Source: Nymphaea colorata
Lineage: Eukaryota > Streptophyta > Magnoliopsida > Nymphaeales > Nymphaeaceae
Direction: 5' to 3'
NCBI RefSeq assembly: GCF_008831285.2
Contig: NC_045144.1
Coordinates: 1,302,001 to 1,366,000 of the forward strand
Length of the DNA stretch: 64,000 bases
Below are positions 1 through 64,000 of the stretch, piece by piece (the first letter of the stretch is position 1; each line of letters starts with the position of its first letter). The notes under the pieces were generated by a model that saw only the letters and a program-made list of their open reading frames with translations, had not been told where the DNA came from and did no database searches. The position numbers and the translations under genes are program-made.

Positions 1-99
1 GATTACATCAATCTAAAATAAAGAAAATATTAAAGAGATCTTATAACTCTTTCATATTACAAAGAACCACCTAGAAACATAAACATTCTTATTTCAACA
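1..99 (-). mobile_element. Partial 3' LTR of a Ty1/copia element
   Basis: On the minus strand the retrotransposon coding region ends at 107, is followed by a G-rich polypurine tract, and then by TGTTGAAATAAG, which has the TG start expected of an LTR. The LTR runs off the window at position 1, so its length and far end are unknown. The boundary at 99 rests on the polypurine tract and the TG dinucleotide only; no second LTR is present in the window for comparison. Confidence 0.6.
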
Positions 100-109
100 C
101 TCCCCCTCA
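100..109 (-). promoter_or_regulatory. Polypurine tract of the copia element
   Basis: The minus strand reads TTGAGGGGGA directly before the presumed LTR start. A purine run of this form, overlapping or just after the pol stop codon (TGA at 107-109), is the usual plus-strand primer site of plant copia elements. Confidence 0.65.
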
Positions 110-2504
110 AGCTGGAGCATACATATTAAACATGCTCAGCTTGTCACAACATTTAGAGAAATCACCAATAGGGAGAGCTTTGGTGAAGACATCTGCAGCT
201 TGGTCTTCTGAAGGGACATGAATAGTGACAATGGTTCCTCCTTGAACGAGATCCCGAATGTAATGACAGTCAACCTCAATATGTTTAGTTCTCTCATGGA
301 AAACTGGATTATTAGCAATGTATGTGGCTGCACGATTGTCACAATACATCTTCATGGGAAGTGGAATCGACACACTTAGGCTAGATAGCATGGATCTAAC
401 CCAAGTCATTTCTGTTGCAGTTTGAGCCATAGCCCTATATTCAGATTCTTGACACCACGCCTTGTTTTTTACATCTCCATGATATGAGGTTGCCTCCCAC
501 AAATACACAAAATCCTGTGGTAGATTTTCTGTCCTCGACTGAGCCAGCATAGTCAGCATCACTATAGGCTTCCACTTCCAGAGTCTTGCCTTTTGTGAAC
601 AAAAGGCCTTTGCCAGGAGACGATTTCAGATATTTAACCACCATCAAAGCAGCATCCCAATGAACTTTCCTTGGTTTTTCCATAAATTGATTTAGCTTCC
701 CCACTGCAAAACTAATGTCTGGTCTTGTCACAGTAACATAGAGTAGTTTTCCAATAAGGGATCTATAAGATCTAGAATCCACTAATTCTGTTTGGTCATC
801 ATGAAGGTGTATACGTGGATTCATAGGCAAATTAGTTGGTTTAGCTCCTAGCATCCCTGTGTCCTGCAATAAATCAAGAACATACTTCCGTTGAGAGAGA
901 ACAACACCCTCCCTATTGCGAGCAACTTCTACTCCCAAGAAGTATCGAAGTGGACCAAGATCTTTCGTCACAAAGTGTTTTTGAAGAAGCAGTTTTGCAT
1001 CAGAAATTTCTTGATCAGAGTCACCTGTTAGGATAATATCATCAACATAAACCACGAGAACGGTTATACCTCTGGAAGTCTTCTTGATAAACAGAGAATG
1101 ATCAAGATGAGATCTCACAAAGCCACACTTTGAGACTACCTCGGAAAACTTGTGAAACCACGCACGAGGACTCTGGTTGAGTCCATAAATAGCTTTCTTC
1201 AGCTTGCACACTTTGCCACACTCCCCCTGTTGTTCAAATCCTGGTGGTTGTTGCATATAGACAGTCTCATCGAGATCACCATACAAAAAGGCGTTTTTGA
1301 CATCCAGTTGATACATGTGCCAGTCATGGTGGACAGCCACAGAAATGATAAGACGAATGGTTCCCAACCAAGCAACTGGAGAGAATGTCTCAAAGAAATC
1401 CACACCGTAGGTCTGCGTGTAGCCCTTAGCAACCAACCGAGCTTTGTATCGTTCCATAGAACCATCAGAATTATATTTCACTGTGAATTCCCACTTTGAG
1501 CCAACAATATCACAACGAGGAGGAGGATGAACAAGTTCCCAAGTGCCTCTCTGCACTAAGGCATCCATCTCATCTTGCAATAAAGTCTGCTGGTGACACG
1601 TAGGAACTGTATAAGCAGCCAGAGCTTGAATGAACTGTTGCATATTTTTACCAACACCATCAGTAGACACAAAATGAGATATAGGATGTAAAGTACATTG
1701 TCGTCTGCCTTTGCGAAGAGCAATAGGTAAATCTTGACAGGGATCAGAATGACTAGGGCTATGCACTTCAGATGTACTTACCTCTTGAGAAACCATTGGC
1801 GAAGGATTATGAGAAGGGTCCTGTCGACGTGTGTAGACCAGCGGAGGATCACGAAACTTGGACACTACAGTAGAAGGAGATTCAGAAGGAAACGACTGCA
1901 AAGGAATAGGAGGAATAGGTAGTGGGTCTGGTGATGGTGGCATCTCAGGAAGGATGGAAGAGGAGCTATAATAAGGCTGAAACTCAAAGAATGTGACATC
2001 CGCACTGATATACTCCTTTTGAGTTAAGGGATCAAAGCATTTGTAGCCCTTATGGTTTCTGGAGTAGCCTATAAAGATACACTTAATGGCTTGGGCTCCC
2101 AATTTATCACGTGTGGGTCCAAGTATGTGAACGAAGCATGTGCAACCAAATACTTTGGGAGCCACTGGAAATAAAGGTCGTTGTGGATGCACAAGTTTAA
2201 TGAGAACCTTGTTGTTAATGGAGGATGAGGGTAAACGGTTGGTTAAGTAACATGCCGTGAGGATGGCATCTCCCCAAAAAGATGCAGGTAACTTGGTATG
2301 AAGCATTAGGGAACGAGCCACATTTAGGAGTTGGCAATGTTTACGTTCAACTACTCCATTTTGTTGGGAGGTATGGGGACAAGTAAACTGAGGAGAAATG
2401 CCATTATCGGAGTAAAACTTCATTAAGGTTGAGGCTTTGAATTCAAGGGCGTTATCAGTGCGAATGTTTTTAACAAGAATACCAAATGCATGGATCATGT
2501 GCAT
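107..2504 (-). pseudogene. Ty1/copia pol remnant: integrase (partial), reverse transcriptase, RNase H
   Basis: Two minus-strand frames together make the C-terminal part of a copia polyprotein. The longer frame (2504 to 441, 687 codons) starts inside the integrase core: the second catalytic Asp lies in RTDNALEF (residues about 15-22) and the catalytic Glu in NGVVERKH, while the first Asp and the zinc-binding region are missing. Reverse transcriptase follows, with YVDD at residues 486-489, then the start of RNase H (YSDADYAGS near residue 646). The frame breaks at about 441-460 within the usual SWRSKKQ-VVSRSSAE-SEYRAM region; the rest of RNase H (SEYRAMAQTATE, ADVFTKALP near the end) continues in another frame down to the stop at 107. 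Gag, protease and most of integrase are absent. The copy is therefore non-autonomous and dead. Domain identity is certain; lineage within copia was not determined. Confidence 0.93.
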
Positions 2505-2869
2505 GGATCTGCTCTTTGGGTAGCTACTTCACTATATTGCCCTTTCTTCGTGGTTATGAAGAGGTTTTGATTTCTGTTCTATATTTGATCATGTGCATGG
2601 ATCTTACATACATCCTATTTGTTCCATTTGCATATGCAATGCAACTTTTTTTCTTCTCAAATAACGATAGATTAGCACTGCAAATGTGGATTTTTTTTTC
2701 TGCTCAATTGCAAATGCAGATGTTTCTTTTTCCTCTAGTCAGATCATTTGTGGTACCTATAGTTGTGAGCTGCTGTCTGGTAGGCCTCTGACCTGCATTA
2801 GTAACTGTCTCTGATGAGAATATGTAGAACATATAGGCCTGATGAGAACAGGCCTCTGACAGGACTGTT

Positions 2870-2908
<39 letters not shown>

Positions 2909-4092
2909 CATAAGGAGGAGGGAGTGAATCATGGAAGGAGTAGGGGCTAAAGTGGTTAGGTTCAAAGCAAGAGGAGAATGTTATGGTTGACCCGGGCCAG
3001 GTTGGTTCTGCTGCTTCTGCACTGCTTACCCATAGGCCATAACTGGCCTCCTCTATTCAAATTGTTGTGGTCAGATAGGCATGTCTTAAGTCTTAACCTG
3101 TGCAAAGTGTATCTCTGCCTCAAATAATCTGCTGACTGTTTTGTTTGGTAAATGTGCTTCATCGGGTCCACATTCCTTCTTCCTTTTTTTGTTATTTTTC
3201 TGAGCTGCTCTAACTCCTTATATCAGATATCAAGTAGCATGAATATTTGGCTAACTTAAAACATGACATCATCCAAGCACAGCACACTTAGCCGTGCACT
3301 GCAAGTATGAGAGGTTAAATCTACATGCAGACCTCAGAAAAGCTGAAGCAAATACAAGCAAGAGATCTAGTCGATTGCTCACATAAAATTCACGTTAATT
3401 TCTAAAAAACAAAAGAACTAGAGAAAGTAATAAATGGACAAACAGCTCAAACACTTGAAAGGATTTTACAAAAAATCAGCATTTTAGATATAAATGAGAT
3501 GCATTGATATTTTCAACGTTGAAGTAATGTATGCAATCTACTAAGTCATGATGCCAAGCATCAAAAGATAGCTGGAACCAATCAGAAGGCTAAGGACCGT
3601 GGACATGTGTTCAATGTTAACTGTTAAGAGAGGAATGCACCTCATATCTTAAGCACAAAAAGAGGGGCAAACAGGTTAGGATTGGCATGGTAGCCATGCG
3701 TTAGAAATCTCTTTACTATGAACAGATTCCCTTGGCCAAGTTCATTGATGTTATCAAGGTATTCATATACTGATTGTCAGATGATATCATCCGAAAAGAA
3801 CAGATTGATACAGAATAGTGGACATCCAAAAACTTTGATCGTAAAACCTTTCTAGAGAACAGATGGAGGAGGTTGCTGTTCACACAGTACATGTCAACAC
3901 AGTGCTAACGATCATTCGACATGCATTCAACATTCTCAATCATAATCTTAAACAATGTTTGAAATATTTTTAATAATGTTTTTAAGGGTAACATGTTATG
4001 TATGTTAAAATGAAAACCATTTTTCATTGTCATTTAAATGACAAAAAGAAAAAGGATGCAATTATAATGTACACAATTTTCTAATCACATAC
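2505..4092. other. Non-coding stretch beyond the copia truncation point
   Basis: No convincing coding region on either strand; short open frames here (for example around 2486-2791 and 2962-3171) lack recognisable motifs. An 18-bp direct repeat, GATCATGTGCATGGATCT, occurs at 2493-2510 (inside the end of the copia remnant) and again at 2587-2604. A dinucleotide microsatellite lies at 2872-2906. Confidence 0.6.
2872..2906. repeat. (AG)n microsatellite
   Basis: An uninterrupted AG run of about 35 bases is read directly from the sequence. Confidence 0.95.
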
Positions 4093-4375
4093 CGTTCGAA
4101 GCTCGCCACCAAGACCAACTTCTCCACTTCTCCGATAAAAGCTACATTCTTAGGTATTAGAAACTCCAAAAAGCTATCAGCACATTTCCAGAAAACAGTA
4201 TGAGAAAATAATCATTCGATCAGAATTCAGTGCCATCCATGGAAAGAGTAACAAGAGTTTTGCTCGTAACAAGATGATCAAGAAATACATACCTACTGCA
4301 AATAGCAGCTGCAATTGCAAGATCCCCAGCTGTCTCTGTCAACTTCATACCGCTAACAACATTCAAAAAATGGCC
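4093..4375 (-). pseudogene. RadA/Sms-like DNA repair protein, two internal exons
   Basis: The minus strand holds two exons separated by an intron with consensus GT..AG borders. Exon 4375-4293 encodes HFLNVVSGMKLTETAGDL then AIAAAICS, and exon 4173-4093 encodes FLEFLIPKNVAFIGEV followed by GLGGELRT. These are the conserved C-terminal (Lon-protease-like) segments of bacterial-type RadA, which in plants are nuclear-encoded and act in recombination and repair. The intron phase matches across 4293/4173, so the assignment is strong. An 8-bp tandem duplication (GGAGAAGT) between GEV and GLGG puts the second exon out of frame. The ATPase and zinc-finger exons were not found. The next exon of the same gene lies at 5273-5494 on the opposite strand, so the locus has been rearranged. 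A non-functional fragment. Confidence 0.8.
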
Positions 4376-5272
4376 TATGAAAAGAAATTTCACGAAGTTA
4401 GCACATATTCTTCATGGCATGAATAATCAAATTTCTTTAAAGAGAATGCACAAATTAATTGATAGAAAGAATTAGAACATAATTAAAAACATTTTATTGC
4501 AATTTGGTCCCAGAGCTTTTATAACTATTCTGAGAATCTGAACCAAATAACTTAGAAGAGTCCTTCCACCCGCACAGAAAAGCTCAAAAGGGTCGTCTAA
4601 TGATGAGCTTTTGTGGACACCCAAATCAACTTTGAATTAATGAGTTCCATCAACTAGTACAGTTCTGACTTGAAAGACACAGTTCCATCTACTAGTGGAG
4701 TTTTGACTTAAAAGACATTTTAAGTTTCCAAAACTGGTTAGGATCTGTGGAACCAATGGTCTAGCCTGAAAATCAAGTATGGTCAAGGAGAGGTAAAAGC
4801 AAGCTTCATTAGAGCATCACTTTAACAGTATTCAGACAAGCCATTGGACAAAGCTTTAACAAGGTAAAGCTGATTGTACAGCAAGTTTCAGGCCTCAAAG
4901 GAAGTTTGCTCCTAGAAAACCCATGGAAGTCAATATCTGCAGGCTATTACTGTCAGAAGATATGTCTCACACGGAGCTGTCAACATCATTTATCTTCTTG
5001 AATAATGAGATTAGCACATTAAGCAAGAAAAAGGAGTAGCACAACAACAGAGCCCCTAGCTCTACTCACACAAGGATTTCATAATAAAACACTACAATAC
5101 CACATACTATACTAGCAAATATTGCAAACACCATCATGCTTGATATGTTACAGACTTATGGGTTTAAGCTAAATATTTTTATTTAGGCGTTTAGGTCCAA
5201 GCAGCCTACACCAAGCTTTAAGCCATGTCTCACATGCTACTTGATAATGCAAGGACAATTTGGATATTTCAG
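4376..5272. other. Non-coding stretch between the two RadA pieces; inverted-repeat arm starts at 4840
   Basis: No gene recognised. A partly degenerate tandem repeat of about 38 bp (AGTTCCATC.ACTAGT..AGTT) occurs at 4643-4678 and 4681-4716. From 4840 onward the sequence is matched in reverse complement by 61411 and downward, so this is the first base of the homology that can be seen. A short open stretch on the plus strand around 4840-5037 (reading AIGQSFNKVKLIVQQV at its start) has no family I recognise and carries a one-base indel between the two copies. Confidence 0.5.
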
Positions 5273-5494
5273 GTTGCAAGAATGGATAAGAGGCTTAACG
5301 AACTTATTAAGTTGCGCAATTTAAGAATTGCGTTATTCCAAAAGTGGCAGAGAAGTCGTTCAAAGCCATTGACAAAGTGCGTTATTCTAAAAGTGGCAGA
5401 GAAGTCGTTCAAAGCCATTGACACAAGCGGGATAACCACAGTGACTTGTAGCAATCTGAAAGAGGTTCTGAACAAAGTATTTCGGACAGATTAA
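5273..5494 (+). pseudogene. RadA/Sms-like protein, last exon (left copy)
   Basis: A splice acceptor (ATATTTCAG) precedes an exon beginning VARMDKRLNELIKLRNLRI and ending SNLKEVLNKVFRTD with stop TAA at 5492-5494. This is the typical RadA C-terminus (consensus VPRMEKR ... PKSAEKSL ... CKNLKEVI..VF). The reading phase joins exactly to the GELRT exon at 4093-4173, which lies on the other strand. A 49-bp direct duplication (copies starting at 5329 and 5378) repeats the VAEKSFKAID part and breaks the frame. Together with the strand reversal this marks a dead, rearranged gene end. The right copy is at 60757-60978. Confidence 0.8.
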
Positions 5495-6195
5495 GTCCTC
5501 CTTTGCACAACTTCCCTCGACGCCTTTGGTGCAGTGTTGTACATAACAACTAAGGTTGCAAATGGGCCAATGTTATGAAAGGGCTTCACCATTTGCTTTA
5601 TTTTGGTGCGATGTTCATAAAATTTATGGATACAAATGGATCGGATGTTATGGAGGAGCCTCACCATTTACCATTTATTAAATGAATTCAACCATTCTTA
5701 CTGTACTTGGCCGATCCATATTCAACCCGGTTTCTTCCGTACCATCCTGCACTCGATAGCTTTCTTCTGAATGAACGGACTAATACAGACACAGTTTGCT
5801 TCCCCTTGATCGTAACTTTTTTTTTTTAACATTCTGCAAAATATGAGAAACTGCCAAATATCTTTAATTTTGAGTTGCCATGAGAGACGCGATCACCGAT
5901 ATCTGAAATGGATTAAAGTTCAATCAGCGGGCAAACGAAAACTGGCTCCCATTGGCTCACGATCTTTGTAATGGTAATCATTAAAAGGCTGCAACTTTAA
6001 TACGTTTCCTTGAATGTTAGCTGGTACTTCAAGTTCAAGCTAAAACGTGCGTGGACTCCTATGATTTGCGAAGGAGTTTTCACAAAGTAAGACACTTTAA
6101 TGAAATTATTTTATAAAATAACTCTCAATTAACATAATTGAGAGCTCGCGGGAGCTAGGTTGGTTCGCAAAACTATCGAAATCTCTTGATCCGAA
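5495..6195. other. Non-coding stretch between RadA and phosphofructokinase fragments (left copy)
   Basis: No gene seen. It contains a hairpin at 6122-6144 and, at about 6157-6172, a short copy of TAGGTTGGTTCGCA that also occurs inside the phosphofructokinase exon at about 6323-6338. The two gene fragments end here tail to tail. Confidence 0.5.
6122..6144. repeat. Perfect 10-bp inverted repeat downstream of the phosphofructokinase stop (left copy)
   Basis: CTCTCAATTA and TAATTGAGAG are separated by three bases. It lies about 50 bases past the stop codon on the minus strand. It may be a 3' UTR hairpin or a transposon scar; nothing else supports either reading. The mirror copy is at 60109-60131. 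Confidence 0.6.
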
Positions 6196-7815
6196 TTATG
6201 ACGTCGCCGAGAAATTGCCGTCCTCACTCAAGGCCTTCCCGTCTGCCAAGAACATTTGTAGATCTTGAATGCTCGACTCTCGCTTACTCTTGGCTTCTTC
6301 AATGTCCTCTGGGCTGAGGAAGGTAGGTTGGTTCGCAGAGGAAAGCAACCTCGCCCACATACGGTCGGTTATACAGACTTGATTCTGCTTCTCAGTCACA
6401 CGCTGCAAGATCAGGACAATAAAAGCCAGAAATGAGATTCGAATAAATTTCAAACCGAAAAGGAAATTTGACACATTAGACAATCGTGGTGTTTTTCAGT
6501 CACGGAGGAACTTACGTAGATAGGTAAGCATGCCTGCCATTAACAGGACCGACAGTGAAGCCCAAGTATCCAGCCATGGCGCCATGGACAGCACTATGAA
6601 CGAGAAGCGTGCAATAGACGTTGTCTGAAGCATTGCTAGGAATGGCACGAATCATGTACGTGGGATCTGCAGACAAATGCCATCGTTCAAATTTAGTCTT
6701 CTAGATCAATCTTTTGTTTGCATCCAAAGTTGCTTTACTCACATACCTATGTATGTGAGGTTCATTACAATCTTTTCCTTGGCAAAGTGGTCCTGCAATT
6801 CAAAGGAAGACGAGTTTTTTATGGACCTCAAAGACTATTCAACATTGTCACTTACAAGCACTCTGCGTAGGCCTTATCCTCCAGTTGTAATACCTTGATC
6901 TTGTGAGAAAGCCACAGCCCAACGTCAAGAAGGACCTTGTTTCCCGAAGCATCCTTGTGTTCCATGTCGCACAAGTGCTCCTCAATAAGATTCTGCCCAC
7001 CACCTTCTGCTATAACAATAACCATATGACCATTCTCTCTGAGTCTGTGCTCTATGAATTCGAAGAGTCCTCCCCCCGGCCCTTCCAAATAGAATCGCAA
7101 GAGGAGTTTGTCAACAACCAGGCAACATTCGACTGGTGCATAAGACACAAGACTTATTATGTTAAGAAATTTAAAGCATACCACATCTCTGCTAGCCAAC
7201 GTAGAGTACATAGCAATAAATCCTGCAGCATCAAATGTATGACGGAATTAATAATCAGATAGAGAAATTCATTTCATGAATTGAAGCCACTTCAAAAGAG
7301 GGGTTGCATTCTTACGGAGAGAATTCAGACATCTCAAAGAAGGCTCCAACTTCCTATTTGACAGCTACAAAACAATTTGATCTTGGAAAAACTGCACCAA
7401 AAGGCCCGGTGGAGTTGCGGCAGTGAGGTGAATTATGAACCTCTTAGAGTTCAAGTTGTATGAACTACACCGCACTTCAATTCAAAGAAAACCTGAACAT
7501 GAATAAACCAACAGCATACCAGCCCCTCAGCTTGACAAGGCCCACACCATTTTCGCCACTTTCAGCTTCAGACATGCGCTGCGTTAATAGCCCTTTGAGC
7601 CTCTTCAACTGCAGTATCAGAAACCAAATGATTTGTCGATAACCTGAAACAAAGGACACACAAGAGCCAAGTAGCATAAGGATCTACTTGGCTGATATCT
7701 CCAATGGAATAAAGACTGCTTCAATGCGAAGTTGCAAGCATATTACCGCAATCTCATTATCAATAGTCTTTGGAATTCCGACAACTGAAACTTTAAGACC
7801 ACGCCTTTCAATCTC
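6196..7815 (-). pseudogene. ATP-dependent 6-phosphofructokinase, 3' part (left copy)
   Basis: Seven minus-strand exons with GT..AG introns can be placed: 7815-7747 (VVGIPKTIDNEIA), 7643-7520 (KSFGF, TAVEEAQRAINAAH), 7222-7182 ([14 protein letters not shown]), 7132-6894 ([46 protein letters not shown]), 6792-6747 (DHFAKEKIVMNLTYI), 6666-6516 ([38 protein letters not shown]) and 6402-6196 ([19 protein letters not shown], stop). The product would phosphorylate fructose-6-phosphate in glycolysis. The catalytic TIDN Asp is kept. Only about 290 codons are covered against roughly 450-530 for plant enzymes; the GGLCPG nucleotide-binding N-terminal part is absent. Exon 7643-7520 carries extra bases (for example TTTCTGAT for TTTGAT) that shift the frame, and the phase does not join cleanly between the last two exons. 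A broken 3' fragment. Confidence 0.9.
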
Positions 7816-9027
7816 CTGCAGGGAAGAAAGTCCAGAAGTTTAATATTCATGTTACCATAATGCGGTGCAATAAACTACGGTGACTCCATGACCAAGCAAC
7901 ATGAAAAGATAAGCGCAGCGACAAGAGGTTTTATTCCAAACGATGAATTTAGGTTAGAAAGGAAAATACCTGCAGGTATCATGACAACTTGCCCTATCTT
8001 ATTGTAAATTAGTAGTTATAGTTTATACATGGCATGAGGTTTGATAGTATATTTTATCTTTTCATATGCCAACAACTGAAATACTGCACCTTTTCTTGGA
8101 CTACCATTAGGTGGAAAAATATGCATTCATATAGCACAATCACCAAGACATCTATTGCACTCTTCAAAAACAAGAACGAATAGGTGGCAGCAAATTTCTG
8201 AAAAATTTTCTCCACATGCAAATGGGAAGATTAGTTGGTGACATGAAACGAACGTCTCGCATTTGCAAGAGATACTAATCAAACGTTCAACATAGGCAGG
8301 AAGAAGCGAAATGATATACACAAACAAGATTAAAATATTCAACATAAATACACCATGCAACGTAGATAGCTTCTTGTTATCTACATGAGAAAGGAACTTA
8401 TGAACAAGACCTCATCTATTCAATGTTTAACCAAGCTAACAGGCCTTCAGTAAACAAGCCAGATTATAAAGTTCCAGGAGCATGCAAAGACTTTCTTCAT
8501 CCAAACAGCATACAAGAACAAAGAAAAACCCAAACGACAAATGCAACCTAAATCAAGATATTTTGCTCTTTTCTTCATCTTAAGAAAGAAAAAAGCTCAC
8601 AATTGTGAGACATCAAAAAAATTATCTTGATCACAAGGATGCAGCAATCCATTTGGGGTCCGGCAATTGTAATAGAGATAAAAATATCAGTTCCATATAA
8701 AGAGATACAAAGCTAGAAACAGAATCACATCAGTTTGACACAAGCTCCAACCACTTGGACATCTGTAATTGGGTCAACACTAAATAATCACAGGTCATTC
8801 TTTTATATTAGATCATCTAACCACTTGGACCTGGGAGATTGTCCATTCAGCTATAAAATAGGGTACAAGTCATATTCAGCTATAAAATAGCCTACAAGTC
8901 ATGGAAATATGTTGCATGTCATAGGCCAACTAATTTTTTCATTCTCTACTCTCTCTTCAACCTTGAAAATTTCAGCAATCAAAAGTTCTATTTGGCCAAT
9001 TCTTCAGGGAAAGAAAAAATGAGTTTA
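7816..9027. other. Non-coding stretch between phosphofructokinase and phosphate-carrier fragments (left copy)
   Basis: No coding motif recognised. The upstream phosphofructokinase exons that should lie here in an intact minus-strand gene are missing. The open frame at 8127-8360 on the minus strand has no homology I can name. Confidence 0.5.
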
Positions 9028-9536
9028 TTTACATGGAAGATTCCGTGCCCAAAGTGGAGCAAGACCCCTGTAGAAGCTGCAGTTACAAAGGCATTTAGCA
9101 ATTAGAATCAAAGAGATGAACTCAAAGTCTGAAACCATCTTCAGATATACACAAATAACTTCGAGCAATGAACAAAGAAGCTCCTCCTTACCCTGGCAGG
9201 CCTTCAGCTGCATACAATTTTGGAAAGCCATCAACCAATCCTTTAGCATAGTTAGGTTGAGTTTGCACACGAATTTTGACTTCCTCAAAAGGACAGAGGG
9301 CAACATCTGCAATCACTGCTCAACATCTGCAATCACTTGAGCAGATGCACTGCTCAAAAAATAAATCCAAGCTCTCCGCCTCCCTGCGACATTTAGCCCA
9401 AACGCATCAGCATACGTCTTCTTGAAGTATTCATAAAGGCCAAACTTACAACCTCCTTGTGCAAGGCCCATATCCATATAACTTCCCAGCCCAACCTCTC
9501 CAAAGTCCTAGAACCCCTTGCTCCTTCCATAATACA
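9028..9536 (-). pseudogene. Mitochondrial phosphate carrier fragment (left copy)
   Basis: Exon 9536-9192 encodes GLAQGGCKFGLYEYFKKTYA, LSSASAQVIADV, then ALCPFEEVKIRVQTQPNYAK and GLVDGFPKLYAAEGLPG; after a GT..AG intron, exon 9076 to about 9028 gives FYRGLAPLWARNLP. This is the central part of the mitochondrial phosphate/H+ symporter of the mitochondrial carrier family; the carrier signature appears as CPFEEVKIRVQTQ. A 20-bp tandem duplication (ATTGCAGATGTTGAGCAGTG) between VIADV and ALCPF shifts the frame and makes a stop. The region around KLYGY upstream is also out of frame. N-terminal and C-terminal exons are absent. Fragment of about 150 codons against about 350 in the intact carrier. 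In this copy the last exon is intact, unlike the right copy. Confidence 0.87.
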
Positions 9537-9731
9537 CTAAAATCAGAAAAAATGCTATTGTATTTTGCTGGATTCACCTACAAAGAAAAATATCACAAAA
9601 TGAAACACGTTTCAAGCAAAATTCTCTTTCTTTGCTTTACGATTATTTTATGAGTTCGCATTTTTTTTTTTTTAAGCTGAACTGTTCTTCTGGGGGCCGT
9701 TTGATGGCTGGAAATATGAAAACGGAAAAAA

Positions 9732-9757
9732 AATTCCAGAAATAAATTTCTGGAATT
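9732..9757. repeat. 26-bp palindrome (left copy)
   Basis: AATTCCAGAAAT and ATTTCTGGAATT flank two bases. It sits in a stretch rich in GGAAAT/ATTTCC motifs that begins with GGGGGCCGTTTGATGGCTGG near 9690, a form reminiscent of transposon termini, but no matching inverted end was found. Mirror copy at 56507-56532. Confidence 0.6.
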
Positions 9758-10151
9758 GAGGAATAAGAAATAAAATTCCATATTTTCAAAACCAGCTTGT
9801 GTTTGTTAAGTTGGAAATATTTTTCTGGAAAGAAATTTCTTCGTTTGATGGAAATGGTGGAAATGATGAGGAAACACAGGGAAAAGGGTAGTTAAGGCTC
9901 AAGATAAGCATTTACACATCGCATCAAATCTCTCTCTGTAAACAAGCTCAAGACACCTCCACATTTTTTTTCTGGAAACGAGTATGGCAAAAGATTAAAA
10001 CGAATATGGAAATCAAAAGCGTGCTGTTCAACATAAATAAAGCCCCAGGTTTTGTCTAATACCTCCAGTGGCATCAGCGCTGTGGCCTGTGGGGATCACT
10101 GTGTACAGAGAAGAGGGAACATAAGACAAGGGGAAGAAGGGAAGAAAGAGC

Positions 10152-10190
10152 AAGAAGAAGAAGAAGAAGAAGAAGAAGAAGAAGAAGAGA
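10152..10190. repeat. (GAA)n microsatellite (left copy)
   Basis: About 12 AAG/GAA units read directly. The right copy (about 56082-56116) is a little shorter, which is a length difference between the copies. Confidence 0.9.
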
Positions 10191-10666
10191 ACAGCATAAT
10201 TTGTACACAACATTTGCAACAGAGGAAGAAAGCAGAGAACATCATTTGTAGTGCAAAATTTGTGAAATCCAGGCATTCTCACAGCCCATCAATTCTGCAC
10301 TTCCTCCACCATAAACCGATCACATCCAAATCAACAAACAAAATTCAGGCATTCTCAAAGAAAGTAGATAAAAAAAACTATGTTGATCATAGAATACAAA
10401 TAGCCGACCACCGAATCCAGAAAATCAAAAAATCCCCAATTTTCACGACAAACAGCCCGTTCGCAAAGAGAAACCCTAGAAATATCTACCGGATCGACCT
10501 CACCACTGAATAAATTTTTAGAGAAAAAAAAACAAAAAAACTTTTTTCTCAACCGTCCTCCTCGGCAGAGGAAGAGGAAAACGATTGACTGTCGACCGAT
10601 CCACACCAATTCACGCAAAGAAGAGAACTACAGGAGAAGGAGACGGGCGAAACATGAACGAAATAC

Positions 10667-10862
10667 CTTGCTTGGATGCCCTAGCCTCCGAAAAAGGGAG
10701 GTGATTTTCTCTACTAGCTCTTCATCATCTTCTTCGCCTCCACATTCGTCATTGCTTTCCTCCTGACGAAGTGGCTGTCTGATTAGCCCCTTTATTCTTC
10801 TTATTTGTTTCCCATTTTTGGACCCTCCCTGTCCCTGGTTTCCCATTAGTGCCAAAGGTGGA
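10667..10862 (-). pseudogene. Unrecognised acidic exon fused to the patatin-like exon (left copy)
   Basis: On the minus strand the patatin-like exon continues without a splice site into about 196 bp of other sequence, ending in a good donor (AAG|GTATTT at 10667/10666). One frame ends ESNDECGGEEDDEELVEKIT then SLFRRLGHPSK and looks like a real coding exon, acidic then amphipathic; the patatin frame itself reaches a stop after ATSSGGKQ. I do not recognise the source gene. The abrupt change inside one exon suggests a chimeric junction. Confidence 0.45.
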
Positions 10863-11542
10863 TTGCAGAGCGTCCTCCATGGTGTTTCCGGATACAATAA
10901 CTGCACACACTATAGCCCCGAAAGATGAACCAGCTAACAGAGTGTTCTCCTGCAGAGATAACCCTAGTTGAGACAAGATCGGATTATGGAGGGGGAAGAA
11001 AAAAAAAGAAAGAAAGAAGTTCATTATTTAATCGAAGCAAGCACTTCCGAGAACTTATGCGGAATTTGTTCTCAACAAATCATCCGACCAAGAAATCCGT
11101 CAGCACTCAATTTGTCGAAGATCCGAAAGAAATTCAGACCTACGAAGATAAAACTAGGCGGAATTCCCATTTACAATGGGTGCTTTTCCTTGAAAACGGC
11201 TAAAATTTTGACGTTCTCACCAAAGTATCAAATTGCTAGGCAATCAGAAAAGCACACGGTTGGGTCTAAGCATGAGTCAGAACACAGAGAATCACGGCAT
11301 CAAGATCACAGATATAATCCAATTGCAGTTGCACACGACAAAAGCAACACAGAGCGATAAACTCTTTCCCTCTTCATTACCCGAATGTACCCCTTCTCCA
11401 GGACAATCTGCGCGACGCCGAGATGGTAAGGAAACGAAAGCCCCGCAGCGGAGAAGCTGAAGCCGGGGCTCGTAATCTTCGACCGCTCCCTCTCCGCTTC
11501 GACGTCCTTCTCCCTCTGCCCCAGAAGACGGCGGACTCCGCC
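10863..11542 (-). pseudogene. Patatin-like phospholipase fragment, first two exons (left copy)
   Basis: Exon 1 (ending at 11381) encodes SPGFSFSAAGLSFPYHLGV then AQIVLEKGYIR; exon 2 (from 10949) continues in phase with ENTLLAGSSFGAIVCAVIVS and GNTMEDALQ. The GSSFG motif is the GxSxG nucleophile elbow of patatin-like acyl hydrolases, and FSAAGLLFPYHLGVAQ is typical of the plant group predicted to be plastid-targeted. The intron 11380-10950 has GT..AG ends. The catalytic Asp part (DGG motif) is absent, and a stop lies upstream of exon 1 in frame, so no proper start codon connects. An alternative frame beginning MGLASSLLRTRR is open across the same exon. Fragment only. Confidence 0.8.
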
Positions 11543-11746
11543 TCACCGACGATCATGGCAGCCACACCAACTCGATCACCCTCCTCGGAACTCACCAGGA
11601 CGGAACCTCCGCCCGAACGCCGCGTCCTCAGGAGCGAGGACGCGAGGCCCATGAAGAAATCGCCAGTAGCGACGACGAACGACCGACTGGGCAACTAGTC
11701 ACGTGCCTTCTCCTGCACCGTGGCGAATAATCTGAGGGCTTCTTGG

Positions 11747-12139
11747 TAAGGGTGGGCATCGGGCCGGCCCGGCCCGGCCCGATAAAGAACCTTCGGGAAC
11801 GGCCCGACGGGCCGCTGGGTCGGGCCCAGGCCCGGCCCGGATATTTAACCGGTCGGGCCGGGGCCGGATTAAAATAATATTATTTTAAATTTATAAAATA
11901 TTTTTTTTAAGTAAAATAGTATTTATTAATGATAAATATATAATATTAAAATTAAAAAAATATATTTTAATTTTTAACGGGTCAGGCCGAGGCTGACTCG
12001 GGCCGGCATATCAGGCCCGGACCCCGTTAACAGTTTTTCCCGGGCCCGACCCAGCCAACTTTTTCCAGGCCCGGGCCCGGGCCCGAGGCGGGCCGGGTAC
12101 CGGGTACCCGGCGGTGGCCCGGCCCGGTGCCCACCCTTA
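11747..12139. mobile_element. 393-bp hAT-type MITE, GC-rich ends (left copy)
   Basis: Terminal inverted repeats of more than 20 bp (TAAGGGTGGGCAYCGGGCCG at both ends) enclose an AT-rich core. The element is flanked by a perfect 8-bp target-site duplication CTTCTTGG at 11739-11746 and 12140-12147. An 8-bp duplication and this TIR type point to the hAT superfamily. There is no coding capacity. The mirror copy is at 54144-54532, with the duplication as CCAAGAAG. Confidence 0.88.
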
Positions 12140-12618
12140 CTTCTTGGTAGTCGGCAGAAGGAGGGAGTGTTGGCGAAAGGCGCCTTGGAAGCTTCGAGTT
12201 GAAGAAATCTCGTCGCTTGGTCACATTCTCCTTCTGTTTTGTGTTCTCTATTTTATCATTGTGGAGGAACGGCGTGTGTAATTTGTATCGTAGAGATCCA
12301 GGGGAAAACTTGAACGAGGAGGAAATGGCTCCAGTTATATGGACCCGGAACCAAGTTTACGTCCATAAAATTGGTGTTAATTTCATAAATGGGTCATACA
12401 TTTTCGAAAATGTTGTGAACGCTTACTTTTTTTTTTTTCTAAAAGCAACGTAACTTTTATACATCATGAAGATATTGGGATGGACAGCTATGTCTCGCTC
12501 TCTTCTAGTGGTGTAGGCACATTATTGCCCATACCAGCCTTTTAAAAGTTTTTTATTTTTAAATAGAAATATTAAATATTTATTCTTAGATATATATAAG
12601 TGATCTACAAGATTTAAG

Positions 12619-12619
<1 letters not shown>

Positions 12620-12694
<75 letters not shown>
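12620..12694. repeat. (AT)n microsatellite (left copy)
   Basis: About 75 bases of uninterrupted AT; the right copy (53592-53664) has about 73. Confidence 0.95.
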
Positions 12695-12698
<4 letters not shown>

Positions 12699-15172
12699 GT
12701 ATATACAGTATATTTGTGAACGCCAATCGATTTGTCGGTGGAAGAAAACGGAAGAAAAAGAAAGAAGAAAAATGAAAGGAGGTAAGAAAGTCCGATGGAG
12801 GGAGAGAAAAAGTGTTCGCTCTGTGTTAAGCGTCTCCATAAGCTGATTATTAAACAATTTCTCGCAACACATTGTGACAGAGGTGCAAATGATGATTATT
12901 AGACCGTTTCACATTACACGTTGTAACAAAGGTGAAAGTGAGTTGTTATACCACTTCGCACAACACATTGTGACATAGGTGAAAATGATGACATGTGAAC
13001 AACACTTTCGATGATATTTTGAAGTTCAAACCATTGTTACATATAATTGCGGAATTTTAAAAAATAAAAAGAAAAATGTGCAAATTTTGTTTTGTTACTG
13101 AAAATATATTTGTGGGGTTGTTATTGCATTTTGTTCATGTTTTCTTGTTTTCTCCTTTTTTACTTGCATGTCATCATGAATTCAAATTTAAAATTAGAAA
13201 AGGTTTTTTATCATCATTTTAATCATCGTCAAAACATTATTTGGATCATTTTATCTTGTTTTAGTGTTTTTTTATTAATTTTTATCATTTATTTTACTTT
13301 TACGAAATTTCAATTTTTATTTTTCCAAATAAAAATAAATTCTACGAAAGATATCATAAACAACTCCTTAGCACTTGGTGCCCACCATCACACACCAATC
13401 TGTAATTTGTAAACCAAATTCCATCGCGATCTTGAAAACCACCCTAATTCCATCGGCCCAAGCCACAATACATATTTTGCATGTAGATGAAACCTCTTTT
13501 CAATAATATGTCACTAATATGCGATACAGCTAGCCGCCATACTTTCACAGCACTAGAAACATGGTTTACATATAAACAAAAAAATATGCAAAATTATCAG
13601 TTGTCTTTTATAAACAATACATATATTTCACTATAATATCCTACGACGTATGTTCTACTGCCTCAAGGCTTACTCCCGCCTCATTGCTTTTAACAATATT
13701 GATCTAAGTTTTCCTTGTTGCACACATTAAAATTGTCTCACACACACACACCTGCTTATGAAGATATGCACGTGATGTCGCACTGCACCCATATAATGCA
13801 TTTCTCCTTCATTGTCCGAAGATTGAACCAAATTTAATGGTGCCATGCACTTTATAGGGATTAGTGTTATTGGTGCTTTAAATATGCTATATATTCCTTC
13901 TCGACTGGATAGATGTTTCTCGATGAACTTCGATGACACGACCAGTGCACCACGGAAAGCGAATTTGATCCCATAGCGCATCGCCTTGTTTTCTACAGGC
14001 AAGCATTCGCAAGCAAGTGGTTGTTATAAATGTACCTTAAGCTACGGTTTTCAGTGACACAATATATATATATATATATATATTCCAAATGCAATGATAT
14101 GACTGGATTGTGAGGCTTGCTTAGACTTGGTGGAATCCCTCTACTTACATGAAACTATATATATTTGTTCCAAAGCAAATTGTGTTCCCCCTTATAAAGG
14201 AAGAAAAAAAAAGAGTTGTGGCTATAGTGGATAATCTCATTTTAAAACTTAGGTTTTGTACCTAGCTTCAAATTAAAATTCAATTTTTGCAAGAATACCC
14301 TTTGATTTTCACTTCAAACAATCTCTCTCTTGAGTGTGTTCGGTTTGACTTGAGCTCATTGGGGTTTTGACCTAGTGGTCTAATTTTAAATTATACTGAG
14401 TTATAGATTTTTCCATCTATAAATTCAATAATCAAACTTAACTTACACAGATTTAAAAGCCATTGTGTTAAATTAAATTGGAAAGGACTTTTTTGTCCAA
14501 ATTTGATTGAAAATGGGGTTGACTTGATCAAAACCCTCGAATCTATATTGTTCAATTGCATACTTGGCTCAGACAATTTATGAGTTCAATTACATAATTG
14601 AATTGTATAAAACCCTAATTTAGAATTTTATTGATTGAATTGGACTGAGAATGGCAATTTTGTTCCAAAATTGAATTGACTGTATGGTTTGACCATGATC
14701 GACATCCCATTTATGTTTTAACTTCCACAAATTTGACAAGTCTAATAGCATTTGATACTCAAAAACATTTAATTATGTTTTAACTATGTTAAATTTTGAA
14801 ATGAGCTTCAACTGAGCCTAGTCAAGGCATTGTTGGTTCAGTCAAGGATTAATTACGTCCTGTAACTGGATTGGTCAATGGGTACAAACCTGGCCTGTTT
14901 GACTGGGTTCATGTTTGACACAAACTAGTAGATGGGGCAGCACATCACAGTGAGCCTGGTTCAAACACACTTGAAATTAAGTGGGTTTGAGACATGCTCA
15001 TTATGACGTGTAAATGAGGTCAATGCATGCTGGGCTCTTTAAAGCGTGTCTTGATTATTCAAATCTTCCCATTTTTCATGTTAGTTTTGCTTTCTTATTT
15101 TTTTAGATTTTTCAATTATTTTAATCTCTTAGGTCAAAAGGAACCCTTTTTAATTGATTTTAATGAAAGTAG

Positions 15173-15189
15173 CCCCCCCCCCCCCCCCC
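15173..15189. repeat. Poly-C tract (left copy)
   Basis: Seventeen consecutive C; the right copy has 17 G at 51097-51113. Confidence 0.95.
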
Positions 15190-15555
15190 AACACCCCGCC
15201 TTGGGTGGGCCACCCTTGCACATGTAGGCCAGCTAGGGCCTACATGTGAGTTCCACCTGGTGTTCTAAGTCCAGACCATAAATTTGAATTTCGATTTCAA
15301 ATGATAATTGTCATTGGTTTTGAGTTAGAACCTTCATTTTCATAGTTTATGCACCTTAAGGTCTAAGGCTCACTGCTCATGATTTTTCAATAGAATGATG
15401 CACATTTGCAAAGCTGTTTGCAACTTCAGTCAATGGTATATAGGTGAAAGGAGAATTCGGTTTTGGGTGGATATGAACACCCCCCCCCCATTTCTCTCAC
15501 CTAAAGAAAGATCCATGTTTGATTACTCTGCCCAATTATCATTGAAGGATGTTTA

Positions 15556-18357
15556 TTGAACCACTAAGTCATTCCATACGTATGTAACAACAAGTTAAGC
15601 ATATTCAATTAAATATAAGTGGTCAAATGAATCACTTAATCTCCCAATTAAATATAAGTGATCAAATATATATAAACAAGTGAAAAACATTAGATTAACT
15701 ATAATTGATCAAATGAATTACTTGAATCTCATTCATTTTCAAACAAACTTGTGATTTCAATTCACCAAATCTATCAATATGGATGTGACAACAAAGTAAG
15801 CACACTCAATTAAGCATGCGTGATCATATGAATCACTTAAATCTCACTCATATTGATACAAACTTGTAATTTCAATCTCTTAGATCGTTCAATATAGATG
15901 TAACAGCAAGTTCAACTCGTTGGACAAATTACAACGGATCGAAGTAATGCATTGATCCGATTTATATCCATATAAACTTGTGATTTTAATCATTTAAATA
16001 ATTCACTATAGGCGTAATAACAAATGAAACACATTAGATTAACTATAAGAGATCAAATGAATAAATTGGATCTCATTCAGTTTCATTCAAACTTGTGATT
16101 TCAATCCCTAAATCATTCGATATGAATGTGATAACAAGCTAAGCACACTTAATTAATTATGCGTGATCAAATGAATCACTTAAATCTTACTTGCATTGAC
16201 ACAAACTTGTGATTTCAATTCTTTAAATCGTTCATTATAAATGCGACAAGTTCAACTCATTGAACTAACTACAAGGGATAAAAGTAATGCATTGATCTCA
16301 TTTGTCTCCATACGAACTTGTGATTTCGATCAATGAAATCCTTCATTATAGATGTAATAACAAGCGAAACACATTAGGTTAACTATATAGCAAAAGATGA
16401 ATCACTCGAATCTCATTCATTTTTTTACAAAGTTGTGATTTCAATGCACTAATTCATTCAATATGGATATAACAACAAGTTAGGCACATTCAATTAAGTA
16501 TGCGTAATCAAATGAATAACTTAAACACCACTCACTATAGATGTAACTATAAACTAATGTGTAGATCTCATTTATATCCATATAAACTTCTTATTTTAAT
16601 AATCTAAATCATTCATTATAGATATAATAACAAGTGAAATACATTAGATAAACTATAACATATTAAATGAATTACTTGAATCTAATTTATTTTCATACAA
16701 ACTTATGCTTTCAATCCACTAAATCATTCAATATGGATGTAACAACAAGTCAAGCACATTTAATTACAAATGTGTGATCAAATGAATCACTTAAATAATT
16801 AATATTGGTACAAACTTGTGATTTCAATTCTTTAGTTCGTTCACTATAAATGTAACGTTAAGTTCAACTTATTGGACTAACAGTAAGGGATCAAAGTAAT
16901 GCATAGATCTCATTTTTATCCATATAAACTTGTGATTTCAATAATTTAAAATCGTTCAATATAAATGTAATAACAAGTGAAACACATTAGGTTAATTATA
17001 AGACACCAAAACAATCACTCGAATCTCATTCATTTTCATACAAACTTATGATTTCAATTTACTAAATCGATCAATATGGATGTGACAACAATTTAAGTAC
17101 ATTCAATTAAGTATGTGTGATCATATGAATCACCTAAATCGCACTAGTATTGATACGAACTTGTGATTTCAATCTTTTAGATCGTTCACTATAGATGTAA
17201 CAACAAATTCATTTCATCGAACTAACTACACGTGTTCAAAGTAATGCATAGATCTCATTTGTATACATATGAACTTGTGATTTCAATCATTCATTATAGA
17301 TATAATAACAAGTGAAATACATTAGATTAATTAAAAGGGACCAATTGAATGACTTGACTCTCATTCATTTCCAAACGAATTTCTTATTCTAAACCACTAA
17401 GTCATTTCATACGTATGTAACAACAAATTAAGCACATTCAATTAAATATAAGTGATCAAATGAATCACTTAATCTCTCAATTTAATATAAGTGATCAAAT
17501 ATATGTAATCACAAGTGAAAAACATTAGATTAACTATAATGAATCAAATGAATTACTTGAATCTTTTTCATTTTCACACAAACTTGTGACTTCAATTCAC
17601 TAAATCGACCAATATGGATGTAACAAGAAGTTAAGCACACTCAATTAAGCATGTGTGATCATATGAATCACTTAAATCCCACTCGTATTCATACAAACTT
17701 GTAATTTCAATCTCTTAGATCATTCACTATAGATGCTACAACAAAGTTCAACTCATTGGATAAACTATAAATGATCAAAGTAATGCAGAGATCCCATTTA
17801 TATCCATATAAACTTGTGATTTTAATAATTTAAGTCATTCATTATACACATAATTACAAATGAAATACATTAGATTAAATATAAGAGATCAAATGAATAA
17901 AATGAATCTCATTTATTTTCATACGAACTTGTGATTTCAATCTCTAAATCATTCAATATGGATGTGACAACAAGTTAAGCACATTTAATTAATTATGCAT
18001 GATGAAATGAATCACTTAAATCTTACTCGCATTGATACGAACTAGTGATTTCAATCCTTTAAATCGTTCACTATAAATGTGACAAGTTCAACTCATTGGA
18101 CTAACTACAAGGGATAAAAGTAACACATTAATCACATTTGTCTCCATATGAACTTGTGATTTCGATCATTGAAATCTTTCATTATAGATGTAATAATAAA
18201 TGAAACACATTAGGTTAACTATAGGGGAAAAGATGAATCACTCGAATCTCATTCAATTTCCTACAAAGTTGTGATTTCAATACACTAATTCATTCAATAT
18301 GGATGTAACAACAAGTTAGGTACATTCAATTAAGTTTGCGTAATCAAATGAATAACT
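15556..18357 (+). repeat. Satellite array block, forward orientation (left 1)
   Basis: Tandem monomers of about 108-120 bp, each with a core of the form ACTTGTGATTTCAAT...ATGTAACAACAAGT. Three sub-types alternate: one with CACTAAATCATTCAATATGG followed by a GCACATTCAATTAA spacer, one with CTTAGATCGTTCACTATAG followed by CAACTCATTGGA, and one with ATTTAAATCATTCATTATAG followed by AACACATTAGATTAAC. Monomers are diverged, with no long near-identical period here. Strand + is used for the orientation reading GTGATTTCAAT. Confidence 0.92.
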
Positions 18358-18979
18358 TTACTTGTTGTTACATCTATAATGAATGATTGAAATCACAAGT
18401 TCATATGGATACAAATGGGATTTATGCATTACTTTGAACACGTGTAGTTAGTCCGATGAGTTGAATTTGTTGTGACAAGTATAGTGAATGATGTAAAGGA
18501 TTGAAATTACAAGTTCGTACCAATACAAGTGAGATTTAAGTGATTTATATGATAACGCATATTTAATTGAATGTGTTTAACTTGTAGTCACGTCTATATT
18601 AAAAGATTTAGCAGATTGAAATCACAAGTTTGTATGAAAATGAATGAGATTCGAGTCATTCATTTGGTGTCTTATAGTTAACTTAATGTGTTTATCTTGT
18701 TATTACATTTATAATGAACGATTTAAATGATTGAAATCACAAGTTCATATGGGTACAAATGGGATTTACGCATTAGTTTGATCCCTTGTAATTAGTCTAA
18801 TGAGTTGGACTTGTAGTTACTTCTATAATGAACGATCTAAGAGATTGATATGACAAGCTCGTATCAATATGAATGAGATTTAATTGATTCATTTGATGAC
18901 ACATATTTAATTGAATGTGCTTAACTTGTTGTTACATCTACATTCAATGATTTAGTGGATAGAAATCACAAGTTTGTAT
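18358..18979 (-). repeat. Satellite array block, reverse orientation (left 2)
   Basis: The orientation switches after AATAACTTT at about 18357 to ACTTGTTGTTACATCTATAA, and about six monomers read ATTGAAATCACAAG. It is a short inverted block inside the array. Confidence 0.9.
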
Positions 18980-21900
18980 GAATGTAACAATAAGTCAAGC
19001 ACATTCAATTAAATATGTGTGATCAAAAGAATCACTTAAATCTCACTCATGTTGATAGGAACATGTGATTTCGATCCCTTAAACCGTTCAATGTAGATGT
19101 AGCAAGAAGTTAAACTCGTTGGATTAAATACAAGAGATCAAACAAATGCATTGATTCCATTTGTATCCATATAAACTTGTGATTTCAACGATTCAAATCA
19201 TTTATTATGATTGTAATAATAAGTAAAACATATTATTTTTACAATAAGACATCAAATGAATGACTTTAATATCATTCATTTTCATACAAAGTTGTGATTT
19301 CAATCCACTAAATCGTTCAATATATATGTAATAACAAATTGAGCACATTCAATTAAGTGTGTGTGATCAAATGAATCAATTTGATCCCACTTTTATTAAT
19401 ACAAACCTGTGATTTTAATCCCTTAGATCATTTATTATATATGTAACAACAAGTTCAACTGTTTGGATTAACTACAAGGGATCAAACTAATGTATAGATC
19501 CCATTTGTATACATATGAACTCGTGATTTCAATCATTTAAATCATTCATTATAGATGTAATAACAAGTGAGACACATTAGATTAATATAACTGAGCAATT
19601 GAATCATTTGAATTTCATTCATTTTCATTTAAACTTGTGATTTCAATCCACTAAATCATTCAATATGGATGTAACAACAAGTCAAGCACATTAAATTAAA
19701 TATGTATGATCAAAAGAATCACTTAAATCCCACTCATGTTGATAGGAACATGTGATTTCGATCCCTTAAATCGTTCACTATAGATGTATCAAGAAGTTAC
19801 TCGTTGGATTAAATACAATGGATCAAACAAATTCAATGATCCCATTTGTATCCATATAACTTGTGATTTCAATCATTTAAATAATTCATTATAAATATTA
19901 TAACAAGTGAAACACATTAGATTAACTTATGAGTGACTTGAATCTCATTCATTTTCATACAAACTTGTGATGTCAATCCACTAAATCATTTGATATGGAT
20001 CTAACAATAAGTTAACACATTCAATTAAATATGCCTGATCAAATGAAAGAATCACTTAAATCTCACTCGTATAGATACAAGCGTGTGATTTCAATCCCTT
20101 AAGTTGTTCACTATAGCAAGTTCATCTCTTTGGATTAACTACAAGGGATCAAACTTATGCATAGGTCCCATTTGTATCCATATGAACTTGTGATTTCAAT
20201 TCACTAGATCATTGAATAGATGTAACAATAGTTAAGTACATTCAATTAACTATGTGAGATCAATTGAATCTCTTAAATCCTACTCCAACTGATATGAATT
20301 TGTGATTTCAATCCCCTAGCTATAGATGTCACGACAAATTCAACTCATTATATTAAATACAAGAGATTAAACAAATGCATTAATCCCTTTTGTATCCATA
20401 GAAACTTGTGATTTCAATGATTTAAATCATTCATTATGATTGTGATAACAAGTAAAACACATTATTTTTAATATAAGGCATCAAATGAATTACTTGAATA
20501 TCATTCATTTTCAAACAAACTTGTGATTTCAATACACTCGTTCAATATGGTTGTAACAATAAATTGAGCACATTCAATTAAGTGTGTGTGATCAAATGAA
20601 TCAATTTGATCTCACTTTTATTAATACAAGCCTGTTATTTCAATCCCTTAGATCATTAATTATAGATGTAACATCAAGTTCAATTGATTGGATTAACTAC
20701 AAGGGATCAAATAAATGCATAGATCCCATTTGTATACATATGAACTTGTGATTTCAATAATTTAAATAATTAATTATAGATGTGAAAAGAAGTGAGACAC
20801 ATTACATTAAATATAAGTGAGCAAATGAATCACTTGAATTTCATTAATTTTCATTTAAACTTGTGATTTCAATCCACTAAATCATTCAATATGGATGTAA
20901 CAACAAGTAAAGCACATTCAATTAAATATGTGTGATCAAAAGAATCACTTAAATCCCACTCGTGTTGATAGGAACATGTGATTTCGATCCCTTAAATCGT
21001 TCACTATAGATGTAGCAAGAAGTTAAACTCATTGGGTTAAATACAATGGATCAAACAAATTCATTGATCCCATTTGGATCCATATAAACTTGTGATTTCA
21101 ATCATTTAAATAATTCATTATAAACATTATAACAAGTGAAACACATTAGATTAACCATAAGAGATCATATGAGTGACTTGAATCTCATTCATTTTCATAC
21201 AAACTTGTGATATCAAACCACTAAATCATTTGATATGGATCTAACAATAAGTTAACACATTCAATTAAATGTGCCTAATCAAATGAAAGAATCACTTAAA
21301 TCTAACTCGTATAGATACAAGCGTGTGATTTCAATCCCTTACTTTGTTCACTATAGATGTAACCACAAATTCAACTCATTGGATTAACTACAAGGGATCA
21401 AACTTATGCATAGATCCCATTTCTATTCATATGAACTTGTGATTTCAATAATTTAAATCTTTCATTACAAATATAATCAAAAGTGAAACACATTAGATTA
21501 ACTACAACTGATCAAATGAATGACTTCAGTCGCGCTCATTTTCATAGAAACTTGTGATTTCAATTGACTAGATCATTGAATAGATGTAACAATAGTTAAG
21601 TACATTCAATTAACTATGTGAGATCAATTAAATCTCTTAAATCCTACTCCAATTGATATGAATTTGTGATTTCAATCTCTTAGATCGTTCCCTATAGATG
21701 TGACAACAAATTCAACTCATTATATTAAATACAAGAGATTAAACACATGCATTAATCCCATTTGTATTCATATAAACTTGGGATTTCAATGATTTAAATC
21801 ATTCATTAAGATTGTAATAACAAGTAAAACACATTATTTTTGCATCAAATGAATTCCTTGAATATAATTCATTTTCAAACAAACTTGTCATTTCAATCCA

Positions 21901-22210
21901 CTAAATCATTCAATATGGTTGTAACAATAAATTGAGCACATTCAATTAAGTGTGTGTGATCAAATGAATCAATTTGATGCCACTTTTATTAATACAAGCA
22001 TGTGATTTCAATCCCTTAGATCATTCATTATAGATGTAACAACAAGTTCAACTAATTGTCAAACTAACGCATATATCCCATTTGTATACATATGAACTTG
22101 TGATTTCAATCATTTAAATCCTTCATTATAAATGTAATAAGAAGTGAGACACATAAGATTAAATATAAGTGAGCAAATGAATCACTTAAATTCCATTCAT
22201 TTTCATTTAA
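18980..22210 (+). repeat. Satellite array block, forward orientation (left 3)
   Basis: Diverged monomers in forward orientation from about 18980 (AATGTAACAATAAGTCAAGC) to 22210. Two long related segments, starting near 19640 and near 20860, resemble each other closely, suggesting a duplication of about 1.2 kb within the block. Confidence 0.88.
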
Positions 22211-25200
22211 ACTAAAATCAGAAGTTTATATGGATATAAATGAGATATATACATTAGTTTATAGTTACATCTATAGTGAACGATCTAAGGGATTGAAATA
22301 ACAAGTTCGTAACAATACGAGTAGTATTTAAGTTATTCATTTGATTACGCACGCTTAATTGAATGTGCCTAACTTGTTGTTACATCCATATTGAATGAAT
22401 TAGTGTATTAAAATCACAATTTTATAAGAAAATGAATGAGATTCGAGTGATTCATCTTTTGCCCTGTAGTTAACCTAATGTGTTTTGCTTGTCATTACAT
22501 CTATAATGAAGGATTTCAATGATCGAAATCACAAGTTCGTATGGAGACAAATGCGAACAATGCATTACTTTTATCCCTTGTGGTCACTACAAGGAGTTGA
22601 ACTTGTCACATTTATAGTGAACGATTTAAATGATTGAAATCACAAGAACATGCATAATCAATTAAATTTGCTTAACTTGTTGTCACATTTATAGTGAACG
22701 ATTTAAAGGATTGATATCACAAGATCATGCATAATCAATTAAATTTGCTTAACTTGTTGTCATATTTATGTGAATGATTTAAAGGATTGAAATCACAAGA
22801 TCATGCATAATCAATTAAATTTGCTTAACTTGTTGTCACATACATATTGAATGATTTGGGAATTGAAATCACAAGTTCGTATGAAAATAAATGAGATTCA
22901 ATTTATTCATTTGATCTCTTATAGTTAATCTAATGCGTTTCATTTGCTATTATGTCTATAATGAATGATTTAAACGATTAAAATCACAAGTTTATATGGA
23001 TAAAAAGGGATCTATAAATTACTTTGATCCCTCGTAGTTTGTCTAATGAGTTGAGTTTGTTGTTACATTTAAAGTAAAGATCTAAACAATTGAATTCACA
23101 AGTTCGTAACAATGTTAATGATTTAAGAGATTCATTTGATGACGCATTTACAATTAAATGTGCCTACCTTTTTGTTACATCCATATTGAATGATTTAGTG
23201 GATGGAAATCATAAGCTTGTATGAAAATAAATTAGATTCAAGTAATTCATTTATTATGTTATAGTTTATATAATGTATTTCACTTGTCATTACTTTAATA
23301 ATGAATGATTTAAATGATTAAAATCAGAAGTTCATATATATATAAATGAGATTTATACATTACTTTATAGTTACATCTATATTGAACAATCTAAGGTATT
23401 GAAATAACAAGGTCGTAACAATACGAGTGGTATTTAAGTTATTCATTTGATTACGCATGATTAATTTAATGTGCCAAACTTGTTGTTACATCCATATTGA
23501 ATGAATTAGTGTATTGAAATCACAATTTTGTAAGAAAATGAATGAGATTTGAGTGATTCATCTTTTGCCCTGTAGTTAACCTAATGTGTTTTGCTTGTTA
23601 TTACATCTACAATAAAGGATTTCAATGATCGAAAGCACAAGTTCATATGGAGACAAATGGACAATGCATTACTTTTATCCCTTGTGGTCACTACAAGGAG
23701 TTGAACTTGTCACATTTATAGTGAACGATTTAAATGATTGAAATCACAAGTTCGTATCAATGCGAGCAAGATTTAAGTGATTCATTTGATAATGCATAAT
23801 CAATTAAACATGCTCAACTTGTTGCCACATCCATATTGAATGATTTGGAAATTGGAATCACAAGTTGAAAGTAAATGAGATTCAATTTATTGATTTGATC
23901 TCTTATAGTTAATCTAATGTGTTTCATTTGTTATTATGTTCATAATGAATGATTTAAACGTTTAAAATCACAAGTTTATATGGATAAAAATGGGATCTAT
24001 GTATTACTTTGATCCCCTGTAGTTTGTCTAGTGAGTTGAGTTTGTTGTTACATCTACAGTGACGATCTAATCAATTGAATTCACAAGTTCATAACAATGT
24101 TAATGATTTAAGAGATTCATTTGATGATGCATTTATAATTAAATGTGCCTAACTTGTTGTTACATCCATACTGAATGATTTAGTGGATGGAAATCATAAG
24201 CTTGTATGAAATAAATTAGATTAAAGTAATTCATTTATTATGTTATAGTTTATATAATGTATTTCACTTGTTATTACTTTTATAATGAATGATTTAAATG
24301 ATTAAAATCAGAAGTTTATATGGATATAAATGAGATTTATACATTACTTTATAGTTACATCTATATTGAACGATCTAAGGGATTGAAACAAGTTCGTAAC
24401 AATACGAGTGGTGTTTAAGTTATTCATTTGATTACGCATGCTTAATTTAATGTGCCTAGCTTGTTGTTACATTCATATTGAATGAATTAGTGTATTGAAA
24501 TCACAATTTTGTAAGAAAATGAATGAGATTCGAGTGATTCACCTTTTGCCCTGTAGTTAACCTAATGTGTTTTGTTAGTTATTACATCTACAATGACGGA
24601 TTTCAATGATCGAAATCACAAGTTCGTATGGAGACAAATGCGAACAATGCATTACTTTTATCCCTTGTGGTCAGTACAAGGAGTTGAACTTGTCACATTT
24701 ATAGTGAACGATTTAAATGATTGAAATCACAAGAACATGCATAATCAATTAAATTTGCTTAACTTGTTGTCACATTTATAGTGAACGATTTAAAGGATTG
24801 AAATCACAAGATCATGCATAATCAATTAAATTTGCTTAACTTGTTGTCACATTTATGTGAATGATTTAAAGGATTGAAATCACAAGATCATGCATAATCA
24901 ATTAAATTTGCTTAACTTGTTGTCACATACATATTGAATGATTTGGGAATTGAAATCACAAGTTCGTATGAAAATAAATGAGTTGACTTTGTTGTTACAT
25001 TTAAAGTAAAGATCTAAACAATTGAATTCACAAGTTCGTAACAATGTTAATGATTTAAGAGATTCATTTGATGACGCATTTACAATTAAATGTGCCTACC
25101 TTTTTGTTACATCCATATTGAATGATTTAGTGGATGGAAATCATAAGCTTGTATGAAAATAAATTAGATTCAAGTAATTCATTTATTATGTTATAGTTTA

Positions 25201-28200
25201 TATAATGTATTTCACTTGTCATTACTTTAATAATGAATGATTTAAATGATTAAAATCAGAAGTTCATATATATATAAATGAGATTTATACATTACTTTAT
25301 AGTTACATCTATATTGAACGATCTAAGGTATTGAAATAACAAGGTCGTAACAATATGAGTGGTATTTAAGTTATTCATTTGATTACGCATGATTAATTTA
25401 ATGTGCCTAACTTGTTGTTACATCCATATTGAATGAATTAGTGTATTGAAATCACAATTTTGTAAGAAAATGAATGAGATTTGAGTGATTCATCTTTTGC
25501 CCTGTAGTTAACCTAATGTGTTTTGCTTGTTATTACATCTACAATAAAGGATTTCAATGATCGAAAGCACAAGTTCATATGAAGACAAATGGACAATGCA
25601 TTACTTTTATCCCTTGTGTTCACTACAAGGAGTTGAACTTGTAACATTTATAGTGAACGATTTAAAGTATTGAAATCACAAGTTCGTATCAATGCGAGCA
25701 AGATTTAAGTGATTCATTTGATAATGCATAATCAATTAAACGTGCTCAACTTGTTGCCACATCCATATTGAATGATTTGGGAATTGGAATCACAAGTTGA
25801 AAGTAAATGAGATTCAATTTATTGATTTGATCTCTTATAGTTAATCTAATGTGTTTCATTTGTTATTACGTCCATAATGAATGATTTAAACGTTTAAAAT
25901 CACAAGTTTATATGGATAAAAATGGGATCTATGTATTACTTTGATCCCCTGTAGTTTGTCTAGTGAGTTGAGTTTGTTGTTACATCTACAGTGACGATCT
26001 AATCAATTGAATTCACAAGTTCATAACAATGTTAAGGATTTAAGAGATTCATTTGATGATGCATTTATAATTAAATGTGCCTAACTTGTTGTTACATTTA
26101 TACTGAATGATTTAGTGGATGGAAATCATAAGCTTGTATGAAAATAAATTGGATTCAAGTAATTCATTTATTATGTTATAGTTTATATAATGTATTTCAC
26201 TTATTATTACTTTAATAATGAATGATTTAAATGATTAAAATCAGAAATTTATATGGATATAAATGAGATTTATACATTACTTTATAGTTACATCTATATT
26301 GAACGATCTAAGGGATTGAAATAACAAGGTTGTAACAATACGAGTGGTATTTAAGTTATTCATTTGATTACGCATGCTTAATTTAATGTGCCTAACTTGT
26401 TGTTACATACATATTGAATGAATTAGTGTATTGAAATCACAATTTTGTAAGAAAATGATTGAGATTTGAGTGATTCATCTTTTGCTCTGTAGTTAACCTA
26501 ATGTGTTTTGCTTGTTGTTACATCTATAATGAAGGATTTCAATGATCGAAAGCACAAGTTCATATGGAAACAAATGGACAATGCATTACTTTTATCCCTT
26601 GTGTTCACTACAAGGAGTTGAACTTGTAGCATTTATAGTGAACGATTTAAATTATTGAAATCACAAGTTCGTATCAATGCGAGCAAGATTTAAGTGATTC
26701 ATTTGATAATGCATAATAAATTAAACGTGTTCAACTTGTTGCCACATCCATATTGAATGATTTGGGAATTGGAATCACAAGTTGAAAGTAAATGAGATTC
26801 AATTTATTGATTTGATCTCTTATAGTTAATCTAATGTGTTTCATTTGTTATTACGTCCATAATGAACGATTTAAACATTTAAAATCACATGTTTATATGG
26901 ATAAAAATGGGATCTATGTATTACTTTGATCACCTGTAGTTTGTCTAGTGAGTTGAGTTTGTTGTTACATCTATAGTAACGATCTAATCAATTGAATTCA
27001 CGAGTTCATAACAATGTTAATGATTTAAGAGATTCATTTGATGATGCATTTATAATTAAATGTGCCTAACTTGTTGTTACATTTATACTGAATGATTTAG
27101 TGGATGGAAATCATAAGCTTGTATGAAAATAAATTGGATTCAAGTAATTCATTTATTATGTTATAGTTTATATAATGTATTTCACTTGTTATTACTTTAA
27201 TAATGAATGATTTAAATGATTAAAATCAGAAATTTATATGGATATAAATGAGATTTATACATTACTTTATAGTTACATCTATATTGAACGATCTAAGGGA
27301 TTGAAATAACAAGGTTGTAACAATACGAGTGGTATTTAAGTTATTCATTTGATTACGCATGCTTAATTTAATGTGCCTAACTTGTTGTTACATACATATT
27401 GAATGAATTAGTGTATTGAAATCACAATTTTGTAAGAAAATGAATGAGATTTGAGTGATTCATCTTTTGCCTTGTAGTTAACCTAATGTGTTTGCTTGTT
27501 ATTACATCTACAATAAAGGATTTCAATGATCGAAAGCACAAGTTCATATGGAGACAAATGGACAATGCATTACTTTTATCCCTTGTGTTCACTACAAGGA
27601 GTTGAACTTGTAACATTTATAGTGAACGATTTAAAGTATTGAAATCACAAGTTCGTATCAATGCGAGCAAGATTTAAGTGATTCATTTGATCATGCATAA
27701 TCAATAAAACGTGCTCAACTTGTTGCCACATCCATATTGAATGATTTGGGAATTGGAATCACAAGTTGAAAGTAAATGAGATTCAGTTTATTCATTGTTC
27801 TCTTATAGTTAATCTAATGTGTTTCATTTGTTATTACGTCCATAATGAATGATTTAAACGTTTAAAATCACAAGTTTATATGGATAAAAATCGGATCTAT
27901 GTTTTACTTTGATCCCTTTAGTTTGTCTAGTGAGTTGAGTTTGTTGTCACATCTATAGTAACGATCTAATCAATTGAATTCACAAGTTCATAACAATGTT
28001 AATGATTTAAGAGATTCATTTGATGATGCATTTGTAATTAAATGTGCATAACTTGTTGTTACATGCATACTGAATGATTTAGTGGATGGAAATCATAAGC
28101 TTGTATCAAAATAAATTAGATTCAAGTAATTCATTTATTATGTTATAGTTTATATAATGTATTTCACTTGTTATTACTTTTATAATGAATGATTTAAATG

Positions 28201-29112
28201 ATTAAATCAGAAGTTTATATGGATATAAATGAGATTTATACATTACTTTATAGTTACATCTATATTGAACAATCTAAGGGATTAAAATAACAAGTTCGTA
28301 ACAATACGAGTGGTATTTAAGTTATTCATTTGATTACGCATTTGTAAATTTAATGTGCCTAACTTGTTGTTACATCCATATTGAATGAATTAGTGTATTG
28401 AAATCACAATTTTGTAAGAAAAATGAATGAGGTTCGAGCGATTCACCTTTTGCCCTGTAGTTAACCTAATGTGTTTTGTTAGTTATTACATGTATAATGA
28501 CGGATTTCAATGATCGAAATCACAAGTTCGTATGGAGACAAATGGAACAATGCATTACTTTTATCCCTTGTGTTCACTAGAAGGAGTTGAACTTGTAACA
28601 TTTATAGTGAACGATTTAAAGTATTGAAATCACAAGTTCGTATCATTGCGATCAAGATTTAAGTGATTCATTTGATCATGCATAATCAATTAAACGTGCT
28701 CAACTTGTTGCCACATCCATATATTAATGATTTGTGAATTGGAATCACAAGTTGAAAGTAAATGAGATTCAATTTATTCATTTGATCTGTTATAGTTAAT
28801 CTAATGTGTTTCATTTGTTATTACGTCCATAATGAAAGATTTAAGCGTTTAAGTCACAAGTTTATATGGATAAAAATGGGATCTATGTATTACTTTGATC
28901 CCGGTAGTTTGTCTAGTAAGTTGAGTTTGTTGTTACATCTATAGTAACGATCTAATCAATTGAATTCACAAGTTCATAACAATGATAATGATTTAAGAGA
29001 TTCATTTGATGATGCAGTTATAATTAAATTTGCCTAACTTGTTGTTACATCCATACTGAATGATTTAGTGGTGGAAATCATAAGCTTGTATGAAAATAAA
29101 TTAGATTCAAGT
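22211..29112 (-). repeat. Satellite array block with higher-order repeats, reverse orientation (left 4)
   Basis: From 22211 the monomers run in reverse orientation and are organised in a higher-order repeat. The marker CAATTGAATTCACAAGTTC or its variants recurs near 23085, 24070, 25018, 26003, 26987, 27970 and 28955, about 960-990 bp apart. The block stops at the N gap. Triplets of shortened monomers (about 76 bp) occur near 22640-22850 and 24730-24940. Confidence 0.9.
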
Positions 29113-29212
29113 NNNNNNNNNNNNNNNNNNNNNNNNNNNNNNNNNNNNNNNNNNNNNNNNNNNNNNNNNNNNNNNNNNNNNNNNNNNNNNNNNNNNNNNN
29201 NNNNNNNNNNNN
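29113..29212. other. Assembly gap of 100 N
   Basis: Exactly 100 N, the conventional size for a scaffolding gap of unknown length. The satellite orientation is reverse before and forward after the gap. Confidence 0.99.
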
Positions 29213-30465
29213 TTTATTTTGATACAAGCTTGATTTCCATCCACTAAATCATTCAGTATGGATGTAACAACAAGTTAGCACATTTAATTATAACTGCATC
29301 ATCAAATGAATCTCTTAAATCATTAACATTGTTATGAACTTGTGAATTCAATTGATTAGATCGTTACTATAGATGTAACAACAAACTCAACTCACTAGAC
29401 AAACTAAGGGGATCAAAGTAATACGTAGATCCCATTTTATCCATATAAACTTGTGATTTTAAACGTTTAAATCGTTCATTTGGACGTAATAAAAATGAAA
29501 CACATTAGATAACTATAAGAGATCAAATGAATAAATTGAATCTCATTTACTTGATACAAGCTTGTGATTTCCATTCCCAAATCATTAATATGGATGTGGC
29601 AACAAGTTAGCCTGTTTAATTGATTATGCATGATCAAATGAATCACTAAATCTTGCTTGCATTGATACGAACTGTGATTTCAATACTTTAATCGTTTACT
29701 ATAAATGTTACAAGTTTAACTCCTTGTATTGAACACAAGGGATAAAAGTAATGCATTGTCATTTGTCTCCCATATACGAACTTGTGCTATCTGATCATTA
29801 ATCTTGCTCGCATTGATACGAACTTGTGATTTCAATACTTTAAATCGTTCACTATAAATGTTACAAGTTCAACTCCTTGTATTGAACACAAGGGATAAAA
29901 GTAATGCATTGTCCATTTGTCTCCATACGAACTTGTGCCTTCGATCATTGAAATCCTTCATTATAGATGTAATAACAAGCAAAACACATTAGATTAACTA
30001 CAGGGCAAAAGATGAATCACTCAAATCTCATTCATTTTCTTATAAAATTGTGATTTCAATACACTAATTCATTCAATATGGATGTAACAACAAGTTAGGC
30101 ACATTAAATTAAGCATGCGTAATCAAATAATAACTTAAATACAACTCGTATTGTTATGACCTTGTTATTTCAATCCCTTAGATCGTTCAATATGGATGTA
30201 ATTATAAAGTAATGTATAAATCTCAATTATATCCATATAAACTTCTGATTTTAATCATTTAAATCATTCATTATAAAAGTAATAACAAGTGAAATACATT
30301 ATATAAACTATAACATAATAAATGAATTACTTGAATCTAATTTATTTTGATACAAGCTTATGATTTCCATCCACTAAATCATTCAGTAGGATGTAACAAC
30401 AAGTTATGCACATTTAATTACAAATGCATCATCAAATGAATCTCTTAAATCATTAACATTGTTAT

Positions 30466-31446
30466 GAACTTGTGAATTCAATTGATTAGATCGTTACTAT
30501 AGATGTGACAACAAACTCAACTCACTAGACAAACTAAAGGGATCAAAGTAATACATAGATCCAATTTTATCCATATAAACTTGTGATTTTAAACGTTTAA
30601 ATCATTCATTATGGACGTAATAACAAATGAAACACATTAGATTAACTATAAGAGAACAAATGAATAAACTGAATCTCATTTACTTTCAACTTGTGATTCC
30701 AATTCCCAAATCATCAATATGGATGTGGCAACAAGTTGAGCACGTTTAATTGATTATGCATGATCAAATGAATCACTTAAATCTTGCTCGCATTGATACG
30801 AACTTGTGATTTCAATACTTTAAATCGTTCACTATAAATGTTACAAGTTCAACTCCTTGTAGTGAACACAAGGGATAAAAGTAATGCATTGTCCATTTGT
30901 CTCCATACGAACTTGTGCTTTCGATCATTGAAATCCTTCATTATAATGTAATAACAAGCAAAACACATTAGGTTAACTACAGGGCAAAAGATGAATCACT
31001 CAAATCTCATTCATTTTCTTACAAAATTGTGATTTCAATACACTAATTCATTCAATATGGATGTAACAACAAGTTAGGCACATTAAATTAAGCATGCGTA
31101 ATCAAATGAATAACTTAAATACCACTCGTATTGTTACGAACTTGTTATTTCAATCCCTTAGATCGTTCAATATAGATGTAACTATAAAGTAATGTATAAA
31201 TCTCAATTATATCCATATAAACTTCTGATTTTAATCATTTAAATCATTCATTATAAAAGTAATAACAAGTGAAATACATTATATAAACTATAACATAATA
31301 AATGAATTACTTGAATCTAATTTATTTTCATACAAGCTTATGATTTCCATCCACTAAATCATTCAGTATGGATGTAACAACAAGTTAGGCACATTTAATT
31401 ATAACAGCATCATCAAATGAATCTCTTAAATCATTAACATTGTTAT
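30466..31446 (+). repeat. Representative higher-order repeat unit of 981 bp (nine monomers)
   Basis: The nine monomer starts lie near 30466, 30580, 30690, 30800, 30908, 31023, 31138, 31220 and 31334, and the next unit starts at 31447. Eight intervals are 108-115 bp; the seventh monomer is only about 82 bp. Each monomer differs clearly from the others, whereas the same monomer in successive units is nearly identical, which defines a higher-order repeat. Confidence 0.85.
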
Positions 31447-34400
31447 GAACTTGTGAATTCAATTGATTAGATCGTTACTATAGATGTAACAACAAACTCA
31501 ACTCACTAGACAAACTACAAGGGGATCAAAGTAATACATAGATCCCATTTTTATCCATATAAACTTGTGATTTTAAACGTTTAAATCATTCATTATGGAC
31601 GTAATAACAAATGAAACACATTAGATTAACTATAAGAGAACAAATGAATAAACTGAATCTCATTTACTTTCAACTTGTGATTCCAATTCCCAAATCATTC
31701 AATATGGATGTGGCAACAAGTTGAGCACGTTTAATTGATTATGCATGATCAAATGAATCACTTAAATCTTGCCGCATTGATACGAACTTGTGATTTCAAT
31801 ACTTTAAATCGTTCACTATAAATGTTACAAGTTCAACTCCTTGTATGAACACAAGGGATAAAAGTAATGCATTGTCCATTTGTCTCCATACGAACTTGTG
31901 CTTCGATCATTGAAATCCTTCATTATAGATGTAATAACAAGCAAAACACATTAGATTAACTACAGGGCAAAAGATGAATCACTCAAATCTCATTCATTTT
32001 CTTACAAAATTGTGATTTCAATACACTAATTCATTCAATATGGATGTAACAACAAGTTAGGCACATTAAATTAAGCATGCGTAATCAAATGAATAACTTA
32101 AATACACTCGTATTGTTACGACTTGTTATTTCAATCCCTTAGATCGTTCAATATGGATGTAACTATAAAGTAATGTATAAATCTCAATTATATCCATATA
32201 AACTTCTGATTTTAATCATTTAAATCATTCATTATAAAAGTAATAACAAGTGAAATACATTATATAACTATAACATAATAAATGAATTACTTGAATCTAA
32301 TTTATTTTGATACAAGCTTATGATTTCCATCCACTAAATCATTCAGTATGGATGTAACAACAAGTTATGCACATTTAATTACAAATGCATCATCAAATGA
32401 ATCTCTTAAATCATTAACATTGTTATGAACTTGTGAATTCAATTGATTAGATCGTTACTATAGATGTGACAACAAACTCAACTCACTAGACAAACTAAAG
32501 GGGATCAAAGTAATACATAGATCCCATTTTTATCCATATAAACTTGTGATTTTAAACGTTTAAATCATTCATTATGGACGTAATAACAAATGAAACACAT
32601 TAGATTAACTATAAGAGAACAAATGAATAAACTGAATCTCATTTACTTTCAACTTGTGATTCCAATTCCCAAATCATTCAATATGGATGTGGCAACAAGT
32701 TGAGCACGTTTAATTGATTATGCATGATCAAATGAATCACTTAAATCTTGCTCGCATTGATACGAACTTGTGATTTCAATACTTTAAATCGTTCACTATA
32801 AATGTTACAAGTTCAACTCCTTGTAGTGAACACAAGGGATAAAAGTAATGCATTGTCCATTTGTCTCCATACGAACTTGTGCTTTCGATCATTGAAATCC
32901 TTCATTATAGATGTAATAACAAGCAAAACACATTAGGTTAACTACAGGGCAAAAGATGAATCACTCAAATCTCATTCATTTTCTTACAAAATTGTGATTT
33001 CAATACACTAATTCATTCAATATGGATGTAACAACAAGTTAGGCACATTAAATTAAGCATGCGTAATCAAATGAATAACTTAAATACCACTCGTATTGTT
33101 ACGAACTTGTTATTTCAATCCCTTAGATCGTTCAATATAGATGTAACTATAAAGTAATGTATAAATCTCATTATATCCATATAAACTTCTGATTTTAATC
33201 ATTTAAATCATTCATTATAAAAGTAATAACAAGTGAAATACATTATATAAACTATAACATAATAAATGAATTACTTGAATCTAATTTATTTTCATACAAG
33301 CTTATGATTTCCATCCACTAAATCATTCAGTATGGATGTAACAACAAGTTAGGCACATTTAATTATAATGCATCATCAAATGAATCTCTTAAATCATTAA
33401 CATTGTTATGAACTTGTGAATTCAATTGATTAGATCGTTACTATAGATGTAACAACAAACTCAACTCACTAGACAAACTAAAGGGATCAAAGTAATACAT
33501 AGATCCCATTTTTATCCATATAAACTTGTGATTTTAAACGTTTAAATCATTCATTATGGACGTAATAACAAATGAAACACATTAGATTAACTATAAGAGA
33601 ACAAATGAATAAACTGAATCTCATTTACTTTCAACTTGTGATTCCAATTCCCAAATCATTCAATATGGATGTGGCAACAAGTTGAGCACGTTTAATTGAT
33701 TATGCATGATCAAATGAATCACTTAAATCTTGCTCGCATTGATACGAACTTGTGATTTCAATACTTTAAATCGTTCACTATAAATGTTACAAGTTCAACT
33801 CCTTGTATTGAACACAAGGGATAAAAGTAATGCATTGTCCATTTGTCTCCATACGAACTTGTGCTTTCGATCATTGAAATCCTTCATTATAGATGTAATA
33901 ACAAGCAAAACACATTAGATTAACTACAGGGCAAAAGATGAATCACTCAAATCTCATTCATTTTCTTATAAAATTGTGATTTCAATACACTAATTCATTC
34001 AATATGGATGTAACAACAAGTTAGGCACATTAAATTAAGCATGCGTAATCAAATGAATAACTTAAATACAACTCGTATTGTTATGACTTGTTATTTCAAT
34101 CCCTTAGATCGTTCAATATGATGTAACTATAAAGTAATGTATAAATCTCAATTATATCCATATAAACTTCTGATTTTAATCATTTAAATCATTATTATAA
34201 AAGTAATAACAAGTGAAATACATTATATAAACTATAACATAATAAATGAATTACTTGAATCTAATTTATTTTGATACAAGCTTATGATTTCCATCCACTA
34301 AATCATTCAGTATGGATGTAACAACAAGTTATGCACATTTAATTACAAATGCATCATCAAATGAATCTCTTAAATCATTAACATTGTTATGAACTTGTGA

Positions 34401-37400
34401 ATTCAATTGATTAGATCGTTACTATAGATGTGACAACAAACTCAACTCACTAGACAAACTAAAGGGGATCAAAGTAATACATAGATCCCATTTTTATCCA
34501 TATAAACTTGTGATTTTAAACGTTTAAATCATTCATTATGGACGTAATAACAAATGAAACACATTAGATTAACTATAAGAGAACAAATGAATAAACTGAA
34601 TCTCATTTACTTTCAACTTGTGATTCCAATTCCCAAATCATTCAATATGGATGTGGCAACAAGTTGAGCACGTTTAATTGATTATGCATGATCAAATGAA
34701 TCACTTAAATCTTGCTCGCATTGATACGAACTTGTGATTTCAATACTTTAAATCGTTCACTATAAATGTTACAAGTTCAACTCCTTGTAGTGAACACAAG
34801 GGATAAAAGTAATGCATTGTCCATTTGTCTCCATACGAACTTGTGTTTCGATCATTGAAATCCTTCATTATAGATGTAATAACAAGCAAAACACATTAGG
34901 TTAACTACAGGGCAAAAGATGAATCACTCAAATCTCATTCATTTTCTTAAAAATTGTGATTTCAATACACTAATTCATTCAATATGGATGTAACAACAAG
35001 TTAGGCACATTAAATTTAGCATGCGTAATCAAATGAATAACTTAAATACAACTCGTATTGTTACGACTTGTTATTTCAATCCCTTAGATCGTTCAATATG
35101 ATGTAACTATAAAGTAATGTATAAATCTCAATTATATCCATATAAACTTCTGATTTTAATCATTTAAATCATTATTATAAAAGTAATAACAAGTGAAATA
35201 CATTATATAAACTATAACATAATAAATGAATTACTTGAATCTAATTTATTTTGATACAAGCTTATGATTTCCATCCACTAAATCATTCAGTATGGATGTA
35301 ACAACAAGTTATGCACATTTAATTACAAATGCATCATCAAATGAATCTCTTAAATCATTAACATTGTTATGAACTTGTGAATTCAATTGATTAGATCGTT
35401 ACTATAGATGTACAACAAACTCAACTCACTAGACAAACTAAAGGGGATCAAAGTAATACATAGATCCCATTTTTATCCATATAAACTTGTGATTTTAAAC
35501 GTTTAAATCATTCATTATGGACGTAATAACAAATGAAACACATTAGATTAACTATAAGAGAACAAATGAATAAACTGAATCTCATTTACTTTCAACTTGT
35601 GATTCCAATTCCCAAATCATTCAATATGGATGTGGCAACAAGTTGAGCACGTTTAATTGATTATGCATGATCAAATGAATCACTTAAATCTTGCTCGCAT
35701 TGATACGAACTTGTGATTTCAATACTTTAAATCGTTCACTATAAATGTTACAAGTTCAACTCCTTGTAGTGAACACAAGGGATAAAAGTAATGCATTGTC
35801 CATTTGTCTCCATACGAACTTGTGCTTTCGATCATTGAAATCCTTTATTATAGATGTAATAACAAGCAAAACACATTAGGTTAACTACAGGGCAAAAGAT
35901 GAATCACTCAAATCTCATTCATTTTCTTACAAAATTGTGATTTCAATACACTAATTCATTCAATATGGATGTAACAACAAGTTAGGCACATTAAATTAAG
36001 CATGCGTAATCAAATGAATAACTTAAATACCACTCGTATTGTTACAACTTGTTATTTCAATCCCTTAGATCGTTCAATATAGATGTAACTATAAAGTAAT
36101 GTATAAATCTCATTATATCCATATAAATTCTGATTTTAATCATTTAAATCATTCATTATAAAGTAATAACAAGTGAAATACATTATATAAACTATAACAT
36201 AATAAATGAATTACTTGAATCTAATTTATTTTGATACAAGCTTATGATTTCCATCCACTAAATCATTCAGTATGATGTAACAACAAGTTAGGCACATTTA
36301 ATTACAAATGCATCATCAAATGAATCTCTTAAATCATTAACATTGTTATGAACTTGTGAATTCAATTGATTAGATCGTTACTATAGATGTACAACAAACT
36401 CAACTCACTAGACAAACTAAAGGTGATCAAAGTAATACATAGATCCATTTTTATCCATATAAACATGTGATTTTAAATGTTTAAATCGTTCATTATGGAC
36501 GTAATAACAAATGAAACACATTAGATTAACTATAAGAGATCAAATCAATAAACTGAATCTCATTTACTTTCAACTTGTGATTCCAATTCCCAAATCATTC
36601 AATATGGATGTGGCAACAAGTTGAGCACGTTTAATTGATTATGCATATCAAATGAATCACTTAAATCTTGCTCGCATGATACGAACTTGTGATTTCAATA
36701 CTTTAAATCGTTCACTATAAATGTGACAAGTTCAACTCCTTGTAGTGAACACAAGGGATAAAAGTAATGATTGTCCATTTGTCTCCATACGAACTTGTGC
36801 TTTCGATCATTGAAATCCTTCATTATAGATGTAATAACAAGCAAAACACATTAGGTTAACTACAGGGCAAAAGATGAATCACTCAAATCTCATTCATTTT
36901 CTTACAAAATTGTGATTTCAATACACTAATTTATTCAATATGGATGTAACAACAAGTTAGGCACATTAAATTAAGCGTGCGTAATCAAATGAATAACTTA
37001 AATACCACTCGTATTGTTACGAACTTGTTATTTCAATCCCTTAGATCGTTCAATATAGATGTAACTATAAAGTAATGTATAAATCTCAATTATATCCATA
37101 TAAACTTCTGATTTTAATCATTTAAATCATTCATTATAAAAGTAATAACAAGTGAAATACATTATATAAACTATAACATAATAAATGAATTACTTGAATC
37201 TAATTTATTTTCATACAAGCTTATGATTTCCATCCACTAAATCATTCAGTATGGATGTAACAACAAGTTAGGCAATTTAATTATAACTGCATCATCAAAT
37301 GAATCTCTTAAATCATTATCATTGTTATGAACTTGTGAATTCAATTGATTAGATCGTTACTATAGATGTAACAACAAACTCAACTTACTAGACAAACTAC

Positions 37401-40400
37401 GGGGATCAAAGTAATACATAGATCCCATTTTTATCCATATAAACTTGTGATTTAAACGTTTAAATCTTTCATTATGGACGTAATAACAAATGAAACACAT
37501 TAGATTAACTATAAAGATCAAATGAATAAATTGAATCTCATTTACTTTCAACTTGTGATTCCAATTCCAAATCATTAATATGGATGTGGCAACAAGTTGA
37601 GCACGTTTAATTGATTATGCATGATCAAATGAATCACTTAAATCTTGATCGCATTGATACGAACTTGTGATTTCAATACTTTAAATCGTTCACTATAAAT
37701 GTTACAAGTTCAACTCCTTCTAGTGAACACAAGGGATAAAAGTAATGCATTGTTCCCATTTGTCTCCATACGAACTTGTGATTTCGATCATTGAAATCCG
37801 TCATTATACATGTAATAACTAACAAAACACATTAGGTTAACTACAGGGCAAAAGGTGAATCGCTCGAACCTCATTCATTTTCTTACAAAATTGTGATTTC
37901 AATACACTAATTCATTCAATATGGATGTAACAACAAGTTAGGCACATTAAATTTACAATGCGTAATCAAATGAATAACTTAAATACCACTCGTATTGTTA
38001 CGAACTTGTTATTTTAATCCCTTAGATTGTTCAATATAGATGTAACTATAAAGTAATGTATAAATCTCATTTATATCCATATAAACTTCTGATTTTAATC
38101 ATTTAAATCATTCATTATAAAAGTAATAACAAGTGAAATACATTATATAAACTATAACATAATAAATGAATTACTTGAATCTAATTTATTTTGATACAAG
38201 CTTATGATTTCCATCCACTAAATCATTCAGTATGATGTAACAACAAGTTATGCACATTTAATTACAAATGCATCATCAAATGAATCTCTTAAATCATTAA
38301 CATTGTTATGAACTTGTGAATTCAATTGATTAGATCGTTACTATAGATGTGACAACAAACTCAACTCACTAGACAAACTAAAGGGGATCAAAGTAAACAT
38401 AGATCCATTTTTATCCATATAAACTTGTGATTTTAAACGTTTAAATCATTCATTATGGACGTAATAACAAATGAAACACATTAGATTAACTATAAGAGAA
38501 CAAATGAATAAACTGAATCTCATTTACTTTCAACTTGTGATTCCAATTCCCAAATCATTCAATATGGATGTGGCAACAAGTTGAGCACGTTTATTGATTA
38601 TGCATGATCAAATGAATCACTTAAATCTTGCTCGCATTGATACGAACTTGTGATTTCAATACTTTAAATCGTTCACTATAAATGTTACAAGTTCAACTCC
38701 TTGTAGTGAACACAAGGGATAAAAGTAATGCATTGTCCATTTGTCTCCATATGAACTTGTGCTTTCGATCATTGAAATCCTTATTTAGATGTAATAACAA
38801 GCAAAACACATTAGGTTAACTACAGGCAAAAGATGAATCACTCAAATCTCATTCATTTTCTTACAAAATTGTGATTTCAATACACTAATTCATTCAATAT
38901 GTATGTAACAACAAGTTAGGCACATTAAATTAAGCATGCGTAATCAAATGAATAACTTAAATACCACTCGTATTGTTACAACCTTGTTATTTCAATCCCT
39001 TAGATCGTTCAATATAGATGTAACTATAAAGTAATGTATAAATCTCATTTATATCCATATAAATTTCTGATTTTAATCATTTAAATCATTCATTATTAAA
39101 GTAATAACAAGTGAAATACATTATATAAACTATAACATAATAAATGAATTACTTGAATCAATTTATTTTCATACAAGCTTATGATTTCCATCCACTAAAT
39201 CATTCAGTATAATGTAACAACAAGTTAGGCACATTTAATTATAAATGCATCATCAAATGAATCTCTTAAATCATTAACATTGTTATGAACTGTGAATTCA
39301 ATTGATTAGATCGTTACTATAGATGTAACAACAAACTCAACTCACTAGACAAACTACAGGTGATCAAAGTAATACATAGATCCCATTTTTATCCATATAA
39401 ACATGTGATTTTAAATGTTTAAATCGTTCATTATGGACGTAATAACAAATGAAACACATTAGATTAACTATAAGAGATCAAATAATAAATTGAATCTCAT
39501 TTACTTTCAACTTGTGATTCCAATTCCCAAATCATTCAATATGGATGTGGCAACAAGTTGAACACGTTTAATTTATTATGCATATCAAATGAATCACTTA
39601 AATCTTGCTCGCATTGATACGAACTTGTGATTTCAATATTTAAATCGTTCACTATAAATGCTACAAGTTCAACTCCTTGTAGTGAACACAAGGGATAAAA
39701 GTAATGCATTGTCCATTTGTTCCATATGAACTTGTGCTTTCGATCATTGAAATCCTTCATTATAGATGTAAAACAAGCAAAACACATTAGGTTAACTACA
39801 GAGCAAAAGATGAATCACTCAAATCTCATTCATTTTCTTACAAAATTGTGATTTCAATACACTAATTCATTCAATATGTATGTAACAACAAGTTAGGCAC
39901 ATTAAATTAAGCATGCGTAATCAAATGAATAACTTAAATACCACTCGTATTGTTACAACCTTGTTATTTCAATCCCTTAGATCGTTCAATATAGATGTAA
40001 CTATAAAGTAATGTATAAATCTCATTTATATCCATATAAATTTCTGATTTTAATCATTTAAATCATTCATTATAAAGTAATAAAAGTGAAATACATTATA
40101 TAAACTATAACATAATAAATGAATTACTTGAATCAATTTATTTTCATACAAGCTTATGATTTCCATCCACTAAATCATTCAGTATAATGTAACAACAAGT
40201 TAGGCACATTTAATTATAAATGCATCATCAAATGAATCTCTTAAATCTTAACATTGTTATGAACTTGTGAATTCAATTGATTAGATCGTCACTGTAGATG
40301 TAACAACAAACTCAACTCACTAGACAAACTACAGGGGATCAAAGTAATACATAGATCCCATTTTTATCCATATAAACTTGTGATTTTAAACGTTTAAATC

Positions 40401-41384
40401 ATTCATTATGGACGTAATAACAAATGAAACACATTAGATTAACTATAAGAGATCAAATCAATAAATTGAATCTCATTTACTTTCAACTTGTGATTCCAAT
40501 TCCCAAATCATTCAATATGGATGTGGCAACAAGTTGAGCACGTTTAATTGATTATGCATTATCAAATGAATCACTTAAATCTTGCTCGCATTGATACGAA
40601 CTTGTGATTTCAATACTTTAAATCGTTCACTATAAATGTTACAAGTTCAACTCCTTGTAGTGAACACAAGGGATAAAAGTAATGCATTGTCCATTTGTCT
40701 TCATATGAACTTGTGCTTTCGATCATTGAAATCCTTTATTGTAGATGTAATAACAAGCAAAACACATTAGGTTAACTACAGGGCAAAAGATGAATCACTC
40801 AAATCTCATTCATTTTCTTACAAAATTGTGATTTCAATACACTAATTCATTCAATATGGATGTAACAACAAGTTAGGCACATTAAATTAATCATGCGTAA
40901 TCAAATGAATAACTTAAATACCACTCATATTGTTACGACCTTGTTATTTCAATACCTTAGATCGTTCAATATAGATGTAACTATAAAGTAATGTATAAAT
41001 CTCATTTATATATATATGAACTTCTGATTTTAATCATTTAAATCATTCATTATTAAAGTAATGACAAGTGAAATACATTATATAAACTATAACATAATAA
41101 ATGAATTACTTGAATCTAATTTATTTTCATACAAGCTTATGATTTCCATCCACTAAATCATTCAATATGGATGTAACAAAAAGGTAGGCACATTTAATTG
41201 TAAATGCGTCATCAAATGAATCTCTTAAATCATTAACATTGTTACGAACTTGTGAATTCAATTGTTTAGATCTTTACTTTAAATGTAACAACAAAGTCAA
41301 CTCATTTATTTTCATACGAACTTGTGATTTCAATTCCCAAATCATTCAATATGTATGTGACAACAAGTTAAGCAAATTTAATTG

Positions 41385-41590
41385 ATTATGCATGATCTTG
41401 TGATTTCAATCCTTTAAATCATTCACATAAATGTGACAACAAGTTAAGCAAATTTAATTGATTATGCATGATCTTGTGATTTCAATCCTTTAAATCGTTC
41501 ACTATAAATGTGACAACAAGTTAAGCAAATTTAATTGATTATGCATGTTCTTGTGATTTCAATCATTTAAATCGTTCACTATAAATGTGA
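41385..41590 (+). repeat. Triplet of shortened satellite monomers
   Basis: Three consecutive copies of about 75-77 bp share TTAATTGATTATGCATG then TCTTGTGATTTCAATC. A second triplet about 2.09 kb further on (43475-43680) and mirror copies near 22640-22850 and 24730-24940 indicate that a 2.09-kb segment carrying the triplet was duplicated. Confidence 0.8.
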
Positions 41591-44073
41591 CAAGTTCAAC
41601 TCCTTGTACTGACCACAAGGGATAAAAGTAATGCATTGTTCGCATTTGTCTCCATACGAACTTGTGATTTCGATCATTGAAATCCGTCATTGTAGATGTA
41701 ATAACTAACAAAACACATTAGGTTAACTACAGGGCAAAAGGTGAATCACTCGAATCTCATTCATTTTCTTACAAAATTGTGATTTCAATACACTAATTCA
41801 TTCAATATGAATGTAACAACAAGCTAGGCACATTAAATTAAGCATGCGTAATCAAATGAATAACTTAAACACCACTCGTATTGTTACGAACTTGTTTCAA
41901 TCCCTTAGATCGTTCAATATAGATGTAACTATAAAGTAATGTATAAATCTCATTTATATCCATATAAACTTCTGATTTTAATCATTTAAATCATTCATTA
42001 TAAAAGTAATAACAAGTGAAATACATTATATAAACTATAACATAATAAATGAATTACTTTAATCTAATTTATTTTCATACAAGCTTATGATTTCCATCCA
42101 CTAAATCATTCAGTATGGATGTAACAACAAGTTAGGCACATTTAATTATAAATGCATCATCAAATGAATCTCTTAAATCATTAACATTGTTATGAACTTG
42201 TGAATTCAATTGATTAGATCGTCACTGTAGATGTAACAACAAACTCAACTCACTAGACAAACTACAGGGGATCAAAGTAATACATAGATCCCATTTTTAT
42301 CCATATAAACTTGTGATTTTAAACGTTTAAATCATTCATTATGAACATAATAACAAATGAAACACATTAGATTAACTATAAGAGATCAAATCAATAAATT
42401 GAATCTCATTTACTTTCAACTTGTGATTCCAATTTCCAAATCATTCAATATGGATGTGGCAACAAGTTGAGCATGTTTAATTGATTATGCATTATCAAAT
42501 GAATCACTTAAATCTTGCTCGCATTGATACGAACTTGTGATTTCAATCATTTAAATCGTTCACTATAAATGTGACAAGTTCAACTCCTTGTAGTGACCAC
42601 AAGGGATAAAAGTAATGCATTGTCCATTTGTCTCCATATGAACTTGTGCTTTCGATCATTGAAATCCTTTATTGTAGATGTAATAACAAGCAAAACACAT
42701 TAGGTTAACTACAGGGCAAAAGATGAATCACTCAAATCTCATTCATTTTCTTACAAAATTGTGATTTCAATACACTAATTCATTCAATATGGATGTAACA
42801 ACAAGTTTGGCACATTAAATTAATCATGCGTAATCAAATGAATAACTTAAATACCACTCGTATTGTTACGACCTTGTTATTTCAATACCTTAGATTGTTC
42901 AATATAGATGTAACTATAAAGTAATGTATAAATCTCATTTATATATATATGAACTTCTGATTTTAATCATTTAAATCATTCATTATTAAAGTAATGACAA
43001 GTGAAATACATTATATAAACTATAACATAATAAATGAATTACTTGAATCTAATTTATTTTCATACAAGCTTATGATTTCCATCCACTAAATCATTCAATA
43101 TGGATGTAACAAAAAGGTAGGCACATTTAATTGTAAATGCGTCATCAAATGAATCTCTTAAATCATTAACATTGTTACGAACTTGTGAATTCAATTGTTT
43201 AGATCTTTACTTTAAATGTAACAACAAACTCAACTCATTAGACAAACTACGAGGGATCAAAGTAATTTATAGATCCCTTTTTTATCCATATAAACTTGTG
43301 ATTTTAATCGTTTAAATCATTCATTATAGACATAATAGCAAATGAAACGCATTAGATTAACTATAAGAGATCAAATGAATAAATTGAATCTCATTTATTT
43401 TCATACGAACTTGTGATTTCAATTCCCAAATCATTCAATATGTATGTGACAACAAGTTAAGCAAATTTAATTGATTATGCATGATCTTGTGATTTCAATC
43501 CTTTAAATCATTCACATAAATATGACAACAAGTTAAGCAAATTTAATTGATTATGCATGATCTTGTGATATCAATCCTTTAAATCGTTCACTATAAATGT
43601 GACAACAAGTTAAGCAAATTTAATTGATTATGCATGTTCTTGTGATTTCAATCATTTAAATCGTTCACTATAAATGTGACAAGTTCAACTCCTTGTAGTG
43701 ACCACAAGGGATAAAAGTAATGCATTGTTCGCATTTGTCTCCATACGAACTTGTGATTTCGATCATTGAAATCCTTCATTATAGATGTAATGACAAGCAA
43801 AACACATTAGGTTAACTACAGGGCAAAAGATGAATCACTCGAATCTCATTCATTTTCTTATAAAATTGTGATTTTAATACACTAATTCATTCAATATGGA
43901 TGTAACAACAAGTTAGGCACATTCAATTAAGCGTGCGTAATCAAATGAATAACTTAAATACTACTCGTATTGTTACGAACTTGTTATTTCAATCCCTTAG
44001 ATCGTTCACTATAGATGTAACTATAAACTAATGTATATATCTCATTTATATCCATATAAACTTCTGATTTTAG

Positions 44074-47000
44074 TTTAAATGAAAATGAATGGAATTTAAG
44101 TGATTCATTTGCTCACTTATATTTAATCTTATGTGTCTCACTTCTTATTACATTTATAATGAAGGATTTAAATGATTGAAATCACAAGTTCATATGTATA
44201 CAAATGGGATATATGCGTTAGTTTGACAATTAGTTGAACTTGTTGTTACATCTATAATGAATGATCTAAGGGATTGAAATCACATGCTTGTATTAATAAA
44301 AGTGGCATCAAATTGATTCATTTGATCACACACACTTAATTGAATGTGCTCAATTTATTGTTACAACCATATTGAATGATTTAGTGGATTGAAATGACAA
44401 GTTTGTTTGAAAATGAATTATATTCAAGGAATTCATTTGATGCAAAAATAATGTGTTTTACTTGTTATTACAATCTTAATGAATGATTTAAATCATTGAA
44501 ATCCCAAGTTTATATGAATACAAATGGGATTAATGCATGTGTTTAATCTCTTGTATTTAATATAATGAGTTGAATTTGTTGTCACATCTATAGGGAACGA
44601 TCTAAGAGATTGAAATCACAAATTCATATCAATTGGAGTAGGATTTAAGAGATTTAATTGATCTCACATAGTTAATTGAATGTACTTAACTATTGTTACA
44701 TCTATTCAATGATCTAGTCAATTGAAATCACAAGTTTCTATGAAAATGAGCGCGACTGAAGTCATTCATTTGATCAGTTGTAGTTAATCTAATGTGTTTC
44801 ACTTTTGATTATATTTGTAATGAAAGATTTAAATTATTGAAATCACAAGTTCATATGAATAGAAATGGGATCTATGCATAAGTTTGATCCCTTGTAGTTA
44901 ATCCAATGAGTTGAATTTGTGGTTACATCTATAGTGAACAAAGTAAGGGATTGAAATCACACGCTTGTATCTATACGAGTTAGATTTAAGTGATTCTTTC
45001 ATTTGATTAGGCACATTTAATTGAATGTGTTAACTTATTGTTAGATCCATATCAAATGATTTAGTGGTTTGATATCACAAGTTTGTATGAAAATGAATGA
45101 GATTCAAGTCACTCATATGATCTCTTATGGTTAATCTAATGTGTTTCACTTGTTATAATGTTTATAATGAATTATTTAAATGATTGAAATCACAAGTTTA
45201 TATGGATCCAAATGGGATCAATGAATTTGTTTGATCCATTGTATTTAACCCAATGAGTTTAACTTCTTGCTACATCTATAGTGAACGATTTAAGGGATCG
45301 AAATCACATGTTCCTATCAACACGAGTGGGATTTAAGTGATTCTTTTGATCACACATATTTAATTGAATGTGCTTTACTTGTTGTTACATCCATATTGAA
45401 TGATTTAGTGGATTGAAATCACAAGTTTAAATGAAAATTAATGAAATTCAAGTGATTCATTTGCTCACTTATATTTAATGTAATGTGTCTCACTTCTTTT
45501 CACATCTATAATTAATTATTTAAATTATTGAAATCACAAGTTCATATGTATACAAATGGGATCTATGCATTTATTTGATCCCTTGTAGTTAATCCAATCA
45601 ATTGAACTTGATGTTACATCTATAATTAATGATCTAAGGGATTGAAATAACAGGCTTGTATTAATAAAAGTGAGATCAAATTGATTCATTTGATCACACA
45701 CACTTAATTGAATGTGCTCAATTTATTGTTACAACCATATTGAACGAGTGTATTGAAATCACAAGTTTGTTTGAAAATGAATGATATTCAAGTAATTCAT
45801 TTGATGCCTTATATTAAAAATAATGTGTTTTACTTGTTATCACAATCATAATGAATGATTTAAATCATTGAAATCACAAGTTTCTATGGATACAAAAGGG
45901 ATTAATGCATTTGTTTAATCTCTTGTATTTAATATAATGAGTTGAATTTGTCGTGACATCTATAGCTAGGGGATTGAAATCACAAATTCATATCAGTTGG
46001 AGTAGGATTTAAGAGATTCAATTGATCTCACATAGTTAATTGAATGTACTTAACTATTGTTACATCTATTCAATGATCTAGTGAATTGAAATCACAAGTT
46101 CATATGGATACAAATGGGACCTATGCATAAGTTTGATCCCTTGTAGTTAATCCAAAGAGATGAACTTGCTATAGTGAACAACTTAAGGGATTGAAATCAC
46201 ACGCTTGTATCTATACGAGTGAGATTTAAGTGATTCTTTCATTTGATCAGGCATATTTAATTGAATGTGTTAACTTATTGTTAGATCCATATCAAATGAT
46301 TTAGTGGATTGACATCACAAGTTTGTATGAAAATGAATGAGATTCAAGTCACTCATAAGTTAATCTAATGTGTTTCACTTGTTATAATATTTATAATGAA
46401 TTATTTAAATGATTGAAATCACAAGTTATATGGATACAAATGGGATCATTGAATTTGTTTGATCCATTGTATTTAATCCAACGAGTAACTTCTTGATACA
46501 TCTATAGTGAACGATTTAAGGGATCGAAATCACATGTTCCTATCAACATGAGTGGGATTTAAGTGATTCTTTTGATCATACATATTTAATTTAATGTGCT
46601 TGACTTGTTGTTACATCCATATTGAATGATTTAGTGGATTGAAATCACAAGTTTAAATGAAAATGAATGAAATTCAAATGATTCAATTGCTCAGTTATAT
46701 TTAATCTAATGTGTCTCACTTGTTATTACATCTATAATGAATGATTTAAATGATTGAAATCACGAGTTCATATGTATACAAATGGGATCTATACATTAGT
46801 TTGATCCCTTGTAGTTAATCCAAACAGTTGAACTTGTTGTTACATATATAATAAATGATCTAAGGGATTAAAATCACAGGTTTGTATTAATAAAAGTGGG
46901 ATCAAATTGATTCATTTGATCACACACACTTAATTGAATGTGCTCAATTTGTTATTACATATATATTGAACGATTTAGTGGATTGAAATCACAACTTTGT

Positions 47001-47305
47001 ATGAAAATGAATGATATTAAAGTCATTCATTTGATGTCTTATTGTAAAAATAATATGTTTTACTTATTATTACAATCATAATAAATGATTTGAATCGTTG
47101 AAATCACAAGTTTATATGGATACAAATGGAATCAATGCATTTGTTTGATCTCTTGTATTTAATCCAACGAGTTTAACTTCTTGCTACATCTACATTGAAC
47201 GGTTTAAGGGATCGAAATCACATGTTCCTATCAACATGAGTGAGATTTAAGTGATTCTTTTGATCACACATATTTAATTGAATGTGCTTGACTTATTGTT
47301 ACATT
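44074..47305 (-). repeat. Satellite array block, reverse orientation (right 3)
   Basis: Mirror counterpart of 18980-22210. The orientation switch at about 44073 is the junction CTTCTGATTTTAGTTTAAATG. Confidence 0.88.
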
Positions 47306-47929
47306 CATACAAACTTGTGATTTCTATCCACTAAATCATTGAATGTAGATGTAACAACAAGTTAAGCACATTCAATTAAATATGTGTCATCAAATGAATC
47401 AATTAAATCTCATTCATATTGATACGAGCTTGTCATATCAATCTCTTAGATCGTTCATTATAGAAGTAACTACAAGTCCAACTCATTAGACTAATTACAA
47501 GGGATCAAACTAATGCGTAAATCCCATTTGTACCCATATGAACTTGTGATTTCAATCATTTAAATCGTTCATTATAAATGTAATAACAAGATAAACACAT
47601 TAAGTTAACTATAAGACACCAAATGAATGACTCGAATCTCATTCATTTTCATACAAACTTGTGATTTCAATCTGCTAAATCTTTTAATATAGACGTGACT
47701 ACAAGTTAAACACATTCAATTAAATATGCGTTATCATATAAATCACTTAAATCTCACTTGTATTGGTACGAACTTGTAATTTCAATCCTTTACATCATTC
47801 ACTATACTTGTCACAACAAATTCAACTCATCGGACTAACTACACGTGTTCAAAGTAATGCATAAATCCCATTTGTATCCATATGAACTTGTGATTTCAAT
47901 CATTCATTATAGATGTAACAACAAGTAAA
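47306..47929 (+). repeat. Satellite array block, forward orientation (right 2)
   Basis: Mirror counterpart of 18358-18979. Confidence 0.9.
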
Positions 47930-50729
47930 GTTATTCATTTGATTACGCAAACTTAATTGAATGTACCTAACTTGTTGTTACATCCATATTGAATGAATTA
48001 GTGTATTGAAATCACAACTTTGTAGGAAATTGAATGAGATTCGAGTGATTCATCTTTTCCCCTATAGTTAACCTAATGTGTTTCATTTATTATTACATCT
48101 ATAATGAAAGATTTCAATGATCGAAATCACAAGTTCATATGGAGACAAATGTGATTAATGTGTTACTTTTATCCCTTGTAGTTAGTCCAATGAGTTGAAC
48201 TTGTCACATTTATAGTGAACGATTTAAAGGATTGAAATCACTAGTTCGTATCAATGCGAGTAAGATTTAAGTGATTCATTTCATCATGCATAATTAATTA
48301 AATGTGCTTAACTTGTTGTCACATCCATATTGAATGATTTAGAGATTGAAATCACAAGTTCGTATGAAAATAAATGAGATTCATTTTATTCATTTGATCT
48401 CTTATATTTAATCTAATGTATTTCATTTGTAATTATGTGTATAATGAATGACTTAAATTATTAAAATCACAAGTTTATATGGATATAAATGGGATCTCTG
48501 CATTACTTTGATCATTTATAGTTTATCCAATGAGTTGAACTTTGTTGTAGCATCTATAGTGAATGATCTAAGAGATTGAAATTACAAGTTTGTATGAATA
48601 CGAGTGGGATTTAAGTGATTCATATGATCACACATGCTTAATTGAGTGTGCTTAACTTCTTGTTACATCCATATTGGTCGATTTAGTGAATTGAAGTCAC
48701 AAGTTTGTGTGAAAATGAAAAAGATTCAAGTAATTCATTTGATTCATTATAGTTAATCTAATGTTTTTCACTTGTGATTACATATATTTGATCACTTATA
48801 TTAAATTGAGAGATTAAGTGATTCATTTGATCACTTATATTTAATTGAATGTGCTTAATTTGTTGTTACATACGTATGAAATGACTTAGTGGTTTAGAAT
48901 AAGAAATTCGTTTGGAAATGAATGAGAGTCAAGTCATTCAATTGGTCCCTTTTAATTAATCTAATGTATTTCACTTGTTATTATATCTATAATGAATGAT
49001 TGAAATCACAAGTTCATATGTATACAAATGAGATCTATGCATTACTTTGAACACGTGTAGTTAGTTCGATGAAATGAATTTGTTGTTACATCTATAGTGA
49101 ACGATCTAAAAGATTGAAATCACAAGTTCGTATCAATACTAGTGCGATTTAGGTGATTCATATGATCACACATACTTAATTGAATGTACTTAAATTGTTG
49201 TCACATCCATATTGATCGATTTAGTAAATTGAAATCATAAGTTTGTATGAAAATGAATGAGATTCGAGTGATTGTTTTGGTGTCTTATAATTAACCTAAT
49301 GTGTTTCACTTGTTATTACATTTATATTGAACGATTTTAAATTATTGAAATCACAAGTTTATATGGATAAAAATGAGATCTATGCATTACTTTGATCCCT
49401 TACTGTTAGTCCAATAAGTTGAACTTAACGTTACATTTATAGTGAACGAACTAAAGAATTGAAATCACAAGTTTGTACCAATATTAATTATTTAAGTGAT
49501 TCATTTGATCACACATTTGTAATTAAATGTGCTTGACTTGTTGTTACATCCATATTGAATGATTTAGTGGATTGAAAGCATAAGTTTGTATGAAAATAAA
49601 TTAGATTCAAGTAATTCATTTAATATGTTATAGTTTATCTAATGTATTTCACTTGTTATTATATCTATAATGAATGATTTAGATTATTAAAATAAGAAGT
49701 TTATATGGATATAAATGAGATCTACACATTAGTTTATAGTTACATCTATAGTGAGTGGTGTTTAAGTTATTCATTTGATTACGCATACTTAATTGAATGT
49801 GCCTAACTTGTTGTTATATCCATATTGAATGAATTAGTGCATTGAAATCACAACTTTGTAAAAAAATGAATGAGATTCGAGTGATTCATCTTTTGCTATA
49901 TAGTTAACCTAATGTGTTTCGCTTGTTATTACATCTATAATGAAGGATTTCATTGATCGAAATCACAAGTTCGTATGGAGACAAATGAGATCAATGCATT
50001 ACTTTTATCCCTTGTAGTTAGTTCAATGAGTTGAACTTGTCGCATTTATAATGAACGATTTAAAGAATTGAAATCACAAGTTTGTGTCAATGCAAGTAAG
50101 ATTTAAGTGATTCATTTGATCACGCATAATTAATTAAGTGTGCTTAGCTTGTTATCACATTCATATCGAATGATTTAGGGATTGAAATCACAAGTTTGAA
50201 TGAAACTGAATGAGATCCAATTTATTCATTTGATCTCTTATAGTTAATCTAATGTGTTTCATTTGTTATTACGCCTATAGTGAATTATTTAAATGATTAA
50301 AATCACAAGTTTATATGGATATAAATCGGATCAATGCATTACTTCGATCCGTTGTAATTTGTCCAACGAGTTGAACTTGCTGTTACATCTATATTGAACG
50401 ATCTAAGAGATTGAAATTACAAGTTTGTATCAATATGAGTGAGATTTAAGTGATTCATATGATCACGCATGCTTAATTGAGTGTGCTTACTTTGTTGTCA
50501 CATCCATATTGATAGATTTGGTGAATTGAAATCACAAGTTTGTTTGAAAATGAATGAGATTCAAGTAATTCATTTGATCAATTATAGTTAATCTAATGTT
50601 TTTCACTTGTTTATATATATTTGATCACTTATATTTAATTGGGAGATTAAGTGATTCATTTGACCACTTATATTTAATTGAATATGCTTAACTTGTTGTT
50701 ACATACGTATGGAATGACTTAGTGGTTCA
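47930..50729 (-). repeat. Satellite array block, reverse orientation (right 1)
   Basis: Mirror counterpart of 15556-18357; the array ends at about 50729 (ACTTAGTGGTTC), after which the AT-rich flank begins. Confidence 0.9.
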
Positions 50730-53587
50730 ATAAACATCCTTCAATGATAATTGGGCAGAGTAATCAAACATGGATCTTTCTTTAGGTGAGAGAAATGGGG
50801 GGGGGGTGTTCATATCCACCCAAAACCGAATTCTCCTTTCACCTATATACCATTGACTGAAGTTGCAAACAGCTTTGCAAATGTGCATCATTCTATTGAA
50901 AAATCATGAGCAGTGAGCCTTAGACCTTAAGGTGCATAAACTATGAAAATGAAGGTTCTAACTCAAAACCAATGACAATTATCATTTGAAATCGAAATTC
51001 AAATTTATGGTCTGGACTTAGAACACCAGGTGGAACTCACATGTAGGCCCTAGCTGGCCTACATGTGCAAGGGTGGCCCACCCAAGGCGGGGTGTTGGGG
51101 GGGGGGGGGGGGGCTACTTTCATTAAAATCAATTAAAAAGGGTTCCTTTTGACCTAAGAGATTAAAATAATTGAAAAATCTAAAAAAATAAGAAAGCAAA
51201 ACTAACATGAAAAATGGGAAGATTTGAATAATCAAGACACGCTTTAAAGAGCCCAGCATGCATTGACCTCATTTACACGTCATAATGAGCATGTCTCAAA
51301 CCCACTTAATTTCAAGTGTGTTTGAACCAGGCTCACTGTGATGTGCTGCCCCATCTACTAGTTTGTGTCAAACATGAACCCAGTCAAACAGGCCAGGTTT
51401 GTACCCATTGACCAATCCAGTTACAGGACGTAATTAATCCTTGACTGAACCAACAATGCCTTGACTAGGCTCAGTTGAAGCTCATTTCAAAATTTAACAT
51501 AGTTAAAACATAATTAAATGTTTTTGAGTATCAAATGCTATTAGACTTGTCAAATTTGTGGAAGTTAAAACATAAATGGGATGTCGATCATGGTCAAACC
51601 ATACAGTCAATTCAATTTTGGAACAAAATTGCCATTCTCAGTCCAATTCAATCAATAAAATTCTAAATTAGGGTTTTATACAATTCAATTATGTAATTGA
51701 ACTCATAAATTGTCTGAGCCAAGTATGCAATTGAACAATATAGATTCGAGGGTTTTGATCAAGTCAACCCCATTTTCAATCAAATTTTGGACAAAAAAGT
51801 CCTTTCCAATTTAATTTAACACAATGGCTTTTAAATCTGTGTAAGTTAAGTTTGATTATTGAATTTATAGATGGAAAAATCTATAACTCAGTATAATTTA
51901 AAATTAGACCACTAGGTCAAAACCCCAATGAGCTCAAGTCAAACCGAACACACTCAAGAGAGAGATTGTTTGAAGTGAAAATCAAAGGGTATTCTTGCAA
52001 AAATTGAATTTTAATTTGAAGCTAGGTACAAAACCTAAGTTTTAAAATGAGATTATCCACTATAGCCACAACTCTTTTTTTTTCTTCCTTTATAAGGGGG
52101 AACACAATTTGCTTTGGAACAAAATATATATAGTTTCATGTAAGTAGAGGGATTCCACCAAGTCTAAGCAAGCCTCACAATCCAGTCATATCATTGCATT
52201 TGGAATATATATATATATATATATATTGTGTCACTGAAAACCGTAGCTTAAGGTACATTTATAACAACCACTTGCTTGCGAATGCTTGCCTGTAGAAAAC
52301 AAGGCGATGCGCTATGGGATCAAATTCGCTTTCCGTGGTGCACTGGTCGTGTCATCGAAGTTCATCGAGAAACATCTATCCAGTCGAGAAGGAATATATA
52401 GCATATTTAAAGCACCAATAACACTAATCCCTATAAAGTGCATGGCACCATTAAATTTGGTTCAATCTTCGGACAATGAAGGAGAAATGCATTATATGGG
52501 TGCAGTGCGACATCACGTGCATATCTTCATAAGCAGGTGTGTGTGTGTGAGACAATTTTAATGTGTGCAACAAGGAAAACTTAGATCAATATTGTTAAAA
52601 GCAATGAGGCGGGAGTAAGCCTTGAGGCAGTAGAACATACGTCGTAGGATATTATAGTGAAATATATGTATTGTTTATAAAAGACAACTGATAATTTTGC
52701 ATATTTTTTTGTTTATATGTAAACCATGTTTCTAGTGCTGTGAAAGTATGGCGGCTAGCTGTATCGCATATTAGTGACATATTATTGAAAAGAGGTTTCA
52801 TCTACATGCAAAATATGTATTGTGGCTTGGGCCGATGGAATTAGGGTGGTTTTCAAGATCGCGATGGAATTTGGTTTACAAATTACAGATTGGTGTGTGA
52901 TGGTGGGCACCAAGTGCTAAGGAGTTGTTTATGATATCTTTCGTAGAATTTATTTTTATTTGGAAAAATAAAAATTGAAATTTCGTAAAAGTAAAATAAA
53001 TGATAAAATTAATAAAAAAACACTAAAACAAGATAAAATGATCCAAATAATGTTTTGACGATGATTAAAATGATGATAAAAAACCTTTTCTAATTTTAAA
53101 TTTGAATTCATGATGACATGCAAGTAAAAAAGGAGAAAACAAGAAAACATGAACAAAATGCAATAACAACCCCACAAATATATTTTCAGTAACAAAACAA
53201 AATTTGCACATTTTTCTTTTTATTTTTTAAAATTCCGCAATTATATGTAACAATGGTTTGAACTTCAAAATATCATCGAAAGTGTTGTTCACATGTCATC
53301 ATTTCACCTATGTCACAATGTGTTGTGCGAAGTGGTATAACAACTCACTTTCACCTTTGTTACAACGTGTAATGTGAAACGGTCTAATAATCATCATTTG
53401 CACCTCTGTCACAATGTGTTGCGAGAAATTGTTTAATAATCAGCTTATGGAGACGCTTAACACAGAGCGAACACTTTTTCTCTCCCTCCATCGGACTTTC
53501 TTACCTCCTTTCATTTTTCTTCTTTCTTTTTCTTCCGTTTTCTTCCACCGACAAATCGATTGGCGTTCACAAATATACTGTATATAC

Positions 53588-53665
<78 letters not shown>

Positions 53666-54135
53666 CTTAAATCTTGTAGATCACTTATATATATCTAAGA
53701 ATAAATATTTAATATTTCTATTTAAAAATAAAAAACTTTTAAAAGGCTGGTATGGGCAATAATGTGCCTACACCACTAGAAGAGAGCGAGACATAGCTGT
53801 CCATCCCAATATCTTCATGATGTATAAAAGTTACGTTGCTTTTAGAAAAAAAAAAAGTAAGCGTTCACAACATTTTCGAAAATGTATGACCCATTTATGA
53901 AATTAACACCAATTTTATGGACGTAAACTTGGTTCCGGGTCCATATAACTGGAGCCATTTCCTCCTCGTTCAAGTTTTCCCCTGGATCTCTACGATACAA
54001 ATTACACACGCCGTTCCTCCACAATGATAAAATAGAGAACACAAAACAGAAGGAGAATGTGACCAAGCGACGAGATTTCTTCAACTCGAAGCTTCCAAGG
54101 CGCCTTTCGCCAACACTCCCTCCTTCTGCCGACTA
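50730..54135. other. AT-rich non-coding flank between satellite and MITE (right copy)
   Basis: Reverse complement of 12148-15555. It contains the 17-G tract (51097-51113), a (TA)n run near 52206-52226, a (GT)n run near 52537-52549 and the long (AT)n run at 53592-53664. No gene supported. Confidence 0.6.
53592..53664. repeat. (AT)n microsatellite (right copy)
   Basis: About 73 bases of uninterrupted AT. Confidence 0.95.
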
Positions 54136-54143
54136 CCAAGAAG

Positions 54144-54532
54144 TAAGGGTGGGCACCGGGCCGGGCCACCGCCGGGTACCCGGTACCCGGCCCGCCTCGG
54201 GCCCGGGCCCGGGCCTGGAAAAAGTTGGCTGGGTCGGGCCGGGAAAAACTGTTAACGGGGTCCGGGCCTGATATGCCGGCCCGAGTCAGCCTCGGCCTGA
54301 CCCGTTAAAAATTAAAATATATTTTTTTAATTTTAATATTATATATTTATCATTAATAAATACTATTTTACTTAAAAAAATATTTTATAAATTTAAAATA
54401 ATATTATTTTAATCCGGCCCCGGCCGACCGGTTAAATATCCGGGCCGGGCCTGGGCCCGACCCAGCGGCCCGTCGGGCCGTTCCGAAGGTTCTTTATCGG
54501 GCCGGGCCGGGCCGGCCCGATGCCCACCCTTA
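54144..54532. mobile_element. hAT-type MITE (right copy)
   Basis: Same element as at 11747-12139, 389 bp here. Terminal repeats TAAGGGTGGGCACCGGGCCG and its complement, with 8-bp target-site duplication CCAAGAAG at 54136-54143 and 54533-54540. The few indels against the left copy lie mainly in G/C runs. Because both copies share the same insertion site, the MITE predates the duplication or haplotype split. Confidence 0.88.
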
Positions 54533-54736
54533 CCAAGAAGCCCTCAGATTATTCGCCACGGTGCAGGAGAAGGCACGTGACTAGTTGCCCAGTCGGTCGT
54601 TCGTCGTCGCTACTGGCGATTTCTTCATGGGCCTCGCGTCCTCGCTCCTGAGGACGCGGCGTTCGGGCGGAGGTTCCGTCCTGGTGAGTTCCGAGGAGGG
54701 TGATCGAGTTGGTGTGGCTGCCATGATCGTCGGTGA

Positions 54737-55416
54737 GGCGGAGTCCGCCGTCTTCTGGGGCAGAGGGAGAAGGACGTCGAAGCGGAGAGGGAGCGGTCGA
54801 AGATTACGAGCCCCGGCTTCAGCTTCTCCGCTGCGGGGCTTTCGTTTCCTTACCATCTCGGCGTCGCGCAGATTGTCCTGGAGAAGGGGTACATTCGGGT
54901 AATGAAGAGGGAAAGAGTTTATCGCTCTGTGTTGCTTTTGTCGTGTGCAACTGCAATTGGATTATATCTGTGATCTTGATGCCGTGATTCTCTGTGTTCT
55001 GACTCATGCTTAGACCCAACCGTGTGCTTTTCTGATTGCCTAGCAATTTGATACTTTGGTGAGAACGTCAAAATTTTAGCCGTTTTCAAGGAAAAGCACC
55101 CATTGTAAATGGGAATTCCGCCTAGTTTTATCTTCGTAGGTCTGAATTTCTTTCGGATCTTCGACAAATTGAGTGCTGACGGATTTCTTGGTCGGATGAT
55201 TTGTTGAGAACAAATTCCGCATAAGTTCTCGGAAGTGCTTGCTTCGATTAAATAATGAACTTCTTTCTTTCTTTTTTTTTCTTCCCCCTCCATAATCCGA
55301 TCTTGTCTCAACTAGGGTTATCTCTGCAGGAGAACACTCTGTTAGCTGGTTCATCTTTCGGGGCTATAGTGTGTGCAGTTATTGTATCCGGAAACACCAT
55401 GGAGGACGCTCTGCAA
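54737..55416 (+). pseudogene. Patatin-like phospholipase fragment, first two exons (right copy)
   Basis: Exon 1 ends at 54898 (KGYIR, donor GTAATG); exon 2 starts at 55330 after CTCTGCAG and encodes ENTLLAGSSFGAIVCAVIVS in phase. GSSFG holds the nucleophile Ser. An in-frame stop at 54734-54736 precedes the exon 1 frame, and no ATG follows before the conserved part, so no start can be assigned. The sequence upstream (54540-54736) is GC-rich, like a 5' UTR or transit-peptide region. The homology ends near 55416, after MEDALQ. It lies first in the series patatin, phosphate carrier, phosphofructokinase, all on this strand. Confidence 0.8.
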
Positions 55417-55612
55417 TCCACCTTTGGCACTAATGGGAAACCAGGGACAGGGAGGGTCCAAAAATGGGAAACAAATAAGAAGAATAAAGGGGCTAATCAG
55501 ACAGCCACTTCGTCAGGAGGAAAGCAATGACGAATGTGGAGGCGAAGAAGATGATGAAGAGCTAGTAGAGAAAATCACCTCCCTTTTTCGGAGGCTAGGG
55601 CATCCAAGCAAG
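55417..55612 (+). pseudogene. Unrecognised acidic exon fused to the patatin-like exon (right copy)
   Basis: Mirror of 10667-10862. The exon continues directly from the patatin part and ends at a donor (AAG|GTATTT, 55612/55613). One frame gives GGEEDDEELVEKITSLFRRL. The source gene was not recognised. Confidence 0.45.
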
Positions 55613-56724
55613 GTATTTCGTTCATGTTTCGCCCGTCTCCTTCTCCTGTAGTTCTCTTCTTTGCGTGAATTGGTGTGGATCGGTCGACAGTCAATCGTTT
55701 CCTCTTCCTCTGCCGAGGAGGACGGTTGAGAAAAAAGTTTTTTTGTTTTTTTTTCTCTAAAATTTATTCAGTGGTGAGGTCGATCCGGTAGATATTTCTA
55801 GGGTTCTCTTTGCGAACGGGCTGTTTGTCGTGAAAATTGGGGATTTTTTGATTTTCTGGATTCGGTGGTCGGCTATTTGTATTCTATGATCAACATAGTT
55901 TTTTTTATCTACTTTCTTTGAGAATGCCTGAATTTTGTTTGTTGATTTGGATGTGATCGGTTTATGGTGGAGGAAGTGCAGAATGATGGCTGTGAGAATG
56001 CCTGGATTTCACAAATTTTGCACTACAAATGATGTTCTTGCTTTCTTCCTCTGTTGCAAATGTTGTGTACAATTATGCTGTTTCTTCTTCTTCTTCTTCT
56101 TCTTCTTCTTCTTCTTGCTCTTTCTTCCCTTCTTCCCCTTGTCTTATGTTCCCTCTTCTCTGTACACAGTGATCCCCACAGGCCACAGCGCTGATGCCAC
56201 TGGAGGTATTAGACAAACCTGGGGCTTTATTTATGTTGAACAGCACGCTTTTGATTTCCATATTCGTTTTAATCTTTTGCCATACTCGTTTCCAGAAAAA
56301 AATGTGGAGGTGTCTTGAGCTTGTTTACAGAGAGAGATTTGATGCGATGTGTAAATGCTTATCTTGAGCCTTAACTACCCTTTTCCCTGTGTTTCCTCAT
56401 CATTTCCACCATTTCCATCAACGAAGAAATTTCTTTCCAGAAAAATATTTCCAACTTAACAAACACAAGCTGGTTTGAAAATATGGAATTTTATTTCTTA
56501 TTCCTCAATTCCAGAAATTTATTTCTGGAATTTTTTTTCCGTTTCATATTTCCAGCCATCAAACGGCCCCCAGAAGAACAGTTCAGCTTAAAAAAAAAAA
56601 AATGCGAACTCATAAAATAATCGTAAAGCAAAGAAAGAGAATTTGCTTGAAACGTGTTTCATTTTGTGATATTTTTCTTTGTAGGTGAATCCAGCAAAAT
56701 ACAATAGCATTTTTCTGATTTTAG
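55613..56724. other. Non-coding stretch with TTC microsatellite and palindrome (right copy)
   Basis: Mirror of 9537-10666. It contains (TTC)n at about 56082-56116 and the 26-bp palindrome at 56507-56532. No gene seen; the open frame at 55935-56318 is driven by the TTC run. Confidence 0.6.
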
Positions 56725-57231
56725 TGTATTATGGAAGGAGCAAGGGGTTCTAGGACTTTGGAGAGGTTGGGCTGGGAAGTTATATGGATATGGGCCTTGC
56801 ACAAGGAGGTTGTAAGTTTGGCCTTTATGAATACTTCAAGAAGACGTATGCTGATGCGTTTGGGCTAAATGTCGCAGGGAGGCGGAGAGCTTGGATTTAT
56901 TTTTTGAGCAGTGCATCTGCTCAAGTGATTGCAGATGTTGAGCAGTGATTGCAGATGTTGCCCTCTGTCCTTTTGAGGAAGTCAAAATTCGTGTGCAAAC
57001 TCAACCTAACTATGCTAAAGGATTGGTTGATGGCTTTCCAAAATTGTATGCAGCTGAAGGCCTGCCAGGGTAAGGAGGAGCTTCTTTGTTCATTGCTCGA
57101 AGTTATTTGTGTATATCTGAAGATGGTTTCAGACTTTGAGTTCATCTCTTTGATTCTAATTGCTAAATGCCTTTGTAACTGCAGCTTCTACAGGGTCTTG
57201 CTCCACTTTGGCACGGAATCTTCCATGTAAA
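56725..57231 (+). pseudogene. Mitochondrial phosphate carrier fragment (right copy)
   Basis: Exon 56725-57069 follows the acceptor CTGATTTTAG and contains YEYFKKTYADAFG, FLSSASAQVIADV and, after the 20-bp duplication, CPFEEVKIRVQTQPNYAKGL. A second exon begins at 57185 (FYR). In this copy two G runs are one base shorter than in the left copy (AGGGTC for AGGGGTC, TTTGGCAC for TTTGGGCAC), so GLAPLWARNLP is lost from the frame. N- and C-terminal carrier repeats are missing. Confidence 0.87.
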
Positions 57232-58438
57232 TAAACTCATTTTTTCTTTCCCTGAAAATTGGCCAAATAGAACTTTTGATTGCTGAAATTTCAAGGTTGA
57301 AGAGAGAGTAGAGAATGAAAAATTAGTTGGCCTATGACATGCAACATATTTCCATGACTTGTAGGCTATTTTATAGCTGAATATGACTTGTACCCTATTT
57401 TATAGCTGAATGGACAATCTCCCAGGTCCAAGTGGTTAGATGATCTAATATAAAAGAATGACCTGTGATTATTAGTGTTGACCCAATTACAGATGTCAAG
57501 TGGTTGGAGCTTGTGTCAAACTGATGTGATTCTGTTTCTAGCTTTGTATCTCTTTATATGGAACTGATATTTTTATCTCTATTACAATTGCCGGACCCCA
57601 AATGGATTGCTGCATCCTTGTGATCAAGATAATTTTTTTGATGTCTCACAATTGTGAGCTTTTTTCTTTCTTAAGATGAAGAAAAGAGCAAAATATCTTG
57701 ATTTAGGTTGCATTTGTCGTTTGGGTTTTTCTTTGTTCTTGTATGCTGTTTGGATGAAGAAAGTCTTTGCATGCTCCTGGAACTTTATAATCTGGCTTGT
57801 TTACTGAAGGCCTGTTAGCTTGGTTAAACATTGAATAGATGAGGTCTTGTTCATAAGTTCCTTTCTCATGTAGATAACAAGAAGCTATCTACGTTGCATG
57901 GTGTATTTATGTTGAATATTTTAATCTTGTTTGTGTATATCATTTCGCTTCTTCCTGCCTATGTTGAACGTTTGATTAGTATCTCTTGCAAATGCGAGAC
58001 GTTCGTTTCATGTCACCAACTAATCTTCCCATTTGCATGTGGAGAAAATTTTTCAGAAATTTGCTGCCACCTATTCGTTCTTGTTTTTGAAGAGTGCAAT
58101 AGATGTCTTGGTGATTGTGCTATATGAATGCATATTTTTCCACCTAATGGTAGTCCAAGAAAAGGTGCAGTATTTCAGTTGTTGGCATATGAAAAGATAA
58201 AATATACTATCAAACCTCATGCCATGTATAAACTATAACTACTAATTTACAATAAGATAGGGCAAGTTGTCATGATACCTGCAGGTATTTTCCTTTCTAA
58301 CCTAAATTCATCGTTTGGAATAAAACCTCTTGTCGCTGCGCTTATCTTTTCATGTTGCTTGGTCATGGAGTCACCGTAGTTTATTGCACCGCATTATGGT
58401 AACATGAATATTAAACTTCTGGACTTTCTTCCCTGCAG
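57232..58438. other. Non-coding stretch (right copy)
   Basis: Mirror of 7816-9027. No coding motif recognised; the earlier phosphofructokinase exons expected here are absent. The repeated motif ATTTTATAGCTGAAT occurs at about 57369 and 57397, a short local duplication. Confidence 0.5.
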
Positions 58439-60057
58439 GAGATTGAAAGGCGTGGTCTTAAAGTTTCAGTTGTCGGAATTCCAAAGACTATTGATAATGA
58501 GATTGCGGTAATATGCTTGCAACTTCGCATTGAAGCAGTCTTTATTCCATTGGAGATATCAGCCAAGTAGATCCTTATGCTACTTGGCTCTTGTGTGTCC
58601 TTTGTTTCAGGTTATCGACAAATCATTTGGTTTCTGATACTGCAGTTGAAGAGGCTCAAAGGGCTATTAACGCAGCGCATGTCTGAAGCTGAAAGTGGCG
58701 AAAATGGTGTGGGCCTTGTCAAGCTGAGGGGCTGGTATGCTGTTGGTTTATTCATGTTCAGGTTTTCTTTGAATTGAAGTGCGGTGTAGTTCATACAACT
58801 TGAACTCTAAGAGGTTCATAATTCACCTCACTGCCGCAACTCCACCGGGCCTTTTGGTGCAGTTTTTCCAAGATCAAATTGTTTTGTAGCTGTCAAATAG
58901 GAAGTTGGAGCCTTCTTTGAGATGTCTGAATTCTCTCCGTAAGAATGCAACCCCTCTTTTGAAGTGGCTTCAATTCATGAAATGAATTTCTCTATCTGAT
59001 TATTAATTCCGTCATACATTTGATGCTGCAGGATTTATTGCTATGTACTCTACGTTGGCTAGCAGAGATGTGGTATGCTTTAAATTTCTTAACATAATAA
59101 GTCTTGTGTCTTATGCACCAGTCGAATGTTGCCTGGTTGTTGACAAACTCCTCTTGCGATTCTATTTGGAAGGGCCGGGGGAGGACTCTTCGAATTCATA
59201 GAGCACAGACTCAGAGAGAATGGTCATATGGTTATTGTTATAGCAGAAGGTGGTGGGCAGAATCTTATTGAGGAGCACTTGTGCGACATGGAACACAAGG
59301 ATGCTTCGGGAAACAAGGTCCTTCTTGACGTTGGGCTGTGGCTTTCTCACAAGATCAAGGTATTACAACTGGAGGATAAGGCCTACGCAGAGTGCTTGTA
59401 AGTGACAATGTTGAATAGTCTTTGAGGTCCATAAAAAACTCGTCTTCCTTTGAATTGCAGGACCACTTTGCCAAGGAAAAGATTGTAATGAACCTCACAT
59501 ACATAGGTATGTGAGTAAAGCAACTTTGGATGCAAACAAAAGATTGATCTAGAAGACTAAATTTGAACGATGGCATTTGTCTGCAGATCCCACGTACATG
59601 ATTCGTGCCATTCCTAGCAATGCTTCAGACAACGTCTATTGCACGCTTCTCGTTCATAGTGCTGTCCATGGCGCCATGGCTGGATACTTGGGCTTCACTG
59701 TCGGTCCTGTTAATGGCAGGCATGCTTACCTATCTACGTAAGTTCCTCCGTGACTGAAAAACACCACGATTGTCTAATGTGTCAAATTTCCTTTTCGGTT
59801 TGAAATTTATTCGAATCTCATTTCTGGCTTTTATTGTCCTGATCTTGCAGCGTGTGACTGAGAAGCAGAATCAAGTCTGTATAACCGACCGTATGTGGGC
59901 GAGGTTGCTTTCCTCTGCGAACCAACCTACCTTCCTCAGCCCAGAGGACATTGAAGAAGCCAAGAGTAAGCGAGAGTCGAGCATTCAAGATCTACAAATG
60001 TTCTTGGCAGACGGGAAGGCCTTGAGTGAGGACGGCAATTTCTCGGCGACGTCATAA
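58439..60057 (+). pseudogene. ATP-dependent 6-phosphofructokinase, 3' part (right copy)
   Basis: Exons: 58439-58507, 58611-58734, 59032-59072, 59122-59359, 59461-59506, 59587-59737 and 59851-60057 (stop TAA 60055-60057), with consensus GT..AG introns. Conserved plant-type motifs include [51 protein letters not shown] and [10 protein letters not shown]. Frameshifts in exon 58611-58734 are shared with the left copy. In addition GGGCCGGGGGAGG here has one G fewer than the left copy, which breaks the FYLEGPGG frame. The N-terminal third of the protein is missing. It cannot encode an active enzyme as it stands. Confidence 0.9.
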
Positions 60058-60756
60058 TTCGGATCAAGAGATTTCGATAGTTTTGCGAACCAACCTAGCT
60101 CCCGCGAGCTCTCAATTATGTTAATTGAGAGTTTTTTATAAAATAATTTCATTAAAGTGTCTTACTTTGTGAAAACTCCTTCGCAAATCATAGGAGTCCA
60201 CGCACGTTTTAGCTTGAACTTGAAGTACCAGCTAACATTCAAGGAAACGTATTAAAGTTGCAGCCTTTTAATGATTACCATTACAAAGATCGTGAGCCAA
60301 TGGGAGCCAGTTTTCGTTTGCCCGCTGATTGAACTTTAATCCATTTCAGATATCGGTGATCGCGTCTCTCATGGCAACTCAAAATTAAAGATATTTGGCA
60401 GTTTCTCATATTTTGCAGAATGTTAAAAAAAAAAAGTTACGATCAAGGGGAAGCAAACTGTGTCTGTATTAGTCCGTTCATTCAGAAGAAAGCTATCGAG
60501 TGCAGGATGGTACGGAAGAAACCGGGTTGAATATGGATCGGCCAAGTACAGTAAGAATGGTTGAATTCATTTAATAAATGGTAAATGTGAGGCTCCTCCA
60601 TAACATCCGATCCATTTGTATCCATAAATTTTATGAACATCGCACCAAAATAAAGCAAATGGTGAAGCCCTTTCATAACATTGGCCCATTTGCAACCTTA
60701 GTTGTTATGTACAACACTGCACCAAAGGCGTCGAGGGAAGTTGTGCAAAGGAGGAC
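60058..60756. other. Non-coding stretch between phosphofructokinase and RadA fragments (right copy)
   Basis: Mirror of 5495-6195, with the CTCTCAATTA/TAATTGAGAG hairpin at 60109-60131. No gene seen. Confidence 0.5.
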
Positions 60757-60978
60757 TTAATCTGTCCGAAATACTTTGTTCAGAACCTCTTTCAGATTGC
60801 TACAAGTCACTGTGGTTATCCCGCTTGTGTCAATGGCTTGAACGACTTCTCTGCCACTTTTAGAATAACGCACTTTGTCAATGGCTTTGAACGACTTCTC
60901 TGCCACTTTTGGAATATACGCAATTCTTAAATTGCGCAACTTAATAAGTTCGTTAAGCCTCTTATCCATTCTTGCAAC
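60757..60978 (-). pseudogene. RadA/Sms-like protein, last exon (right copy)
   Basis: On the minus strand the exon starts at 60978 after ATATTTCAG and encodes VARMDKRLNELIKLRNLRIA, YIPKVAEKSFKAID, a duplicated out-of-frame segment, and CSNLKEVLNKVFRTD with stop TAA. The first copy of the duplicated part reads as true RadA sequence here (YIPKVAEKS), because this copy has GCGTATATTCC where the left has GCGTTATTCC. The preceding RadA exons seen at 4093-4375 would lie beyond the gap at 61412 and are not present on this side. Confidence 0.8.
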
Positions 60979-61411
60979 CTGAAATATCCAAATTGTCCTT
61001 GCATTATCAAGTAGCATGTGAGACATGGCTTAAAAGCTTGGTGTAGGCTGCTTGGACCTAAACGCCTAAATAAAAATATTTAGCTTAAACCCATAATCTG
61101 TAACATATCAAGCATGATGGTGTTTGCAATATTTGCTAGTATAGTATGTGGTATTGTAGTGTTTTATTATGAAATCCTTGTGTGAGTAGAGCTAGGGCTC
61201 TGTTGTTGTGCTACTCCTTTTTCTTGCTTAATGTGCTAATCTCATTATTCAAGAAGATAAATGATGTTGACAGCTCCGTGTGAGACATATCTTCTGACAG
61301 TAATAGCCTGCAGATATTGACTTCCATGGGTTTTCTAGGAGCAAAACTTCCTTTGAGGCCTGAAACTTGCTGTACAATCAGCTTTACCTTGTTAAAGCTT
61401 TGTCCAATGGC
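60979..61411. other. End of the right copy up to the gap
   Basis: Mirror of 4840-5272. No gene recognised. The homology to the left copy continues right up to the first N, so its true end is not visible. Confidence 0.6.
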
Positions 61412-61511
61412 NNNNNNNNNNNNNNNNNNNNNNNNNNNNNNNNNNNNNNNNNNNNNNNNNNNNNNNNNNNNNNNNNNNNNNNNNNNNNNNNNNNNNNNNN
61501 NNNNNNNNNNN
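61412..61511. other. Assembly gap of 100 N
   Basis: Exactly 100 N. It separates satellite-flank sequence from a gypsy element cut in its protease region. Confidence 0.99.
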
Positions 61512-62592
61512 CCGTTCACCATAATCTCAACGTACATGAGTTCCCTGGAAGGCGTCGTTGTGACCTTGGCTTTCTCTTCACGTGTAGTGAGTTGAGAAGC
61601 TGAAGTGCACCAATCCTCGATCCTTCCCCTTCTTGAGTCCTGCCTTCGGTGGCCCTCACAGCATTGGCCTATTCGGTGGGTCTCACCCATTTTTGGGCAG
61701 ACACGCGCATAGAGCCTTCCTCCGCAAACCCAACAAGTCACTTCTCTTGGTGGCCCATTGCTGTCCTTGCGAAAGAGGGGTTTTTGTCGGTGGGCTTCTG
61801 GGAAGACGATTCACTTCTGTTGTCTCGTCGTTCCTCCTCTTACCGTCGTGGTCGGACTCCTTCGTAGACTTGAAGGTATCTATGTAGCTTCTGCATTGGG
61901 TGCCTGCTCGAAGCTCTCAGGATTTGATCTCTCCACGTTGGCTTGGGCCCAAGATTGGAGCCCTATGATGAACCAGTTAAGTTTATCTTTTCTGGCATCG
62001 TAGGCACGTCCAACATGATCGTCTGATATGCCGAATGTAATGTTCAAGGCACCAGTCTGTTTCAGGTTTGCAACCAACCTATAGGCGTGCCTTTCAGCAT
62101 TCACGGGCATGAAGTGTCGCTTCAATTGTTTGCAGAAGTCGTCGAAGGTCTTGATTGTGCAGTCCCATTCTCGATGTCCAACATTTTGCGCCGCCACAAG
62201 CCACAGCGTCTCCCTCTAACAACATTGTTGGGGTCTTGATATTCAGATCTTCTTCTACGACGTTCTGCAGGTCCAGGTAGTAGTCGACTTGGAACAAAAG
62301 TTGTCTCTTGGCTACCACTGTACTTCACCTAACGTTGAACGTCGATCCTACTGGTCCTCCCTTGGCTACTACTAGCTGAGTTCGTATGTAGCAGTCTCTG
62401 ATTTGAAGCCCGAAGTTTAGCAACTTCGTCCAGCAAGGTCTTCTCCAAGTTAGAGAGTGATCGGTTCATGACCACTGACTCGTCCATCTGTTCCCGCATC
62501 AACTTCATCTCCTCCTTGAATCCCTCAAAGGTCTCGGTAGCATAGCCAAGGGCTTCCTCATGGGTGGCCACATCTGCGACCAACCTATTCAC
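61512..62592 (-). pseudogene. Ty3/gypsy gag and start of protease, frameshifted
   Basis: Read on the minus strand from 62592: an N-terminal helical part (EEMKLMREQMDES, NLEKTLLDEVAKLR), then gag capsid-like sequence in three frames, including FQVDYYLDLQNVVEEDLNIK, RKMLDIENGTAQ, KTFDDFCKQLKRHFMPVNAE and GLQSWAQANVERSNPESFEQ. Near 61690-61741 a degenerate zinc knuckle CWVCGGRLYARVC has lost the His of the usual CX2CX3HX4C form. It ends with LMYVEIMVN at 61512-61540, the sequence that normally leads into the aspartic protease, where the N gap cuts it. At least two frameshifts and a stop at 62329 show it is dead. These motifs are characteristic of plant gypsy gag. Confidence 0.85.
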
Positions 62593-62772
62593 CTTCCTTC
62601 CAGGTTTCCCTGGTCATGGGCTGGGCTCGTCTCTACTAGATGGGCCGGCTCCTCGCCGTTGGCACCTCATAGATTGTATTGGGATGCCATGGCGTCTTCC
62701 TCAACAACAGCAAGTTGGCGCGACAATCTACACCGACTCTCTGATCGCATCCCCAGATTGGGCAGAATTTGG

Positions 62773-62784
62773 GCTCTGATACTA
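62773..62784 (-). promoter_or_regulatory. Primer-binding site of the gypsy element (initiator tRNA-Met type)
   Basis: The minus strand reads TAGTATCAGAGC, one base from TGGTATCAGAGC, the common plant primer site complementary to the 3' end of initiator tRNA-Met. It lies two bases after a presumed LTR end (GTGACA) and upstream of gag, as expected. Confidence 0.75.
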
Positions 62785-62786
62785 GT

Positions 62787-63300
62787 TGTCACGGGTCGGC
62801 TACTTCGGACCGCGCGGCATGGCAAACTCTCACTAGTAAGTCGCAAGCCTTCACCTCGTTCAAGTGGGCGCAGATTACTTGACTGCTTCTTCGAAACAGA
62901 GACACAAAATACACAAGAGTGCGGAAAGAAAACTCGCAATATATTCACTTTAACAAGATGAGTACATCATGAGGGAAGCAAGTAAGCATTTAACTTTACT
63001 TACATAGGATGGCCGAAGCCGCTTAGAGAATTTCCATGCCGACCATCCAAAACAAGGAATCCCAATATTACACTTGGGGCCGTTTTGGGAGGGTACTCCG
63101 ACACAGGTGACCACTAAGCTTACACCATGACTCAACATAAGCAAAGAAAGTACATTTGCAAAGCAAAGGACTGTACAGACTCTAGATGCAGGGGAACATG
63201 CAGAGTTCTTTATTTGATTAAATAATCTTATTCCTAGTCCCATGAGTTCCTTTCGGCGATGGCCTGGGCCTCCTTTTTTACACCCCTACCATGTCCAATG
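62787..63300 (-). mobile_element. 5' LTR of the gypsy element (outer end uncertain)
   Basis: The inner end is set by TGTCACGGGTCGG at 62787 (minus strand ...CCGACCCGTGACA) next to the primer-binding site. The outer end could not be fixed: the partner LTR is not in the window and no clear target duplication is seen, so the end given is only an estimate. No coding sequence recognised inside. Confidence 0.5.
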
Positions 63301-64000
63301 ATATTGGTTCATGTCGGTCAGTACAGGGTTTGTGCCCGGTCCGGTCAAAGGACACCGAATGGATCAGGTTGGTCTTTCTTTGGAAGACTAAATGTAGAAA
63401 GTAAATGAGTGGCTGCTCGTTGTGTTCGGCCAGTCGCTACTTCTCAAACCAAATAATGGAAATAAATGAGTGGCTGCTCGTTGTGTTTGACCAGTCTTTA
63501 CTTGTCAAAATAGCAATCCAAGAAACTAGGCTGCACCCTGTATCAATGGTCCAGCCATACTGTTTTTACATGTATAAGGCCGGACCGGACCCACCAGTTA
63601 CCATTTGAAGTTTCTCATATGCCTTTTATGTGGGCAAATGCCCATCCTCATCTCTTTCTTGGGAAAATAAAATAACATATATTAATATCGAGTTACATGC
63701 ACAAGGTTGTACACACAAATGTATAGCAAAGGGGAAAAAAAAGAAAGGGGTTGGGGTATTTTTGACTCTTTTACAAACCCTTTTTGCCCTTCTAAAAATT
63801 TATTTTTATTTTTTACTTATTATGTACGATTTTTTATGCATAGGGGTGCAAACATAACCAGTTTCAAGTTTCAGTTTGAGTGAAAACTGAAATCCGGCTT
63901 CCCATAATGCCCATGCCCATGTGAGTAGAGCCAAATGTCCATCAACTGGCATAGCGCTTCCACCCTAGAGCCAAATGTCCATCAACTTTGCTTAGATTAT
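63301..64000. other. Non-coding stretch at the window end with short duplications
   Basis: No gene recognised. A tandem duplication with a 61-bp period (AAATGAGTGGCTGCTCGTTG) has copies at 63403 and 63464. A second direct repeat, GAGCCAAATGTCCATCAACT, occurs near 63925 and 63968. Part of the left side may still be LTR. Confidence 0.5.

Follow-up and report, generated by a model that had tools for sequence, protein, structure and literature searches.

Is the large inverted duplication near one end of scaffold C7 of Nymphaea colorata a true palindrome, a second haplotype placed backwards, or the same sequence assembled twice? The question was addressed in a window of 64,000 nucleotides, i.e., the whole stretch of DNA analysed (C7:1302001-1366000; assembly of 407.8 Mb in 783 contigs). 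What looks like a giant palindrome is most likely an artefact of assembly, not a real feature. Left uncorrected, such an error would double 24 kb of flank and satellite and create a false palindrome, readable as gene conversion or hairpin biology, along with false homopolymer "alleles".

Geometry of the inverted pair

The original prediction, made from the letters of the window, had described a near-perfect inverted duplication bounded by gaps, and this description was confirmed. Positions 4840-29112 are the reverse complement of 37192-61411 (99.65% over 24,287 columns), the piece 29213-61411 (32,199 bases) is flanked by two gaps of exactly 100 N each, and the homology reaches the last base before the second gap, with 61411 pairing with 4840. 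Both copies run from the same flank, of which about 10.8 kb before the satellite is common to the two, into the same satellite, from about 15.7 kb. BLAST of the window returned this as a single inverted match (4840-29112 with 61411-37192; 5 mismatches, 81 gap letters). In an anchored alignment the two copies agreed in 24,201 columns and differed by 5 substitutions and 76 indels (one base in 73, two bases in two and four bases in one); the longest exact block covered 5,085 columns. With MAFFT the substitution count for this pair was 17, of which 12 sat no more than a few bases from an indel. Letters N were confined to the two gaps (Table 1).

Out-of-register inverted matches longer than 1 kb were also obtained (n = 36), the best reaching 97.2% over 1.7 kb and 96.4% over 3.7 kb. 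Since these were weaker and the pair shares about 10.8 kb of flank, the register of the inverted match is unique, and chance or satellite homology alone is excluded as its source. Beyond the gaps, positions 1-4839 and 61512-64000 had no match to other parts of the window (E 1e-5), their sole matches at that threshold belonging to a 52-base repeat inside 63397-63509.

The left copy, too, stops at its own contig end in the middle of the homology, at 29112. Both homology boundaries are thereby contig ends, each of a different contig, and the arrangement is a dovetail overlap: once the right contig is flipped, 24.3 kb of it coincide with the end of the left one, and its remaining 7,979 bases (37191 down to 29213), all satellite, extend beyond. 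The earlier argument that a palindrome would not end at a scaffold gap is weak alone, as assemblers may also break at repeat boundaries; the stronger form is that the two boundaries lie on two different contigs, in dovetail order. The inverted look would need only a wrong orientation during scaffolding, contig orientation being arbitrary.

Table 1. Coordinates of the two copies, the gaps and the zones of differences in the window
Feature	Positions	Strand	Description
Left overlap copy	4840..29112	+	Terminal part of the left contig; flank up to ~15.7 kb, satellite thereafter
Scaffold gap	29113..29212	.	100 N
Satellite exclusive to right contig	29213..37191	-	7,979 bases; past the left contig's end after flipping
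Right overlap copy	37192..61411	-	One end of the 32,199-base right contig, reversed
Scaffold gap	61412..61511	.	100 N
Zone 1 on right copy	51788..61411	.	Equals left-copy 4840-14500; 41 indels, 0 substitutions
Middle of overlap	14500..25899	.	3 one-base indels in 11.4 kb
Zone 2, last ~3.2 kb of left contig	25900..29112	.	32 indels and 5 substitutions

Kind and position of the differences

The few SNPs and indels between the copies had been taken to fit two alleles of one locus. This did not hold: SNPs were nearly absent and the differences were almost all one-base indels, with 5 substitutions versus 76 indels clustered toward contig ends. Both BLAST and the anchored alignment left 21.6 kb (4840-26458) free of any substitution, and four of the five substitutions fell in the last 470 bases of the left contig. 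Nearly all differences (78 of 81) lay within 9.7 kb of the right contig's end or about 3.1 kb of the left contig's end. Runs of at least three equal bases hosted 48 of the 73 one-base indels, against a background of 21% (20,000 random positions). In zone 1, losses on the right copy accounted for 36 of the 41 indels; differences there were densest 3.9-5.7 kb from the right contig's end and not at the very end, which weighs against unmerged contig ends as the explanation.

Real paralogues of the locus provided a control. The module starting at 5233 recurs on the same scaffold near 0.21, 0.23, 0.61, 0.83 and 24.74 Mb, and four fetched modules were compared with positions 5234-15500. They showed substitutions and gap openings of 59 and 13 (3,994 columns), 164 and 30 (7,983), 183 and 57 (10,215), and 81 and 25 (10,042), that is, 3.2-5.5 substitutions per gap opening, as summed over BLAST blocks of at least 300 columns, large indels that split blocks not being counted as gaps. 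Over the same interval the window pair had 0 substitutions and 37 indels (anchored alignment, in agreement with BLAST under the paralogue settings), and it differed from each of the four paralogues with Fisher p values of 6e-18 to 1e-24. Judged from these sequences, ordinary mutation is not the cause of the differences between the arms. Comparing the substitution-to-indel ratio of a suspect pair with that of real paralogues of the same locus, and asking which copy is odd near which contig end, make up a cheap test that needs no reads.

The paralogues also told which copy is odd. In zone 1, where sites were judged by length with one to four paralogues per site (four paralogous stretches in all), they backed the left copy at 32 of 41 sites and the right copy at 2, while 3 were undecided and 4 had no paralogue; site 12620, a TA run whose end lies outside the compared stretch, was counted as undecided, and sites 10285 and 10291 are probably one event. 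The reverse was found in zone 2: of its 37 sites, the other satellite units (29213-37191) supported the right copy at 22 and the left copy at 4, the remaining 11 being ties. Sites decided by at least five units numbered 14 for the right copy versus 1 for the left, and 8 of the 22 sites favouring the right copy rest on one to four of eight units. Among the ties and weak votes of zone 2, where the right copy has no base, the left copy's base mostly differs from the other units. Twenty-five single bases were absent from the right copy in this zone, 24 of them within two bases of a left-copy substitution relative to the other units (background 13%) and 18 at the exact base of such a substitution (background 2.8%). 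This pattern may be either the trace of one faulty column in both copies or that of one consensus dropping columns where reads of different units disagreed; such a coincidence would not be expected of independent alleles.

The junction at the edge of the module separates the window from its paralogues in another way. Relative to the window, all four fetched modules carry the counterpart of block 3228-5049 in inverted orientation, and their 185-base match to 5049-5234 lies about 4.1 kb away. Among the copies compared, only the right copy crosses 5233 without interruption, matching 5000-9000 as a single block at 100% (rounded). As the join near 5233 is common to both window copies and absent from the other modules, the two descend from, or are, one locus. 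Among the compared copies, the window arrangement at 3228-5234 is the odd one.

Readings of the second copy

Overlapping contig ends left unmerged, with consensus errors (homotype false duplication), combined with an error of orientation would, on the sequence comparisons above, very probably be the best fit. Both arms would represent one locus assembled twice, from reads of that one locus. The assembler would have broken in or near the satellite and left unmerged two contigs overlapping by about 24.3 kb, and the scaffolder would then have joined the 32.2 kb contig to its neighbour the wrong way round across a standard gap of 100 N, so that a dovetail overlap took on the look of an inverted repeat. 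The differences would be consensus errors: single bases lost from the right contig within its outer 10 kb and, towards the end of the left contig, incorrect bases, indels and omitted variant columns over the final 3 kb of the overlap. The original prediction of a haplotype contig placed backwards thus kept its artefact and its reversed piece and lost its two alleles (5 substitutions versus 76 indels, and private forms mostly on one copy at the judged sites); its warning that sequence is counted twice, one locus with one contig backwards, is well supported.

Known counterparts of this situation have been described. In the available portion of PMC8081667, homotype duplications occur near contig boundaries, among them dovetailing overlaps that come out of scaffolding as tandem copies with a gap, overlapping contig boundaries being given as a cause of false duplication. 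The part available of PMC9516828 lists gaps between copies and low depth as marks of false duplication. The window pair resembles homotype false duplication, as far as these two texts describe it, in its dovetail at contig boundaries, its assembly gap between the copies and its copies differing by consensus errors; judged by the kind and position of the differences and by the paralogue comparison, these would be errors rather than variants. It departs from the outcome described there, tandem copies with a gap, in being inverted, which needs a further orientation error and was treated as an addition to the homotype duplication and not as a defining feature. Orientation is more difficult for shorter contigs according to the portion available of PMC7672694, and the right contig resembles the misoriented short contigs of Hi-C scaffolds treated there, being 32 kb long with an orientation that conflicts with the sequence overlap, a comparison which presumes Hi-C scaffolding of this assembly. 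Several points weigh against unmerged contig ends. The tied and dissenting sites of zones 1 and 2 do so, as do the two other gaps considered below. Poor consensus near contig ends could affect a genuine second arm as well, and for an overlap that an assembler failed to notice, 24 kb is long; homotype duplications often have the length of a corrected read, going by the available descriptions, for which 24 kb is long though not impossible.

Heterotype false duplication, with the right contig as the other allele (a haplotig) placed backwards, likewise predicts a near-identical, collinear, gap-bounded second copy of one locus, and it was the major kind of duplication in the earlier assemblies surveyed, according to the part available of PMC9516828. 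Allelic variants are expected between such copies, and practically none were found here: the substitutions number 5 overall against 76 indels, with none in the 21.6 kb of 4840-26458, and private forms sit on one copy or the other by position. We consider the haplotig improbable; it would hold only where the two haplotypes show practically no difference at this locus, and sequence alone could then not separate it from the unmerged overlap. Two alleles as the source of the differences were rejected on the near-absence of substitutions and on the judged sites of zones 1 and 2. A slightly fainter prospect is a real, young palindrome whose arms, at least 24 kb long, either formed recently or have been homogenized by gene conversion. 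The region does rearrange, as the module is duplicated several times on C7 and its block 3228-5049 is inverted in four fetched copies, and contigs may be broken by assemblers at repeat boundaries; yet each boundary coincides with a contig end, in dovetail order, the homology is still running where the left contig stops at 29112, and the window pair has almost no substitutions where other paralogues are rich in them. The sequence is not contiguous through arms and spacer but interrupted at 29113-29212 and 61412-61511, and such gaps leave a palindrome unproven without disproving it. Such a palindrome would be very young and would have arisen near one chromosome end, within a cluster rich in satellite whose modules have been duplicated and inverted repeatedly, with arms identical bar consensus errors; we hold this to be quite unlikely. 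Fold-back chimeric long reads yielding a palindromic contig might also give near-identical inverted arms, but here the arms belong to two different contigs, with a gap and 8 kb of satellite that has no partner lying between, and with contig orientation arbitrary no fold-back is needed; this origin appears extremely improbable.

The same error as that proposed for the unmerged contig ends was not found at two other gaps of the scaffold (C7:215893 and C7:818568; at the second, one side only was covered, 2.5 kb to the left). The first (215893-215992, 100 N) lies between the two copies of a direct duplication, C7:202548-209255 and 223299-230000, which are spaced about 20.8 kb apart. Unlike the window pair, these copies differed by 97 substitutions in 5,820 columns, and they are either a real tandem duplication or two haplotypes.

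Contents of the window

Neither the window nor 60 kb of its flanks had an Rfam hit at the gathering score, and Pfam gave no family for two of the three open frames searched. The remaining one belongs to a retroelement pol on the minus strand (107-2528) that spans two overlapping open frames and carries a reverse transcriptase domain (RVT_2, E 4.8e-70); we take the element to be Copia-type. A minus-strand fragment at 6852-7247 is weakly similar to ATP-dependent phosphofructokinase (E 0.009); among open frames of at least 130 amino acids it appeared in the left copy only, the right copy being without one C of a run inside it. At its start (61520-64000) the next contig falls within a dispersed repeat family and therefore offers no unique anchor; this stretch had at least 46 matches, the best other one, among the matches listed, being C435:30346-32787 at 98%.

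The satellite (15675-29112 and 29213-50611) is built of subunits of about 115 bases, trimers of about 340 bases and a higher-order unit of about 980 bases. Its orientation, as judged by eye from the repeat units, seems to switch near 18385, 18982 and 22600 in both copies. The module of flank and satellite is repeated near both ends of the 25.5 Mb scaffold C7, including at 1.31 Mb, and on the small contigs C182 and C778, mostly at 95-100% identity.
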